From positions 106,036-170,035 of the forward strand of contig JAGBCQ010000018.1 of assembly GCA_017937925.1 (NCBI GenBank): 64,000 nucleotides of DNA, in the 5' to 3' direction. How positions within the stretch are numbered: the stretch's first letter is position 1; each line of letters opens with the position of its first letter. Source of the stretch: Paraprevotella sp. (GTDB lineage Bacteria > Bacteroidota > Bacteroidia > Bacteroidales > Bacteroidaceae). Below the pieces are notes generated by a model. That model ran no database searches. It worked only from the letters and a program-made list of their open reading frames with translations, and had not been told where the DNA came from. Positions 1 to 64,000 of the stretch are shown one piece after another. Position numbers and translations under genes: made by a program.

Positions 1-1460
1 CAATAACAACGTTTTCGCCTAGTACGAAGTCGATAGGACGGTCGCAGTAGTCTCCGTCAACGAGTTCTTTTTCACTGATGGTGATAGTATTGGTTTCTGT
101 GTTATTGGTAGTGATACAGAAGAAGAATGTTTGTCCTTCATTGACACGATAAGTATCTGTACCGTTGTAGTTGTTTGTGTCATCACAATTGAAACTGATG
201 TACTTTAATGTTCCGGTAGAAGTGATGGTCATTTCAGCGTCTTTGGTAGCTGTGTAGCTGAACCATTGGTCGCGTGCCAACCCTTTGAATTGATTCTCGC
301 CCAATTGGATAGGTGTTGCCATGTTACAACTTTCTCCTTCTTTGGGCTCGCGGAGTGACAAGGTCAGTCCATTGTCCGGAGTACCATTGGTTACTTGTAC
401 GTTGAAGTATAGGTATTCTGCTGTTTCAAGTCTTACCGGATTGATATCCTTGTAGAACGTTTCACTCGTACCAATGATGACATCGCTAGTCAACCATTCG
501 TTGGTAACGTTGCAGTTGTTCCAATATTCAATATTGCCTTCCCAACCTGCAGTTGATACGATTTCCATGAAGTTGGTAGTACCCAACTCGCTGACATTCA
601 TCTTGAACCAGTTGTTTCCTTTGACGAGTGAGAGGTTAGCCGGGAATTCTGTAATCTCTACCGGGAAAGCACAGTTCTCTCCGAGGCGGTCGCTCGTAAT
701 TCTCAATGAAACATTGGTAGGACGAGTCACAGGAATCATCAGGATGTAAGCCTTACCGTTTTCGATAGCGAACTCATGGTCGTCGGTCATACTGGCTTGT
801 ACGGCATATTTCATTTCTTGTGAACCATAGAGTTCTTCTTCGATGTAATATACAAGGTATTCGCTTGTCATTACGCTGACAACGCCATCGGTAGGAGCTT
901 CGAAACGTGCAAAAGTAGCATGACTGAAGTCAGCCAAGTAGTCCACGTCATGGTTGGCATAAACAGGGAAACTTACGGTTTTGCTTATGTTCATATTGAT
1001 GGGGTTTTCCCAAGTGTCTCCGCCATAGTTGCTTGCGTAAACAGAACTCTTCATTATGAATGAGGTAGAAGTCACTGCGTCCTCTCCTTCAAAAACTTCG
1101 TCAGCAGTCAGCGTGAAGCGTATCTCGTCGCCGCTGAATACTGCGATGGTCGCAAAAATACCGGCACCATTGTCATAAGGTTCAGCAGTATCAAATGGAG
1201 CATCTGCGTCGTATGCGCCGTCATGATACCATCCGCCACTGATGCTGATACCTAGGTTGGTAGAAGCCGTTGTTGCCATGATATACAACTTTCCTTGTTC
1301 GGTAGCTGTATAGCTGAAAGTTTTGCTTTCGCCTGCATTCAATGTTACGGACAAATCTGTTCCGTCCCATGTCGTGATGCTTTCATTCGCGTCTTGTGCG
1401 TTGATGGTGGCAGTCATACCAAACAATAACGACAAGAGCAAAAAGTAAAATTTTCTCATT
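1..1460 (-). CDS. secreted protein, 3' end outside the window (partial)
   Basis: An open frame runs unbroken from an ATG at 1460 to the window edge, giving 486 codons without a stop. The first 20 or so residues (MRKFYFLLLSLLFGMTATINAQ) form a Sec signal peptide with an ANAQ/INAQ-like cleavage site and no lipobox. The rest is Thr/Ser/Asn-rich beta-type sequence with repeated blocks of the kind 'FSYTATEQGKLYI', 'RFEAPTDGVVSVM' and 'WFSYTATKDAEMTI'. These resemble tandem pre-peptidase C-terminal or bacterial Ig-like beta-sandwich modules. It is the most distal visible gene of the SusC/SusD operon and starts 49 bp after the stop of the first LRR lipoprotein. Function not recognised. A T9SS sorting tail may lie outside the window. 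The start is well supported by the signal peptide. Confidence 0.75.
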
Positions 1461-1509
1461 TGTTGTTTTAGTTTTTGGTTAATAAAATATGAATAAATTT
1501 GTTCTCTAT

Positions 1510-3036
1510 TTAGTTCCAACTACCGTCTGTGTTAATAGACGGCAACATAATTTCATCGTAATGCTCTTGAGTGAGGAAGAAATGGTTGGGAGAGAGGTTG
1601 GGCAATCCGCTGATGTCCACATCCGCATCCGTGAGTCCGCAATCTATCAAACTAAGATAACCTAAATTCTTATTTTCAATCTTCGGGAACCCGGTCAGAG
1701 GATTCCTGTTAAGGACCAATGTATGAAGGTCTGTCATTTTCTCCAACTCTTCTTTGGTAACGTGGGTTATTTGGTTGTCTTTCATGGAAAGCATATTGAT
1801 TTCCGGTCGTAGAATGACTGGCGGAATTTGAGTGAACGAACAACCGTCAAGGATAAGACCTCTTATGGATTTCTGAGTATATCCACCTCCCTCGTATGGA
1901 ACTTTCGTATCGGCAAGCGACGCCGGTAGAGAGTTAAGGTTTTTGTTATTAGAGAAGTCCAAAACGGACATACGATAGAGGTTGTTAAAGACATCCGGTA
2001 AACTACTGATTTCCGAACCGGTAATAATGAGGTTACTCAGTTTGTTCCAATTCTTGATGCTCTCAGGAATTTCACGAATCTTCTCGTTGACCATCACGAA
2101 ATGGTACATATTTTTGTTGCTTGTCAGCACCTCCGGAAACTCCGTGAATTGGTTGTTCAGCAAATAGACATTGATAAGTTGCTTCATATCTGCGACAGCT
2201 TCCGGAAGTTCCGAAAGTTGGGTGTTTTCAATGTGTAATGTGATGATATTTGTATAGCGCAATTCATCCGGCAATTCTTCAAGGTCGCAGTTGCGAATGG
2301 TCAAGTTGACCAATGACGACATGTTACCAATGACGGAAGGTAGTTTCTTCATGTGTTTGAACTCTGTAAGAGCCATGTTTACCCATTCGCCTTCTTTGTT
2401 GTAGTTGTATTTAGGTTCTCCGTCTATGATGATACCATTAACGGTGGTAGGGTCGCCGTAGTCGTCAATGGCAAATTCCAATCCAGCCCAACTATCATCA
2501 ATAGTACCGCTTTCAAAGTCCCAACTTTCGGGCCATTTGCTCTTGTCTTCTCCCAACACTTCCAAACAAAGGGCGTATAAGGAGTTATAGTAGTTGTCCA
2601 TTGAAATCATTTGTTTTATTTTTACAGGCAATTCGTAAGAAGTCTGCTCTTGGGCTTTAATTTCAAAGTCGTTGTTTTTCTCAACTTCTATGTCCAATAC
2701 GTCTATCAGGTTGCCGTCCGGGTCGAAGACGCGGTATGAAACCAACTTATACATGCCGGCTTCTAATGCTATATATGGAGTGCTTACGATATTCTCATCT
2801 CCTTCCAGCGGTTGACTGGGGAGAGTCTGTTTGACTCCATTCTTTTCTATCGTAACAATTACGCTGCGCAGTTCTGACAAATCGGTTATGGTATAAGTCT
2901 TTTGCATTGTGAATTGGAAACGAATTTCTCCTTGCGTAGGTGACAAGGCATCGTTATCATCATCGCATGAACAAACGAAAGTGATGGTTGGCAGTAGGAC
3001 TGCGAGCATCAGCAAATATGTTTTTATTCGATTCAT
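1510..3036 (-). CDS. leucine-rich repeat surface lipoprotein (508 aa)
   Basis: The lipoprotein signal peptide ends at C24 (VCSC), followed at once by DDDND, an acidic stretch like the Bacteroidetes lipoprotein export signal, so surface exposure is inferred. Residues about 35-145 form a beta domain typical of Bacteroides LRR lipoproteins (DUF4458-like). Residues about 220-480 hold roughly ten LRRs of about 23 residues, with repeats such as 'LVNLTIRNCDLEELP' and 'LINVYLLNNQFTEFP'. LRRs bind proteins, so a role in binding a protein or host ligand is inferred, not shown. It follows a longer LRR paralogue by 31 bp on the same strand and belongs to the SusC/SusD operon. No enzyme motif was seen. 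Confidence 0.85.
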   Translation of the reverse strand: MNRIKTYLLMLAVLLPTITFVCSCDDDNDALSPTQGEIRFQFTMQKTYTITDLSELRSVIVTIEKNGVKQTLPSQPLEGDENIVSTPYIALEAGMYKLVSYRVFDPDGNLIDVLDIEVEKNNDFEIKAQEQTSYELPVKIKQMISMDNYYNSLYALCLEVLGEDKSKWPESWDFESGTIDDSWAGLEFAIDDYGDPTTVNGIIIDGEPKYNYNKEGEWVNMALTEFKHMKKLPSVIGNMSSLVNLTIRNCDLEELPDELRYTNIITLHIENTQLSELPEAVADMKQLINVYLLNNQFTEFPEVLTSNKNMYHFVMVNEKIREIPESIKNWNKLSNLIITGSEISSLPDVFNNLYRMSVLDFSNNKNLNSLPASLADTKVPYEGGGYTQKSIRGLILDGCSFTQIPPVILRPEINMLSMKDNQITHVTKEELEKMTDLHTLVLNRNPLTGFPKIENKNLGYLSLIDCGLTDADVDISGLPNLSPNHFFLTQEHYDEIMLPSINTDGSWN

Positions 3037-3067
3037 TGTGAATATGTTTTCTAATATATGAATTCCT

Positions 3068-4834
3068 TTATTTTCTCATTGGTTGGTAGTTCACGCGCCA
3101 CCCTCCTTGAAGTCCGAGTATCGGATAATTGCCGCTACTTGCGTCAAATTCCATGTTATATCGGAAATTGGCATTGAATGAATTGGCTTTTGTTAATTCT
3201 GTGTCCTCATCATCTTCACTCCATAATGGGCATGCCCGACGGATATAAGATGGTTCATTATCGAAGCCGACGCGTTTGCCTGTTGAGTCTTTACCGTTTT
3301 CGTATTGATTAAAGATCAATGTATAGGGGTCCCAACATTTCAAGTTTTTATGATATAGAATCCAATCGGGAAGATTGCCGGTCAGAAAATTCAGATTAAG
3401 CGCAAGATTCTCCAACTGAGGCATAATAGGATTATTGGCAATTTTTTCCTCTTCCGATTCGTATAGGCTTGCGTCATATCCCATGTCGGGTATTTCTCCT
3501 TCAAAGTAATTATATGACAAACCGATGTAAACGACATTCTTCAGAGTAAATAACGCTTCGGGTAATATACCATGCAACCCAAGTGTATTTTTCTCTTCTG
3601 CATTTTCGTTCAACTTCCCGAAAACATCTTTCACTCGGTTGTTTGCCAGATTGATGTATTCCAAATTGTGTTTGTCCAATTCGGTAATGATGTCTATAGG
3701 AATTGATGTCAAGTTGTTTCCGCTCAATTCCAATTCTTTAAGTTGGGTCATTTGTTTCATTCGTTCTGGAAGTTTGCTGATACCATAACCCAATAAACTT
3801 AATGATTTCAGATTAGGAAGATATGTAATATCATCCTCCAATTCTATATTTTTTCCGGCAGCGTCAGTGTTTCCCGTCAGAATCAAAGTGCGTAGTTGAT
3901 CCAACTTACGTATCTGGTATGGAATGGATTTATCCGTATCAAACATAGAGAATCTTAAACCAACGATGCGAAGTTCGTCAACGGTTTCTCCTTTTTCATT
4001 TACGTACTCTACTTCTTCAGTCATAATATTATTCCAATGAATCAGAGGTAGGCTTGTGTCCCAATTGAATGCACAACGCATGATGCGTGCTATGGCAAGT
4101 ACAGCTAAAGAGTCACCCTCGCGTGATGGAATGATTTCTTGTGCTTTCTTTTGGCGGAAAGTCAGTCGTGTTTCGATGGGAGTTTCATTGTTTTCAACCT
4201 CTTTTTGTCTGAAAATGATAGTAGCAGTACGGTCCTTGTCGCTTTCAGTGTAAAGTTCATAATCAAATCTGACAGTTGAAGGACGTGGGATAGACTCAAC
4301 GGAAGGCGCTTCATGTTTCACTTTAATCCATCCGGTGCGTTGAGGGTCATCATATTCTATTTCAATGTTATATGATATGTTGGAAGTTACTTTTATAGTT
4401 TCAAACATATCTTCGTAGTCTGTAAAATCAGCAACTTCTATTAAGTCTTTGTCTAACTTGATAACCTTTTCATAGCCTAATTGATTGATGACGACTTGTT
4501 TGCTAAATTTTCCGCAACGGAATGTGAGATGTGCTTCGCGTTCTTTATATAGATAGCTACTATCGACACGGATTTCGCAAACGGTGCTTCCGTTTGTTCC
4601 GTTAGCCGGAGATACCATGCACCATTCGCGGTCGCTCATGACGGTCCAATCTTGTCCTGCAGTCAGATTGATAGTGTATGTGCCTCCGTTGGCATTGAAA
4701 TTCAGGTTTTCTTCACTGAGTGTAATCCCCGTTATAAAAACTTCATCTTCTTCGTTACATGAAGCAATGCTCAACAAAGCGAGTCCTAGTAGCAGGAATA
4801 AACTTTTTCTTATAAAATATGAATATATGCTCAT
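3068..4834 (-). CDS. BACON/LRR surface lipoprotein (588 aa)
   Basis: I place the start at the ATG at 4834, not the in-frame ATG at 4873. The later start gives a clean lipoprotein signal peptide (MSIYSYFIRKSLFLLLGLALL, lipobox Cys at 26) and lies just past the stop of the upstream gene (4842), whereas the earlier one would overlap it by 32 bp. After the Cys comes NEEDE, an acidic export signal. Residues about 35-115 match a BACON-type fold ('LNFNANGGTYTINLTAGQDWTVMSDREWCMVSPANG'), and a second Ig-like segment follows to about 235. Residues about 290-520 are LRRs ('LKELELSGNNLTSIP', 'LKSLSLLGYGISKLP'). It sits between two other LRR lipoproteins. BACON is thought to bind glycan or protein, so an extracellular binding role is inferred. 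Confidence 0.85.
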   Translation of the reverse strand: MSIYSYFIRKSLFLLLGLALLSIASCNEEDEVFITGITLSEENLNFNANGGTYTINLTAGQDWTVMSDREWCMVSPANGTNGSTVCEIRVDSSYLYKEREAHLTFRCGKFSKQVVINQLGYEKVIKLDKDLIEVADFTDYEDMFETIKVTSNISYNIEIEYDDPQRTGWIKVKHEAPSVESIPRPSTVRFDYELYTESDKDRTATIIFRQKEVENNETPIETRLTFRQKKAQEIIPSREGDSLAVLAIARIMRCAFNWDTSLPLIHWNNIMTEEVEYVNEKGETVDELRIVGLRFSMFDTDKSIPYQIRKLDQLRTLILTGNTDAAGKNIELEDDITYLPNLKSLSLLGYGISKLPERMKQMTQLKELELSGNNLTSIPIDIITELDKHNLEYINLANNRVKDVFGKLNENAEEKNTLGLHGILPEALFTLKNVVYIGLSYNYFEGEIPDMGYDASLYESEEEKIANNPIMPQLENLALNLNFLTGNLPDWILYHKNLKCWDPYTLIFNQYENGKDSTGKRVGFDNEPSYIRRACPLWSEDDEDTELTKANSFNANFRYNMEFDASSGNYPILGLQGGWRVNYQPMRK

Positions 4835-4841
4835 TGTTATT

Positions 4842-7478
4842 TTAGTTTTCAAATGTGATGTCTTGGTCTTCATCGAATGTTAAACCGAATAAGCCATTTT
4901 GTATGCGATAAACGATGCTTGCGGGAACCGTCATTTTGAGATTTGGATTATTTGATACGTCTAATGAGTTCAGATTAGAGGGGAACGTGCTTACCGTTCG
5001 GAAGTCATTTCCTGAGAAATCTACGATAACCAATCCTGTATGCTCATGTAGGTATGCAGGCCATTCGGTCATGGTGCGAATCCATTTTGTTTGCGCTTCA
5101 TCGCGGAAATAACCTTGGCTTCCCATCAGTAGTTGACTAATTCTCGCTGGTTGTAATACGTTGTCCGGAAACTCTCTGAATTGATTGAAACTAAATTCTA
5201 CTCCTGATAGATATGGCAGATTCTCTGTGTTAAATCCACTCGGGATGCTTTTAAGATAGTTTCCTGCACAATCCAATGCTTGTAATGAATGAAAGTTTTT
5301 TAAGGCTGCGTTATGAATTGTGTCTATGTTATTATTGGCTACAACCAAATAATTGATTTCCGATTTAGTATCAGCAAATTCTCGCGGGAACTCACCTTTT
5401 CGAGAGTCGTTTTCTCGTCTTCCGAGTTCATTCATTGCCATGCTGAGTTTTTCTACGTTAATACCCTTAAAACCTGTTTGGAATCCGTGTATTTTATTGG
5501 TCGTAAGGTCTATCTCTTCTATCGTGTATTCACCGGATTTATTAGATAGAAAAGCAGGGAACTGTTGTAGGTTGTTGGCAACGGCTGAGAATAATTCCAT
5601 GTCATCTACACTGCAAAAGTCAGCAGGAAACTCGCTGATTTTGTTAAAGTCCAAAATGAGTTGAATGGGTGCTATAGGACGAATGCTTTGTACTTTTGAG
5701 ATTTTGTTAAAAGCGGCATCGAGCAGACGTAAATCGCTCATGCGATAAAGGTTCTTGGGGAGAGAGGTCAATCGGTTGTCGTTTATATAGAGTAGTTGCA
5801 CTTTTTCACAATTTGTACATAAGTCTTCTAATGCCGTAAGAATATTTTCGGGCGACATTTTATACAAACCGGAAATATTAACCGATATAAGCTCTTTCAT
5901 ATTTTTAAAGATATTACCGTCCAATTCCGTTAGTGGCAGGTTGAAGAGTTCGAGGTCCGTCAGTTGTGTCAGTTGTGACAAAGCTTTAGGTAGTTGTGTC
6001 ATTTGTGTGTTGGCGATATATAGAATCTCCAAATTATTTAGATTCCCGATAGCTTCGTCAATGCCTGTAATTCGGTTGGCAGGTTCTCCGGTAGCTTGCG
6101 CGTAAGGTTGAACGAACTTGAATGTACCGGTATTGTTTCCAAATTTAAGTGGTGACTTGTAGATACCCTTATTATTTCCTTTCCTTTTTAATGTTGTGCG
6201 TTCTTTTGCAATTTCCATTCTATGTTGACGGATGTCAATACCGTTTTTTGCTAAAGAGTAGGGTGAGTATCTCAATTTTTCCATTCCTTCATTAACGTCT
6301 CCTTCATATTCTTCATCATGAGTTCCAAGATAAAGAATTTGTAATGCAGTAAGTTGTCCGATGGCTTTAGGAACTATACCGCGTGGGTTGAATGCTCCTA
6401 AGTTCAAAGAAATGACACGTCCCTGTGTGTTCAACTCAACACCGGGTTGTTTACCCCATGCGTCAATAGGTCTTGCCGTTCCGTCCTCAAATTCAAACAT
6501 CCAATTGGCACCCGCTGTTTCTGCATCGCCGGTAAAACTCCAATTCTTTCCATCCATTGCGTCCCAAATTTGCTTTAGGGCAATATAGTCATGTAGTGCT
6601 TCGCTTTCCGGAATCTCCACGTTTACCTTGCTCTCGGTTAAATTAAAGTGCTGAATATTGAATGTGTAGTTCGTATCTTGAGCATACATAAATTTTTTAC
6701 TTTTATTGTATAACTCGTAGTGTTCCAATGTATATTCGCCTACTTGTAAGGTGAGCGTATCGGTATGGAAAAATCTGTCACCTTTTTTTCTCCATGCTTT
6801 TACCTTATGTTCCTCGCGATAGTTGATGCCGTTGACATTTCTTGCAAAAACGAATTCGATACTGTCAATGTCGTCATATTTGAACAAGTTGGTGTAAGTC
6901 GGTTCATTATTTTTCTTTAATGTGATTTCGGGAAGGAGTTTTTCCAACACCGCATAGAATGTTCCGTATTTAAGGCTATGGATATACAATGCGTGGGTTG
7001 TGATACGATTTGGTTCAATGACGAAAGAGTGGGCTTCATCCGGAGTCCCGACTTGAAGAATCTCAGCCATAGAACCTTCTTTATGTTTACCGTATATTAC
7101 GTAGCCTGCTATGATATACTCGCCGGCAGCCAACTTGAGATTTTCAGATGTCAGCCCGAACTCAGAACCATTTTCTCCGGTTGATGAAAGGTTCAAAGTC
7201 TGTTTGATACTCTTACCATTGAAAAGGAGCGAAAGTTCGATTTTCTTGGCATCTGATAAATGGTTCAGTGGATTGCCTTCAAGTAGAGCCTTTGTTCCTT
7301 GCTTGTAGAGCTTTAGTTGGATGTAACCGTATGTGCTTGACGGATTTACCGCATCTTCATCCTCAGAGCAACTGCCTATAAATATGGTTGCAGAAGCAAC
7401 AAGTATCAACAATAAAGTCTTGTAAATGACAGTCATCTTTGTCTTATTGAGTTTCATCTTCATATTATTATCCTCCAT
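4842..7478 (-). CDS. large LRR surface lipoprotein (878 aa)
   Basis: Lipoprotein signal with Cys37 (IGSC) followed by SEDED. Two further in-frame ATGs (codons 6 and 15) could be the true start; either keeps a good signal peptide. Residues about 50-290 contain two similar beta domains that resemble the N-terminal domain of the first LRR protein here ('LSAGEYIIAGYVIYGKHKE' and 'LQVGEYTLEHYELYNKSKK'-like blocks). Residues about 335-870 are LRRs, interrupted at about 410-450 by a Lys/Arg-rich insert. It begins 9 bp after the stop of the BACON lipoprotein upstream and is followed by two more LRR lipoproteins. The tight spacing implies one transcript. Protein-ligand binding at the cell surface is inferred from the fold. 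Confidence 0.85.
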   Translation of the reverse strand: MEDNNMKMKLNKTKMTVIYKTLLLILVASATIFIGSCSEDEDAVNPSSTYGYIQLKLYKQGTKALLEGNPLNHLSDAKKIELSLLFNGKSIKQTLNLSSTGENGSEFGLTSENLKLAAGEYIIAGYVIYGKHKEGSMAEILQVGTPDEAHSFVIEPNRITTHALYIHSLKYGTFYAVLEKLLPEITLKKNNEPTYTNLFKYDDIDSIEFVFARNVNGINYREEHKVKAWRKKGDRFFHTDTLTLQVGEYTLEHYELYNKSKKFMYAQDTNYTFNIQHFNLTESKVNVEIPESEALHDYIALKQIWDAMDGKNWSFTGDAETAGANWMFEFEDGTARPIDAWGKQPGVELNTQGRVISLNLGAFNPRGIVPKAIGQLTALQILYLGTHDEEYEGDVNEGMEKLRYSPYSLAKNGIDIRQHRMEIAKERTTLKRKGNNKGIYKSPLKFGNNTGTFKFVQPYAQATGEPANRITGIDEAIGNLNNLEILYIANTQMTQLPKALSQLTQLTDLELFNLPLTELDGNIFKNMKELISVNISGLYKMSPENILTALEDLCTNCEKVQLLYINDNRLTSLPKNLYRMSDLRLLDAAFNKISKVQSIRPIAPIQLILDFNKISEFPADFCSVDDMELFSAVANNLQQFPAFLSNKSGEYTIEEIDLTTNKIHGFQTGFKGINVEKLSMAMNELGRRENDSRKGEFPREFADTKSEINYLVVANNNIDTIHNAALKNFHSLQALDCAGNYLKSIPSGFNTENLPYLSGVEFSFNQFREFPDNVLQPARISQLLMGSQGYFRDEAQTKWIRTMTEWPAYLHEHTGLVIVDFSGNDFRTVSTFPSNLNSLDVSNNPNLKMTVPASIVYRIQNGLFGLTFDEDQDITFEN

Positions 7479-7487
7479 CTGTTAGAA

Positions 7488-9401
7488 TCATTTAAGCATG
7501 ATATCAAACGTAAAGATTGTTATGTCGCTGTATCCGTCTCCGCGGAATGCGTTTATCTTATATCTGAATCCTCTGTTGCTTGTCACCATATTCGGACCTA
7601 CGTTGAGAATTAAAGTTTTGAGCATACCAGTGTTTGTATCACGTTCGTAGTCAATTGTGATAGACTTTTCTTGATTGCTAGTGGGTTGGTTCTCCTCCCA
7701 TTCACCGGTTGTGCCGTTTTTCCATAAACGTATAAGTTGCGGTGTAAGTTGATCTGTTGTAATGTCAAGCACATCGAAAGCAAATGAAGCGCCTTCGGCC
7801 GGAACGTATATGGTTTCTCCATTCTCCAAACCATCCAATTTTAGGATATATGTGGTGTTGTGGTCTTGTTTTTGAACAATATGTGAGAAAGATTCCGAAT
7901 ATTCGTCTTTTAAGGTTGTACCCCCGTTGATAAACAAATCTTCAAAGCCGACGCTTTTGGGTACTATAAAGATAAACGCCTCTCTCATTTGTGCTGGGGT
8001 GGTCAGTCCATTCATGTCATCCGTATCGCCACGGTCGTTTGCAGTTAGATAGATTTCTTTTGTAAAAATACCGTTGGATTCGCTCTTATTAGCTTCATCG
8101 CCCATTCTGAGTGTTGCCCAATGTACTTCTTCTTTGATAATACGACCATTGTTGGCATTACACATAATTAAGTGAAAAGGAGCGTCCTCAATAGAAGAGT
8201 AGTTTACAGAAGTTTTGATATTGAAAGGCAATTCAATTTTTTTCCAATAATCATCTTGATTGTCCGTATTAATATATGCGGCTTTCGCTTCAAAAGAGAA
8301 ATCATTGCCTAATGGGTCGTATGAAGGGAATGCAAAATCGTGTTGTAAAAAATTGTTTCCAATACCTTTGAACTCTATTTTGATTTCTTTGAGTGTTTCT
8401 CCTTTGGTGTCTTTTAAGAAAATGTTTGCGGTTTTCGTTTCGTTGGAAAGGGCGTCTTCCTTTACTAATAGACCTACGCCAACTCTGCGTGTTTGCAATG
8501 TTCCGTCTTCTTTGCGATTGGTGGCAATGCCAAGTCCATTAGCTATTTCAACCCATTCAGGTACTTCGTCCAATTGCCACGCAATATTTGATTCTACATA
8601 GAATGTCAATTGGAACGTACCGCTTTGTAAGGTATCAACCATTTCGTAGGTTACTCTTTCCGTTTCCTTCTCCTTCTTGACATCCTTTTCATAAATATTG
8701 CAATAGGCTTGGGCTTTCACTTGAATAGTGATGGGTGTTGTGCCCGGAACTTGTAGCATGAATTCACCGTTCATTTGTGGTGCTGTGAATTTGTTATAGT
8801 CACCGGTAACGGAAAGTCTTACAGTTGTCTCTTTGCCGTCTTGAGGTTCTTTGTCTTTGGAGAAAGTCAACCAATTCTCGTTGGTGACGATATCCCATTT
8901 GTTTGATGAGGTGATTTCCAAAACACCTGTAAATTGGCTTCCGGTAGCGTCTGCGTTCAGTGTCATGATGCCTTCGTTGACGTCACCTGTAATTTCCAGG
9001 TCACTCTGTGCTGCGGATTTTTGAGTAATTTCTACCATATACGGTTCTTCTGAGCCGTCAACAAGTACCATCAGTTGCGCTTTGCGTAGCGTACTGCTCT
9101 TGTTGTCGCTGTAAGGAGTTACTGTGATTACAGCATCACCGGCTTTTCCTTGAGTAGGAGAAGCATCCACCCAATTGTTAGAGCTTGTGAATGTTGCAGT
9201 CCAAGGCGCTCCGGCTACGAATTGTATTTCAGCAGTCTGCTCTCCGGCTATACCCTCAAAAATAATGGGTTCCACTTCGAATATTGTTTGCCCGAAATTT
9301 TCTTCTGCCGGTCCTTTATCTTCGGAACAAGCCGTATGGTTGAACAAGACCAATGCGCTTATTGTCGCGCTGTATATGAGTGATAATAGAGTCTTTTTCA
9401 T
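7488..9401 (-). CDS. BACON-domain surface lipoprotein (637 aa)
   Basis: Lipoprotein signal peptide with Cys25 (HTAC) followed by SEDKG. A BACON domain covers about residues 40-125 ('FVAGAPWTATFTSSNNWVDASPTQGKAGDAVITVTPYSDN', ending 'VEITQKS'), and a second BACON-like domain about 135-235 ('ASNKWDIVTNENWLTFSKD'-like). The C-terminal 400 residues are beta-rich and unassigned. It lies 11 bp after the SusE-position lipoprotein of the SusC/SusD operon and 9 bp before the LRR genes. In Bacteroidetes uptake loci such proteins are surface ligand-binding accessories. No catalytic motif was found, and no CAZyme is nearby in this operon, so the ligand is unknown. Confidence 0.8.
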   Translation of the reverse strand: MKKTLLSLIYSATISALVLFNHTACSEDKGPAEENFGQTIFEVEPIIFEGIAGEQTAEIQFVAGAPWTATFTSSNNWVDASPTQGKAGDAVITVTPYSDNKSSTLRKAQLMVLVDGSEEPYMVEITQKSAAQSDLEITGDVNEGIMTLNADATGSQFTGVLEITSSNKWDIVTNENWLTFSKDKEPQDGKETTVRLSVTGDYNKFTAPQMNGEFMLQVPGTTPITIQVKAQAYCNIYEKDVKKEKETERVTYEMVDTLQSGTFQLTFYVESNIAWQLDEVPEWVEIANGLGIATNRKEDGTLQTRRVGVGLLVKEDALSNETKTANIFLKDTKGETLKEIKIEFKGIGNNFLQHDFAFPSYDPLGNDFSFEAKAAYINTDNQDDYWKKIELPFNIKTSVNYSSIEDAPFHLIMCNANNGRIIKEEVHWATLRMGDEANKSESNGIFTKEIYLTANDRGDTDDMNGLTTPAQMREAFIFIVPKSVGFEDLFINGGTTLKDEYSESFSHIVQKQDHNTTYILKLDGLENGETIYVPAEGASFAFDVLDITTDQLTPQLIRLWKNGTTGEWEENQPTSNQEKSITIDYERDTNTGMLKTLILNVGPNMVTSNRGFRYKINAFRGDGYSDITIFTFDIMLK

Positions 9402-9412
9402 TGTGTCAAAAA

Positions 9413-10285
9413 TTAGTATGGGTTAGAAATGCCGTTCTTTTCGGCTTCGGCTTGTTCGGGTGTTACCCATTCAAAGATATAATAATAATTGCCGAATGCA
9501 CCGAGTTTGGGGATAAATACATTCAAGATAAGAACGAATGCTCTGTCAGCAGGTAGATAATAGCTATCCACTCCGTCAATGGTTGACATGGCTACTTCGC
9601 CATAGTATGAATCTGTAAAAGCAATCTGTTCCACAAGGTCGATCGTCGTGTCAAACGGATTGTCCTTAGCGGTGTGGAACTTCAGTGTCAAATCGTGTGT
9701 CTCATCAAATGGAGCCTTCACAATCAGTGTGCTGTCGTTCTTCTTTTCTGTCTCGATAAGAAAACTTGTTACTTGAGAAGTACTGAATGGGAAGGTGCAA
9801 GTCATTCGCATATCGCCCACGTAATCGTCGATATTGAACGGCATGCACTTGTGCAAGCGGACATTAACCCAATTGTTGTAGATGGCGAATTGTTCATTCT
9901 CTGCTCCTAGAAGTTGGAGTGTGACGGCGATGCTGTCCGTAGGTTGGATGTGGTCGTAATAGCCTTTCAAAGTTACTTTACCAGTACGTTCGCCGGCTTT
10001 TATGAGTACGTTGCGTGATACGATATCAAAGTGATAACCTTCAATGGCATTCGTACGTTTCAAGTCAACGTCCACGGCATAATATCGGTCTGTTTCGCTG
10101 CTTTGTGTTGTTGCTACGTAAATATCGAACAATCGGCCTTCGTTGGTCGTGACGGGCATATCCAATAATGAATCGGAGAACTGCACGTAATTGGGGCCTT
10201 CGTAATAAACCTTTTCGCTTTCGCAAGCCGTCATGCCGATGAGCATCATGGCAAGCATAGACATATATATGATAGTTTTCTTCAT
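9413..10285 (-). CDS. SusE-position lipoprotein, DUF4843/DUF4984-like (290 aa)
   Basis: The frame is open from 10372, but the first 29 residues there overlap the SusD gene and are not signal-like. The ATG at 10285 gives MKKTIIYMSMLAMMLIGMTAC, a canonical lipoprotein signal with Cys21, followed by ESEK. Residues about 30-140 contain a Calx-beta-like stretch ('GPNYVQFSDSLLDMPVTTNEGRLFDIYVATT', then 'AIEGYHFDI'), typical of small lipoproteins encoded just after SusD in Bacteroidetes uptake operons. The gap to SusD is 23 bp. The role is probably surface ligand binding next to the SusCD transporter. The family name is my recollection of the pattern and has not been searched. Confidence 0.7.
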   Translation of the reverse strand: MKKTIIYMSMLAMMLIGMTACESEKVYYEGPNYVQFSDSLLDMPVTTNEGRLFDIYVATTQSSETDRYYAVDVDLKRTNAIEGYHFDIVSRNVLIKAGERTGKVTLKGYYDHIQPTDSIAVTLQLLGAENEQFAIYNNWVNVRLHKCMPFNIDDYVGDMRMTCTFPFSTSQVTSFLIETEKKNDSTLIVKAPFDETHDLTLKFHTAKDNPFDTTIDLVEQIAFTDSYYGEVAMSTIDGVDSYYLPADRAFVLILNVFIPKLGAFGNYYYIFEWVTPEQAEAEKNGISNPY

Positions 10286-10308
10286 TGTCAATCGGTTTTT
10301 TGAATGAA

Positions 10309-11832
10309 TTATTGTTCGTTTTGGATTACAAGTCCTTGTGAGGCAGTAATTTCGTGTTGCGGAATGAGCCAAACGAACTTCTTGTCAGTGCCGTTAATTT
10401 TGAGCGAAGTATAACGTTCTCCTGTGATGGTCCCCGATTGGGGTTGGCGTTCAAATCCTTTTCCCCATCTTTTCAAGTCATGTAGGCGGAAGCCTTCCAA
10501 GAACAATTCTTTGGCACGTTCTTCCTGAATCTCTTCCAGAAGTTGGTCTTGTCCATGTGTTGCTACGCCATAGCCTTGGTAGCGAGCCTTTCTCAAGGCA
10601 GTCAAATCGTTGTTGGCTTTGTTGGTTTCTTCCATCATGGTGTATGCCTCGGCACGAATGAGGTAAGTTTCGCTCAAACGCAGTACCTTAGGCATGTTGA
10701 CATAGAAATTGCCGGCAGAACCATCGATGTTAGGGTTACCCGGAAATTTAACAGCTACTTCCGTTTCTACTCCTTGCATGGTAGTAACCAATTTGAAGAA
10801 TGTGGTATAACGCATATCATAATTATCGTATGCGTTAATCAACCACTTGGCAGGTACATAGTTGGGATTGTACATTCCTCCTGTGATACCCATATAGAGT
10901 GTTCCTAACGAGCCACCCATATCGGTGGTGGAGAAACTGATTTTCCAAATGATTTCGTCTGCGCTGTCATAGGTCCACATGGCGGCATATTCGTTCATGA
11001 CGCCACTGGCGGTCGAAACATAAGAGTTGACATCGGCAAGACTATATACCTTGTATGAACCGGACTTCGCATCGATGACGTTTGTGGCATATTCTATTGC
11101 CTTTTCCCAATTCTTCATGTGTAGATAGACGCGTGCAAAGAGGGCGTCAACAGCTCCTTCGGTAATAAAAGCAGCATCGCTGCCTACGCGTGTCACCAGT
11201 TCGTCTGCTTTTTTCAAATCGGACAATACTTGAGCGTAAGACTCTTCCAATGTGGCACGAGGTTTTTTGACCGTACTGCCATTACCCTCACGATAATGCA
11301 AATAGAGAGGAACGCCCATTTTTTGTGAAGCGGTAGCGGGCTCGTATGACTCGCAGAATGTACGAATCAGGTCGGAGTATGCCAAAGCACGCATGAAACG
11401 AACGTCACCTTCATATTTGTTCAATGTAGCTTTGTCTGCTTCGGTTCTTAATGTTGAGCGAACGAGTTCCACATTATCCATAAAGAAATTACATCTGGCG
11501 ATGATTTGGTACAAGCCGGCATATACGCTGAGCAGTACACTCTCATTCGGGGTTGTCTCCCAACGGTAGAAACTACCATATTGATTGGTATATCCGATAG
11601 AGGCATATACAAGGTCAGCTTGAATATCGGAGGCTTGAATCAATGCACCGCTGTAAAGAGACGAATTTTTGAAACAACTATAGATACCTACTACAATCTG
11701 TTCCGCCGACTCCAAGTCGGTCATGGCTTCTTCTTCCGGCACAGCTGTTTCAGGTATTTCGGTCAGGAAGTCGTCGCAGGCTCCTAATCCCAATAGAAGG
11801 AAACCGAGTAAATATATCTTGAATGCTTTCAT
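10309..11832 (-). CDS. RagB/SusD family nutrient-uptake outer membrane lipoprotein (507 aa)
   Basis: SusD-type lid protein of a TonB-dependent uptake pair. Lipobox Cys19 (LGAC) is followed by DDFLTEIPETAVPEEEA, the usual SusD start. Family signatures run through the whole length: 'EEAMTDLESAEQIVVGIYSCFKN', 'RCNFFMDNVE', 'GDVRFMRALAYSDLIRTF' (TPR-like region), 'VDALFARVYLHMKNWEKAIEYAT', 'PKVLRLSETYLIRAEAYT', 'EERAKELFLEGFRLHDLKRWG' and the C-terminal 'WLIPQHEI'. Length fits the family. It starts 28 bp after the stop of the adjacent SusC gene. The substrate cannot be read from the sequence; the operon contents (LRR and BACON lipoproteins, no glycosidase) favour a protein- or peptide-type ligand. 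Confidence 0.95.
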   Translation of the reverse strand: MKAFKIYLLGFLLLGLGACDDFLTEIPETAVPEEEAMTDLESAEQIVVGIYSCFKNSSLYSGALIQASDIQADLVYASIGYTNQYGSFYRWETTPNESVLLSVYAGLYQIIARCNFFMDNVELVRSTLRTEADKATLNKYEGDVRFMRALAYSDLIRTFCESYEPATASQKMGVPLYLHYREGNGSTVKKPRATLEESYAQVLSDLKKADELVTRVGSDAAFITEGAVDALFARVYLHMKNWEKAIEYATNVIDAKSGSYKVYSLADVNSYVSTASGVMNEYAAMWTYDSADEIIWKISFSTTDMGGSLGTLYMGITGGMYNPNYVPAKWLINAYDNYDMRYTTFFKLVTTMQGVETEVAVKFPGNPNIDGSAGNFYVNMPKVLRLSETYLIRAEAYTMMEETNKANNDLTALRKARYQGYGVATHGQDQLLEEIQEERAKELFLEGFRLHDLKRWGKGFERQPQSGTITGERYTSLKINGTDKKFVWLIPQHEITASQGLVIQNEQ

Positions 11833-11860
11833 ATCTTGTTCGTAAATGATGCGTTAGTGA

Positions 11861-14803
11861 TTAGAACGAAACTTCGACGCCGAAGGTAAATTGTCTGGAC
11901 ATAGGGTAAGCCGCTTGATAGACATTACTGCTTGATTCCGGGTCCATTCCTGTAAATTTAGTGAAAGTCAATAGGTTTTGCCCTTGTGCGAAGATTCGGG
12001 CATATTCAATGATTTTTGTCTTTTTCAACCATTTAGTGGGCAGACTATAAGCCAATGTGAGGTTCTTCAAACGAAGGAATGAAGCATCTTCCAATAAATG
12101 ACTGTCCATTTGTGGGGTAACACCGTAGCGTGGAATGCTTGTGATGTCGCCGGGCTTTTTCCAACGGTTCAACAATTCTTTGGATTGATTGAAAGCAGAA
12201 CTATACATACCGTTACTTTCATCAAAGAAACGGTCGTTGTTCAGCATCCAGCGGTTTTTGACCCAACTGAACTGTGCGCTCAGTGAGAGACCGCGCCATG
12301 AAAGTGTGGTGCCAAATCCGCCTTGCCAAGGAGCGATTGACGATTTGCCTAATAATACTTTATCCTCCTCGTTGTACTCGTTCGTAATTTGGCCGTCCTT
12401 AGTGTACCACAACGCGTCACCATTGGCGGGGTTGACACCTGCATAGCGCACAGCATAATGCTCACCATAAGGATGTCCCACCTTTAACATCAGGTTCGAT
12501 CCCGGTATTTCATATTCATCCAATCCGTTGTACAACTCTGTAATCTCGTTGTGGTTGTATGAGGCGTTGGCATTGATGTTCCAATTGAAATCGTTGAGGT
12601 TGAGAACGTTCACGTTTAAGTCTAGTTCCACACCTCGGTTCACCATAGCACCGATATTATCCCATTCCATATTGGTCCCATTACCCAAGGTGATAGGTAC
12701 TTCCATCAGCATATCTGTGGTTTTCTTGTTATAGAACTCTGTCGTCAATTGTATGCGGTCAAGGAAACCAAGTTTTAATGCTAGGTTGAACGTACCCAAT
12801 TTCTCCCAAGTCAAATCGCTGTTACCGCGTGTATAAGGAGCGATACCTGTCATACCGGCATATTGCGGACCGGCTGCAAACAAAGCCATGTGGTCATAGT
12901 TGGGAATACTTGAGTTTCCTGAAGTACCATAACTTGCGCTCAATTGTGCCATGTTCAACCATTCGACATCCGAAAGGAACTTCTCTAACTTAGCGTCCCA
13001 CATCGCGCCTACCGACCAGAAGTTCGCCCAACGTGCATCCTTACCGAATTTGGAAGATGCGTCGCGACGAACCGACAAATCAACGAAATAATTGCGTTTG
13101 AAGTTGTATTCACCACGAGCGAAAACAGAAACGTAGGTCGAAGCGGCAGAACTATCATCCCATCCGCTTGCCATTGTACCGGTACTAAGGGTCAGCAATT
13201 TGTCGTTCGACTGTCCGCGTGTTGTTACAGAGAACGCATCCGAACCATTCTTAGTCACCTCATGTCCCAACAACAGGTTGATGTTATGGGCATTTTTGAT
13301 GGAGAAAGAATAATTGGCCGTATTGGTCCATGTAAGGTTAAAGACTTGTGCGTAACCTTTACCTACAGCACCGCTACCATAGTTGGAAGGGTAGGAAGGC
13401 AATGAGGTTGTGTTGCTACGGGTATCCGAACCGTCAATACCTACCATGGTACGGATTTTGAGGTTCTCGATGGGCGTCAATTCCAAGAATGTTGACGACA
13501 TGACATGAACCTTATTTCTTGTCAATGGATTCGCCGCCAAATATTCCATAGGGTTGCCGTATGCACCTACCCATGAACCGTCCTTCGTAGTGGTAAAGCT
13601 ACCGTCAGCCTTGTATGGAGTCCAATAAGGCATCATGAATTTGGAGGCAGAGATGGGAGCGAACACGCTGTAACTTCCATATTCGGTTTCTTCCGATTCA
13701 GAGTAAGTCAAGGCGGTGTTGGTTCCTATCTTGAGCCATTTGGTGGCCTCTGCTTCTACATTGGCACGTATGTTATAACGCTTAAAACTTGAGCCAACGG
13801 CCGTTCCTTCTTGTGAGAAGTATCCCGCAGAAAGATAATAGTTGACGTTTTTAGCACCACCGGCAACGCTGACTTCGTAGGATTGTGTAGGGGCATTATC
13901 TCTGAATACGACATCTTTCCAATTCGTATTGATTTTTTCCAAAGCTTCACGGTCATATTGTCCGGGTACACGTATGCCCACTTCTTCTTCAAAGTTGAGG
14001 CGCTCCGTCGTGTTCATCTGATTCCAATTGCCTACGGCCAAATTTGAGAATCCGTATTGTGCGCGAAGCGTCACTTTGGCCTTGTCGCCGGAGCGTCCGC
14101 GTTTGGTGGTAATCACTACAACACCATTGGCTGCACGCGCACCGTAAATAGAAGTAGATGACGCGTCCTTCAACACTGAAAGATTCTCAATGTCGTTAGG
14201 ATTGATGGATGCAAAGTCGGATGCTGAGATAGGAGTACCGTCAAGGATGAACAGTGGCTCGGTGTCGGCGTTGATAGAGTTGATACCACGAATTTGGAAA
14301 TTGGCAGGAGCATTTGGCTCTCCCGAATTTTGCAACACGGTCAAACCGGTAGCTTTTCCTTGAAGAGCCTGGTCGAAACTTGCTACGGGAGCATTCTCGA
14401 GAACATCGCCTTTTACTACGGATACAGAGCCGGTAATGGTTCCTTTCTTACGTGTTCCGTATGCTACGACAACCACTTCGTCCATGTCTTCTGTGATGCT
14501 TTCCATCACGATGTTCACAGTCTGGTCTTTTCCTTTCTTGACTGTGCGTTCTACCGGTTTCATTCCGATATAGGTAAATTCCAATACGGCTTGTTCGCCT
14601 TTCACTGTGATGCGATAATTACCGTCAAAATCGGTAATGGCCGCTGCTGTTTCGCCTTTCTGTCGGACATTTACACCGATGAGTGGTTCTTTTAATTCGG
14701 CATCGGTTACGGTTCCTGTCACAACAAAATCCTGCGCGTTGACAGTCAAAGCACAGAACATCATCATGAACAGAAAGAGTGCTGATGATACTTTTATTCT
14801 CAC
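11861..14803 (-). CDS. SusC/RagA family TonB-linked outer membrane transporter (980 aa)
   Basis: TonB-dependent outer membrane barrel that imports ligand delivered by its SusD partner. Order of domains: signal peptide (1-23, ending VNAQ), CarboxypepD_reg-like beta sandwich (about 25-105: 'GTVTDAELKEPLIGVNVRQKG...TDFDGNYRI'), TonB-box-like 'DEVVVVAYG' near 107-118, plug (about 115-235, including 'DPxxIxxxxVLKDASSTSIYGARAANGVVVITTKRG'), then a 22-strand-type barrel ending in an aromatic-rich tail 'SRQFTFGVEVSF'. It is the first gene of the operon, 134 bp downstream of a consensus Bacteroidetes promoter. Length is typical. All parts are intact. Confidence 0.96.
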   Translation of the reverse strand: MRIKVSSALFLFMMMFCALTVNAQDFVVTGTVTDAELKEPLIGVNVRQKGETAAAITDFDGNYRITVKGEQAVLEFTYIGMKPVERTVKKGKDQTVNIVMESITEDMDEVVVVAYGTRKKGTITGSVSVVKGDVLENAPVASFDQALQGKATGLTVLQNSGEPNAPANFQIRGINSINADTEPLFILDGTPISASDFASINPNDIENLSVLKDASSTSIYGARAANGVVVITTKRGRSGDKAKVTLRAQYGFSNLAVGNWNQMNTTERLNFEEEVGIRVPGQYDREALEKINTNWKDVVFRDNAPTQSYEVSVAGGAKNVNYYLSAGYFSQEGTAVGSSFKRYNIRANVEAEATKWLKIGTNTALTYSESEETEYGSYSVFAPISASKFMMPYWTPYKADGSFTTTKDGSWVGAYGNPMEYLAANPLTRNKVHVMSSTFLELTPIENLKIRTMVGIDGSDTRSNTTSLPSYPSNYGSGAVGKGYAQVFNLTWTNTANYSFSIKNAHNINLLLGHEVTKNGSDAFSVTTRGQSNDKLLTLSTGTMASGWDDSSAASTYVSVFARGEYNFKRNYFVDLSVRRDASSKFGKDARWANFWSVGAMWDAKLEKFLSDVEWLNMAQLSASYGTSGNSSIPNYDHMALFAAGPQYAGMTGIAPYTRGNSDLTWEKLGTFNLALKLGFLDRIQLTTEFYNKKTTDMLMEVPITLGNGTNMEWDNIGAMVNRGVELDLNVNVLNLNDFNWNINANASYNHNEITELYNGLDEYEIPGSNLMLKVGHPYGEHYAVRYAGVNPANGDALWYTKDGQITNEYNEEDKVLLGKSSIAPWQGGFGTTLSWRGLSLSAQFSWVKNRWMLNNDRFFDESNGMYSSAFNQSKELLNRWKKPGDITSIPRYGVTPQMDSHLLEDASFLRLKNLTLAYSLPTKWLKKTKIIEYARIFAQGQNLLTFTKFTGMDPESSSNVYQAAYPMSRQFTFGVEVSF

Positions 14804-14937
14804 GTTATCTTATTTATGTATGATTTATTATGTTTGATTGACTGTAGAAAGCGACATTTTGCTACAAATTGCACCTTTGAATCAAAGTAGCGCTTGTATT
14901 TTGCTTTCAGTTTGTCAAAATTCGTTTAAAACCGTTG

Positions 14938-14969
14938 CAAAGTTACGGTTTTTAGCGTTAATTAGCAAA
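14938..14969 (-). promoter_or_regulatory. Bacteroidetes-type promoter of the first SusC/SusD operon
   Basis: Read on the minus strand, TTTG (14966-14969) is followed after 20 bp by TAACTTTG (14938-14945). This matches the Bacteroidetes primary sigma consensus TTTG-N19/20-TAnnTTTG. Transcription would start near 14930, giving a leader of roughly 125-130 nt before the SusC ATG at 14803. Confidence 0.8.
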
Positions 14970-15061
14970 TAATTAGGTGTTAAAAAGGAGAAACTGTAAG
15001 TAAAAGACCGATTGTTTTTAATCAAGCAATAAATCCCTCAAAAGCGCGGTACTTTGCTCAC

Positions 15062-15143
15062 AAAAATTCCGGACGTCCGTCATCGCGACGCCGGACGTCT
15101 TGCGTTTCAACGCCGGACGTCCGGAATTTCGCTGACTTCAGTA
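15062..15143 (+). repeat. 82-bp phased GACGTC element, copy 1
   Basis: Left border AAAAATTCCG (15062-15071). GACGTC palindromes follow at 15072, 15094 and 15116, exactly 22 bp apart, then the right border TCAGTA (15138-15143). The two outer units form an inverted repeat (AAATTCCGGACGTCCG near 15064 against its complement ending at 15129). Copies 2 and 3 (39354, 56206) share the spacing, both borders and most of the 16-bp spacers. No open frame, transposase or target duplication is visible. Confidence 0.85.
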
Positions 15144-15148
15144 TGGGT

Positions 15149-15186
15149 AAAAAAAGAGCGGCGCGCCCATCGGCGTGCCGCTCTTC
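15149..15186 (-). terminator. Rho-independent terminator after the 1499-aa protein gene
   Basis: On the minus strand a GC-rich hairpin with arms AAGAGCGGC and GCCGCTCTT, extended by CGCC/GGCG pairing around a short loop, is followed directly by a run of seven U residues (the A run at 15149-15155). It lies 20 bp after the stop codon at 15207. Confidence 0.85.
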
Positions 15187-15206
15187 ATAGAGTTTTATTG
15201 AAATGA

Positions 15207-18200
15207 TTATTTAATAACCATTGTCTTACCGTTTACGATGTACATACCCTTCTTCAAGTTCTTCAACTCGCTTGCAGGTTTGTTGTCAATCAACTTAACA
15301 CCGTTCAAAGTGTAAACAGTTACGTTGCCATCTTCAGCGTAGATGCTGTTGATACTATTACCACCTTCACAAATTACAGTTGCTGTAATCTCGTCAGTGT
15401 AACCGAGTACGTTGTAAGCATCGTCCATCAAGCTGATGTATTCAGCAGGAATCTTAAGTGTATAAGTACCCTTAGTTGCAATAGGAGTATTCAACTTCAA
15501 GATCATTACTGTCCAGTTGTCGTTCCATTTAACTTGTCCACCCTCGATTTCCTCAACAACGTTGCCGTCAGCGTCAACCACTACAGGATTTTCTGTTGTA
15601 GCATAGCTTCTGTCTAATTGATGAGCAAATGCGATTTCAAATTGAGTGATAGTCTCTACAGTTGAACCGTCAGCAGGTGTAAGAGTAGTAGGCTCTTTAA
15701 CAACTACCAATTCTTCAGCAGTGAAGTTGTAAGTCAACTCTGGGTTAGCGTTACCAGAAGTGAATCCGGACTCAATCCATGCGTTGTTACCGAACAAGCC
15801 CTCAGCGAATGTGATGTAGTATGAACCAGGAGCCAAAGCTTCAGGGAATTGAACCTTCAAACCTTTACCCCAAGACATCATGTCTGTGCTCAAGATACCG
15901 GTGTAAGCAGCCTCGTCGGTCTCAGCGTTGTAAACTTTGATGTTAGAATTCATTTCGTAGTTGATGTTTACATATTCATCAAATGACAAAACGAATGAAC
16001 TCATACCAACAGCAGTTTCACCATCAGCCGGATTAGTAGATGCCGGAACGAAGTCGTAAACTGTAGGACCACTGATAACAGCAGTAGTAGTAAACGCGTT
16101 GTTTGTACCGATTTGGTTGTTACTATCGTCCATCAAAGAGATGAAGCCTTCCGGCAATACGAATTCGTATGTTCCGGTCTCAGTGATAGGTTCTTCCAAA
16201 GCGAAGATCATCGTTGTCCAATCGTCGTTCATATTGATATTCTTGTAAGCGAATGTAGCAACAGTTTCGCCATCAGCGTTACGTAAGATAGGCATTTCGC
16301 TAGTAGCGTAGCTCAAATCGAACTTGTGAGCGAATGCGATTTCAAATTGAGAGATAGATTGAACATACTCACCATCGTACGGAGTGCAAGTAGTAGGATC
16401 TTTTTCTACAACCAAATCTTCTGCAGTGAAGTAGTAAGTCAACTCCGGATTTGCGTTACCTGAAGTGTAACCTGACTCAACCCATGCGTTGTTACCGAAC
16501 AAGCCTTGAGCGAATGTAATGTAGTATGAACCTGCAGCCAAAGGTGCGTCGAATACTACGTTCAATCCCATACCGCGTGACATCCAGTTCGGAGTCAATG
16601 TACCTGTGTAAGCAGCTTCGTCAGTCTCAGCGTTGTAAACAGTGACAGTAGAACTATTCTCCATGTTGATGTTTACATAGTCGTTGAACATCATAGAGAA
16701 CATGCTCATACCAACAGCAGTACCACCATCAGCCGGAGTAGTAGTTTCCGGAGTGAAGTCGTAAACTGTAGCAGGTAATTCAGTCATGTAGATGTTTACA
16801 TTGTCGTACCACAATTTTGCAGTAGAGCCTGAACCGATGTTGTTAGAAGTGTAACCTACAGTTACGGTTACTGTGCTTTCTTCTGTCAACTCGAATGCAA
16901 TTGCTTCAGTAGTCCACTTGCTACCTTCATAGCTAGTAAGAGCTGAGTTGAATGAAGTTTCACCGACAGTTACACCGGTCAAGTTGGTTGCTACATTTGC
17001 AGTAGGATTAGAGTTGTATGCCTCGTAAGACAAGATGTACTTACCGGCAGGAAGAGTTACATCTTGAGTGTAGCTCATCTTGTTACCCCATGCTGCAGAA
17101 ATACCCAATGCACTACCCATACCACCGGCGATATCAGTAGCAGGAGCTAATGTGCTGTTTACTGCAGTCTCTGAGCCATAAGCAGCTACGCCTGAATAAG
17201 CGTATTGACCTTCAGAAACAGCTGTCCAGTTTTCCAATTCGCTTTCGAAAGAGCCATTCAACAAGTTCTTGCTGATGTATAGATTCAAAGCGTTGTGAAG
17301 TTCTGAAGCCTTGTACTCAACATCCCAAAGAGTAGCCTCTGCATCATCATAAAGAGCTTGAGCCTCTTCCAAGAGAGCTGTACAAGCAGCGTCGTTGATA
17401 GTAGCATTCAAAGTAGCCATCTTAGCGCCTACTGTGTAAAGCACTTCTTTAGCGGCAGCCACTTTAGCAGCTTCTATTTCTTTTTCAATCTCTGCAAGTT
17501 CTTCGTCAGTAACTGTAGCGTAGTTCACATTCTTGAATGAAAGCCAAGAAACGTTGTTGCCATCAGCTACGTTGAGTGCGATTGTCAACTTACCGTCTTC
17601 AGCAACGGTAGCAATCAATCTGTAGTTGTCATAACGGAATTGAGCACCGTCGTCGCAAGTTTTACCGTCACAAACCTCTACGCTTGCATCGTTAGCAGAG
17701 AATGTAATGTTGTCACTTGAACTAGCACCGTTCTTCAAACGAACACGTACCAAAGCGGTAACTTTATATGTTCCGGCTGCCAAACCTTCAACAGTAGTAT
17801 CGATGGTCTTTGCGCCAAGTGAGTTGCCGTCAGCAGTCCAATATTCAACGAAAGGAACAGTCATGCCTGAGCCGTTAGCTTTGTTGTCAGCTTCAACACT
17901 CCAGTTATTGGTGTAAACAGCATCATCCTCAGACCATACGCTGCTGATGAATGGACGTGCCAAAAGATTGCCATCCTTGTATCCTGTGTTCCAAAGTTTG
18001 TTGATAGTGTTAGCGTCAGCTATGTAAGTACCTGCTTCGTAAGCTGCTTTAGCGTCGTTGTAAGCAGTTTCGTATGCCACCTTGTCAGCTTCTACGTAAA
18101 CATTAGTGCTTGCAAGGATTTCGGCAGCCTTGTCAAGAGCTTTCTTCAAGTTGGCATAGTCAGTGATAGAAGAGTTTGCTGCAGTGATTGCTGTAGTAAG

Positions 18201-19706
18201 GTCGGCAAGAGCAGTTGTAAGAGCCTCTTCGGTTTCAGCTACGTTCTTTGCATTGGTAATAGCGGTAGTAAGTGCTGCTAAAGCCTCTGCGTTCATAGCA
18301 GCTGCTTGGTCGATAGCTTCAGCTTCAACCAACTTCTCTGCCAATGTAGCTTGCAATTCAGACAAATCAACAGTTCCGGCAAATGCGATAGAAGCGTTGT
18401 CGATACCCATCCAACCGGTATTGTTGTTGTTGACGATACCGAACTTCAAAGTTCCATTGGATACCATGGTTTCAACTTCGTACCAAGTACCCTCGTCAGA
18501 TGTCATTTGAACTTGAGTGTCGTTTGCAAATACGTGTGCACCATTACCGAACGCAGCTACTTTAACTTTGTACTTACCATTAGGTAATCCGTTTATAACT
18601 TGGTAGATTGTTCCTGTAAAAGGTGATGGATTCCAGTTCTCAAAGAAACCACCAGTGATGATACCATTGCTCTTGTTAGAAGCGTGAGCCTTGTTTTGCG
18701 CGCCACCTTCACTGGTCCAACCACTTATATTAGTATCGAAAGTGGGGTTGACAATCAACCATGACATATCAAGAGTTTCGCCTTCGCCCAATTCGATAGT
18801 TGGGATGTATGCCATCTTAGCTGCGTTCAAATCAGCAACGATAGCGTCTGCAACAGTTGCATCTTCGGCAGCGTCTAAATCTGCTTCAGCTTTTTGAATA
18901 GCAGCTTCAAGTGTTTCAACGTCACCGGTAGAATTTACTGCATCCATCAAATCATAGCAACCATTCATTGCGTCAAGAACTTTGCTCATAGCAGCTTGCA
19001 TAGCAACAGCTTCTGCATAAACAGCATTCAATTTTGCTGTTGCTGCTTGCAAATCGTCCTTAGTTTGTGCTACGTTTTCTGTTTCTGACAATACGGTTTG
19101 AATCTTATTGTTCATTGCTGTGTTCAAAGTAGCTGCTTCTAAATTATTTACCTTAGAGTACGCAGTTTCGTAGTCAGCAATGAATGCATCAAGAGCCAAT
19201 TGATACAATGTCAACTGACCTACGATGAACCATGATTGTTTCAATGCATGAGTACATCTGTAACCGATGGTTATGGTGGTTTCCTCTGTCAAAGAGAAAT
19301 CCAACGTGTTCAAGTAGTAGTTATTGGTGTAGAAAGCTGTTTGAGCTTGGCCTGGATTGTCTGCGTATGAGCCCAAACCTTCAATACTACCCAATGTTAC
19401 AACGGTTACCTCTTTTTCACCGGCAAACATGTAACCGGTAGAAATAGTTGGGTCGGTGGATGATGATATACCATAACGATAGAATGCATATCCGGTTAAA
19501 CGATAGTCACCGGCCGGAAGTGTCACTTCCTGTGTAAATTGTCCAGAAGGAGTATCTACAGCACCCCATCCGGCATAGACTTCCTTCGCCTGTCCGGCGT
19601 AGTTGTCTGTCAAGTAAGTAGACGTCACGTCGGTCATACCGTCTTGCGCCCAGCTACTTGCAATGGCGAATATGGCCGCCATTAATCCGAGTAATCTTTT
19701 TTTCAT
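15207..19706 (-). CDS. giant T9SS-sorted surface protein with FIVAR-like and tandem Ig-like repeats (1499 aa)
   Basis: The start is set at the ATG at 19706 (MKKRLLGLMAAIFAIASSWAQ, a signal peptide). The frame stays open to 19799, but that ATG lies inside the -7 promoter box. Order: a jelly-roll/carbohydrate-binding-like domain (about 25-170), Ala-rich helical FIVAR-like segments (about 170-300), a second binding-like domain (about 320-450, 'NPTFDTNISGWTSEGG'), more helical segments, further binding-like domains (about 630-760 and 860-975), two tandem 235-residue Ig-like units (encoded 16062-16766 and 15357-16061), then a T9SS type A tail ending 'LKKGMYIVNGKTMVIK'. It has its own promoter and terminator. 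An adhesin or glycan-binding surface role is inferred; no catalytic motif was found. Confidence 0.85.
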   Translation of the reverse strand: MKKRLLGLMAAIFAIASSWAQDGMTDVTSTYLTDNYAGQAKEVYAGWGAVDTPSGQFTQEVTLPAGDYRLTGYAFYRYGISSSTDPTISTGYMFAGEKEVTVVTLGSIEGLGSYADNPGQAQTAFYTNNYYLNTLDFSLTEETTITIGYRCTHALKQSWFIVGQLTLYQLALDAFIADYETAYSKVNNLEAATLNTAMNNKIQTVLSETENVAQTKDDLQAATAKLNAVYAEAVAMQAAMSKVLDAMNGCYDLMDAVNSTGDVETLEAAIQKAEADLDAAEDATVADAIVADLNAAKMAYIPTIELGEGETLDMSWLIVNPTFDTNISGWTSEGGAQNKAHASNKSNGIITGGFFENWNPSPFTGTIYQVINGLPNGKYKVKVAAFGNGAHVFANDTQVQMTSDEGTWYEVETMVSNGTLKFGIVNNNNTGWMGIDNASIAFAGTVDLSELQATLAEKLVEAEAIDQAAAMNAEALAALTTAITNAKNVAETEEALTTALADLTTAITAANSSITDYANLKKALDKAAEILASTNVYVEADKVAYETAYNDAKAAYEAGTYIADANTINKLWNTGYKDGNLLARPFISSVWSEDDAVYTNNWSVEADNKANGSGMTVPFVEYWTADGNSLGAKTIDTTVEGLAAGTYKVTALVRVRLKNGASSSDNITFSANDASVEVCDGKTCDDGAQFRYDNYRLIATVAEDGKLTIALNVADGNNVSWLSFKNVNYATVTDEELAEIEKEIEAAKVAAAKEVLYTVGAKMATLNATINDAACTALLEEAQALYDDAEATLWDVEYKASELHNALNLYISKNLLNGSFESELENWTAVSEGQYAYSGVAAYGSETAVNSTLAPATDIAGGMGSALGISAAWGNKMSYTQDVTLPAGKYILSYEAYNSNPTANVATNLTGVTVGETSFNSALTSYEGSKWTTEAIAFELTEESTVTVTVGYTSNNIGSGSTAKLWYDNVNIYMTELPATVYDFTPETTTPADGGTAVGMSMFSMMFNDYVNINMENSSTVTVYNAETDEAAYTGTLTPNWMSRGMGLNVVFDAPLAAGSYYITFAQGLFGNNAWVESGYTSGNANPELTYYFTAEDLVVEKDPTTCTPYDGEYVQSISQFEIAFAHKFDLSYATSEMPILRNADGETVATFAYKNINMNDDWTTMIFALEEPITETGTYEFVLPEGFISLMDDSNNQIGTNNAFTTTAVISGPTVYDFVPASTNPADGETAVGMSSFVLSFDEYVNINYEMNSNIKVYNAETDEAAYTGILSTDMMSWGKGLKVQFPEALAPGSYYITFAEGLFGNNAWIESGFTSGNANPELTYNFTAEELVVVKEPTTLTPADGSTVETITQFEIAFAHQLDRSYATTENPVVVDADGNVVEEIEGGQVKWNDNWTVMILKLNTPIATKGTYTLKIPAEYISLMDDAYNVLGYTDEITATVICEGGNSINSIYAEDGNVTVYTLNGVKLIDNKPASELKNLKKGMYIVNGKTMVIK
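15357..16766 (-). repeat. tandem 705-bp in-frame repeat
   Basis: Two adjacent 705-bp units (235 codons each) inside the 1499-aa protein gene. Both begin VYDF-P (16766 and 16061) and share long blocks: 'VYNAETDEAAYTG', 'GSYYITFA-GLFGNNAW-ESG-TSGNANPELTY', 'QFEIAFAH', 'SLMDD'. Each unit appears to hold two Ig-like subdomains. The sub-blocks have diverged, so this is not a very recent duplication. Confidence 0.85.
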
Positions 19707-19796
19707 GTTTTGAAATGAGATTAAGTTTATAAATAAATTAATTAACACGTTCGCCGTTAAGCGTGTGAGGAGGTGTGTACTCCGCACAATACGCCC

Positions 19797-19827
19797 CAAA
19801 AGTAGTTTAATTTTGTTAAACTGACAA
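19797..19827 (-). promoter_or_regulatory. Bacteroidetes-type promoter of the 1499-aa protein gene
   Basis: On the minus strand TTG (19825-19827), a 20-bp spacer and TACTTTTG (19797-19804) fit TTG-N20-TAnnTTTG. It predicts a start near 19790 and an 80-90 nt leader, and rules out the in-frame ATG at 19799. Confidence 0.75.
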
Positions 19828-19909
19828 GAAAAAGTTCATAAAATTATAAAATCGTAGTAAAATGAGCGTCAAATCATTGCGATTCTTTTTTTATCCGCTG
19901 ACCTTTCCG

Positions 19910-19917
19910 TATATTTG
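19910..19917 (+). promoter_or_regulatory. -7 box of the M6 peptidase gene
   Basis: TATATTTG matches TAnnTTTG and lies 29 bp before the ATG at 19947. No convincing TTG is found at the usual distance upstream, so this is a weaker assignment. Confidence 0.45.
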
Positions 19918-19946
19918 TCCCCATATATATAATAAGGTGTAACAAG

Positions 19947-21434
19947 ATGAAGAAACTGTACGTCATTTGGTTTTTAAGTTTAGTGATGGGGTTAAATGGA
20001 GTGTTAGCGCAGACTGCAGCACAAGTCAATACACGAAAAATTGGTTCGATGCCGATGCGCAGTGGTTCGCCATGTATCCCCGTCATATTAGTGGAGTTTG
20101 CCGATAAAGCGATGAGCGAGAGTGATGCTTTCGCTGCTTTTGACCGCCGATTATATTATCACGCCGACAGAGAACAGGTAGAGAATGGAACGGGAACGGC
20201 TTACCAGTATTTCAATGACCAAAGTAATGGCGTGTTTACACCTCAGTTTATAGTGATAGGGCCTGTAAAACTCAGTCAAAACGCTGCCTATTATGGTGCA
20301 GATGGTGTGACAAGAGATACCAAGATGCACGTCATGATGTCGGAAGCCATTGCTAAAGCGTATGAGGAAGATATTGCCGTGGAATGGTCCGATTTTGATT
20401 ATAATGAAGATGGAACATGCGATGGATTGTATGTAATTTATGCCGGAGAGGGGCAGCATGCACACCCGGAAGAAACGGATTTGATATGGCCATCCACTTA
20501 TTCATTCAGCGAGGCAGGCGAGGAATGTCCGGTAGTAGGAGGATTGCGTTTTGATGGTTATTCTTGTTGTAATGAGTTGTTGAACGGTAAGGTAGATGGA
20601 ATCGGTACGTTTTGTCATGAGTTCTGTCATCAATTGGGTTTGCCCGATTTTTATAGAACGGATGGTGTGAATACCGAAGAATTTGCCATGGGAAATTGGT
20701 CATTGATGGATCGTGGTGGGTACGAGATGGACGGATGTCGTCCGGTAAGTCTGCGTGCTTTGGAAAAGGCTTCTTTAGGTTGGTTGGACCCGATTACATT
20801 AACGGAAGCGACAACCGTTCGGCATATTCGTAGTACAGATGAAGAAGGAATGGCGTTTAAGGTAGTTAATAAACGCGATGCCAACGAATACTATATGCTT
20901 GAGGTAATTGACGATAAGGGTTGGAACAAGAGTTGTCGTGGAAAAGGATTGCTTATCTCACATATCTATTTGTCCGATAACCTTTCATGGGATGCCAATA
21001 CGGTGAACAATTGTATGCCTTTCCGTGTGACGATTATTCCGGCGGACAATGACAAACCGAAGTTGATGACAGGCGTCAATGAGGATGCTTATGAGAGCAG
21101 TCTGTATGGCGATACGTATCCGACGGCAACAGGCAATAACGAGTTGACCAATACGTCAGTGCCGGCAGCCACCGTTCAAGTGGGAGGGTTGTCCGGAAGT
21201 ACGATGAGTAAACCTATCACTGCCATTACTTACGATGAGACGACACAAACCGTTTCGTTCGACTTTATGGGTGGCAGTGAAGCGAACATCATAACGTCAA
21301 TAGACAGTCCGAAGTCATCCTTCGGACCGGTGGAATGGTATCGATTGGATGGTACCCGTGTCAGTGAACCGCAACGCAAGGGTGTACTGATTCGCAAAAT
21401 AACCGACGGAAAAGTTGAGAAAGTGTACCGTTAA
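19947..21434 (+). CDS. secreted M6-family (immune inhibitor A-like) zinc metallopeptidase (495 aa)
   Basis: Predicted secreted zinc endopeptidase. A signal peptide covers about residues 1-22 (ending VLAQ). The catalytic domain includes 'PVILVEFADKAMSESDAF' near the mature N-terminus and the zinc motif HEFCH at residues 224-228 in 'GTFCHEFCHQLGLPDFY', followed by 'GNWSLMDRGGY' as expected for M6 peptidases. The C-terminal 40 residues ('NIITSIDSPKSSFGPVEWYRLDGTRVSEPQRKGVLIRK') look like a short sorting tail of the type seen in Prevotella secreted proteins. It is monocistronic and ends 16 bp from the convergent BACON gene of the second SusCD operon. Extracellular proteolysis feeding that uptake system is an inference from position. 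Confidence 0.88.
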   Translation: MKKLYVIWFLSLVMGLNGVLAQTAAQVNTRKIGSMPMRSGSPCIPVILVEFADKAMSESDAFAAFDRRLYYHADREQVENGTGTAYQYFNDQSNGVFTPQFIVIGPVKLSQNAAYYGADGVTRDTKMHVMMSEAIAKAYEEDIAVEWSDFDYNEDGTCDGLYVIYAGEGQHAHPEETDLIWPSTYSFSEAGEECPVVGGLRFDGYSCCNELLNGKVDGIGTFCHEFCHQLGLPDFYRTDGVNTEEFAMGNWSLMDRGGYEMDGCRPVSLRALEKASLGWLDPITLTEATTVRHIRSTDEEGMAFKVVNKRDANEYYMLEVIDDKGWNKSCRGKGLLISHIYLSDNLSWDANTVNNCMPFRVTIIPADNDKPKLMTGVNEDAYESSLYGDTYPTATGNNELTNTSVPAATVQVGGLSGSTMSKPITAITYDETTQTVSFDFMGGSEANIITSIDSPKSSFGPVEWYRLDGTRVSEPQRKGVLIRKITDGKVEKVYR

Positions 21435-21450
21435 AGATGTTGTTTTTTCT

Positions 21451-22485
21451 TTATCTCTTCAACTTGAAATTGACAAACATTTCAACCGGTCCTGCTATAT
21501 CCCCGTTCATATCGTAAGCCGTTATGGCGAGTCCATTCATATTCTTGCTGTTGTCAAAAGCAGAGTCGGCAACGAAGGTACACGCGCAAGTTCCGTCAGG
21601 GTTAAAAGAGAATTGCTTATCAAAATTCACTTTGCTTGACTCGGGATTCAGTGGGTCATGAGTGTCATGCATGGCGCCGTCGGTGTCGATGCCACATTGA
21701 TAAATACGGTATTCCCCCATGTAGATGCCCAAAGCATCGCCAATATTGAAGGCGAAATGTTGTTCTCCTTTAACTTTAGCTTTCAAGGTTAAATCGTCCG
21801 GCAATCCGTTGACAGTGATAGTTTCCTTATGACGAGCAAGCGTGACAGGAACGGTTTTGGCTTCTCCATACATATTGGTATATTCGGCAGTCCATTCGCC
21901 CATCAAGTCATCGACAGAGTATTGATAGAGCGTAAAAGGAATCTCCTTACCCAATGTGGGACAAGTCAGTGTCGTCGTTGCCATACGAGGCAATCCTGTC
22001 AGATTCTTTTCAACGTTTACGATGACGTGGTCAGATTCTTTCTGAACAGTTATCCATGAGTCCGATGCGGTAACCTCATAATCGAAAGGGGTAGCAATGG
22101 TCAATGCAATATTGTTGATAGAGTCGGACACTGCCTGCAAATGCTCGCTGTCTAAACGGAAGTAACCACCCATCTGACTGACAGGTACAGTTTGAATTCC
22201 ATTGGCAGAACTGATAGTAACGCGTGCGGTGCGTCCTTCAAGCGACGTGTTGTCATCCACTTTGATGATAATTTTATCGCCTTCCACCGTCGCCTGACAC
22301 CATGTTTCAGATACGCTGACGCGGCAATCGTTTTGTGATACGATGATAAACCCTTCTTGCGCCTTGGCGTTGAAATTCAGTTCGGCTTTAACCACTTTCA
22401 ATTCGGACAGATTGGTGTCTTCCTCATTGCATCCGCAAAGAAACATAGTGGCAAAAACGTATAGTATGATGCTATATTTTTTCAT
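21451..22485 (-). CDS. BACON-domain lipoprotein (344 aa)
   Basis: Lipobox Cys19 (LCGC) followed by NEEDT. Two BACON-like domains lie at about residues 28-105 ('VVKAELNFNAKAQEGFIIVSQNDCRVSVSETWCQATVEGDKIIIKVDDN') and 110-190 ('YEVTASDSWITVQKESDHVIVNVEKN'). A C-terminal lipocalin- or beta-type domain begins near 195 ('DDLMGEWTAEYTNMYGEAKTVPVTL'). It is the last gene of the second SusCD operon, 20 bp after the DUF4302 gene. It is probably a surface ligand-binding accessory; the ligand is unknown. Confidence 0.8.
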   Translation of the reverse strand: MKKYSIILYVFATMFLCGCNEEDTNLSELKVVKAELNFNAKAQEGFIIVSQNDCRVSVSETWCQATVEGDKIIIKVDDNTSLEGRTARVTISSANGIQTVPVSQMGGYFRLDSEHLQAVSDSINNIALTIATPFDYEVTASDSWITVQKESDHVIVNVEKNLTGLPRMATTTLTCPTLGKEIPFTLYQYSVDDLMGEWTAEYTNMYGEAKTVPVTLARHKETITVNGLPDDLTLKAKVKGEQHFAFNIGDALGIYMGEYRIYQCGIDTDGAMHDTHDPLNPESSKVNFDKQFSFNPDGTCACTFVADSAFDNSKNMNGLAITAYDMNGDIAGPVEMFVNFKLKR

Positions 22486-22505
22486 ATCTGTGTGTATTTC
22501 TTCCG

Positions 22506-23873
22506 TTATTCTTGTATCTTTTGTTTGAAAGTGATTTCGTTATATGTTCCCAAGACACCCAACTTCTCACTGGACATTTCTCTGCCACCAAAACCGTAAA
22601 GTACAAATCCGTTTAGTTCAGAGCCTGCAGTGCGACCATTGTCAGTAAACTTCAGTTCGCGTGGTGTCATATTGGTGGTATGGCTCACGATACCGGCTTT
22701 CTCAGTCATGTACATGGTACCGGCCTCGTCGTTCCATGGGCATAAGTAGATATATGCGTCAATATTCTCGCCGGTGGTCAATGTCAGCATGACAACATTT
22801 AGGTATTGTGTACGGAACTCAAGCATACCCGTTGTGTGGTTGTAAATAGCTTTGATGTCGAACTTAATATTGCCGGCGGAAATCTTTGTTTTCAATGTAT
22901 CAGTGTCTTCTATTCGAGTGAAGCGTACGGTCTCAACGGTATCTTTCATGCCAAACTCAAAAGTGTATGACAGTTCCCAATCGTTTTCAGTGTAGAACTC
23001 AATAGGGACATAGTCGTCCGGTCGGACGTATCTCAACATTGTATGTTCATTGGTCGTGCTATAAAAAGTTTTGTCGGCATTGTTCCATTTGAACTCGTAG
23101 AGTGTTTGTCCGTTGATGTTCGTCGGTTCGTAAAGTCGGATGCCCTTATCGGTATAAGCGAACGATACTTTGCGTTTGTTCAATTGACCGCCCTCTCCTT
23201 GTTCGCTGAATGTGATGACATTTTCTTGTGCAAAAGCAGAAGGAGCAAACTTTGCATCGCCATGGAATCCGACTAAAGTCCCATATTCGGCACTCTCGTT
23301 GTAGATGCGTTGACAGTCGTTGATGTAGGTCGTCCAATCCATATCGGAAGGAAGGCGTTTCATGGTCATGGCTGTTCCATGTTTCTTCCCTTTGAGATGT
23401 ACTTCGTCGGCTGTAGCGGAAGTAATGATAAATTCAAAATCACCTTGGAAACCATCGGCATCGAAACCGCCACGAGGTTCACTGTAATAGTGAATGAGAG
23501 AATTGTATGTACTGAAAGAGAGGACAGCTCCTTGTTCGGACGTGATACGATAGATGGAAGTCACGCTCTCTCCCGGTAATGTCGGTTCCGGGTCGTCGTA
23601 GCCTTGTACCTGACTGTCGGACATGACGGTAACCTCTTCACCGGAGAACTTTAATAGCCAAACCACGCCACCGATATCATGCGTTTCGCCACCGGGATAG
23701 TATTCCATAAGCCATCCATTGGGGGCGTCGGTCAGAATTTTTTGGTATTCGGAGGATATTAAGTCAACACGTTCAGATGGAGACTGGTCAAAAATATCGT
23801 CCTCACTGAAGTAGCAAGACTGTAGTGCGAACGCCGACAAGTATGTCAGGCAAAGAAAAATATATTTATTCAT
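22506..23873 (-). CDS. DUF4302-family lipoprotein (455 aa)
   Basis: The ATG at 23873 gives MNKYIFLCLTYLSAFALQSC, a lipoprotein signal with Cys20 followed by YFSEDD. An in-frame ATG 15 bp upstream only adds a non-signal stretch. The N-terminal pattern 'SERVDLISSEYQKILTDAPNGWLMEYYPGGETHDIGGVVWLLKFSGEEVTVMSD' is characteristic of DUF4302 proteins, which in Bacteroidetes often accompany SusC/SusD genes and an HExxH lipoprotein, as here. Function unknown; a surface accessory of the uptake system is inferred from context. It lies 29 bp after the zinc lipoprotein gene. Confidence 0.78.
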   Translation of the reverse strand: MNKYIFLCLTYLSAFALQSCYFSEDDIFDQSPSERVDLISSEYQKILTDAPNGWLMEYYPGGETHDIGGVVWLLKFSGEEVTVMSDSQVQGYDDPEPTLPGESVTSIYRITSEQGAVLSFSTYNSLIHYYSEPRGGFDADGFQGDFEFIITSATADEVHLKGKKHGTAMTMKRLPSDMDWTTYINDCQRIYNESAEYGTLVGFHGDAKFAPSAFAQENVITFSEQGEGGQLNKRKVSFAYTDKGIRLYEPTNINGQTLYEFKWNNADKTFYSTTNEHTMLRYVRPDDYVPIEFYTENDWELSYTFEFGMKDTVETVRFTRIEDTDTLKTKISAGNIKFDIKAIYNHTTGMLEFRTQYLNVVMLTLTTGENIDAYIYLCPWNDEAGTMYMTEKAGIVSHTTNMTPRELKFTDNGRTAGSELNGFVLYGFGGREMSSEKLGVLGTYNEITFKQKIQE

Positions 23874-23902
23874 ATTGTTGATATTCATAGTCTATATGCT
23901 CT

Positions 23903-24781
23903 TTATAATGCGGTTAAATCCAAGTCCTTTACCTCGTTGCTTCTGCGAAGTACGACACTGCGCAAGCGGTCGATGTCGATGCCCCATGAATTGCGAAGAT
24001 AGTTGTTGACGATGTCGAACTTTTGGGTGATTTTTTCTGCGCCTTCCTTGCCGGCACCTTCCAACATTTTATCCCACCATGCTTGGTCGTTAGTCACACG
24101 GCAAGCAATGATTTCCACGAAATCTTCATCCGGTTGATCCATAGCATAAGCAGTAACGAAACCTAATTTGTTGGCTGCGGTGTCAGTCTTTTCAGTCCAT
24201 TCCGAACCGATATAGTCCGCTTCAGTAATTTTTTCAAAGTCGGGGTCATAATTCTTTGCCTGATGCAGGATGTGAGCGAACTCATGGTGCATGGTGTGGA
24301 AGTAATACTTATTCAGCAACTCAACGTCGTCCACATAGTTGTTGATATTGTTGACATTGTAAAGGATGACTTTCAGACCACCTTCGGCTGTTCCCAATAC
24401 AGTACTTTGTGTGTCGGCATTGTAGGCTGCGGAACCGATGACCAAAATCTGTTTAGGTACATAGGTACGCATAAAGTTGATACCGGCAATCTCATCGTAT
24501 GCTTCAAGCCAAACGTATTTAACAACCTTTGCTAATGTAATAGATTCGCTATATCCCGCCGGCACAAGGTCGTAGCTCATATTCGTCTCAATATCTTCCC
24601 ATTTATACTTGAAGTCGATATTATAGGGAGAGACATAATTATCCAATAACCATTCGTCGAATGCGTTACGCTCCGGTGCGTTGGTATCAAAAATGCTGGT
24701 GTCTTCGATTTCGTCTTCATTGCATGCAACTACAATCAATCCGAGAGCGGCGAACAATATGTATTTGATGTATTTCTTCAT
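23903..24781 (-). CDS. substrate import-associated zinc metallohydrolase lipoprotein (292 aa)
   Basis: The start at 24781 gives MKKYIKYILFAALGLIVVAC with lipobox Cys20 followed by NEDEIED. The longer open frame back to 24964 lies inside the SusD gene in another reading frame. HEFAH at residues 166-170 in 'YYFHTMHHEFAHILHQ' is a gluzincin-like zinc motif, followed by 'ADYIGSEWTEKTDTAANKLGFVTAYAMDQPDEDFVEIIA', where the second Glu/Asp region may supply the third ligand. This matches the family known to co-occur with SusC/SusD (TIGR04549 as I recall it). The surface lipoprotein would cut a bound ligand before import. Substrate unknown. Confidence 0.85.
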   Translation of the reverse strand: MKKYIKYILFAALGLIVVACNEDEIEDTSIFDTNAPERNAFDEWLLDNYVSPYNIDFKYKWEDIETNMSYDLVPAGYSESITLAKVVKYVWLEAYDEIAGINFMRTYVPKQILVIGSAAYNADTQSTVLGTAEGGLKVILYNVNNINNYVDDVELLNKYYFHTMHHEFAHILHQAKNYDPDFEKITEADYIGSEWTEKTDTAANKLGFVTAYAMDQPDEDFVEIIACRVTNDQAWWDKMLEGAGKEGAEKITQKFDIVNNYLRNSWGIDIDRLRSVVLRRSNEVKDLDLTAL

Positions 24782-24804
24782 TTTCCGTGTGTTATTGGTT
24801 ATAC

Positions 24805-26358
24805 TTATCTTGGATTCGGGGTCATACCTGTTTCTATGGATGTCTTCGGTATTTGAATGGCACGGCGCGGGTCGTTTGGTTCCATTGTGTCTGTCACCGT
24901 AATCACCTTGTTTTGTACGACTCTGCGATGTACAGTGATGCCGTAACGTTTGATATCCCCCCATCTTAAGCCTTCATGCAACGTAACGATGCGACGGGCA
25001 TGAAGAATAAAATGTATCATGTTTTCTTGTGTCCCGGTTTCAACGGTGAAATCAGGATTGAGTTGCTTCTTAGGGGTAGGAGAGGTAGGGGTGTAGTATG
25101 CCATTTCTCCATAGAACTTATTGACTAAGTCCGTACTCAGTTGTACATCAGATTTAGTGAATGCCTTAACCCACACTTGCATATCGGCCAATGCTTTGTC
25201 ATATTGCTTCAACATGGCATACGCTTCGGCACGTACCATTAAAGTTTCATCTGTATTGAATACGGACTCCACGATGTTGTAATAACCTATTCCTTGAGTA
25301 GGGTCCGTGTATTCCATATAGAAGAATGGGAATTTGCGGTAGATGACTTTAGGAACGGATGTATAGTTGGCTGCAGTGAATTTCATCAATTCATTGCTAT
25401 CACCCCAAACGCCTTCCGACATACAAGTCTCATTTTTTGCGATGGTCACGTTATGAGTATATCGGCAAGTGACGGTCAGTGGACCATTATATAATCCCCA
25501 AAATGAGCGGGCTGTTTTGAGTAGTAAGTTGGCCTTGTCCGATGCGTCAACGTAAGTATTGGGCTGTACATCGTCGTTGAGTGATAATTTGCCAAGAGTT
25601 TCCCAATCGCGAACGGTATAAGTAGCGTCGTCGCCTAATACCATGTTGGCATATTTAATAGCCTTATCATATTGACGGTAATAGAGATAGAAACGAGCCG
25701 CAAAAGCATAGGCGGCTTTCTTGTTGAAATGATATTTGGGTACACTGTAAATATTGTCATCTATCAGTGGTAATCCTTCTTCTATGTCTTGTGCGATGCG
25801 AGCATAGACCTCGCCTATCGTACCTCGTTCGTAATGCGGACTTACAGTTGTCTCTAATCGGGTGGCGTAAGGAATACCGAGAGCAGTATTGGCATTCTTT
25901 TCGCTCCATGCATGACAGAAGATGTAGCTCAATACGAAATGACTATATGCACGACACATTAAAGCTTCTCCGCGTTGGGCATTGAGTGTTGGTGGGTTTC
26001 CCATTTTTTCAATGGCTTCCAAAGCCGCATTTGCAGTAGATACGGCTGAGTAGCAATAGCTCCAAAGTGTACCGGCGCAGTCGTTCCCACTTTCGTAAGA
26101 ATCTTGCCAAGCGTAAACCTCACTCGTCAAGCGGTCGAAAATACTATATTTGTCACCGTTGTCATCGGTATTGTCAGAATAATATTCCGCTAAGAAGTTC
26201 CAACTGGTTGTCGGGTAGGCAGTAGTTAGAATCTTCGTAATCTTCTCCTCTGTGTCAAGTTCGGTTCTGTTGTCCGGTAACTCGTCCAAAAAGTCGTTAC
26301 ATGACGTGAACGTTAAAGTGAGGAAAGCAAGTAGTGCTAATATATGTTTGTTGCTCAT
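24805..26358 (-). CDS. RagB/SusD family nutrient-uptake outer membrane lipoprotein (517 aa)
   Basis: SusD-type lid of the second uptake pair. Lipobox Cys20 (FTSC) followed by NDFLDELPDNRTELDTEEKI, a standard SusD opening. Further family blocks: 'ANAALEAIEKMGNPPTLNAQRGEALMCRAYSHFVLSYIF', 'KAAYAFAARFYLYYRQYDKAIKYANMVLG', 'NTDETLMVRAEAYAMLKQYDKALADM' and 'HARRIVTLHEGLRWGDIKRYGI'. It starts 24 bp after the SusC gene ends and is followed by the zinc metallohydrolase lipoprotein. Substrate not readable. Confidence 0.94.
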   Translation of the reverse strand: MSNKHILALLAFLTLTFTSCNDFLDELPDNRTELDTEEKITKILTTAYPTTSWNFLAEYYSDNTDDNGDKYSIFDRLTSEVYAWQDSYESGNDCAGTLWSYCYSAVSTANAALEAIEKMGNPPTLNAQRGEALMCRAYSHFVLSYIFCHAWSEKNANTALGIPYATRLETTVSPHYERGTIGEVYARIAQDIEEGLPLIDDNIYSVPKYHFNKKAAYAFAARFYLYYRQYDKAIKYANMVLGDDATYTVRDWETLGKLSLNDDVQPNTYVDASDKANLLLKTARSFWGLYNGPLTVTCRYTHNVTIAKNETCMSEGVWGDSNELMKFTAANYTSVPKVIYRKFPFFYMEYTDPTQGIGYYNIVESVFNTDETLMVRAEAYAMLKQYDKALADMQVWVKAFTKSDVQLSTDLVNKFYGEMAYYTPTSPTPKKQLNPDFTVETGTQENMIHFILHARRIVTLHEGLRWGDIKRYGITVHRRVVQNKVITVTDTMEPNDPRRAIQIPKTSIETGMTPNPR

Positions 26359-26382
26359 ACTTTATCTTTTTATGAGTTTTTA

Positions 26383-29300
26383 TTATAAACCTAATCGCAA
26401 TGTTAAAGTAAACTGGCGTGGAACAGGTGATGCTACACCACCGGAGTTAATAAATTCCGGATCCTGTCCGTTCAACTTCTTGTCAGCATACAATAAACAA
26501 AGGTTTGTAGCTTGAAGTTTTAATGACAGGCTGTTAATTTTCAACGGGTCGATCAACTTCTTCGGGAAATCATATCCCAATGAAATCTCTTTCAAGCGGA
26601 TGAAACCACCTTTTGCTACGCGTTCTGTTGAGTAGTTGTAAGCGTTATATGCTGTTGTAAGCAAACTGTTCTCATAATATTGGCGATAGCTCAGAATGGT
26701 AGGGATATTGGTTTTGTTCTCGTCGCCCGGTATCATCCAACGGTTCTTAAACTCACGAGTCATGGCTGTCAAGTCGGAGTATTGTGCGCTGAACACAGGG
26801 TCAAGGCGAACAACATTACCGCCCGAGTAAGTCAGATAAACATTCAAATGGAAATTCTTGTATGTAAAGGTGTTTCCTAAACTACCGGTAAATGTCGGGT
26901 CAATAGAGCCTTCATATTTTAACCAACTAAAATCATCACCACCTTGAAAACTCAAATCGGTTTGTGTTATTTCGCCTTTCTCATTATAAAACATGGGGAT
27001 GCCTTCTTTGTCTAATCCTGCAAATTTGATAGAGAACAAACCACGAGCGGGATAACCTTCCATAGTAAAACCGGTGCCACTGATGTAGTCCATTGTAGAA
27101 GCTACCGCATCCAATTCTGTCACTTCATTCTTGTAGGTTGAGAAGATGAAGTCCGTTGTCCATGAGAAGTTTTTTCGCTGAATGTTGCGAGAAGAAATGC
27201 TCAACTCGAAGCCATGAGATTTCATCGAAGCGATATTGGCATATTTCTTTGTTTCGCCACCTACTCCTTGTGTGTTCGTTACACCGATAAGATCATGGTT
27301 GTTACGAGTGTAATAATCCATGGTGACGTTGATGCGGTTCTTAAGCAAACCGATGTCTAAACCGAAGTTCAATTCATTCTTTTTTTCATAAGTCAATTCA
27401 CTGTTCTCTAAGGAATACAATTGCATACCGCTTTCCTGAACAGACGTGAACGGACGGAATGGTGTAGTACTGGAAATAATAGCGGTGGAATTTGAGATAT
27501 TCGGACCACGGTCGCCGGTTAAAGAGTAAGAAACTTTGAATGCTAATAGTGATACATAATCACGGAGCGGTTCAAAGAATTTTTCTTGGTCAATGTTCCA
27601 ACGTCCGGAAATGTTCCATGTGGGCAACCAACGAGCTTGACGACTCTTTCCCATGCGGTTGGTGCCTTCATAACGAATAGTACCGTTGACAGAATACCTC
27701 TCTTTATATGCATAGTTGGCATTCATAAAGAAAGCCGCGCTACGCACGTGGTTGTTACCAAGAGAGAAATAATTCAGTCCTTGTTCCACCATCTGTTTTA
27801 AGAATAGGTAAGTATAGAATGGTGTCTCGCCCATGTCGTATTGCATACCCCAACCATTGAAATAGGATTGGTTGTAGTCAATGGCATTGACTTCCATTCC
27901 GGCATATACGTTAGTCAAATGGATGTCTTTCCATAATCTGTTCCACGAACCGCTTGCACGGAAGTCAAATCCTTTGGTCTTATAGTCTTTACGGTTATAG
28001 AAACCGCCTTCCGGCAATACGCTGATAGGAAGTGCATAAGGATTGTCCGGGTCTGTGTAAAGTTTGTCGTTATGCTCGCGGATAATGGCGTTACCCATCG
28101 CACGGTAGGCGTTGGCTTGGTTAGAATGTTCAGTAATAAAGTGCTCGTTGGAGATACTGCTGTACTTCATTGCCCCCAGTACGCTGAATTCAAGTTCATT
28201 GATAGGTTTGTACTTGAGTTCTCCCTGAAACTTAAGGTCAACGACATTTAGTTCTATGTAATTATTGTTCAGTTCATTGAATATATTAAAATCCGCATAA
28301 TTACGAGTATATGTCTCTCTGGGGTCGAGAGTACGTGAGGTGTTCAAAGAGAATGAGTAGGGGTTGATATCAAAATCTCGACTGATTTCTCCATCCACGA
28401 CATTGACACTTTGACTGCTTGTTCCCGGTGCACGTTGTTTTCTGTACGATGCATTGGAGAGCAAGTTCAAAGATAGTTTCTTATTGATGTTAAAAGTGGT
28501 GTTCAAATTGGCTGTATAACGATTGGTCTTACTTTGTTTGTACCAACCCGGATCGCTCATAACACTGAGTGAAGCGTAGTATGAGGCTTTGTCAGTTCCG
28601 GAAGAGATACTTACAGAATGATTATGCATCAGGTTGTTGGTAAAGAGTTCGTCAAACCAATCTGTATTGCGTTTTTCAGCTAGTTGTAAGTAGGCATTTC
28701 TTGCTTCAGGAGTATTAGCCAATGCGAATTGACCGGTATTGGGATCGTAGGTGTTGATTAAGTGCCACATTTTACCATAAACTCCGCTGTTGGCGGCATT
28801 GTACATACCATTGTTTCCCTCGCCGGAGAAGTTTAACCAACCTTTATCTGCCATTTCTTGATAAACGGCCATTTGGTCTTGTGAGTTCATGATGTTGTAG
28901 TTCCTATACTTAGGTTTCATACGCATAGTGAACTCACCGGTGTAATTGATACGACTTTGGCCGGCCTTACCTTTTTTAGTTGTCACAACAATCACTCCGG
29001 CCATGGCGCGCGCACCATAAATAGAGGTTGCTGAACCATCTTTCAATATTTGAAAACTTTCGATGTCATCGGCATTAAGTCCGGCTACGGAGGAGCTGAT
29101 AAGGGTTTCAACGTCTCCGGTTGCAAGGGCATCGGCAGAAACATCGACGGCATCTTCCATGATGACACCATCAACCACCCAAAGAGGTTTGCTACTTCCA
29201 TAGATAGAGGTAGCACCGCGAACCCTAATGCGGGGAGCTGTGCCGAATGTGCCGCTGACGTTGCTCACGGATACACCGGCTGCGCGTCCTTCAAGAGAAC

Positions 29301-29718
29301 GACTAATATCAGCCATTCCATCGATTTTCATTTTGTCTGCATCGAGTTGCACTGTAGCACCGGAAAAGAGACGCTTGTCCATTTTTTGCATACCGGTAAC
29401 AACAACTTCGTCCAAAGTCTTATTGTCAGGCTGTAATGTAATCTTTAAGTTTGGTTTGATGTTAACGGTTTGCTTGACGAAACCAATATATGAGATTTCC
29501 AATTGTTTGGCATCTTCAGGAACGTTGGTAATTTTAAAATTTCCGTCAAAATCGGTGGTTTGTCCTATCGTAGTGCCTTTAACTTTGACATTGGCGCCTA
29601 TCATTGGAAGATTGTCTTCACCCGAAATGACAGTACCACTAACAGTCTTTGTTTGTGCATATCCTAAATGGGCTGTCAGTAGGAGCAGTACGCAGAACAA
29701 TGATAATTTCAGTTTCAT
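26383..29718 (-). CDS. SusC/RagA family TonB-linked outer membrane transporter (1111 aa)
   Basis: The start at 29718 (MKLKLSLFCVLLLLTAHLGYAQ) gives a signal peptide; the frame is open 48 bp further upstream with no signal-like sequence. Domains: CarboxypepD_reg-like (about 22-100: 'GTVISGEDNLPMIGANVKVKGTTIGQTTDFDGNFKI'), TonB-box region 'LDEVVVTGMQ', plug (about 110-255, including 'VLKD/ILKDGSATSIYGARAMAGVIVVTTKKG'), barrel and C-terminal 'PRQFTLTLRLGL'. There is no CAAAnnTA on the plus strand in the 73-bp gap upstream, so no consensus promoter of its own was seen. It may be read from the 1265-aa protein gene ahead of it. Confidence 0.95.
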   Translation of the reverse strand: MKLKLSLFCVLLLLTAHLGYAQTKTVSGTVISGEDNLPMIGANVKVKGTTIGQTTDFDGNFKITNVPEDAKQLEISYIGFVKQTVNIKPNLKITLQPDNKTLDEVVVTGMQKMDKRLFSGATVQLDADKMKIDGMADISRSLEGRAAGVSVSNVSGTFGTAPRIRVRGATSIYGSSKPLWVVDGVIMEDAVDVSADALATGDVETLISSSVAGLNADDIESFQILKDGSATSIYGARAMAGVIVVTTKKGKAGQSRINYTGEFTMRMKPKYRNYNIMNSQDQMAVYQEMADKGWLNFSGEGNNGMYNAANSGVYGKMWHLINTYDPNTGQFALANTPEARNAYLQLAEKRNTDWFDELFTNNLMHNHSVSISSGTDKASYYASLSVMSDPGWYKQSKTNRYTANLNTTFNINKKLSLNLLSNASYRKQRAPGTSSQSVNVVDGEISRDFDINPYSFSLNTSRTLDPRETYTRNYADFNIFNELNNNYIELNVVDLKFQGELKYKPINELEFSVLGAMKYSSISNEHFITEHSNQANAYRAMGNAIIREHNDKLYTDPDNPYALPISVLPEGGFYNRKDYKTKGFDFRASGSWNRLWKDIHLTNVYAGMEVNAIDYNQSYFNGWGMQYDMGETPFYTYLFLKQMVEQGLNYFSLGNNHVRSAAFFMNANYAYKERYSVNGTIRYEGTNRMGKSRQARWLPTWNISGRWNIDQEKFFEPLRDYVSLLAFKVSYSLTGDRGPNISNSTAIISSTTPFRPFTSVQESGMQLYSLENSELTYEKKNELNFGLDIGLLKNRINVTMDYYTRNNHDLIGVTNTQGVGGETKKYANIASMKSHGFELSISSRNIQRKNFSWTTDFIFSTYKNEVTELDAVASTMDYISGTGFTMEGYPARGLFSIKFAGLDKEGIPMFYNEKGEITQTDLSFQGGDDFSWLKYEGSIDPTFTGSLGNTFTYKNFHLNVYLTYSGGNVVRLDPVFSAQYSDLTAMTREFKNRWMIPGDENKTNIPTILSYRQYYENSLLTTAYNAYNYSTERVAKGGFIRLKEISLGYDFPKKLIDPLKINSLSLKLQATNLCLLYADKKLNGQDPEFINSGGVASPVPRQFTLTLRLGL

Positions 29719-29741
29719 GCCGATATACGCATTTAATGTTT

Positions 29742-29771
29742 GAAAGATGCCACTGGCATGCGACATCTTTC
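29742..29771 (-). promoter_or_regulatory. hairpin between the 1265-aa protein gene and SusC
   Basis: Inverted repeat GAAAGATG (29742-29749) / CATCTTTC (29764-29771), with further TGCC/GGCA pairing possible inside. No U run follows on the minus strand, so it is not a canonical terminator. It lies in the only gap between these two genes and could attenuate or process a shared transcript. Confidence 0.5.
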
Positions 29772-29791
29772 GGACTATATTAAAATCTTAT

Positions 29792-32700
29792 TTATTTCAC
29801 TAATACTTTCTTGCTAGTTGCCATGTTTCCGGCTATTACCTTTACGATAGCCAAACCTTTATAAGAACCTACGTTAATGGTGGATTCTCCATTGCTATTG
29901 ACTTTGTTTAGCAATGTTCCATTAGTTGAGAAAATGCTAATGGTTGCCGGACAGTCTGATTTTACCCGAATTTGGTCTTCTAAACCGACGATGTCAATAG
30001 TTTGTTCTTTTTCAATATCGGAAATATGGTCAGTAACTTCTACTTTTGTTATGGCAGCATTGATGACTTTACCAGTGTTGGCATCAATCATAGCGCATAC
30101 TACTTTCATGTTGTTGACATCCTTTATATTAGATGGAACGTCAAAAGAAAGAGTTGGTGAGTAAATGGTGTTGGCATCAATCTTAGATGGGATATAACCA
30201 CCAGTACCGTTGTAACCGCCAATAACCGCACGCGCTACATTATTAAAGTAATAGGGATAAACACGAGAACTTCCGTATGCGCCATCCTTACCCCATTCTC
30301 CTAAATTAGGATCAGCAATAGACGAACGATTGTTGTCTTGATAACCGACAAGATTATCTTCCATGACTACAGTGAATAGGTTTACGTTTTTGCCTTCTGC
30401 CGACATTGCATATTGAATCTCACTGTTGATGGTTATCTTTTTATTGTTAGTGTTGAAGTTTGCTGTAATGTCGATTTCTGCTTCTGCTGTTGTGTCAAAT
30501 TCTTTAGAAGCATAATCCAACCACAAAGAGCCTTCGGCATTCGTAAATTGGAAACCGTTGGTAACGTCTTCATACATGGGAGCAGATATGACACCGCGGT
30601 TCACGATACCGGATGGGGCTGCTGTAAATCCGAGGAATGAAGAGTAGTCCTCAACTCCACTTCCGTAGATATCCCCGGTATATGTGTGTAAGATGATAGG
30701 AATGATGGCATCCCCATAAATTTTCTCCATATTCTCCATCGCAAGGATTCCAAGAGGACAATTTGGACATCCCATACCGGTATATTCTTCAACAATAATT
30801 CTTTTTGTAGGTTTGAATGATAGATTGTTGATAGAATAATTGACGTCTGTATTTGTTCCATCAAGGCATACGGTAATGGTGAACTTGTTGGCTATACCTG
30901 TTTCCAGTGGTAATGGTTGGGAGAAGTTATAGTCAAATCGGTCACCATTCTTCCATTCGGTTCCTTCTGCTTGCAATTCAGAAACTGTATTGTTGTTTGA
31001 ATCTTTTAAAATAAGTTTCAATGAGTTGAAAGTTTGTGTTTCAGATGTAACGAGAAGCGTTCCTGAGATGTTTGCCTCGGATGCATTGATAACATCGGTA
31101 GCGGTAGCCAACGCTATTTGGAAGTTCATGTCGCGGCTGACTTCAATGCTATCAACGAATATCATACTTTGGCTCTCATTGTTGTTCCAAAAACCGATAT
31201 AGACATTCTTTTCGGCATATTTACTTAATCCGATGGTATGTGAAGTCCAGTCTCCGGCTAAGGAATCTTGGTAGGTACCCGGATATTCACGCTCAAAGTA
31301 AATTGTATCGCAATCGGACTTTAATTGCTCAATAAGTTCTGAATTGAGTGCGGTAATGGCCTCGTCAAATGCCCAAACGACTACAGCAAGTGTGTCATTT
31401 TTACCTTCTGTGAAGCTTTGCGACATGAATTTGAGGTAACATTTATCGTCCGGCAAATAAATCTGTGGTGTTACCATCCAGTCGTCTGCACGTCCGGCAG
31501 GTTCATACATAGAGTGTGTGCTGGCTGCGTAATCAACGCCATTATCGTCAAGAACGACGCTCCATGGATAATTGTCTGCATCAGCAAAGTCTAGGCTAAT
31601 GGCAATATCTCCGGGTGTTAAGTGGTCTCCCTCGTACAATAGCATATTGACAAGTCCGTTATCAAAATTCTCGCGGAAAATAACGTTGTCATCGTAAGAT
31701 ATTTCACGTTCGTATGCTCCATTCCATGAATATGCGATGGAATCGTTGGAATTCATGCCGATAATATCAGAAATAGAACCTTGAGCAATGGCAACGGTAT
31801 ATCTGTTTCCCTCATATAAATTCAGTGAAGAACCAGGATAAACTGCTACTTGATTACCTTCGGCAGTCATGCTAAGATATGCAGTGACTCCATCTATGCC
31901 TTCTGTGTACAAATATGCTCGAGCGGTATCTGTCAACAGAACGTTGGTGTCAAAAGTTAAAATAATAGGATTGGTCGTGGTGTTTAAAGTGCTAACCGAT
32001 GCGCCAATCGTGGGGCTAACCGATAATGCTTGGACCGGCTTGGCTTCTCTTCCGACATAACTGAATGTAATGTCTTTATTCGGTTTGTTGTTGTCTCCCG
32101 ATATTTGTAAGCTTCCTGCAGGTATTTTTACGGTGTAGGTTTCTCCGGCATTCAATACTGCTGAGCGGAAAGCAATGTTAAGCATTTTAGGATTTGATTC
32201 GTCAACCTTGAATTGAATGGAATTTTTGTAAATATTTCCGTTCTTATCCAATAATTGTGCGCTCTTAGAATCTCCAAGCACTTCAATATTGCGATCAAAT
32301 GTTACTTTTACGCTAGGTAAATATGAGAATGTGGCCCCAAGTTCCGGATTTGACTTGAAGTTGCCAAGCAAATCAATGTCATCGGATGCTGTAAAGATGT
32401 CTTCGGGCAAGATGACAATACAGTTCTCACATGAACTACCGCCTACAATTGAAGCGATAACTTTACCGTCTGTACTGACAGCTATAGGGGTTCCGGTATT
32501 CTCAAATTCCGTTTCGGATTTAAAATCAATACCATAGCGTTGATTTAAAATAAGGTTGAATCCAATCCAATATTGGTTGTTGCGAATGCTCCAATCGCGA
32601 TATGGGTTTTGTGTAGGAGTTGATGCCAAAACAATACCATTGCCAAAGATGGAGTTGCCTCCCATATCAATATCTTCATCATTTTCGTAAAGAGTAAAGA

Positions 32701-33589
32701 CGTCATTGATGATGTCGTAACGGAACGGGCGGCGGTATTCATTGTAGAATTGACTATTTTCAATAGGTTCTGCCATGTATGCAATACCGGTAACCCATTT
32801 ACCATCTGCACTCATTACTGCACGGTCAATAAATAATAGGTTTTCTGCTCTTGCAGTCCAAGTGCCTATGTTATTCTTGTAAGTCACATCAAAACCAATA
32901 GGTTGATATTCGGATGTGCTTCGTTTATAAATATACCAAAAGATTCCCGGAGGTCCAACGTATGAATGTGATACGCTTCCTAAAATATATTCTCCGTCGG
33001 GTGAAATACCACAGAAACGTTGTTGGTCGTTATCTTCATTTTGCATGTCAAGTAATGGAAGACCATTCAACGAAACAAGTACACCATCATTCTCTAAATC
33101 CCATAAACACGGATATGCGCTATATTGTCCGAAATTAGATTCTCCGACAGCAAATTTTCCATCTGGGGTGATAGCATTGATACAACCGGCTGTGCTATAA
33201 CCGGCAGCCTTGGGCAAGTTGACCCATGAATTTGTACTTTTTAACCAAACACCGGGTGAACTATTGTATGTACCAACGACCATACTACCATCATCAGTTA
33301 CATCCATGGCTGCGTAGGCGGTTCCGGCTAAATTTTCTTCTTCAGTGCATAAATCTATGACTTTTCCTGTGCTTGTTTCAATAAGCTGTGGGTAGGCAGG
33401 TATAGACTCGTCCGCAGCGTTCTTGCCGACGGCAACAGCGTATGCACCATTGTCTGATAATTGTTGCAGATTAATTCCGTTATCGAAAACGAAACGATGA
33501 ATCACGGGGGTGGATGTTGTCTGTGATGTTACAGGAATGAATGTTAGAATCCCCAAAAAGAAAAAGAATAAATGAAGTGCTTTTTTCAT
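29792..33589 (-). CDS. T9SS-sorted multidomain protein with Omp28-like thioredoxin domain (1265 aa)
   Basis: Signal peptide about 1-22 (VTSQ). N-terminal part (25-400) has repeated 'DGKWVTGIAY', 'DGKFAVGESNF', 'DGSMVVGTYN' and 'DGEYILGSV' blocks spaced like beta-propeller blades. Two SbsA-type Ig-like domains follow (about 405-620: 'NGETYTVKIPAGSLQISGDNN'-like). A choice-of-anchor/MAM-like beta sandwich lies at about 635-800 ('FRENFDNGLVNM', 'DDWMVTPQIYLPDDKCYLKFMSQSF'). An Omp28-like thioredoxin-fold domain begins near 935 with CPNC in 'VEEYTGMGCPNCPLGIL'. It ends in a T9SS type A tail (about 1190-1265). It is divergent from a TlpA/Omp28 operon and leads into the second SusCD operon. Function unproven; a surface redox or binding role is inferred. 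Confidence 0.82.
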   Translation of the reverse strand: MKKALHLFFFFLGILTFIPVTSQTTSTPVIHRFVFDNGINLQQLSDNGAYAVAVGKNAADESIPAYPQLIETSTGKVIDLCTEEENLAGTAYAAMDVTDDGSMVVGTYNSSPGVWLKSTNSWVNLPKAAGYSTAGCINAITPDGKFAVGESNFGQYSAYPCLWDLENDGVLVSLNGLPLLDMQNEDNDQQRFCGISPDGEYILGSVSHSYVGPPGIFWYIYKRSTSEYQPIGFDVTYKNNIGTWTARAENLLFIDRAVMSADGKWVTGIAYMAEPIENSQFYNEYRRPFRYDIINDVFTLYENDEDIDMGGNSIFGNGIVLASTPTQNPYRDWSIRNNQYWIGFNLILNQRYGIDFKSETEFENTGTPIAVSTDGKVIASIVGGSSCENCIVILPEDIFTASDDIDLLGNFKSNPELGATFSYLPSVKVTFDRNIEVLGDSKSAQLLDKNGNIYKNSIQFKVDESNPKMLNIAFRSAVLNAGETYTVKIPAGSLQISGDNNKPNKDITFSYVGREAKPVQALSVSPTIGASVSTLNTTTNPIILTFDTNVLLTDTARAYLYTEGIDGVTAYLSMTAEGNQVAVYPGSSLNLYEGNRYTVAIAQGSISDIIGMNSNDSIAYSWNGAYEREISYDDNVIFRENFDNGLVNMLLYEGDHLTPGDIAISLDFADADNYPWSVVLDDNGVDYAASTHSMYEPAGRADDWMVTPQIYLPDDKCYLKFMSQSFTEGKNDTLAVVVWAFDEAITALNSELIEQLKSDCDTIYFEREYPGTYQDSLAGDWTSHTIGLSKYAEKNVYIGFWNNNESQSMIFVDSIEVSRDMNFQIALATATDVINASEANISGTLLVTSETQTFNSLKLILKDSNNNTVSELQAEGTEWKNGDRFDYNFSQPLPLETGIANKFTITVCLDGTNTDVNYSINNLSFKPTKRIIVEEYTGMGCPNCPLGILAMENMEKIYGDAIIPIILHTYTGDIYGSGVEDYSSFLGFTAAPSGIVNRGVISAPMYEDVTNGFQFTNAEGSLWLDYASKEFDTTAEAEIDITANFNTNNKKITINSEIQYAMSAEGKNVNLFTVVMEDNLVGYQDNNRSSIADPNLGEWGKDGAYGSSRVYPYYFNNVARAVIGGYNGTGGYIPSKIDANTIYSPTLSFDVPSNIKDVNNMKVVCAMIDANTGKVINAAITKVEVTDHISDIEKEQTIDIVGLEDQIRVKSDCPATISIFSTNGTLLNKVNSNGESTINVGSYKGLAIVKVIAGNMATSKKVLVK

Positions 33590-33646
33590 CTTATTTTGTT
33601 TATGATTTTGTCAATTTGATTTAGTTACATGATTTAAAAGAGCGTG

Positions 33647-33654
33647 CAAAAATA
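33647..33654 (-). promoter_or_regulatory. -7 box of the 1265-aa protein gene
   Basis: Minus-strand TATTTTTG matches TAnnTTTG, 58 bp before the ATG at 33589. No TTG is present at the expected distance, so support is partial. Confidence 0.4.
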
Positions 33655-33728
33655 GGGATTTTTTCTCATATTTTATTAAAAAACAACACTTTTTCGTTAG
33701 AATCTGTAATTTATTCGGTGAAAAAACG

Positions 33729-33736
33729 TACTTTTG
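33729..33736 (+). promoter_or_regulatory. -7 box of the TlpA/DUF6029/Omp28 operon
   Basis: TACTTTTG followed by CC matches TAnnTTTG, 20 bp before the ATG at 33756, which would leave a very short leader. No clear TTG was seen upstream. Confidence 0.45.
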
Positions 33737-33755
33737 CCACGTAAAAGTATTAGTC

Positions 33756-34250
33756 ATGAACGTACGAAAATTTATTGTTTTTATCTTTTTGGTGGGAGTG
33801 GTTGCTAACTCGTTTGCCCAACTACCGGTTATTCAATTGAAAGATCTTAATGGAAAAGTTGTTGATACATCCAAACTGCATAATGACGGGAAACCGTTTG
33901 TTATCAGTTTCTTTGCGACCTGGTGTAAACCTTGTAATAGAGAGTTAAAGGCTATTCATGAACAATACATCGATTGGCAAGAGGAAACGGGAATGAAATT
34001 GATTGCGATTTCTATCGATCAAGCTCAAAATATCAACAAAGTTAAGCCATTGGTAGATGGCGAAGGATGGGAATACGAAGTCTTACTTGACCCTAATAGC
34101 GATTTTCGTCGAGCTGTTGGTGTTCAGATGATTCCTCATGTGTTAATAGTTGATGGGAAAGGGAAAATAGTAGAAAGTAGAAGCGGATATACTGAAGGTG
34201 CAGAAGAGCATATTATTGAAAAAATAAGAGAATTGATTCAGAAGAAGTAA
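33756..34250 (+). CDS. TlpA-like periplasmic thiol-disulfide oxidoreductase (164 aa)
   Basis: Thioredoxin-fold protein exported by a signal peptide (about 1-21, SFAQ). The active site CKPC is at residues 57-60 in 'FFATWCKPCNRELKAIH', and the cis-proline is P127 in 'VQMIPHVL'. The 'VLLDPNSDFRRAVGV' segment is typical of TlpA/ResA proteins. Length fits a single domain. It is the first gene of a five-gene plus-strand operon; the next gene is 36 bp away. It probably reduces or isomerises disulfides in the exported proteins encoded downstream or divergently, two of which also carry thioredoxin-like CxxC domains. The partner is inferred. Confidence 0.9.
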   Translation: MNVRKFIVFIFLVGVVANSFAQLPVIQLKDLNGKVVDTSKLHNDGKPFVISFFATWCKPCNRELKAIHEQYIDWQEETGMKLIAISIDQAQNINKVKPLVDGEGWEYEVLLDPNSDFRRAVGVQMIPHVLIVDGKGKIVESRSGYTEGAEEHIIEKIRELIQKK

Positions 34251-34286
34251 AAACTTTCTCTCATAAATTATCTGTAAGTTATTAGA

Positions 34287-35951
34287 ATGAAGAAAAGTCT
34301 AAGGTTGGTAATACTGTTAGTGGCAGGATTACTTGCTATAAGTGTGAAGGCGCAAGAAGACGACAAAAAAGTCGTCTTTCATGGTAGTGTGCAGAGCGAT
34401 ATATTAGTTCCGGAGCAAGACGATGATATCAATACTGGTGAAGTAAATGATTGGGCTTTGACAAATACCTATGTTGATTTAGGCTTGAGGAGCAAGTTTG
34501 TTGATGTTGGTACACGATTGGAGTTTACAAAACATCCTTTACCCGGCTTTGAAGATGATTTTAAAGATAATGGTATTCCACATATTTTCGTAAAAGGGAA
34601 GTTTAAAGGTGTAGATATTACATTAGGAGACTTTTATGACCAGTTTGGTAGCGGATTTATTTTTAGAGCGTATGAAGAGCGTAGTTTGGGAATAGATAAT
34701 GCCATACGTGGTGCCAAAGTTAATGTTACGGGAATAAAAGGTATTCAGTTGAAGGCATTAGGTGGATTGCAACGAAGATACTGGTCATGGAGTAAGGATT
34801 CTAGAGTAGCCGGTGCTGATTTGGAATTGAATATAGAACAGTATAGTCAACGCATGAGAGATAAAAACATTTCATGGATGATTGGCGGTTCGTATGTGTT
34901 GAAAAACGAGGAGGATGAAGATATTATCCTTTCGGGAACGAATTATCGTTTGAACCTACCTCAAAATGTACATGCCTTTGATGCCCGAACCTCATTCCGT
35001 AAGGGGAATTATTCATTGTTGGCAGAATATGCATGGAAAAGTCAAGACCCATCTTTTGATAATGGATATATCTACCGTCATGGACAAGCCCTAATGCTTT
35101 CGGCTTCTTATTCCAAAAGAGGGTTGAGTGCTTTGATACAGGCTAAACGCAGTGAAGATATGTCCTTCAGAAGTCAAAGGTCGATGACGGGAATTTCAGC
35201 GTTTTTGAATAATATGCCGGCATTTGCATATCAGCATACTTACGCATTGGCGGCACTTTATCCTTATGCAACTCAGGCAGCAGGTGGAGAGTGGGCTTTT
35301 CAAGGAGAATTTGGATATAACTTCAAGCGTAATACTCCTTTGGGAGGAAAATATGGAACAAAAGTAAAATTGAATATCAGCCATATCCGTTCGCTTGACA
35401 AAACACCCGTAGAACCGTCAGTGAATGGTTCGACATACGGAACAGAGGGATACTCAACGAAGTTCTTTAAGGTTGGCAATGAAACATACTATCAAGACAT
35501 CAACGTACAATTGGAGAAAAAAATCAATCGTAGTGTCAAGTTGAATTTGATGTATATGAACCAGCGCTATAATAAAGACGTGGTAGAAGGGCATGGTGGT
35601 GTTATTAAATCAAATATTGCAGTAGCAGAAGGTAAGTTTCAGTTCAACAAGAAAGTGACTTTACGTGCTGAGGCGCAATATCTGGCGACACGTCAAGATG
35701 AAGGTGATTGGTGCTACGGCATGTTGGAACTTTCAGTACTACCATATTTTATGTTTACCTTAAGTGATATGTGGAACTGCGGAGAAACGAACTTACATTA
35801 TTATATGGGTTCTGTGACGTTCAATTATAAAGCGCACCGTTTGATGGCCGGTTATGGAAGGACAAGAGCCGGTTATAATTGTTCCGGAGGCGTATGCCGT
35901 TATGTTCCGGCAAGTCGTGGTTTCCAAATGTCATATAACTTAAACTTTTAA
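34287..35951 (+). CDS. DUF6029-like outer membrane protein (554 aa)
   Basis: Signal peptide about 1-22 (VKAQ) followed by beta-rich sequence with alternating aromatic residues to the end ('RGFQMSYNLNF', terminal Phe), as in outer membrane barrels. Blocks such as 'LTNTYVDLGLRSKFVDVGTRLEFTKHPLPGF' and 'KGVDITLGDFYDQFGSGFIFRAYEERSLGIDNAIRGAKV' match my recollection of the DUF6029 family of Bacteroidetes. Function is not established. It lies between the TlpA-like gene (36 bp) and the Omp28-like lipoprotein gene (6 bp), so it probably works with them at the outer membrane. Confidence 0.78.
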   Translation: MKKSLRLVILLVAGLLAISVKAQEDDKKVVFHGSVQSDILVPEQDDDINTGEVNDWALTNTYVDLGLRSKFVDVGTRLEFTKHPLPGFEDDFKDNGIPHIFVKGKFKGVDITLGDFYDQFGSGFIFRAYEERSLGIDNAIRGAKVNVTGIKGIQLKALGGLQRRYWSWSKDSRVAGADLELNIEQYSQRMRDKNISWMIGGSYVLKNEEDEDIILSGTNYRLNLPQNVHAFDARTSFRKGNYSLLAEYAWKSQDPSFDNGYIYRHGQALMLSASYSKRGLSALIQAKRSEDMSFRSQRSMTGISAFLNNMPAFAYQHTYALAALYPYATQAAGGEWAFQGEFGYNFKRNTPLGGKYGTKVKLNISHIRSLDKTPVEPSVNGSTYGTEGYSTKFFKVGNETYYQDINVQLEKKINRSVKLNLMYMNQRYNKDVVEGHGGVIKSNIAVAEGKFQFNKKVTLRAEAQYLATRQDEGDWCYGMLELSVLPYFMFTLSDMWNCGETNLHYYMGSVTFNYKAHRLMAGYGRTRAGYNCSGGVCRYVPASRGFQMSYNLNF

Positions 35952-35957
35952 TTGAAG

Positions 35958-36776
35958 ATGAAGAAATATATATATTCCTTTGTTTGTTGTATTGCAGCGA
36001 TATTTGCGGCTTGTGATGATGTGGATAGGTTGGAAGATAGATTCATACCATTGCCACAAGTGGAAGCCAAAAGAAAAGTCCTCTTGGAGGAGTTTACGGG
36101 ACAACGTTGCGTGAATTGCCCGACAGCGCATCTCATGATAAACGATTTAAAAACGCAATATGGTGAAAATTTCATTCCTGTGGGTATTCATGCTACTAGC
36201 GCATTTGGATTGTCGGAAGAGGCAAGTCCTTTAGGACTAATGAATTCCGAAGGAGATGCGTATGCAAAACATTGGAATTCCAATGCTTTGCCTTGCGGAA
36301 TAATTGACCGTACAAGTGGTTTACTAGACTATGATAAATGGGCGGCATATATCCGTACCGAGATGGAAAAAGAACCGAATTTGAATATTGAAGTGACGGC
36401 CGTAATGGATACGTTGTCATCAGATTTGGATTCGTTGATTCGTATTGAAGTTAAACTTTTACCTCTGACGGGAGTAACGGGAAAGTTGCAGTTGTGGATT
36501 ACAGAAAGTGAAATATATGCTCCTCAAGTAGATGGTAGCAATTATATTATGGATTATCAACACAATCATGTGTTCCGCGCTTGTGTTAATGGTGCATGGG
36601 GAACGGAAATGACATTGCAACCTAATATATATACCGCGTCAGAATACTCCTATAAAATAAAGAAACATTGGAATAGGAAGAAACTATCAGTTGTAGCCTT
36701 TTTGTATAACAATAATGAAGGAGTGCTACAGGCAGAGGAGTGTGACGTAACGTTTGAAACAACAGAAAATAATTAA
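35958..36776 (+). CDS. Omp28-related lipoprotein with thioredoxin-like CxxC (272 aa)
   Basis: The start is the ATG at 35958; a TTG six bases upstream is in frame but overlaps the preceding stop region and is not needed. Lipoprotein signal with Cys19 (FAAC) followed by DDVDRLED. Core motif 'KVLLEEFTGQRCVNCPTAHLMINDLKTQYGENFIPVGIHA' is the Omp28 family signature, with CVNC in a thioredoxin fold. A beta domain with 'MDYQHNHVFRACVNGAWG' follows. Family members in Porphyromonas are outer membrane proteins. The operon partners (TlpA-like, DUF6029-like) point to a surface thiol or binding function, which is inferred. Confidence 0.88.
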   Translation: MKKYIYSFVCCIAAIFAACDDVDRLEDRFIPLPQVEAKRKVLLEEFTGQRCVNCPTAHLMINDLKTQYGENFIPVGIHATSAFGLSEEASPLGLMNSEGDAYAKHWNSNALPCGIIDRTSGLLDYDKWAAYIRTEMEKEPNLNIEVTAVMDTLSSDLDSLIRIEVKLLPLTGVTGKLQLWITESEIYAPQVDGSNYIMDYQHNHVFRACVNGAWGTEMTLQPNIYTASEYSYKIKKHWNRKKLSVVAFLYNNNEGVLQAEECDVTFETTENN

Positions 36777-36789
36777 AAATAGATAGCTT

Positions 36790-37518
36790 ATGAAGAAAAT
36801 CTTTACTCTATTGAGTGTCGTGTTGGGTTTGTCATTTACAAGTTCGGCGCAGACACTAACATTTACTCATGATGGCGAAGTAATACCGGCAGGTTCTACT
36901 TTTACGTCAGATAACATTTATGAGGATCCTTTGGGAGATCTTTTTGGAATACCTGATGAGGTACGTCCTGAAATCTTTTTAAGTTGCAATGTCAATGAAA
37001 CCGTAGTTTGTATGGTGGAGGATGTTGATAAAGTAGGCAACGTGAAGTTTTGTTTTGGAGGTGATTGTCAGGTGTCAGGAATAGGCGGAATTTATGCTAT
37101 AGAAAAAGAATATACCTTTTCCGGAACTGCGCTTGATATCCAATTGGATTTTGTGTTGCCATTGACCGGTTATGGTACGGGTAAGGCAAAAGTAACTGCT
37201 TGGGTAAAAGGTAAGGAAGCAACCACTAAAGTTTCTATCAATGTGGTGATGACTAACGACCCATCTGTCATTTCAGGAATCAATCAGTCTGCAGCGAAGA
37301 ATGTAACAAAAGTAGTGGGCAAAACGTTCTATTACAATTTTGATGTAGCAACTCATCGTACGTTGGCAATCTACGGACTCAATGGATCACAAATAATGTC
37401 TGCAAGCTTGAACGATGCCGCTGGTGCTTTATCTTTAACAGAGTTGCCAAAAGGAGTTTACATCTATCGTTTAGCTGATGGAGCGAATGCAATACAAAGA
37501 AAGTTTATTTTGAAATAA
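36790..37518 (+). CDS. small T9SS-sorted secreted protein (242 aa)
   Basis: Signal peptide about 1-21 (SSAQ). Residues about 22-155 form one beta domain containing four cysteines ('FLSCNVNETVVCMVEDV' and 'KFCFGGDCQVSG'). Residues about 165-242 form a T9SS type A sorting tail ('VVGKTFYYNFDVATHRTLAIYGLNGSQIMSAS...LPKGVYIYRLADGANAIQRKFILK'). It begins 13 bp after the Omp28-like gene and 11 bp before another T9SS cargo gene. I do not recognise the N-terminal domain. The paired cysteines make it a possible substrate of the TlpA-like and Omp28-like proteins. Confidence 0.78.
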   Translation: MKKIFTLLSVVLGLSFTSSAQTLTFTHDGEVIPAGSTFTSDNIYEDPLGDLFGIPDEVRPEIFLSCNVNETVVCMVEDVDKVGNVKFCFGGDCQVSGIGGIYAIEKEYTFSGTALDIQLDFVLPLTGYGTGKAKVTAWVKGKEATTKVSINVVMTNDPSVISGINQSAAKNVTKVVGKTFYYNFDVATHRTLAIYGLNGSQIMSASLNDAAGALSLTELPKGVYIYRLADGANAIQRKFILK

Positions 37519-37529
37519 TATAAATCGTA

Positions 37530-39335
37530 ATGAGAAGTAATTTATTGAAAGCCGGTATTTTCTGTTTGGTGACCCTTATGTCATGGAATGTAGGTGCGCA
37601 AATATTGAAGAATGGTGTTACCCCTGAGATGGCGGCAAAAGCTTTCGTTGAAAAGAGTAACGGAGCGTCAAAATTAGTGTCGGTACAAGTGGACGGGAAG
37701 AGTGTCGTAAAGATGCCGGCTACAAAACGTAGTCTGAAACGTGATATTGTACGTCCGGGTGCATTTTATACCGTAAGTGACGGTTATTATAATCTTGTTC
37801 CCGGAACAGGTTTGGGAGAGGATGAAGATGGTACGACAATCTATGCCGAAAATGGTATTTTTGGTTATATTGACCGTGATTTGAAGTTTATCAATAAGAC
37901 ACCAACATACGATTCATTTGTATGGGATTTCCTAGGTTCAGAGTATGAGGGAGATACATTGGTAATGCATCCATATTTTGCCACCAATGGTTTCTATTTT
38001 GAAACACCCAAATTGACTGCTACTTATGCCGGAGCGGACTCAACTTATCAGATGGGAACATACATTGATGCAAGCGGCAATGAAGTTGCAGGTATGGTGT
38101 CAACAAGAGGTGCCGGTTATGTTTATAATGTGGATGTACATGCGGTTCCTTTTGTAAATACCTATTATAATACAATCAATGCTAATGACCTTTGGAATAA
38201 TATGCTGTTCGGTTGGGATACTGAGAGTAAACCATACTATGTAGAGAACTATCAAGCGCCGAGTGGCGGTCCGATAGGAATTTGGGGAGCATTTTTTTAC
38301 TTGGTAACACCTAAAACAACCGAGTTCAACGAAAATAATAGTTTTACGATCGAATGGTGGGAACTCTCTGATGACGGAAAGGAATGGAAGACTGTGAAAT
38401 CGTTTGAGAATGTAGTGCCAGCTTATGATGGCCTTAGTGCAGGTATGCGTCTATGGCATGTGGCTGTGAATAGCACGACACCGGACGTCATGATAAAGAA
38501 CGAGTATTGTATAGTAGTCAAGGGACCGCATGACGGAACACAATGGGCTTTGTTTGCACAAATAGACCGCGACCAAACTGAAGGTGCGAAAAATACTGCT
38601 TATTTTATCCCGACAGAAGGCGACCTAGCCGGTGAACTCTGTCAATATAGTTTAGCTACTGTAGATGGTGAGGGTAATACTGTGCCATTCAATTATAATT
38701 CTTCATTGGATATTTGGCAATTTGTAGTGTCTCCATATATTGTCATGATGGATGAAACGACCAATTTTATTCCTGAAACAGAGTACGACTTTTCTATCAA
38801 CGGAGAGACAAGAAACTATTTGATGATGAATTGGTGGGGAACAGGTGAGACCGGGTTGGAACTGACTGCAACGGTGTCCAATTCAACTGATGGTGATTGG
38901 TTGACAGTTACTACGCCAAAGGCAGGAACGGGTACGTCTGCAAGTTTATTCAACATGTCAATCACTGCTGCTCCTAAGAAATTCAATGTAAAAGCAAGAC
39001 GTGCTACAATTACCATTTCTGATAATGTAGGTTTCTCTCGTGAGATTATTGTGTATCAAGGTGACCATGCCATAGCAGATGAAATGTTGGCAGTGGAAGA
39101 AGTCAGAAATACCGGTAAGATTAAAGTAACGGTCGATGCGGAAAGATATAACGTTATTTATCCGACAATTTATAAGACATTGAACGTCTATAACGTATCC
39201 GGTCATTTAATGAATACCAAAACTTTGTCAGAGGATGGTGTGGTAACGATTGATGCGCAGTCGTGGACCAATGGAGTTTATCTGTTGAAGTTTACGGGAA
39301 ATGGCAAGACACAGACCGTAAAGGTGGTGCGTTGA
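37530..39335 (+). CDS. T9SS-sorted secreted protein with BACON-like domain (601 aa)
   Basis: Signal peptide about 1-24 (VGAQ). The first 400 residues are beta-rich and not recognised ('GAFYTVSDGYYNLVPGTGLGEDEDG', 'AFFYLVTPKTTEFNENNSFTIEWWELSDDGKEW'). A BACON-like domain follows at about 420-515 ('NSTDGDWLTVTTPKAGTGTSASLFNMSITAAPKKF...REIIVYQGD'). A T9SS type A tail covers about 530-601, ending 'WTNGVYLLKFTGNGKTQTVKVVR'. Last gene of the TlpA/Omp28 operon. A GACGTC element (39354) begins 18 bp after its stop. Function unknown. Confidence 0.78.
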   Translation: MRSNLLKAGIFCLVTLMSWNVGAQILKNGVTPEMAAKAFVEKSNGASKLVSVQVDGKSVVKMPATKRSLKRDIVRPGAFYTVSDGYYNLVPGTGLGEDEDGTTIYAENGIFGYIDRDLKFINKTPTYDSFVWDFLGSEYEGDTLVMHPYFATNGFYFETPKLTATYAGADSTYQMGTYIDASGNEVAGMVSTRGAGYVYNVDVHAVPFVNTYYNTINANDLWNNMLFGWDTESKPYYVENYQAPSGGPIGIWGAFFYLVTPKTTEFNENNSFTIEWWELSDDGKEWKTVKSFENVVPAYDGLSAGMRLWHVAVNSTTPDVMIKNEYCIVVKGPHDGTQWALFAQIDRDQTEGAKNTAYFIPTEGDLAGELCQYSLATVDGEGNTVPFNYNSSLDIWQFVVSPYIVMMDETTNFIPETEYDFSINGETRNYLMMNWWGTGETGLELTATVSNSTDGDWLTVTTPKAGTGTSASLFNMSITAAPKKFNVKARRATITISDNVGFSREIIVYQGDHAIADEMLAVEEVRNTGKIKVTVDAERYNVIYPTIYKTLNVYNVSGHLMNTKTLSEDGVVTIDAQSWTNGVYLLKFTGNGKTQTVKVVR

Positions 39336-39353
39336 CGTTAATCTATACATAAT

Positions 39354-39435
39354 AAAACTGCCGGACGTCTGTCGTTGCAACGACAGACGTCTTGCGTTTT
39401 GCTAACGGACGTCCGTCATTTTCGTAACGAAAGTA
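39354..39435 (+). repeat. 82-bp phased GACGTC element, copy 2
   Basis: Left border AAAACTGCCG (39354-39363), GACGTC at 39364, 39386 and 39408 (22-bp phase), right border AAAGTA (39430-39435). The first two sites are parts of a perfect 26-bp palindrome at 39365-39390, which could form a strong hairpin in RNA or a cruciform in DNA. It lies between convergent transcription units. Confidence 0.85.
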
Positions 39436-39471
39436 CCCGGTCAGAGAATTAAAATTACCTGAACTTACTCT

Positions 39472-39487
39472 CGCGCGCGTGCGCGCA
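39472..39487. repeat. 16-bp alternating pyrimidine-purine CG tract
   Basis: CGCGCGCGTGCGCGCA alternates strictly between pyrimidine and purine in an otherwise AT-rich intergenic region. Such tracts can adopt Z-form under negative supercoiling. Confidence 0.6.
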
Positions 39488-39507
39488 TTTACAATAGCGT
39501 TTAAATT

Positions 39508-39580
39508 ATGTTTCATGTTTCACTTTCTTCTGAAACCCTTTGTGGGAGCGGGTTTTAGAGTGAAACATCATGTTTCACAT
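39508..39580. promoter_or_regulatory. cluster of TGTTTCAC half-sites and hairpin between convergent operons
   Basis: TGTTTCAT (39509-39516), TGTTTCAC (39516-39523) and the perfect 19-bp palindrome GTGAAACATCATGTTTCAC (39560-39578) surround a 10-bp stem (39529-39538 / 39550-39559, one wobble). The half-site TGTTTCAC equals half of the ParB site parS (TGTTTCACGTGAAACA), but the halves here point outward. It could also serve as a bidirectional transcription stop, although no U run is present. Confidence 0.5.
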
Positions 39581-39590
39581 AATTCACTTC

Positions 39591-40370
39591 CTATTTTTTA
39601 GTGAAAAGGCGAGCGATAAACCAGAAATGTAACAATAATGTTGAGAAAAAACCGTAGTGAGTGACCATGATTCTGAAACGTTCCCAGAGAGAGACTTTTT
39701 GGTGTTTGGTGGTCATCCCTTCACTTAAATAATCGGTCAGAATCATATTACTGTTATGTATGCCTTCTTTTTTGTTATGAGCTTGTTTTAAAAGCCGAAT
39801 ACACCAATCGAAGTCAGCAGAGTAGCGGTAGCGAAGATTGTATAGTTCCTGTTTTGCCAAGTCTGTACGAACATAAAATGATTGATGGCAAACTAACATA
39901 CCCCATCGCAAGTGCTTCCAATGTAGCTGTTCGGGGGCTTGTAATCGACGATGACGAAGAAATGCTCCATTCTCATCGACAATGTCCGTTTCTCCATATA
40001 CAATAGCCGGATATGGGGACGTGATGGAGCTGAATATTTGTTCTATGGTGTGTGGAGAATGCAATGTATCTCCTGCATTAAGGAAAACAATATAATCCCC
40101 AGATGCATGTGTTAATGCTTTGTTCATGGCGTCATACAGACCATTGTCCGGTTCACGGATAAAACGTATGTCATGTGGGATTGCTTGACCTGCGTTTTCA
40201 TTAACATAATGATGAATGATTTCAGTTGTCAAGTCTTTTGAGCAACCGTCAATGATAAGGTGCTCTATGTGTTGATAAGTTTGTTTTGCGACACTGTCTA
40301 ATGTTCTTTGTAGTGTAGATTCGGCATTGTATGTAACAGTGGCAATGGTTATGATAGGGAAGTGCTCCAT
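39591..40370 (-). CDS. family 2 glycosyltransferase (259 aa)
   Basis: GT-A fold transferase that adds a sugar to a lipid-linked surface polysaccharide precursor in the cytoplasm. The start matches the family, 'ITIATVTYNAESTLQRTLDSVAKQTYQHIEHLIIDGCSKDLT', with later 'EPDNGLYDAMNKALTHASGDYIVFLNAGDTL', where the DxD position reads NAGD as in WcaA-type enzymes. It ends in a hydrophobic stretch ('YGFFSTLLLHFWFIARLF'), suggesting membrane association. Its ATG shares one base with the stop of the preceding glycosyltransferase gene (TAATG), so the two are probably translationally coupled. Last gene of the cluster. Donor and acceptor sugars cannot be told. Confidence 0.9.
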   Translation of the reverse strand: MEHFPIITIATVTYNAESTLQRTLDSVAKQTYQHIEHLIIDGCSKDLTTEIIHHYVNENAGQAIPHDIRFIREPDNGLYDAMNKALTHASGDYIVFLNAGDTLHSPHTIEQIFSSITSPYPAIVYGETDIVDENGAFLRHRRLQAPEQLHWKHLRWGMLVCHQSFYVRTDLAKQELYNLRYRYSADFDWCIRLLKQAHNKKEGIHNSNMILTDYLSEGMTTKHQKVSLWERFRIMVTHYGFFSTLLLHFWFIARLFTKK

Positions 40371-41632
40371 TATTTTTTTATTAGTTTCTTGTATAGCGTA
40401 ATGTATTGTGCAGCTACGGTTTTGCCGGAGTATTTACGTAGAACTTCGTCTCTCAGATCTTCTCTTTTGATGGAAGATTCTCCTTCAGTAATTCCCCAAG
40501 CGATGCCGTCGGCAATACTTTCGAATGATAAGTACTTAGCTAAGTACCCATTAACCTTGTGTGTAATTATGTCTGCCTGACCACTATTGCCGAACGAAAT
40601 CGGGATACAACCGCAAGCTTGCGCTTCTATCAATGTTTGTCCGAATGTTTCGTACTTGGATGTAGATACAGTGACGTTAGCAGCAGAATACAATTTTGAG
40701 ATGATGGTTTTGTCCGTAACCCATCCCATATTTATGTGTTCTATGGGGATTTGAGGTATCACACTATCAGGATGTTTTATAATACCGAACGTTACCAAAA
40801 GCAATTCATCTTTTGTAAAATGTTTTTGAGAGATTAAATGCTGTATCGCTTTAATCAGTATGTCAAATCCTTTAATAGGGTCATCTATTCTTGCAGCACC
40901 AAACAGAATAATGAATTTTTCTTTGGGTAAATTCAGTGTCTGACGGCTCTCTTGCTTGTCAAAAATAGTGAAATCATCGAGCGATAAGGTGTTAGGAATA
41001 ACTTCAATGTGCTTGTCCTTTATCAATGCGCTTGATTTGGCAAGTCCTGCCAACCATTTACTGACAGAAACTATATTTATCGGAACATTCCGGAATAGAG
41101 TTTCTTTTTTCTTAAAGACGTGATAAGAAAGGTCTTTTGAGTGAGGGAAGCGCAGCATCGGACAATTCCGGCAAATAGTTTTGAATGCATCGCAAGAGTA
41201 TGCATGATGACAAATGGATGTACATTCCCACATGTCATGCATAGTCCAAACTATAGGTTTCCCTGATGAGAAGATTTCTTTAATGCCACTAATGGAAAGC
41301 AACCCTTGATTTATCCAGTGCAAATGAATAATGTCTGCTTCTTTAAATTGAGAGGTTTCTGTGATGTTGAATCCGGTGTTCGCTATAGAAACAGTAAAGA
41401 GATTCTTTTTGCTGAACAAGTTATTTAGCCATATAACGAATCTTTCCCAAATGAATTTAAAAGAAGTCTCCCATTTCCCTCCAATCTTTATAATATCAGG
41501 GCTGGATGAGTCTTTGTGTAAGACAAGCATCTCCACTTCAATCCCGGAGTCCTTTAAGGCCACCATAAGCCGGGACGCTGCAATGGCTGCGCCACCGGAA
41601 TTATCGGATGTGTTGACAAATAGAATTTTCAT
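40370..41632 (-). CDS. family 4 glycosyltransferase (420 aa)
   Basis: GT-B fold transferase. The N-terminal domain opens with 'MKILFVNTSDNSGGAAIAASRLMVALKDSGIEVEMLVLH' and the C-terminal Rossmann domain carries 'IILFGAARIDDPIKGFDILIKAIQHL' and 'AANVTVSTSKYETFGQTLIEAQACGCIPISFGNSGQADII', the GT4 E-x7-E donor site. A cysteine cluster 'CTSICHHAYSCDAFKTICRNCPML' (about residues 137-160) is typical of a GT4 subgroup. It is the fourth gene of the flippase-glycosyltransferase operon, 12 bp after the preceding gene. It adds a sugar in surface polysaccharide repeat-unit assembly; specificity unknown. Confidence 0.92.
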   Translation of the reverse strand: MKILFVNTSDNSGGAAIAASRLMVALKDSGIEVEMLVLHKDSSSPDIIKIGGKWETSFKFIWERFVIWLNNLFSKKNLFTVSIANTGFNITETSQFKEADIIHLHWINQGLLSISGIKEIFSSGKPIVWTMHDMWECTSICHHAYSCDAFKTICRNCPMLRFPHSKDLSYHVFKKKETLFRNVPINIVSVSKWLAGLAKSSALIKDKHIEVIPNTLSLDDFTIFDKQESRQTLNLPKEKFIILFGAARIDDPIKGFDILIKAIQHLISQKHFTKDELLLVTFGIIKHPDSVIPQIPIEHINMGWVTDKTIISKLYSAANVTVSTSKYETFGQTLIEAQACGCIPISFGNSGQADIITHKVNGYLAKYLSFESIADGIAWGITEGESSIKREDLRDEVLRKYSGKTVAAQYITLYKKLIKK

Positions 41633-41644
41633 CTTTACAATGTT

Positions 41645-42553
41645 TTATGCTCCGAAGTCTCCTTTTAAAGTACGTTTGATTCGTCTTTTCGCTTTTGCCC
41701 AAAAAGAGTTGGTTCGGGCATAATATTGCGCGAATGCTTCACGTGCCGCCATATTCTCCTTTATAGGATGTATTCTTTCTACTTTGATAGGCCCTTTACT
41801 GATATTTGAACGGTATAGATTGTCTCCACCGCAATTTGTTCCTGTCCCATCAAAACCATTATTTTGTACTAATGACTTACCTACGTTAAGCGATAGAATA
41901 TCTTTAATAAACAAGGATGCATTCCAACGGATTGCCCATGAATTGTTTTTACCCTCTATTTGCCTACGGAGCATACGGGTATATCGATATTTGCCGTTGA
42001 AATCGAAGGTATATGTTAAATTCCGTCGTTCTAACTCTTCAAGAAGAGCCTTTCCATCGGGGTTGAAATGTTTCCATGCTCGTTCCCAAGTAGCCCATCC
42101 CCAACTGCCTGTGAATTTGATTAAGAAGGTGTCGGGAAGTGTCGGGTCGTTTGTGAAGTCGTAAGCTTGTATATGACCGACTTGCGGTTCGTCGCGGTAT
42201 GTGTCTAAAGCATCATTCATAAATTGTAGAAAATAAGGAGACACAACGAGGTCATCTTCTACGACAATGACTTGACCATATTTTTTCACGATGGAACTTA
42301 CTCCATCAATGACGTTCCGTGCTAGTCCCCAATTTTCGGAGCGTTCTACAATATGCACTTTATTGAAACCTGTTATTCCTTTAATGACTTTTCTTGTCTC
42401 ATTTACACCAACTTCGTCCTCATGGTTTTTTGCTCCATCAGAGTAAATGAAAAGTTCGCTCTCAGAAGCTAATTCATTCTTGGATAAAGATAGAATCGCT
42501 TCTAGTGCGTGTTGTGGTCTGTTGTATGTAAAAAGAATAATTGGTGCCGGCAT
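41645..42553 (-). CDS. GT2-like sugar transferase (302 aa)
   Basis: Opens 'MPAPIILFTYNRPQHALEAILSLSKNELASESELFIYSDGAKN' and carries the acidic metal-binding motif in 'VIVVEDDLVVSPYFLQFMNDAL', followed by 'TGSWGWATWERAWKHFNPD', a pattern shared with GT2-like and GNT-I-like sugar transferases of Bacteroidetes polysaccharide clusters. Length is normal. It lies 60 bp after the upstream GT2 gene and 12 bp before the GT4 gene. A cytoplasmic transferase for a surface polysaccharide repeat unit; donor and acceptor unknown. Confidence 0.85.
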   Translation of the reverse strand: MPAPIILFTYNRPQHALEAILSLSKNELASESELFIYSDGAKNHEDEVGVNETRKVIKGITGFNKVHIVERSENWGLARNVIDGVSSIVKKYGQVIVVEDDLVVSPYFLQFMNDALDTYRDEPQVGHIQAYDFTNDPTLPDTFLIKFTGSWGWATWERAWKHFNPDGKALLEELERRNLTYTFDFNGKYRYTRMLRRQIEGKNNSWAIRWNASLFIKDILSLNVGKSLVQNNGFDGTGTNCGGDNLYRSNISKGPIKVERIHPIKENMAAREAFAQYYARTNSFWAKAKRRIKRTLKGDFGA

Positions 42554-42613
42554 ATGATTAATCTTATGAAAGAATAATGCGCAAAGGTATATATTTTTTA
42601 TATATCGTTTCCT

Positions 42614-43525
42614 TTATGTGATGATTTTATATGCTTCTAAGGGAGTATAAATAAAATGTGAACCTTTAACTTTGCATAATCTACGGATTTGGTCTACTCG
42701 CTTTGTATTTGCTAAAAGTTTGAACAATACTTTTATAAAATAGAAACATCCTTCCCAATCAGCTTTAAATAAAGATTTAGCAGAGTGATGCAAACAGCAC
42801 TTAATACTTTTGAAGAATGCTTTGTATAGAGGGAAGTGAATATTAGAGAACAATGTGAGGCAATAAACTGCTGTTGCTCGGTGACGCATAGCATTTGTTG
42901 TTGTACGTTTTGCTCGGTCGTGGCAACCGCATACATAGGGGCAATAACCTATTTTATAACCATGATAATGAATGCGATTAGCGTAATCCACATCCTCACC
43001 ATAATGGAAGAATAATGGGGAAAAACCACCCACTTCTTTTAATACTCTGGTGGGAATTAACCATATTGCTGCATTTACGAAAGGGGTTTCAATAATTGGG
43101 GATTCTGCATCTTCCTTTGAAACGTAACAACCGGGAGAACCGGAGTCAATAGTGCTTCTATCTCCAACTAAATGAACGGATGTAATAATCCCGAAATCAT
43201 TGAATTTGTTTGACAAATCGGTTAATTCTCCGATAACATTTTGGTCTATCCAAGCGTCCTGATTAAGTAAAAGGACATAATCGTATTGCTCTTTTATGGC
43301 GATGCTGATTCCAATATTGTTGGCTTGACCAAAACCAAGATTCTTCTCATTCTCAATAATTCTGACTTTAGGAAATTCTTCTTTAATAGTTTTGATGCAA
43401 TTGTCCGAAGAACCATTGTCAATGACGAGGATGTCTGTTGGAACTTCTGATCGGATAAGACTATTTAAACAAGGTTGTATCCAGCGAGTGAAATTATATG
43501 AGATGATGACGGTCAATACTTTCAT
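42614..43525 (-). CDS. family 2 glycosyltransferase, rhamnosyltransferase-like (303 aa)
   Basis: The start is the ATG at 43525, which overlaps the flippase stop as ATGA; the frame extends 39 bp further but reads through the flippase gene end. The sequence 'VLTVIISYNFTRWIQPCLNSLIRSEVPTDILVIDNGSSDN', 'NLGFGQANNIGISIA', 'DYVLLLNQDAWID' and 'FSPLFFHYGEDVDYANRIHYHGYKIGYCP' is typical of WcaA/RfbF rhamnosyltransferase-like GT2 enzymes. The C-terminus is Lys-rich and Cys-containing. It probably acts second in the cluster after the flippase gene. Sugar specificity is not assigned. Confidence 0.9.
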   Translation of the reverse strand: MKVLTVIISYNFTRWIQPCLNSLIRSEVPTDILVIDNGSSDNCIKTIKEEFPKVRIIENEKNLGFGQANNIGISIAIKEQYDYVLLLNQDAWIDQNVIGELTDLSNKFNDFGIITSVHLVGDRSTIDSGSPGCYVSKEDAESPIIETPFVNAAIWLIPTRVLKEVGGFSPLFFHYGEDVDYANRIHYHGYKIGYCPYVCGCHDRAKRTTTNAMRHRATAVYCLTLFSNIHFPLYKAFFKSIKCCLHHSAKSLFKADWEGCFYFIKVLFKLLANTKRVDQIRRLCKVKGSHFIYTPLEAYKIIT

Positions 43526-45000
43526 AATGATTTGGTGTTGCGTTTTAGGATAAAGTTGATGCATTCTTTAAAAGTGACTGATCCTGACACCCACATAAAG
43601 AATGTATAAAAAGTAGCCGTCAATGCAACTTTGGCAATAAAAAGAAAATACAGGTTTTCAATTCCGGATGTAATATAATAGGTTGCAGTCATCGAACCCG
43701 CAGCGACAAAAGCATAGGGTGCCATGTCAATAAAAGCTTCTCGGAAACGCAAACCAATCTCCTTTTTTGTAAAATACAACCAGATACCCAACCAAGCAAT
43801 ATTAATAAGAGTATAAATGCATACCATGGTATAAATACCGTGCGGAATGGCCAATAAGATACCGACAATTTGTGATAAACCTGTTAGAATTGTACTCCAC
43901 ATAACCAAATCAGAACGTTCTTTGGTTATAACAAGATTAAGACACAAATGTTGTATGGGAATAGTGAATGCTCCGGCACAAAGTATTTGCATTAGTTCAA
44001 TACTTTCCAGCCACTGTTCTTTTATTGTGATGAGGATAAACTCGCGCGAGATAAAGGATAAACCGAGCATTGCAGGAAATGTTATAAATGCGGTCAGACG
44101 AAGCATTTTTCGGAAAACGCGCTTATGCCGTTCGCAATCTTCTGATACTTCTCTTAATACAGGTTGTGCCACTTCTTTTATAGTCCCGACCAGCATATTA
44201 CTACCCATATTTGTCCATTTCTGCGCTTGACTAAAGTTGCCGACATCTGAGATGGAGAAGAATCGCCCTAAGATAATAGCAACGATATTATTATTGGTAT
44301 GTGTGCAGATGTCAGTGATTAATAGTTTGCTACTGAACCCGAACATGTCTTTTATAGGTTTAAAGCTTATGTTAAAATTGGGACGCCATTTTGAAAAGTA
44401 CCAGAACAATATTGTATTACATAGTGAGAATAAAAGTGATTGTGTTGCTAACCCCCAATATGCGTATCCGAGATAAGCCATGGCTATACCAACAATATTG
44501 GATATGCAAAGACTACTCATCGTAATGATAGCTTTTTGTTTTACTTGTAAAGTCCGGAAAAGATATGCGCAATGTGCCATTCCAAGACTAGAAATAACAA
44601 ACCCCAAAAAAAAGTAACGAGCCAAAGGGGTTAAGTCTGTAAGGTTATATCTGCTAGCAAATTCAGATTGTTGATAGAAACTAGTGATATATGGAGCAAG
44701 GAAGTAAAGTACGATGTAAAGGGTAATACCGATACAAACATTAAACCAGAAGACCGCATTGTAATCCTCATGTTTTATTTCTTTTCGATTGGCTAAAGCA
44801 ATTCGAAAACCACTGTCTTGTAGGGTGCTAGCAATGAGACCAAATATTTGTATGAGTCCAATCATCCCATAGTCAGATGGACTAAGAAGACGGGCTAAGT
44901 ATATCCCGAATATCACTCCGATAAGCAATTGGATTCCATATCCAATACTGCTCCACATGAAGCCTTTTGCTGTCTTACCTTTTAAAGAGTTGTCTTCCAT
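43522..45000 (-). CDS. polysaccharide flippase, Wzx/PST family (492 aa)
   Basis: Integral membrane protein that moves undecaprenyl-linked oligosaccharides across the inner membrane. 'KGFMWSSIGYGIQLLIGVIFGIYLARLLSPSDYGMIGLIQIFGLIASTLQDSGF' is the standard WzxC-like N-terminus, followed by about 12-14 hydrophobic segments, the cytosolic motif 'NFSQAQKWTNMGSNMLVGTIKEVAQPVL', and long hydrophobic helices to the end. First gene of the minus-strand polysaccharide cluster. A minus-strand -7 candidate (TAGTTTTG, 45088-45095) lies 88 bp upstream. No polymerase (Wzy) gene is in the window. Confidence 0.92.
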   Translation of the reverse strand: MEDNSLKGKTAKGFMWSSIGYGIQLLIGVIFGIYLARLLSPSDYGMIGLIQIFGLIASTLQDSGFRIALANRKEIKHEDYNAVFWFNVCIGITLYIVLYFLAPYITSFYQQSEFASRYNLTDLTPLARYFFLGFVISSLGMAHCAYLFRTLQVKQKAIITMSSLCISNIVGIAMAYLGYAYWGLATQSLLFSLCNTILFWYFSKWRPNFNISFKPIKDMFGFSSKLLITDICTHTNNNIVAIILGRFFSISDVGNFSQAQKWTNMGSNMLVGTIKEVAQPVLREVSEDCERHKRVFRKMLRLTAFITFPAMLGLSFISREFILITIKEQWLESIELMQILCAGAFTIPIQHLCLNLVITKERSDLVMWSTILTGLSQIVGILLAIPHGIYTMVCIYTLINIAWLGIWLYFTKKEIGLRFREAFIDMAPYAFVAAGSMTATYYITSGIENLYFLFIAKVALTATFYTFFMWVSGSVTFKECINFILKRNTKSL

Positions 45001-45087
45001 TATGATATTTTGAGCGAAGGTAAGATTTTATTTCTTTACAAACTCTAAAATAATGAAGAATCTTCACTAAAAGGGGCATTTTGCCTT

Positions 45088-45123
45088 CAAAACTATCCTT
45101 TCCGAGTAAGAATCTTACATTTG
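45088..45123. promoter_or_regulatory. divergent promoter candidates between flippase and V-ATPase operons
   Basis: Minus strand: TAGTTTTG (45088-45095) for the flippase cluster. Plus strand: TACATTTG (45116-45123) for the V-type ATPase operon, about 98 bp before its first ATG. Both match the -7 consensus TAnnTTTG; neither has a good TTG at the usual distance. The rest of the 221-bp gap is AT-rich and shows nothing else. Confidence 0.45.
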
Positions 45124-45221
45124 TCTGAAAATGTATTGATTTTTATTTCTCTAAGAGGGAAAATATGATTACTTTTATGCCCATAAAATGAAAAGAACTT
45201 AAAAGAATAAAGAAAAGTACT

Positions 45222-45809
45222 ATGGAAAAGATTCAAGAGCTAACCGATAAACTGTATCGAGAAGGCGTAGAAAAGGGCAATGTTGAGGCTCAAAAAATAG
45301 TTGAGCAAGCAAAAAATGATGCTGCTAAAATTGTAGCGGATGCAAAGGTAGAAGCTGAGAAGATAATCGCGGCAGCTCAGAAAAAGGCTTCTGATATGGA
45401 TACAAATACTAAGGCAGAACTGAAAATGTACACAGGACAAGCCTTGAGCGCATTGAAGTCGGAAGCTGCTAATATTATTACTGATGAATTAGTGAAGAAT
45501 GCTGTAGGCGAATGGAGCGGTAACAAGGACTATATGGGTGAGTTCATTGTTACTTTAGCTAAAAAATGGTCTGTTGATGAACCATTGACTATTGAGGCTG
45601 CCGATGCAGAGGCTTTGACAAAATATTTTAAGTCCAAAGCAAAAGAGTTGTTGGATAAGGGAGTGAAAATAGAGAAAGTGAATGGTAAGTCAACTTCATT
45701 TACGATATCTCCTGCCGATGGCTCTTATAAGGTGAATTTCGGAGAAGATGAATTTGTGGCGTATTTTAAAGAATTCTTGCGTCCTCAACTTGTTGAGATG
45801 TTGTTTTAA
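45222..45809 (+). CDS. atpE: V-type ATPase subunit E (195 aa)
   Basis: Peripheral stalk subunit linking the catalytic head to the membrane sector. Residues about 1-80 are a charged, Ala/Lys/Glu-rich helix ('IVEQAKNDAAKIVADAKVEAEKIIAAAQKKASDMD') that forms the stalk coiled coil, followed by a C-terminal alpha/beta domain that binds the head. Length fits bacterial E subunits. First gene of an operon in the order E, DUF2764, A, B, D, I, K, which I know also from Chlamydia and Borrelia. The next gene is 10 bp away. Confidence 0.92.
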   Translation: MEKIQELTDKLYREGVEKGNVEAQKIVEQAKNDAAKIVADAKVEAEKIIAAAQKKASDMDTNTKAELKMYTGQALSALKSEAANIITDELVKNAVGEWSGNKDYMGEFIVTLAKKWSVDEPLTIEAADAEALTKYFKSKAKELLDKGVKIEKVNGKSTSFTISPADGSYKVNFGEDEFVAYFKEFLRPQLVEMLF

Positions 45810-45819
45810 TTAGTGTTGT

Positions 45820-46662
45820 ATGGGAAGCTATTATTATTTGATGGCCGGCTTGCCTGACTTATCTATAGATGATTGTAAGTCCGGTCCGTCATTGTTGGAA
45901 CTAAAAGAAGAATTGAGCGAGACTTTGTCGTATCAAGACAAGCAGCTCATCTTTTACTTCTTTTTAAAGTACGACTGCAATAATCTCGTAGAACTTTTAA
46001 AAAACGCTGAAGCGCCTATAGATCTTAAAGGTAACTATCGTATAGAGCAATATACGGACATGATGGTGTCTGCGCGAGAAATGAATTTCAACGTACACCG
46101 TTATCCTTCGTTTATGTCGGAATTTGCTCGTGAATATAAATACAATAAAGATAGTGATGGGTTATTTCCTGAAGATGCAATGGCATTACGCTATTTTGAG
46201 TATGCCATGAAATGTCCCAATAAGATGATGGCCTCGTGGTTCCGCTTGAATTTTGATATAACCAATGTACTTACCGCAATGATAGCCCGTAAGAATGGTT
46301 GGAATGTTTCCAATTACGTATTGGGTGATGGTGAGGTAAGTGAGATGTTGCGGAACAACAATACACGCGATTTTGGATTGTCGGTTGAATATGATTATGT
46401 AAACGAACTGATGAAAATCGTGGATTGTGAGGACCCCGTGGAGAAAGAAAAGAAGATAGACGCTTTCAAATGGTTGTGGTTGGATGAGCAGACGTTTGCT
46501 GATGTATTTTCAATTGAGGCGGTGTTTGCATATTTAGCAAAATTGGAGATTTTAGAGCGTTGGTCAAAGTTGGATGTAGAGCAGGGGCGTGAGCAATTCC
46601 GTACGATTATCGAGAACTTGCGTAATGAAGCCCAAGTACCTGAAGAATTTAAAAATCAATAA
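45820..46662 (+). CDS. DUF2764 protein of the V-type ATPase operon (280 aa)
   Basis: Soluble, mostly helical protein without a signal peptide: 'MGSYYYLMAGLPDLSIDDCKSGPSLLELKEELSETLSYQDKQLIFYFFLKYDCNNLVELL'. It occupies the position between E and A where Chlamydia and Borrelia operons have a conserved hypothetical gene. No canonical subunit C gene is present in this operon, so this protein may fill the role of C (the link between the central stalk and the membrane ring). That role is inferred from position and helical content. It ends 4 bp before the subunit A ATG. Confidence 0.85.
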   Translation: MGSYYYLMAGLPDLSIDDCKSGPSLLELKEELSETLSYQDKQLIFYFFLKYDCNNLVELLKNAEAPIDLKGNYRIEQYTDMMVSAREMNFNVHRYPSFMSEFAREYKYNKDSDGLFPEDAMALRYFEYAMKCPNKMMASWFRLNFDITNVLTAMIARKNGWNVSNYVLGDGEVSEMLRNNNTRDFGLSVEYDYVNELMKIVDCEDPVEKEKKIDAFKWLWLDEQTFADVFSIEAVFAYLAKLEILERWSKLDVEQGREQFRTIIENLRNEAQVPEEFKNQ

Positions 46663-46666
46663 CTAT

Positions 46667-48418
46667 ATGATGACAAAAGGAACAGTAAGCGGCGTTATAG
46701 CCAATATGGTAACGCTCACGGTGGATGGCCCTGTGGCACAAGGTGAGATTTGTTACATTGAGACCGGTGGAGACCGGTTGATGGCCGAGGTTATCAAAGT
46801 AATCGGCGCGAATGTTTATGTCCAAGTGTTTGAGAGTACACGCGGATTGAAGGTCGGTTCTGTGGCTGAGTTTACAGGACACATGCTTGAAGTAAAATTA
46901 GCTCCCGGTATGTTGTCTAAGAACTTTGATGGTTTGCAGAACGATTTGGATAAAATGGATGGTGTATTCTTGAAACGAGGTCAGTACACAGACCCGTTGG
47001 ACGAGGAACGTATATGGGATTTTACTCCGATAGTTAAAGTCGGTGACTCCGTTATTGCGTCTGACTGGTTAGGACAAGTGGAAGAGAATTCCCAACCTTT
47101 AAAGATTATGGCACCATTCCAAATGGAAGGTGTTGCAACTGTTAAGACAATAGCACCGGCAGGTCAGTATAAGATTAAGGATGTTATTGCCGTGTTGACC
47201 GACGAGAACGGAAACGATGTGGAAGTGAATATGATTCAGCATTGGCCCGTGAAATTCGCCATGACGAATTATAAGCAAAAACCGCGTCCGTTTAAATTGT
47301 TGGAAACCGGTGTACGTACAATCGATACGATGAATCCTATTGTTGAAGGTGGTACCGGATTTATCCCCGGACCTTTCGGAACCGGTAAGACCGTGTTGCA
47401 ACATGCCATTTCTAAGCAGGCTGAAGCCGATATCGTAATTATCGCAGCTTGTGGTGAACGTGCGAACGAAGTTGTGGAAATCTTTACGGAGTTCCCTGAG
47501 TTGGTCGATCCTCATACGGGTAGAAAATTGATGGAGCGTACCATCATTATTGCAAATACGTCTAACATGCCGGTGGCAGCACGTGAGGCATCAGTTTACA
47601 CAGCAATGACAATGGCAGAGTATTATCGTGCCATGGGACTAAGAGTGTTGTTGATGGCCGACTCAACTTCACGTTGGGCGCAGGCATTACGTGAAATGTC
47701 TAACCGTATGGAAGAATTGCCTGGTCCTGATGCATTCCCGATGGACTTATCTGCGTTGATTTCTAACTTCTATGGTCGTGCCGGTTATGTGTATTTGAAC
47801 AATGGAGAAGTAGGTTCTATTACGTTCATCGGAACTGTGTCTCCGGCAGGTGGTAACTTGAAAGAACCTGTTACGGAGAACACTCGTAAAGTAGCACGTT
47901 GCTTCTACGGCTTGGAGCAAGAGCGTGCCGATAAGAAACGTTATCCTGCTGTTAATCCTATCGACTCTTATTCTAAATATTTGGAATATCCCGAGTTTGC
48001 AGAATATATAGAGAAACGCATTAATGGAACATGGATAGGCAAAGTCAATGATTTGAAGACACGTATGCAACGTGGTAAGGAAATTGCTGAGCAGATTAAC
48101 ATCCTCGGTGATGACGGAGTTCCTGTTGATTATCATGTAACGTTCTGGAAATCTGAAGTGATAGACTTTGTCATCTTACAACAAGATGCGTTTGACGAAG
48201 TGGATGCTGTGACTCCGTTGGAACGTCAGGAGGAGATTTTGAATCTTGTAGTAGATATCTGTAATACAGACTTTGAGTTTGTGAATTTCCAGGAAGTGGT
48301 AGATTACTTCAAGAAGTTAATAAATGTATGTAAGCAAATGAACTATTCTGTTTATAAGTCTGAGCAATATAACGACTTTAAGAACCAGGTAGTCGCAATG
48401 CTTGAAGAACATAAATAA
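46667..48418 (+). CDS. atpA: V-type ATPase catalytic subunit A (583 aa)
   Basis: Nucleotide-hydrolysing subunit of the hexameric head. The true start is one of two adjacent ATGs at 46667/46670; the longer open frame from 46589 overlaps the DUF2764 gene in another phase. Walker A GPFGTGKT lies near residues 235-242, the arginine-containing 'CGERANEVVEIF' just after, and Walker B ends at D332 in 'LLMADSTSRWAQALREMSNRMEELPGPDAFP'. The A-type non-homologous insertion (about 120-200, 'FDGLQNDLDKMDGVFLKRG') distinguishes it from F-type beta. Length is typical. Starts 4 bp after the upstream stop and runs into subunit B after 14 bp. Confidence 0.97.
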   Translation: MMTKGTVSGVIANMVTLTVDGPVAQGEICYIETGGDRLMAEVIKVIGANVYVQVFESTRGLKVGSVAEFTGHMLEVKLAPGMLSKNFDGLQNDLDKMDGVFLKRGQYTDPLDEERIWDFTPIVKVGDSVIASDWLGQVEENSQPLKIMAPFQMEGVATVKTIAPAGQYKIKDVIAVLTDENGNDVEVNMIQHWPVKFAMTNYKQKPRPFKLLETGVRTIDTMNPIVEGGTGFIPGPFGTGKTVLQHAISKQAEADIVIIAACGERANEVVEIFTEFPELVDPHTGRKLMERTIIIANTSNMPVAAREASVYTAMTMAEYYRAMGLRVLLMADSTSRWAQALREMSNRMEELPGPDAFPMDLSALISNFYGRAGYVYLNNGEVGSITFIGTVSPAGGNLKEPVTENTRKVARCFYGLEQERADKKRYPAVNPIDSYSKYLEYPEFAEYIEKRINGTWIGKVNDLKTRMQRGKEIAEQINILGDDGVPVDYHVTFWKSEVIDFVILQQDAFDEVDAVTPLERQEEILNLVVDICNTDFEFVNFQEVVDYFKKLINVCKQMNYSVYKSEQYNDFKNQVVAMLEEHK

Positions 48419-48432
48419 TAATAAGGTGAGAT

Positions 48433-49758
48433 ATGGCAACAACAGCATTTCAAAAAGTATATACAAAGATAAGTCAGATTACCAAGGCCACATGCTCTCT
48501 GAAAGCTAAGGGAGTAGGATATGACGAGTTGGCTACCATTGATGGTAAGTTGGCTCAGGTCGTAAAAATCGTTGGTGACGACGTGACATTGCAGGTGTTT
48601 GAAGGTACAGGAGGTATTCCTACAAATGCGGAAGTCGTATTTCTAGGTAAGGCACCGACTTTAAAAGTGAGCGATCAATTGGCAGGACGCTTCTTTAACG
48701 CATACGGAATGCCTATTGATGGCGGTCCGGAAGTTGAAGGAAGGGAAGTTGAGATTGGTGGTCCTTCGGTGAACCCGGTACGTCGTAAGCAACCAAGTGA
48801 ATTGATTGCGACCGGTATCGCAGGTATTGACTTGAACAATACTCTTGTGTCTGGACAAAAGATACCATTTTTTGCAGACCCAGACCAACCTTTCAATGAG
48901 GTAATGGCAATGGTTGCTTTGCGTGCAAAAGCGGATAAGATTATCTTGGGTGGTATGGGTATGACCAATGACGATTATTATTTCTTCCGCAACACATTCT
49001 CAAGTGCCGGAGCTTTGGACCGTATCATTTCGTTCATGAATACGACTGAGGACCCAGCGGTAGAACGTTTGCTTGTACCCGATATGGCATTGGCGGCTGC
49101 AGAATATTTCGCAGTAGAGAAACATGAAAAAGTATTGGTTTTGCTAACGGATATGACCTCTTATGCTGACTCTTTGGCTATTGTGTCTAACCGTATGGAC
49201 CAAATCCCTTCAAAAGATTCTATGCCAGGTTCGTTATATTCTGATTTGGCAAAGATTTACGAGAAAGCCGTTCAGTTCCCCGATGAGGTCGGCGGTGGTT
49301 CTATCACGATTATTGCGGTAACAACATTGAGTGGTGGAGATATTACTCATGCTGTGCCTGATAATACCGGTTATATCACAGAAGGACAGTTGTTCTTGCG
49401 TCGTGATAGTGATATCGGTAAGGTGATTGTCGATCCGTTCCGTTCATTGTCACGTCTGAAACAATTGGTGGCAGGTAAGAAAACGCGTAAAGATCACGCT
49501 CAAGTGATGAATGCCGCTATTCGTTTGTATTCGGATGCAGCTAATGCCAAGACTAAGATGGAGAACGGTTTTGATTTGACAGAGTATGACAAACGTTGTT
49601 TGGATTTTGCCAAAGAGTATGCCGATCAGTTATTGGCCATCGATGTGAACCTTGACACTACGGAGATGCTTGATGTTACTTGGGGATTGTTCCGTAAGTA
49701 CTTTAAGCTTGAGGAAATCAATATCAAGAAAGAGTTTACCGATATTTATTGGAAGTAG
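48433..49758 (+). CDS. atpB: V-type ATPase regulatory subunit B (441 aa)
   Basis: Non-catalytic nucleotide-binding partner of A in the A3B3 head. It has the B-type opening ('AFQKVYTKISQITKATCSLKAKGVGYDELATI'), no intact Walker A lysine loop (it reads 'GQKIPFFADPDQPFNE' where A has its P-loop), and the family blocks 'SNRMDQIPSKDSMPGSLYSDLAKIYEKAV' and 'GGSITIIAVTTLSGGDITHAVPDNTGYITEGQLFL'. Length is normal. Follows A by 14 bp. Confidence 0.96.
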   Translation: MATTAFQKVYTKISQITKATCSLKAKGVGYDELATIDGKLAQVVKIVGDDVTLQVFEGTGGIPTNAEVVFLGKAPTLKVSDQLAGRFFNAYGMPIDGGPEVEGREVEIGGPSVNPVRRKQPSELIATGIAGIDLNNTLVSGQKIPFFADPDQPFNEVMAMVALRAKADKIILGGMGMTNDDYYFFRNTFSSAGALDRIISFMNTTEDPAVERLLVPDMALAAAEYFAVEKHEKVLVLLTDMTSYADSLAIVSNRMDQIPSKDSMPGSLYSDLAKIYEKAVQFPDEVGGGSITIIAVTTLSGGDITHAVPDNTGYITEGQLFLRRDSDIGKVIVDPFRSLSRLKQLVAGKKTRKDHAQVMNAAIRLYSDAANAKTKMENGFDLTEYDKRCLDFAKEYADQLLAIDVNLDTTEMLDVTWGLFRKYFKLEEINIKKEFTDIYWK

Positions 49759-49779
49759 TAAATTCACCAGTTAGTAATA

Positions 49780-50385
49780 ATGGCTATAAAATTTCAATAT
49801 AACAAAACGTCGCTTCAGCAGATAGAGAAACAACTCAAGGTGCGTCAGCGAACCTTACCTATTATAAAAAGTAAGGAAACTGCATTGCGTCTTGAGGTAA
49901 AGAAATGTAAGGCTGAGGCAGTTCTGTTGGAAAAGGAATTGGAACGTCGGATTCAAGGTTACGAGTCTATGTATGCGTTGTGGGGCGAATTTGACGCTTC
50001 GTTGGTGGCGCTGAAGGACGTAGAGTTGGATGTCAAGAAGATAGCGGGTGTGCGAGTGCCTGTGCTTAACAACATCCGTTTGGAAGTTCGTCCGTTTGGA
50101 ATCTTCAGTAGCCCGAAATGGTACTTCGACGGTATCAACCTGTTGCAAGGACTCGCAAAGACAGCCGTAGAACGTGAGTTCGTTCTCGCTAAACTCGGTT
50201 TGTTGGAGCATGCACGTAAGAAGACGACACAAAAAGTGAACCTTTTTGAGAAAGTTCAGATTCCGGGATTCCAAGAGGCTGTTCGTAAGATAAAACGTTT
50301 CATGGAGGATGAGGAGAACCTATCCAAGTCTTCTCAGAAAATACTGAAAGCGCTTCAAGAGAAGAGAAAGGAGGCTGAGGCATGA
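49780..50385 (+). CDS. atpD: V-type ATPase central stalk subunit D (201 aa)
   Basis: Rotor shaft subunit. 'IKFQYNKTSLQQIEKQLKVRQRTLPIIKSKETALRLEVKK' starts an N-terminal long helix, and the C-terminal half ('REFVLAKLGLLEHARKKTTQKVNLFEKVQIPGFQEAVRKIKRFMEDEENLS') forms the second helix of the antiparallel pair, as in the family. Its stop overlaps the ATG of subunit I (ATGA at 50382-50385). No separate subunit F gene, the usual partner of D, is present in the operon. Confidence 0.94.
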   Translation: MAIKFQYNKTSLQQIEKQLKVRQRTLPIIKSKETALRLEVKKCKAEAVLLEKELERRIQGYESMYALWGEFDASLVALKDVELDVKKIAGVRVPVLNNIRLEVRPFGIFSSPKWYFDGINLLQGLAKTAVEREFVLAKLGLLEHARKKTTQKVNLFEKVQIPGFQEAVRKIKRFMEDEENLSKSSQKILKALQEKRKEAEA

Positions 50386-52244
50386 TTGAGAAAATGAAAA
50401 AACTGACGTTCTTGGTAACGGACAGAGAATACGAAACATTCTTGGCCGACATCCGCGAAATGGGTGTGGTACATGTACAAGAACTTCAAAGCGGAAAGAC
50501 GAGCGAGGCTTTGCAAAAAGGTTTGCATATGGCAGAACGCTATAAGGCGGCTGTTGCGGCAATGGATTTTGCAAAAGAAACTTACGATTTAGGCATTACG
50601 CACACTGCATTGCCGGTAGATGCGAAGAGAGGAAGTGAATTGCTCGTTGAAATCGAAGAAAATTTGGAGCAACACAACGCTCAAAAACATCTCATTGATC
50701 GTTTGGAAAAGGCGATTAAGCAATTGGAACCGTGGGGCGATTTCGATCCGGAATCTCTCAAACGGTTGGCCGAAGTGGATTGCTCAGTACATTTCTTTGT
50801 GTGTGCCTCCAAGATGTTCAAAGCGGAGTGGCGTGAGGATTACTTCGCGACGCCGATATCTGAAAACGGAGGTAAATGTTATTTTATGACATTCTCGCAA
50901 GAAGTTCCGAATATCACGGCCGAAAGATTGGATTTGCCGGAAAAACGTCTTTCTGAATATCAAGTTGAATTGGAGCAGGCTCAGGCGGATTTGAAAGCAA
51001 ATGAAGCACAATTGTTCCGTCTTCAAGCGGAAGAGCGTGATTCTTTATTGGCTGCAATGACAGAGAATGAAAATACCATATCACTGTCAAAAGTTCATCT
51101 CAGTGCCGATTCCTTGATAGGTGACACTTTGAAGATGATGGTAGGATGGGTATTGGCAGAAAAGTCCGATGAATTGGTAAAAATGCTTGATGATAAGCAT
51201 GTCTTCTACGAGGTGGAAGAACCGCAGTTTGATGACGATGTACCTATTAAAATAAAGAATGGCTGGTATAGTTCATTATTTGAACCCATTTTGCGTATGT
51301 ACTCGTTACCCAACTATCATGATTTGGATCCAACTCCGTTGTTCGCACCTTTCTTTATGTTGTTCTTCGGATTGTGTATGGGCGATGCCGGTTATGGCGC
51401 GCTGATACTCCTTGTATGTCTGTTCATGAAAGGCAAATTGTCCGATGACATGAAAGGGTTTGCTAATCTTGGTATGTTTTTGGGCGGTATGACAATAATC
51501 TGTGGAGCTTTGACAGGCTCATTCTTTGGTATCGACTTAACAAAGCAGGATTGGGCGTTCCTAGCTCCTGTAAAGCCATACTTTATAAATGAAAGTAACT
51601 TTACCATTTGGGGGTACAGTCCTATGATGGTTATTTCCGTTATCATTGGATTCATCCAAGTGTTGGTAGGTATGTGTATGGCGTCTGCCAAGGCCGCAAA
51701 ACTTTTCGGGTGGCGTTATGGTATCGGTAAGATGTCGTGGGTCGTAGCGTTGTTGGCTGCAATAGCTTGCTTCGGTCTCCCGGCATGTGGCGTTGTGATG
51801 CCGTTAGTTGTTACCTATATTTTATATGGTATTATCGGTATTTGCGCTATAGGAATCTATTTCTACAACACCCCGAATAAGAACGTGTTCATGAACTTCG
51901 GTTCCGGAGTATGGGATACCTACAATATGGCTACCGGCTTATTGGGCGACCTGTTATCTTACATTCGTCTTTTCGCATTGGGATTGACAGGCGGTGTGCT
52001 TGGTGGAGTCTTCAATACATTGGCATTCGACTTGACAGAAGGTTTGCCTTTGTACGTAAGGTGGTTGCCGTTGCTTCTCATCCTACTATTGGGGCACGGC
52101 ATGAATTTCGCGTTATGTATGATTAGTTCATTCGTTCATCCTATGCGCTTGACTTTTGTAGAGTTCTTCAAGAACGCCGATTTTGAAGGAGGCGGTAAGG
52201 AGTACTCGCCTTTCAGAGTAAAAACTTATAAAAAGAATCATTAA
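50382..52244 (+). CDS. atpI: V-type ATPase membrane subunit I / a (620 aa)
   Basis: Stator membrane subunit with the ion half-channels. The N-terminal half (about 1-300) is cytosolic and coiled-coil rich ('LSEYQVELEQAQADLKANEAQLFRLQAEERD'). The C-terminal half holds 7-8 hydrophobic helices starting near residue 320 ('PLFAPFFMLFFGLCMGDAGYGALILLVCLFM'). The essential arginine is R529 in 'LLSYIRLFALGLTGGVLGGVFN'. Length fits bacterial I subunits. Overlaps D by 4 bp and is followed 21 bp later by the ring subunit K. Confidence 0.95.
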   Translation: MIEKMKKLTFLVTDREYETFLADIREMGVVHVQELQSGKTSEALQKGLHMAERYKAAVAAMDFAKETYDLGITHTALPVDAKRGSELLVEIEENLEQHNAQKHLIDRLEKAIKQLEPWGDFDPESLKRLAEVDCSVHFFVCASKMFKAEWREDYFATPISENGGKCYFMTFSQEVPNITAERLDLPEKRLSEYQVELEQAQADLKANEAQLFRLQAEERDSLLAAMTENENTISLSKVHLSADSLIGDTLKMMVGWVLAEKSDELVKMLDDKHVFYEVEEPQFDDDVPIKIKNGWYSSLFEPILRMYSLPNYHDLDPTPLFAPFFMLFFGLCMGDAGYGALILLVCLFMKGKLSDDMKGFANLGMFLGGMTIICGALTGSFFGIDLTKQDWAFLAPVKPYFINESNFTIWGYSPMMVISVIIGFIQVLVGMCMASAKAAKLFGWRYGIGKMSWVVALLAAIACFGLPACGVVMPLVVTYILYGIIGICAIGIYFYNTPNKNVFMNFGSGVWDTYNMATGLLGDLLSYIRLFALGLTGGVLGGVFNTLAFDLTEGLPLYVRWLPLLLILLLGHGMNFALCMISSFVHPMRLTFVEFFKNADFEGGGKEYSPFRVKTYKKNH

Positions 52245-52721
<477 letters not shown>

Positions 52722-52740
52722 TCAATAAGAATAATGAAGT

Positions 52741-52780
52741 AAAAAAACGTCTGCCCGGATATTGGGTGGACGTTTTTTTG
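52741..52780 (+). terminator. Rho-independent terminator of the V-ATPase operon
   Basis: Stem ACGTCTGCCC / GGGTGGACGT (10 bp, two wobbles) around a short loop, followed by seven T residues (52773-52779). It lies 19 bp after the subunit K stop. Confidence 0.88.
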
Positions 52781-52813
52781 TGTATTTATAATACTCATTA
52801 CAAGTCTTTTTCT

Positions 52814-52821
52814 TATTTTTG
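52814..52821 (+). promoter_or_regulatory. -7 box of the metzincin-like protein gene
   Basis: TATTTTTG, followed by C, matches TAnnTTTG, 65 bp before the ATG at 52887 and after the V-ATPase terminator. No TTG at the expected spacing. Confidence 0.45.
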
Positions 52822-52886
52822 CGACGATAAGAGTCTCATTCTTTAATAGTGACAATAAGAAACAATCATAACTAAACAATAAAATC

Positions 52887-55800
52887 ATGAAAAGCAGATT
52901 GACATTACAAATGCTCATTATGGTATGCTTGTTTGCAGCGACTACTATAACCTATGCTCAGACAGACGTTACCGCCACTTATGTAAAGAACGCCGGTTTT
53001 GAGAATGGTTTGACCGATTGGATAAGTGATGGTATGGTGACACAAACCAACACCTCCTTTACGTCCAAAGAAGGAAACACTTATGTAGAGAAGTGGGTCT
53101 CCAAAGGAAGTAGAGTTGGCAGTGGTTCAGTGACACAGGAACTTTCCGGGATGTCGGCGGGTTCATATACGTTGACAGTAGCGGCTCAAAACATACAACA
53201 GGATAATGCAGCAGTTCAAAGCGGAGCCTATATTTTTGGTGGCAATAAGCAGACGACAGTTTCTGCTACGGGCGATTATTCTGTCAGTTTCATTGTATTG
53301 GATGGTACTGCATCTATAGGTTTTAAGGGTGTCGGTGCAACCGGTAACTGGTTGTCTTGTGACAACTTCAGATTGGTATATAATGGAGAGGCGGTAGATG
53401 AAGTGTGGAGTGAGTTTGATGCGCTTATCCAAACAGCGAAGACCTATGTAGGACAGAAAATGGGTAATGCCCAAGCAACAGCTTTAAATACAGCTATTTC
53501 AACGGCAGAAGCGACATTGCAGAATAAAACGTTTAGCGATGTGCCCCTTCATGCGGGAGCGTTGAACGATGCGGCAGATGCGGCAAAAATCTCTATAAAC
53601 GAGTATCAAACATTACAAGCAGCGATAGATGTAGCGATGGGACTTTATGACGAAACATTGCAAGGAGCTGCTGAATTTGACTCAGTTATTAAAGAGGCAC
53701 AAAGTACGGTTGACGATTTGGATGCCACTTCAGATGTGTTGACCGGTCAGGTGGTTACTTTGGAAAAAGCTTCTCTTAAATTTAAATTGGATAATGCCTC
53801 CGGAACAGTTCCTACAGTTGTTACCGACCCCCGTTATGCGCGCGGTTCATCTGTCATTTTCGGTCGTAGTACGGTTAGTGGTGTTGCAACGTCCCAAATC
53901 TCTGAACAAGGTTTCTGTTGGAGTACCCATCCCGAGCCAACAGTGTTGGATAGTCGGACAACTAATTATTTAACCAACAATGGAAAGATTTACCGTCTTG
54001 AAGGATTGACGCCTTCCACAGTGTATTATGTTCGTGCTTATGCCATGACAAAAACTTATGCTGTAGGCTATGGTGAAGTAATAAAAGTCATCACCCTTCC
54101 TAGAGGAACTATTTCTTGGTGGTACAATAACGGAGCAGATGCGGCCGCCAATGCACGTATCAATTCAGCCATTTCATCAGCGGTAGAATATTGGAATACG
54201 TACACGAGCATCAAGGGATTACATCTTTCTGTAAGTTATGGTTCAGGAACACCGACTGCCGATTGTAGTTATGGTGGTTCTATGCGTGTAGGTCCTAATG
54301 CAAGTTATCAGAGAACAGGAACCATTATGCACGAGATGGGGCATGCTATTGGTGTGGGACAACATTCCGTATGGTACGGACCAAACTCTCCTTTGCGTGA
54401 AACCGGTACGCGTGGTATTTGGTTGGGTGATAGAGCCACTGCCGTTTTGCGATTCTGGGACAATAGCACGACAGCAACTATGAATGGTGACGGAACTCAT
54501 ATGTGGCCTTATGGTGTGAATGGCGCGCATGAAGATACCGGTAGCGAGGTGCTTTATATTGCAAACAGTTTGATAACACAGGCTTTGGGCGAGGATGGAT
54601 TGCCTCCGACAGGTGGATTTGCCACTCCTGCGTATGTTTTTGAACAAGAGGACGATGTGAAGTATTACCTGAAGAGTGAGTCAGATGATTTTGGTGCTAA
54701 TACAGCTTATCTGACAATAAATGCCAATGGACAACTTGCATGGAAAGATATGTCAGGTACTGATGCGGCAGCCAACGATAGTGTGGCATGGTACATTACG
54801 TTCAATCCGCGTACTTCATATTATCAATTCAAGAACGTTGCTACAGGACGATTCCTGACTTATTACGGAACAGGTCGTAATGGTTTCCGTACAGCTGACA
54901 AGGCCGCTGCCACAACCACAGAGCAATTCCATTTGATGCGTTCGCGCGTGGATAAAGTAATAGGTGAGGGTGCTAACAGAAAAGCGATGAGAGGTTATTG
55001 GATTATACATCCCGAAAGCGTATTGCACCCTACATGTATGGTGCCGATGGCTAATAACAGAACAGAAACAGCTTCGTTCGATCTTTCCAATACCGCAGAG
55101 GTGCAACGTTGGTTGATTCTTTCTGAGGATGAGGTCGCAGGTTATGATAAGGCAGCGGCACAAGTGTTGGTTAAAGAAATCTCGGACTTGATTGAGAAAG
55201 TAAGGACTATGTCACAGACTCCGCATAGTGAGGAAGTTGAAGGTGTAGATGACGCATTGGAAAGTCAACTGCTTGATATTGAAAAAAGAGCTGTAGCTGA
55301 GGGTGTGACAACAGCGCAATTGTCAGCGATGCTTGATGAAGTATGGACGGCAGCGTTGGATTTCCTTGCAGAGGCAACGCCGGTGGATGGAACCCAACCA
55401 TTCGATGTAACATTCTTCATGGCCGACCCCTCACTGACTGATGCGACAGGATGGTCGGCAACGCCTACGATTAGCAATTCATGTGGAGAGTACTACCAGT
55501 CATCTTTCAATCTCAATCAATCACTGAAGAATATGCCCGGAGGTACATACCAATTCAAGGGACAAGCATTCCAACGTCCGGGAACATCAGCGGATGTGTA
55601 TGCTGCATATCTTAACGGAACGGACAATGTCGTTGCCGAACTATATGCCGGAACGAAGAGTGTTAAAATTATGAATGTGGCTGCTGAAGCTCAGACGGTA
55701 AAACAACATGCCGATGATGTAGCGGTTGGCACCAATCCGACAAAGTATATGCCTAATACAATGGCTTCTGCCAGTCAGTATTTCAAGAAAGGTTTTTATG

Positions 55801-56114
55801 ACAATGGGGTATTTACCGAGCTGACGGCCGATGGCAGAACTTTAAAGGTGGGTATTCGTGCTACTACTTCTGCTAATTCTTATTGGTGTACGTTTGACAA
55901 TTTCCGATTGTATTTCTACGGCAGTATGACGAAGGATATTATTGACGGTATAGATGAAGCTATAGTCGATAAGTCCAATATACATGGGTTGCCGCTATTC
56001 CCTGCCGATGTTTATACATTGAGTGGTGTATTGGTGCGCAAAGCAGCGGAGTCACTTGACAACCTTGCAAAAGGTGTCTATATAGTGAATGGTAGAAAAA
56101 TTTTAGTACCATAA
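52887..56114 (+). CDS. T9SS-sorted metzincin-like zinc metallopeptidase with binding domains (1075 aa)
   Basis: Signal peptide about 1-25 (TYAQ). A jelly-roll binding-like domain (about 28-165: 'NAGFENGLTDWISDGMVT') is followed by helical FIVAR-like segments (165-300), an Fn3-like domain (about 305-400: 'ISEQGFCWSTHPEPTV...LEGLTPSTVYYVRAYA'), and a peptidase domain (about 405-570). The zinc motif HEMGHAIGVGQH is at residues 482-492, with a plausible Met-turn in 'DGTHMWPYG'. A ricin/lectin-like segment (about 585-720, 'YYLKSESDDFGANTAYL'), helical segments and a second jelly-roll domain (about 840-1010) follow, then a T9SS tail ending 'AKGVYIVNGRKILVP'. The whole design suggests a protease anchored to a glycan or glycoprotein. 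Substrate unknown. Confidence 0.85.
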   Translation: MKSRLTLQMLIMVCLFAATTITYAQTDVTATYVKNAGFENGLTDWISDGMVTQTNTSFTSKEGNTYVEKWVSKGSRVGSGSVTQELSGMSAGSYTLTVAAQNIQQDNAAVQSGAYIFGGNKQTTVSATGDYSVSFIVLDGTASIGFKGVGATGNWLSCDNFRLVYNGEAVDEVWSEFDALIQTAKTYVGQKMGNAQATALNTAISTAEATLQNKTFSDVPLHAGALNDAADAAKISINEYQTLQAAIDVAMGLYDETLQGAAEFDSVIKEAQSTVDDLDATSDVLTGQVVTLEKASLKFKLDNASGTVPTVVTDPRYARGSSVIFGRSTVSGVATSQISEQGFCWSTHPEPTVLDSRTTNYLTNNGKIYRLEGLTPSTVYYVRAYAMTKTYAVGYGEVIKVITLPRGTISWWYNNGADAAANARINSAISSAVEYWNTYTSIKGLHLSVSYGSGTPTADCSYGGSMRVGPNASYQRTGTIMHEMGHAIGVGQHSVWYGPNSPLRETGTRGIWLGDRATAVLRFWDNSTTATMNGDGTHMWPYGVNGAHEDTGSEVLYIANSLITQALGEDGLPPTGGFATPAYVFEQEDDVKYYLKSESDDFGANTAYLTINANGQLAWKDMSGTDAAANDSVAWYITFNPRTSYYQFKNVATGRFLTYYGTGRNGFRTADKAAATTTEQFHLMRSRVDKVIGEGANRKAMRGYWIIHPESVLHPTCMVPMANNRTETASFDLSNTAEVQRWLILSEDEVAGYDKAAAQVLVKEISDLIEKVRTMSQTPHSEEVEGVDDALESQLLDIEKRAVAEGVTTAQLSAMLDEVWTAALDFLAEATPVDGTQPFDVTFFMADPSLTDATGWSATPTISNSCGEYYQSSFNLNQSLKNMPGGTYQFKGQAFQRPGTSADVYAAYLNGTDNVVAELYAGTKSVKIMNVAAEAQTVKQHADDVAVGTNPTKYMPNTMASASQYFKKGFYDNGVFTELTADGRTLKVGIRATTSANSYWCTFDNFRLYFYGSMTKDIIDGIDEAIVDKSNIHGLPLFPADVYTLSGVLVRKAAESLDNLAKGVYIVNGRKILVP

Positions 56115-56205
56115 TAACTCAGAGTTTTAAGGGAGTATCAAGAGGCAGAATTAGGCACTTTTTACCTCTTTTGCAAAGAGCTTAAAATCAGTGGTCTATA
56201 AATGT

Positions 56206-56287
56206 AAAAATGACGGACGTCCGTCATTTAAACGCAAGACGTCTGTCGTCGCAACGGCGGACGTCTTGCGTTTTGATGATCTCAGTA
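56206..56287 (+). repeat. 82-bp phased GACGTC element, copy 3
   Basis: Left border AAAAATGACG (56206-56215), GACGTC at 56216, 56238 and 56260 (22-bp phase), right border TCAGTA (56282-56287). The spacer order is permuted relative to copies 1 and 2: the CGTCATTT-type unit comes first here, not last. Units 2 and 3 make an inverted repeat with 14-bp arms (AAACGCAAGACGTC and its complement). It lies 91 bp after the metzincin-like gene. Confidence 0.85.
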
Positions 56288-56367
56288 GGTTGTTTTTATA
56301 ACGAAAGAATATGCTTCAGCAGACGACAGACTATTTTCTTTACAATAGTAGTCATCTTCTCGCACTT

Positions 56368-59300
56368 TTATACTGTACTGCCAGATGATTTCCCATATTG
56401 AGCCGGGCTTGCTCCGAAGTGTTCTTTAAAGCGGCGGTAAAAGTTGCCGGCATCTGTGATACCTACCTTATACATCACTTCGGTAATAGTCATGCGCTTT
56501 TCAGAGATTAATTTTCCAGCGAGTTTCATTCGTTCTTTCCTTAAGTAAGCAGAAGGAGTGGTGCCTTTAAGTTCTTTTACTTTTTTTACAAGGTGGGCGC
56601 GACTGTAGCCAATTTTTATTGCCATTTGCTTCACATCAAAGTCTGGATTGTGGAGGTTGTTTGCGACTACTCGTTCCAGTGTTGTCAAGAATCTACGGTC
56701 GTAGTCTGAAGTGATAAGGATTTCGTTGTTGTCTATGTCCGTAGCTGTATGGCGAATAGACTTTATTAAAAGTAGTGTCTTTTCTATCAAGAGCGTGTTG
56801 TTGTATGGTTTCACGATGTAGGCATCGGCACCTGAACGCAGACTTGAAATCTCATGAACGGTTTCGTTGTAGGCAGAGATATGAACGATAGGTATATGTC
56901 GAGTTGCCTTGTCTTTCTTAAGCGTACCGGTTAGTTTACGTCCACCGTTCACATCGAGTGATATGTCTATGATGATTGCCCTAGGTTGTTGCTCTGCAAC
57001 TTTTGTTATGCAGTCTTCGTATTGCGTACAGGTTTCTACATGGAATAGTTCGTTGAGTGTTTCTGTCAGATAAGCAAGGTTGTCTTCGTCCGGTTCTACT
57101 AGCATTATCTTAAGCTTGTTGAGGGGTGGTGGAGCCAATTCTTTCATCTCTTCTTCCTCTGTGTGAATAGCAGTAGCAATGTCTTTAAAACGTTGTTCTA
57201 TTTCCATGTGTTTTTGGTCATTTTCCGATTTGATTCGGTTGGTATGACGAAATTCTTCCATCATCTTTAGCAGTTCCAAAAGACGTTTACTACCTCGTCG
57301 TATGTTTCGCACGGTAGTTTTTGATGCACCCGATGTTCTAACCTGTTCAGTTGCCCCTTGTAGCACATTGAGCGGGTTTCGGAACTCGCGCTCGATACGG
57401 TCATAAAAATCTTCTTGGAAAGCCAATACTCTGCGTTCCATAGCAAGGTCGTTGTAGAGTCTAAATGTCCGTTGCAGTATGTAAAGAACGTATGTCAGGA
57501 TGATAGTAGCAACTGATATATAAATAAACCATGCCCATCCGGAATTCCAAAACGGTTTGGCTATATAAATATTGCAGATGGTTTCTTCTGTCCACTGTTT
57601 CCCATTGTTTGACGAGCGCACTCTGAAGATGTATTTCCCGGGTGACAAATTGTTGTAGAGCGCATAATTTTCCTTGATTGGTAGCTGCCATTCTTTGTCT
57701 AGTCCTTCCAGTTTGTAGGAATAGTTGACACTTGGCAGTTTCTGATAAGTGAGCGAGGAGAATGTGAAGCGAAGATTATTCATGTCATGCTCCAGTTCCA
57801 AATTGTCTATATCATAGGCATAATATGGTTTCCCGTTAATCTCAATAGATGTTATGTGTGTTTCCCCGATAGGGATATTTTCGTTGATAATCGTAGAGAT
57901 ACATATACTGTCTAATTCAATAAAGCCATTCAAACTACCCAATAGAATTTTACCATTGTCGGTTTTCAAATTAGCACATTCATTATACACGTTAGCAAGA
58001 GTTCCATGTTGAGAATACAGGTTATGGATACTTCCGTTAGTGGCATTGATGATGGAGAACCCTTCGTCCGTTGATATGACGATATTCTCGTTGTTATCTG
58101 CGATGATGCCACTCACACTATTGTTGGAAAGACCGTCGTTCGTTGTGATACCATTTATTTGAGTTCCGGTTTCGCTGTCAGTTACGATAATTATACCATG
58201 TCCGACGGTTCCTGCTAGAACCTGCCCGTTCTTGGCACAATAAACACATCGTACCCCTCCTTCATGATATAAATGGTGTATCTCTTTGTTTTTCATGACG
58301 AATAAACCGTTTTCGGTGGCAATCCATAGCCGTCCGTCTTGATCGATGTCCAGGTCATGACACCTTTCCTGAGGCATAAAAACATTAAAACTGTACATTT
58401 CATCGCTTTTTTGCCTTGCCCTTATCAGACCATTGTCGAGAGATGCAATCCAGATATTTTGCGATTCATCTATCAGTATGTCGAATATAATTTTTGCGTG
58501 TAATCCGTCTTCAACTGTCAGTTTTCGTTTGTCTATCCACACGCCGCCACCTCTCGTCCCAAGCCAAAGGCGGTTCATGTGGTCGGTAGCGATAGCATAA
58601 ACGCGTTGTTCTTTTTGGTGGAGGAGTTCGAAAGTTTTGTGTCTGATGTCATACTTATAAACGCGACCGTCCATAGTAGCAATAGCAATATCCCCGTCTG
58701 CCAATTGAGCGAACGAACGCACACTATTGGTGTCGTTCGTTCCCATGTTTGGTGTGAGACGGTGGTATTGCCACGTTTCTTTATTGGTGTGGAGTTTGTA
58801 GATTCCTGCCATATATGTTGTCAGCCACACTTCACCGTTTTTGTCAATCATGATGTCGGTTATGTAATCCGATTCAATAAGTGGGTTGGTATCGGTGGAG
58901 CAGTAATGTGTCAGTGACCCGTCGTATGGATGGTAAACGTAAAATCCATTGTCAATGGTAGTATATATTTCTCTTCCATCGTCAAGTATTCCCATATGAA
59001 TATATTCTCGTCTTCCGGTTGCATTGCGACTTGTGATGCCACGTTTATGCGCCATTGCTCTTACTTCGGCATGTTGCTTTCTTATCTCGGGAAATGTTTT
59101 CAGCGAGTCTTTATGCGCGATGAATGACATGTTGTTTAAATCCATGCAGTGGATACCGCTACTTGATGTATCAATCCACAAGCGTCTGTTATTGCGGTCT
59201 TCGACTATAGATGTTACATTTTCTATTTGCTTGCTGCCTTTTTCGTCACAGTAGAAATTGACAAATGTGTAACCGTCAAATCTGCTTAGTCCATAATTTG

Positions 59301-59466
59301 TTCCGAACCAAATGTAGCCTTCTTGGTCTTGAAATACCGTGTTGACAACGTTACTTGCTAATCCGTTTCGTGTGGTGTAATGGGATACTTGCCATTGTTC
59401 TGCGTGCAAATCATTCAGTAGAAACGATAAGAAAACATAAATCAGTGTATATAACTTTTTTTTCAT
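56368..59466 (-). CDS. kinase-degenerate hybrid two-component-type regulator (1032 aa)
   Basis: Membrane-spanning regulator of the pectin locus. Signal peptide about 1-22, a periplasmic two-lobed Reg_prop beta-propeller sensor (about 25-560), Y_Y_Y domain (about 565-640: 'SVNYSYKLEGLDKEWQLP'), one transmembrane helix (about 643-665), a short HisKA-like helix, a response-regulator receiver domain (about 782-900) and an AraC-type HTH (about 930-1025). The usual 'SHEFRTPL' phosphoacceptor motif reads EREFRNPL with R693 in place of His, and no HATPase domain lies before the receiver. The receiver keeps D834 and the Lys in 'IVKPY'. Family members are normally about 1300-1400 residues, so about 250-300 are missing here. 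Confidence 0.9.
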   Translation of the reverse strand: MKKKLYTLIYVFLSFLLNDLHAEQWQVSHYTTRNGLASNVVNTVFQDQEGYIWFGTNYGLSRFDGYTFVNFYCDEKGSKQIENVTSIVEDRNNRRLWIDTSSSGIHCMDLNNMSFIAHKDSLKTFPEIRKQHAEVRAMAHKRGITSRNATGRREYIHMGILDDGREIYTTIDNGFYVYHPYDGSLTHYCSTDTNPLIESDYITDIMIDKNGEVWLTTYMAGIYKLHTNKETWQYHRLTPNMGTNDTNSVRSFAQLADGDIAIATMDGRVYKYDIRHKTFELLHQKEQRVYAIATDHMNRLWLGTRGGGVWIDKRKLTVEDGLHAKIIFDILIDESQNIWIASLDNGLIRARQKSDEMYSFNVFMPQERCHDLDIDQDGRLWIATENGLFVMKNKEIHHLYHEGGVRCVYCAKNGQVLAGTVGHGIIIVTDSETGTQINGITTNDGLSNNSVSGIIADNNENIVISTDEGFSIINATNGSIHNLYSQHGTLANVYNECANLKTDNGKILLGSLNGFIELDSICISTIINENIPIGETHITSIEINGKPYYAYDIDNLELEHDMNNLRFTFSSLTYQKLPSVNYSYKLEGLDKEWQLPIKENYALYNNLSPGKYIFRVRSSNNGKQWTEETICNIYIAKPFWNSGWAWFIYISVATIILTYVLYILQRTFRLYNDLAMERRVLAFQEDFYDRIEREFRNPLNVLQGATEQVRTSGASKTTVRNIRRGSKRLLELLKMMEEFRHTNRIKSENDQKHMEIEQRFKDIATAIHTEEEEMKELAPPPLNKLKIMLVEPDEDNLAYLTETLNELFHVETCTQYEDCITKVAEQQPRAIIIDISLDVNGGRKLTGTLKKDKATRHIPIVHISAYNETVHEISSLRSGADAYIVKPYNNTLLIEKTLLLIKSIRHTATDIDNNEILITSDYDRRFLTTLERVVANNLHNPDFDVKQMAIKIGYSRAHLVKKVKELKGTTPSAYLRKERMKLAGKLISEKRMTITEVMYKVGITDAGNFYRRFKEHFGASPAQYGKSSGSTV

Positions 59467-59509
59467 CCGTGTGAAGGTTTTTTGAGTCGCTATGGGTATT
59501 CAGATGCGA

Positions 59510-59517
59510 CAAATGTA
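59510..59517 (-). promoter_or_regulatory. -7 box of the regulator gene
   Basis: Minus-strand TACATTTG matches TAnnTTTG, 44 bp before the ATG at 59466. No clear TTG at 19-20 bp. Confidence 0.4.
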
Positions 59518-59564
59518 TAATAAAAAACAACAAATGACTAATAAAAAAGCGATAAATCAGTTCC

Positions 59565-59572
59565 TAATTTTG
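59565..59572 (+). promoter_or_regulatory. -7 box of the secreted protein/PL11 operon
   Basis: TAATTTTG, followed by C, matches TAnnTTTG, 34 bp before the ATG at 59606, in the 139-bp gap divergent from the regulator gene. The regulator's DNA-binding site is expected near here but I could not define it. Confidence 0.45.
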
Positions 59573-59605
59573 CAAAAACGAAGTTAAAAATTAAATGATG
59601 TACTT

Positions 59606-60955
59606 ATGAAAAAGAAATCATCCTTGTTGCTAGTTTGCTTTTTTATGGCAATAGCAGTCGGTGCGCAGCAGTGGCACAAACCACAATTGCCTTTTACTGA
59701 TTTTCTTACCGGTGTAGAGATTTATTTATATAATGTAGGTGCCGGGCGTTTCTATACTGAGGCCAATAGTTATGGGACGCAGGGTAGTTTGTCAAAAAAC
59801 GGGTTGAAATGCAAGTTTGTCGCTAATGCATCTGATGGCGGAGCCACGGTCAAGTTGATGAACTTTTCAAATGTGAAGGATGCATGGAAAACTGCGTATG
59901 TTTCTACGAACGGGACAATTTGGGTGGATGCCGATTCAAGTACGGAGTCTAATTGGAAAGTCGTTAAAGGCGACGCGAAGATGTTTAAATTGATGATTTC
60001 ATCGCCGAACATCAGATTCAATCAGGAGAATTATCCTGGAGCCATGTTAGGCTTGGATTTGTTTGAGGATACGACTCGGACAGCCCTTTCTTGTTTTTTG
60101 ATGGAGGCAGAGGAACCTGGTGAAGGTATATATCTTACCGACTGGGCAGCTGTTTTGCCAGACGACTATAACACATTCATGGAACAAACGGAAGTTTATG
60201 AAAATGCGCTCATTTTGGGCGGTTTGCTTGATGAGGCCTTTGAAAAAGGAAAAGATGTTACTACTGAATTTGCTGTATACGAGAACACTTCAAGTACACT
60301 TGCCGAAATACAGTCTGCAATAGACAGTGTAACAGATAAGTTGATAGAGGATTTGATTTCAGGTGCAACAAAGGATAATCCTATAGATTTGACAAGGCTT
60401 TATATAACCAATCCCTCTTATGAGAATAACGACAACGAAGGTTGGAACGGTAATACTCCAGGTTTTAATGCGTTAAACGACTATCAGAATGCCGAGTTAT
60501 TCTATACGAATTATACTTGTTATCAGCAGTTGACTAACCTTCCCGACGGTTATTATGAAGTCAGGTTGCAAGGTTTCTATCGTGCGGGACTGCCAGCTGA
60601 GGCACTTACTCATAAGCAAGGAGGAGAGAATGCTTATATGCATTCCGAACTCTATGCAACAACGGGCGGTGTTGTTACAAGTACAAAGTTGCAATCCATA
60701 TTTACCGGTGCACCGACACAAGCATTAGGTATAGAGGCTGAGATAAATCTCGGTAATTGGTGGGTGCCTGACGGGATGGTGGCTGCAAAAGCTTATTTCG
60801 ATGCTGGTTATTACCGTGATAATTCTGTCGTGGTTCATGTAACTAATGGAAAGTTGATTATCGGACTGACGAAGAGTACTACCATTTATCGTGATTGGAC
60901 GATGTTTGATAATTGGCAGTTGTTGTATTATGGTAAAGAGAATCCAGAACTTTAA
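59606..60955 (+). CDS. secreted carbohydrate-binding-like protein of the pectin locus (449 aa)
   Basis: Signal peptide about 1-22 (VGAQ). The N-terminal domain (about 30-175: 'GVEIYLYNVGAGRFYTEANSYGTQGSLSKNGLKCKFVANASDG') looks like a lectin-type beta domain. The C-terminal domain (about 270-445: 'NPSYENNDNEGWNGNTPGFNAL', 'LTNLPDGYYEVRLQGFYRAG', 'VTNGKLIIGLTKST', 'WTMFDNWQLLYYG') is the same jelly-roll type as in the 1499-aa and metzincin-like proteins here. No T9SS tail and no catalytic motif was seen. It lies 12 bp before the PL11 lyase gene, so it is probably a secreted binding partner for rhamnogalacturonan. Confidence 0.75.
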   Translation: MKKKSSLLLVCFFMAIAVGAQQWHKPQLPFTDFLTGVEIYLYNVGAGRFYTEANSYGTQGSLSKNGLKCKFVANASDGGATVKLMNFSNVKDAWKTAYVSTNGTIWVDADSSTESNWKVVKGDAKMFKLMISSPNIRFNQENYPGAMLGLDLFEDTTRTALSCFLMEAEEPGEGIYLTDWAAVLPDDYNTFMEQTEVYENALILGGLLDEAFEKGKDVTTEFAVYENTSSTLAEIQSAIDSVTDKLIEDLISGATKDNPIDLTRLYITNPSYENNDNEGWNGNTPGFNALNDYQNAELFYTNYTCYQQLTNLPDGYYEVRLQGFYRAGLPAEALTHKQGGENAYMHSELYATTGGVVTSTKLQSIFTGAPTQALGIEAEINLGNWWVPDGMVAAKAYFDAGYYRDNSVVVHVTNGKLIIGLTKSTTIYRDWTMFDNWQLLYYGKENPEL

Positions 60956-60967
60956 AATAGAACTATT

Positions 60968-63388
60968 ATGAAAAGTCTTTTTGATATGCGAGTTCCAATT
61001 TTAAGCCTTTTGATGTTTGTCGTTGCGATACCTCTTTGTGCGAATGAAGGTTGGAAGAGTGAAAAACTATTGCGTAACGTAGTGGTCGTACCGCAAAGTT
61101 CGTCGAGTACGTCCTACCTTATATCGTGGCGTATGCTTGATTCTGACGATGAATTCACGACTTTTGACATTTTAAAGGACGGAAAATTATTCAAAACCGA
61201 TTTGAATATAGCAACGTGTTATATAGATGCTCAAGGGAATAGTGCATCACGTTACCAAGTCGTAACTAAAAGGAATGGAGAACCAATTGATACGACGAAA
61301 GAAGTCAGTGCGTGGAAAGATGTGTTTATGAAGTTGCAGTTGGACCGTCCGAGCGAGGGGACTTTTCATGATGTGACATATACTTATTCTCCCAATGATT
61401 GCTCGGTGGCAGATGTCGATGGTGACGGTGAGTATGAAATTGTCGTCAAGTGGCAACCCTCTGCCGAAGCCGATAATGCACATGGTGGTTTTACGGGACC
61501 TACGATTTTCGATTGTTATAAATTTGACGGAACAAAGTTATGGCGCATAGATATGGGGCACAATATACGCTCCGGTGCTCATTATGTTCCTTTCCTTTTC
61601 TATGATTTTAATGGTGACGGCCGTGCGGAGTTTATTGTTAAGACGGGTCCCGGAACGAAGGATGGAGTGGGGCGTTATGTGACAGAAGTTGCGACAGAGG
61701 CTGTCATAAGGGGAACTGATAATGAAAAGGAGTATCTGAATGCCGGTGGGCAGGTGATGTACGGCCCGGAATTTCTTACGGTGTTTGATGGATTGACAGG
61801 AAAATCCATTCATACGGTGTATTATAATCCTAACAGGGCTTGTTTTGTAGGTGGTGCGCCTGAAAGCCGTACAGATATTTGGGGTGATGATTATGGAAAC
61901 CGTTCGGAGCGTTATTTGGCAGCAGTGGCTCATCTAGATAACTCTCAGGATAAGGCCAGCGCGGTGATGTGTCGCGGTTATTATACCCGTTCGTACTTGT
62001 GGGCGGTTGACTTTGACGGAATTCATCTTACTACGCGTTGGCGTCATGCGAGTCTGTCAGGGAATACCGTCATGAAAACCGATGGCCAGAATGAGAAAGA
62101 CGTTAGCGTGCATCATTCGGCGACATATCCGTCGGCAACCAATCATACCGCTTACGGACAAGGTAACCACAATTTGTCGGTAGGTGACGTAGATAATGAT
62201 GGTAAGGACGAAATTATTTATGGTTCGTCTGCTATTGACCACGATGGTAATTTGCTATGGTCAACAGGTTTGGGGCATGGTGATGCTCTTCATTTAGGTG
62301 ATTTAATGCCCGACCGTCCCGGTCTTGAAGTTTTTCAAATCCATGAGAACCCTCCTTTTGGAGCCCATATCAGCGATGCGGCCACCGGTGAATTGCTGAT
62401 TCATCATACCGGGAGTGGAGATTGCGCACGAGGAATGGCTGCGGATGCTATGGAAAAACGTGGTTATGAGTTCTGGAATTTCGGCGACGCCAATATGTAT
62501 AATGTGAACAATACGGTGGTTGGTAGCAGTATGTCATTCAACTTTAGGGTTTATTGGGATGGCGATGTATATGATGAACTGATAGGTGATATTGGTAACC
62601 ATAATCAGCCGTTCTTGGAAAAATACGGTGTAGGTCGTCTCACGGTAGCCAATAAACAGTTGTACGAACATGGATATAATGTAAGTTGTAACGGTACAAA
62701 AGGTTCGCCCTGTCTTGTGGCAGACATATTTGGCGATTGGCGAGAAGAAATTATATTCTTTAATAATGAGGATAAACAAACTTTGAACATATTTTCAACG
62801 TCGGAACCGAGTACGGTACGTGTACCTTGTCTAATGACAGATCATGTTTACAGAATGGCCATTGCATGGCAGAATTCCGGTTATAACCAACCACCACATT
62901 TGAGTTATTATTTGCCGGATTCCACGATGGCTCGTTTTTTCTATGAGGATGAGTCTCTCAAGAAGCAGGTGATAAGTATGGGAGATAGTCTTCAGCGGAT
63001 AAAGATCCGTTATAAGAATTGTACAAGTGTTTCTTTTGGTAATTTCATCCGACTTACAGACGAAACTACTTCAAGACGTCCAAAGGGAATCAGTATAAAA
63101 AAGAATCCCAAACTATGTAATGTGGAGATTTATGGAGAGATTGCATCAACCGGCGAATGGGCAATAGTGTTGAGTTCTACAAATAGTAGTAATGGCATTG
63201 TAGTCAATGATACTATACACCTTGTTGTGAAGGACGAGACAGGTATAACTGAAGTTGAGAGAGAATTTTCTGGTGATTCAAACTCACTAATTTTTGATGT
63301 CTACGGTCGGAATACGCGCATGAAAGATCCTGCGTTGCTCCCGAGGGGAATATATATACAGGGTGGCAAGAAACTGCTTGTCAAATAG
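60968..63388 (+). CDS. rhamnogalacturonan lyase, PL11 family (806 aa)
   Basis: Secreted beta-elimination enzyme that cuts the rhamnose-galacturonate backbone of rhamnogalacturonan-I. Signal peptide about 1-25. An Fn3-like N-terminal domain is followed by the eight-bladed propeller catalytic domain with many Ca2+-type Asp loops ('DVDGDGEYEIVVKWQPS', 'DFNGDGRAEFIVKTGPGTKDG', 'DVDNDGKDEIIYGS'), and PL11 blocks 'NIRSGAHYVPF' and 'GDGLHLG/GDALHLGDLMPDRPGLEVFQIHE'. An Ig-like domain and a T9SS tail ('LPRGIYIQGGKKLLVK') extend it beyond the usual size, about 600 residues. It sits between a secreted binding protein (12 bp) and a GH51 gene. Confidence 0.93.
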   Translation: MKSLFDMRVPILSLLMFVVAIPLCANEGWKSEKLLRNVVVVPQSSSSTSYLISWRMLDSDDEFTTFDILKDGKLFKTDLNIATCYIDAQGNSASRYQVVTKRNGEPIDTTKEVSAWKDVFMKLQLDRPSEGTFHDVTYTYSPNDCSVADVDGDGEYEIVVKWQPSAEADNAHGGFTGPTIFDCYKFDGTKLWRIDMGHNIRSGAHYVPFLFYDFNGDGRAEFIVKTGPGTKDGVGRYVTEVATEAVIRGTDNEKEYLNAGGQVMYGPEFLTVFDGLTGKSIHTVYYNPNRACFVGGAPESRTDIWGDDYGNRSERYLAAVAHLDNSQDKASAVMCRGYYTRSYLWAVDFDGIHLTTRWRHASLSGNTVMKTDGQNEKDVSVHHSATYPSATNHTAYGQGNHNLSVGDVDNDGKDEIIYGSSAIDHDGNLLWSTGLGHGDALHLGDLMPDRPGLEVFQIHENPPFGAHISDAATGELLIHHTGSGDCARGMAADAMEKRGYEFWNFGDANMYNVNNTVVGSSMSFNFRVYWDGDVYDELIGDIGNHNQPFLEKYGVGRLTVANKQLYEHGYNVSCNGTKGSPCLVADIFGDWREEIIFFNNEDKQTLNIFSTSEPSTVRVPCLMTDHVYRMAIAWQNSGYNQPPHLSYYLPDSTMARFFYEDESLKKQVISMGDSLQRIKIRYKNCTSVSFGNFIRLTDETTSRRPKGISIKKNPKLCNVEIYGEIASTGEWAIVLSSTNSSNGIVVNDTIHLVVKDETGITEVEREFSGDSNSLIFDVYGRNTRMKDPALLPRGIYIQGGKKLLVK

Positions 63389-63500
63389 TAGTTGATAGGC
63401 AGACCGTAAAAAGGTGTTGAACGATAAAATTCGTGAATAAGAGTTTTGTGTCGTTTTGTAAAAGTCATTTGAAATAAAAGGTTTTTTTGAGACAATTTGT

Positions 63501-63508
63501 TACCTTTG
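63501..63508 (+). promoter_or_regulatory. -7 box of the GH51 gene
   Basis: TACCTTTG, followed by CC, matches TAnnTTTG, 24 bp before the ATG at 63533. This suggests the GH51 gene has its own promoter and is not simply read from the PL11 gene. Confidence 0.5.
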
Positions 63509-63532
63509 CCCCAAACTATAACCGACAATATA

Positions 63533-64000
63533 ATGAAAAAGACGATTCAGAACTTGTTTCTAATGCTAAGTTTGTTGTTTCAAACTACATTCTCATTCGC
63601 ACAAATAACTCTAGATATAGATGCGGGACAACGTGGCACAACTATAGGTCCGATACATTATGGTATCTTTTTCGAAGAAATCAATCACGCCGGCGATGGC
63701 GGTTTGTATGCAGAGTTGATTCAGAATCGTTCGTTTGAGGATAATGCAACTTGGTATGACAAATGGTGGCCCATAGACGGGACAAGTGCTACTTTAGTAA
63801 GTGATGGTCTTTTAAATGAAGTTCAAACCCGTGCACTGCAACTCACACTGACAGCAGCGGGCGACGGTGTTCGCAACGAAGGTTTTTGGGGCATAAACTC
63901 GGTAAGCGGTCGCACGTATAAGTTCAGTTTTTGGGCAAAAAGTGAAAGCGGTTACGACGGTCAGTTGACAGTCCGTCTGGAAAAAGAGGATGGCACCTCA
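63533..64000 (+). CDS. alpha-L-arabinofuranosidase, GH51 family (partial, 5' end)
   Basis: An open frame of 156 codons from the ATG at 63533 runs off the window. Signal peptide about 1-24 (FAQ). The start of the mature part, 'ITLDIDAGQRGTTIGPIHYGIFFEEINHAGDGGLYAELIQNRSFEDN', is characteristic of GH51 enzymes that remove arabinofuranosyl side chains from arabinan or rhamnogalacturonan-I. A carbohydrate-binding-like insert follows ('TYKFSFWAKSESGYDGQLTVRLEKEDGTS'). The catalytic acid/base and nucleophile lie outside the window. Placement after the PL11 lyase supports a pectin utilisation locus. Confidence 0.88.
   Translation, partial: MKKTIQNLFLMLSLLFQTTFSFAQITLDIDAGQRGTTIGPIHYGIFFEEINHAGDGGLYAELIQNRSFEDNATWYDKWWPIDGTSATLVSDGLLNEVQTRALQLTLTAAGDGVRNEGFWGINSVSGRTYKFSFWAKSESGYDGQLTVRLEKEDGTS

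Follow-up and report, generated by a model that had tools for sequence, protein, structure and literature searches.

What are three evenly spaced runs of the palindrome GACGTC doing between the genes of a Paraprevotella genome, a member of a group of animal-gut anaerobes? The window, the whole stretch of 64,000 nucleotides analysed here, had been described as carrying three copies of an 82-bp element, each with three GACGTC hexamers at intervals of 22 bp. When we re-read it, all nine hexamers lay at the coordinates given with 22/22 spacing, the borders of the three copies read as described, and a profile search recovered the same places. The features that concern us are as follows.

15050..15143, plus strand: element copy 1, between tandem genes, boxes 22 bp apart: TACTTT (degenerate) at 15050, GACGTC at 15072, 15094 and 15116, TCAGTA (degenerate) at 15138.
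15154..15185, minus strand: terminator-like inverted repeat AAGAGCGGCGCGCC/GGCGTGCCGCTCTT with an A-run on its left, separate from the adjoining copy 1; it lies at the 3' terminus of a gene that ends at 15207.
39342..39435, plus strand: element copy 2, between convergent genes: eroded box 0 (TCTATA) at 39342, GACGTC at 39364, 39386 and 39408, AAAGTA at 39430.
39469..39578, plus strand: R2 module, with a GCGCGC run, TTTCATGTTTCA and GTGAAACATCATGTTTCAC (G000:C13:145504-145613).
56194..56287, minus strand: element copy 3, between convergent genes: eroded position (GTCTAT) at 56194, GACGTC at 56216, 56238 and 56260, TCAGTA at 56282.

The right border, WMAGTA, itself sits at +22 and is thus a degenerate fourth box. 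This makes the full element about 94 bp long rather than 82 bp: three boxes plus a degenerate one at each end, five positions in a single 22-bp phase. The borders hold as motifs in the window copies, but they vary in other copies and are better described as these further boxes. Likewise, the common orientation originally proposed for all copies applies only to the near-symmetric borders, whereas the inner modules of copy 3 are inverted relative to copies 1 and 2.

As single sites, GACGTC hexamers are not overrepresented in the window (15 against a shuffle mean of 10.6; 14 of 100 shuffles reach 15); it is the phasing that goes beyond chance. Period 22 is the only one, whether 12-40 or 10-80 is considered, at which one palindromic hexamer forms triplets (n=3). 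The genome of the window (G000, a 2.06 Mb draft, 79% complete) contains 31 exact GACGTC-N16-GACGTC-N16-GACGTC triplets, while the reversed pattern, taken as a control, gives none; a profile search finds 48 copies. The expectations that the triplets are not random and that the genome holds more copies than chance were thus borne out. When the spacer was allowed to range from 14 to 18, at least 70 GACGTC pairs were found, every one with spacer 16; among the 70 listed, 62 belong to the 31 triplets and 8 to later-read copies. Within the elements' own loci, the only further spacers up to 40 were 38, which spans two units and was seen in 5 pairs, and 1 plus 9, which was seen in 4 copies where an additional hexamer falls inside a unit. 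One copy, L002, has an extra box, AACGTC, at +22. Module order is mostly constant across the 31 copies, and their ends are near-symmetric but variable.

The predicted phase is also kept in the other copies. The profile search gave 95 strand rows; with a single row taken for each place, 47 of 48 places align without an indel and the remaining one differs by exactly +22 bp; at this place (C14:3328-3414), the row on the other strand aligns without an indel. Substitutions are plentiful, with a mean divergence from consensus of 13% in triplet copies and 23% in the others. For comparison, the R2 module, a second repeat beside a subset of element copies, shows 46 gap openings per 284 mismatches in 22 copies (22 of 26 matches used, four short sub-matches left out; 19 of 22 aligned). 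This ratio depends on an R2 query made by hand; applied to the 524 mismatches in 46 element copies, it predicts 85 gap openings. These 46 comprise the 31 triplets and 15 of 17 extra loci with matches, leaving out L232 (the +22 place) and L234 (weak); locus L235 holds no element. In the 15 extra copies, which were not selected by hexamer, boxes change at 39 of 270 positions and the rest at 179 of 660 (p=2.7e-5).

Gene context was derived with a codon-bias caller for 47 of the 48 places (weak L234 left out). None of the 41 placed copies lies within a gene, in agreement with the intergenic location claimed, and 17 of 41 are found between convergent genes, compared with 60 of 429 background gaps (p=1.6e-5). 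This excess, together with the folding of the three window copies into strong potential hairpins (z -3.2 to -8.2), could indicate that the element acts in RNA, as a REP-like 3'-end hairpin protecting or processing transcripts. Yet each window copy pairs different boxes, and arm covariation is not significant: none of eight arm pairs is significantly above shuffles, the outer arms coming near (5 identical versus 2.4 expected, p=0.05). Among 20 copies between tandem genes, orientation to transcription is even (11 same, 9 opposite), and only 11 are nearer to the upstream 3' end. Indels in loops should be tolerated in a hairpin, yet they are absent. We consider a role in RNA improbable, and the differing folds, the arm result and the even orientation were counted in favor of an array in DNA. 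A search of Rfam 15 across 15 sources, including the window, matched two tRNA genes only and no element, and the search of one locus, L010, returned nothing up to E=5. The neighbors of the copies were also compared for a C-terminal motif that we take to be type 9 secretion-like; it occurs in 5 of 57 copy neighbors and 10 of 146 genes, and this link was rejected.

The convergent excess would also fit bidirectional intrinsic terminators. At rpoC, however, the element is located by eye between two ordinary convergent terminators, and a close relative (G007) keeps two terminators but lacks the element (also by eye). In a crude scan, only 4 of 47 copies have a terminator-like hairpin and T-run inside the element, and 13 of 47 have a separate one within 200 bp. 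The terminator and RNA-hairpin readings are both weakened, and we give the former very little credence.

A different reading is that the element is a MITE moved in trans by a transposase, with the 22-bp array serving as its binding array and with no function for the host. Near-symmetric ends, a high copy number and a module order that stays mostly the same over the 31 copies are in keeping with such an origin, as is an expansion private to the species. So is the co-travelling R2 module: 20 of 22 R2 copies are found within 250 bp of an element, 19 of them with the same R2 end facing it; R2 is not always on one side (15 on the TTGCGTTTTG side, 5 on the other). Furthermore, the orthologous sites at the tadA and rpoC 3' ends in G007 appear by eye to have no element, G007 being too diverged for a precise join. 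On the other hand, target-site duplications of k=4, 5, 6, 8 and 9 in 46 copies were at or below shuffled maxima, although old ones may have eroded (k=7 gave none; k=2 and 3 had no shuffle control). In G000, where the search covered Y1 transposases only, no transposase is known that goes with such ends. One MITE family also does not explain why the 22-bp phase should turn up again in relatives whose letters are unrelated. We regard the MITE reading as unlikely.

The relatives themselves separate letters from spacing. Among 17 further genomes from the genus, of which several are incomplete, the GACGTC element matched in none; GACGTC is thus not kept there, and what recurs in relatives is the spacing, with other boxes. 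A lag scan independent of any hexamer, in 11 genomes including that of the window (1.264 Mb), revealed 29 arrays at lag 22 and 6 at lag 23, the remaining 27 lags between 12 and 40 totaling 20. Lag-22 arrays were present in 9 of 10 sampled genus relatives; some relatives' samples had none or one, and G007, 70% complete, had none in 44 kb. The boxes include TGCGCA in G002, AGTACT in G001, G004, G008 and G009, GATATC in G010 and G017, and CTGCAG in G214, G340 and G341, which belong to other genera. Dyad symmetry is significant in 12 of 34 lag-22/23 arrays in relatives versus 2 of 21 at other lags; with only 12 of 34, it was rejected as a general mark of the arrays.

A family-wide pattern scan matched 5 of 399 genomes, G000 included. 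The other four (G140, G338, G350 and G400) have different spacer letters, and G338 and G400, with four GACGTC boxes at 22 bp, may be members of a wider 22-bp class. A broad scan of genome contigs, from which near genomes may have been missing, gave one match, in a GACGTC-rich Victivallales MAG, which we rejected as a carrier because it lacks the 22-bp plan. A phage origin was likewise rejected, as two patterns had no match in viral contigs.

Could these arrays simply be neutral minisatellites, generated by replication slippage, with the 22-bp unit arising by chance mutation and maintained by gene conversion? Possible whole-unit changes in copy number (the +22 place and the AACGTC of L002) and one G010 array with near-identical units are what slippage might leave. 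However, lag 22 is favored over all other lags, many unit sequences are unrelated, and small indels are absent at 13-23% mean divergence. This account seems to us improbable, marginally more so than a role in RNA.

From the observed copy number, phase conservation, intergenic placement with its convergent excess, lack of a match in the searched relatives and 22-bp recurrence, we arrive at a tentative reading that falls somewhat short of an even chance: a species-private, dispersed intergenic family, each copy a five-position, 22-bp-phased DNA docking array for a putative protein. Because relatives carry the same spacing with different letters, the data suggest that spacing matters more than sequence. 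A protein reading phased DNA on one face had been predicted; strict 22-bp phasing is best explained by a reader of geometry, while the binding itself we infer. The array would act as double-stranded DNA, with a DNA-binding protein docking on each box. A dimer is probable since the boxes of several families are palindromes, but it does not suit all families, given dyad symmetry in only 12 of 34 arrays. Neighboring molecules, about two turns apart on nearly the same face, might bind cooperatively. An indel between boxes would then break the line-up and be removed, whereas substitutions, and the addition or removal of an entire 22-bp unit, would be tolerated. Given the mostly constant module order, the copies probably share a single ancestor, from which some copying process would have dispersed them. 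Weighing against the docking reading are the hairpin potential of the window copies, the near-significant outer arms, the samples with one or no lag-22 array, the strand-dependent alignment of the +22 place and the dependence of the indel ratio on the R2 query. Between species, letters would turn over as protein and boxes change together.

A broader form of the docking-array reading, which we find doubtful, is a system that is genus-wide, possibly wider, with inherited geometry, species-private letters and a fast-evolving putative protein, as in conflict or drive, marking gene ends chromosome-wide. We found no such genus-wide system in the open-licence literature. It is usual to classify the intergenic repeats of bacteria by their sequence, but what these arrays conserve seems to be spacing. 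The sharing of one 22-bp phase by unrelated boxes, and the absence of small indels amid substitutions, point to a putative reader of DNA geometry.

Known systems offer partial parallels. MuA and the Tn7 protein TnsB read rows of several sites, each about 22 bp long, with one protein family as the reader; these sites are directional and located at the ends of large elements. In contrast, the main boxes here are palindromic, with no element between arrays. REPs, of which there are GTAG- and CGTC-tagged kinds, are palindromic intergenic repeats, in many cases specific to a species, that lie chiefly between genes that converge or run in the same direction; they form stem-loops of 20-40 bp, tagged at one end and often in pairs (PMC3733652). 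Unlike REP/BIME, our element is an array of fixed 22-bp phase with no conserved stem. Y1 (PF01797) transposases were found in 4 of 15 genomes searched (G010, G214, G340 and G341) and in neither G000 (79% complete) nor G002. With no Y1 transposase in G000 and no stem-loop with compensatory changes, we rejected a REP-RAYT assignment. CGTC is frequent in the 31 copies; an 8-9 bp stem, a 4-5 nt loop and a CCA tail were not seen by eye.

Porphyromonas gingivalis presumably belongs to the same order of bacteria as the host of our element. Its 23-nt BrickBuilt minisatellite-MITE is the nearest known kind (PMC4596501). According to the portions covered, BrickBuilt occupies 19 dispersed intergenic loci with a 23-nt tandem unit (1 to 22.8 units), 0-6% insertions and deletions inside elements, and leader and tail flanks carrying TIRs likened to those of IS elements; these portions report no cross-species phase conservation, and the term palindrom- is absent from the text of the paper (PMC4596501). 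By inspection of the unit, leader and tail lying outside the comparison, our element differs in its letters from AGAYCATARTATCCTCTCRTRTG and in its period of 22 rather than 23. As far as the covered portions of the BrickBuilt paper go, the two are alike in being intergenic and dispersed, with a unit of about two helical turns and other conserved segments alongside (PMC4596501).

Three sites in the window carry GACGTC triplets with the sequence noted in the original prediction, and the observation proved to be larger than stated. The draft genome holding the window (G000; 2,060,335 bases in 33 contigs, 78.6% complete) contains 31 exact GACGTC triplets at 22 bp, compared with none for the reversed control hexamer, and a profile built from these 31 copies produced 95 strand matches with E up to 0.1, which fall at 48 places. 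The window features are as follows (R2 is a second repeat module accompanying a subset of the elements).

15050..15143, forward strand, GACGTC element
39342..39435, forward strand, GACGTC element
39469-39578, R2 module
56194..56287, reverse strand, GACGTC element

Within the window, GACGTC is not over-represented as a single site (15 vs a shuffled mean of 10.6), and 22 is the only tested period at which one palindromic hexamer forms triplets. When the spacer was left free from 14 to 18, at least 70 GACGTC pairs were found in G000; 62 of 70 came from the 31 triplets and eight lay in copies read later, with a spacer of 16 throughout. In a recount of G000 loci, the only other spacers up to 40 were 38, equal to two units (seen in 5 pairs), and the combination 1 plus 9, which marks an extra hexamer within a unit (4 copies).

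The common plan of the 31 copies, oriented by their inner modules, is roughly TACTGAGGTCAnnAAAATGACG GACGTC CGTCGTCGCGACGACA GACGTC TTGCGTTTTGATGACG GACGTC CGTCATTTTGnTnACGAAAGGA, and the module right of the middle box starts with TTGCGT in 23 of them. The element ends in further boxes at -22 and +22, toward which conservation weakens. The proposed right border WMAGTA is the end box at +22. Imperfect copies carry AACGTC, GACGTT, GACTGA, TCAGTC, TACTGA and similar boxes with the phase intact.

The spacing is kept more strictly than the letters. Judged from match length vs model length, 47 of the 48 places matched by the profile are free of indels; the remaining one differs by exactly +22 and has an indel-free alignment on its other strand. 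R2 copies in G000, mostly beside elements, show 46 gap openings for 284 mismatches, a ratio that would predict 85 openings for the 524 mismatches in 46 element copies; this ratio is rough, since R2 was compared by BLAST from a query assembled by hand, but the contrast is nonetheless large. Among 15 extra copies chosen without reference to the hexamer, changes were fewer in the boxes (39/270 positions) than elsewhere (179/660).

None of 100 relatives has the exact triplet pattern. Seventeen of these belong to the same genus, and the profile had no match in any of the 17, several of which are 70-87% complete. Other hexamers recur at the same phase. TGCGCA forms nine triplets in 200 kb of G002; a search of 12 genomes for AGTACT triplets, counting overlapping matches, gave 5 in G001, 3 in G004, 7 in G008 and 3 in G009; and GATATC pairs occur in G010, with the same unit found in G017. 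CTGCAG, which came to notice only through its use as the reversed control hexamer, forms triplets in other genera (12 matches in G214, three in G340 and two in G341). A hexamer-free scan for similarity at fixed offsets (1.264 Mb, 11 genomes) found 29 arrays at lag 22 and 6 at lag 23, while the remaining 27 lags contributed 20 in total. Every sample except that of G009 had at least one lag-22 array. Further samples yielded lag 22 in G014 (1), G019 (4, one overlapping a 21-bp array), G030 (1) and G089 (1), lag 21 in G030 (2) and G032 (3), and one array each at lags 21 and 23 in G062. No array at lags 21-23 was seen in samples of G006 (5 kb), G007 (44 kb), G026, G029, G066 and G068, which is weak evidence of absence given small samples that are often contig starts.

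Several individual loci deserve mention. In the G016 sample (loci L116-L119) the arrays are mainly of 23 bp, with three at lag 23 and one at lag 22. G010 carries a second 22-bp family with near-identical units TTTGAAACTGTGTGTTCCGGGC (L107 18834-18970), and its locus L110 (18391-18486) contains a 23-bp palindromic array (ACGATTATAAATCGTAC). In two genomes of another genus, four GACGTC boxes in 22-bp phase, with spacer letters unlike those of the G000 element, lie at G338:C3:161660-161731 and G400:C14:51354-51425. A GACGTC-rich repeat in a Victivallales MAG (L058 1-220) lacks the 22-bp plan.

Gene context was assigned with a codon-bias gene caller. The 47 copies classed lie between convergent (17), tandem (20) or divergent (4) genes or at contig edges (6), and none within genes. 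The background, taken from gaps of >=60 bp in ten other sampled genomes, comprises 60 convergent, 283 tandem and 86 divergent cases; relative to it, the convergent excess is significant (p=1.6e-5) and the divergent deficit is not (p=0.12). Tandem copies show no orientation bias relative to transcription (11 to 9), and 11/20 are closer to the upstream gene. The 34 lag-22/23 arrays of the ten other genomes are likewise mostly intergenic (29; 3 at edges, 2 genic).

Orthologous sites were compared by eye on printed stretches. At the tadA 3' end (17 genomes with the locus, 10 judged), G000, G008 and G004 carry the element or its counterpart with AGTACT boxes, and no array is seen in G007, G014, G013, G001, G015, G002 and G005. 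Among 16 rpoC loci, one not readable, two ordinary terminators flank the element in G000. Gene order is identical in G007, which has two terminators and lacks an array. G002 carries an array of TGCGCA boxes, and one orthologous 22-bp array, differing by substitutions, is common to G004 and G009. Downstream of the rpoC terminator, G001 (L157) has sequence that looks like a possible group II intron start.

R2 (loci L029-L050) is ~140 bp long and contains an alternating GCGCGC run, TTTCATGTTTCA and GTGAAACATGATGTTTCA. Twenty of its 22 matches lie <=250 bp from a GACGTC element; the TTGCGTTTTG side accounts for 15 of these and the opposite side for 5, with the same R2 end facing the element in 19/20. 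The contig starts at L005, L008 and L018 have left-flank sequence in common next to composite GACGTC+R2 elements; assembly may have broken there at a larger duplicated region.

The three window copies have strong potential folds, with pairings that differ between copies, and no arm covariation across the 31 copies is significant (outer arms p=0.05). The copies show no conspicuous target-site duplication, and a search of G000, at its 78.6% completeness, for a Y1 transposase was negative. Since small indels are absent while substitution is free, the simplest reading is a factor that would recognize double-stranded DNA geometry, with boxes about two turns apart; it could be either a host protein or a transposase. 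We hold protein docking, with moderate confidence, to be the best available account of the mechanism. Dyads are significant in only 12/34 lag-22/23 arrays elsewhere (vs 2/21 at other lags), and a dimeric reader is therefore a guess for palindromic families and not a rule.

The GACGTC element belongs to a recurring class in which the 22-bp phase is the constant, and its own sequence is private to the species. We found no description of this class in the open-licence literature. A REP survey deals with tagged stem-loops (PMC3733652), and passages of PMC5771137 and PMC9426551 do not describe such arrays. The closest system in that literature is BrickBuilt, an intergenic minisatellite of 23-nt units within a MITE of P. 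gingivalis (PMC4596501).
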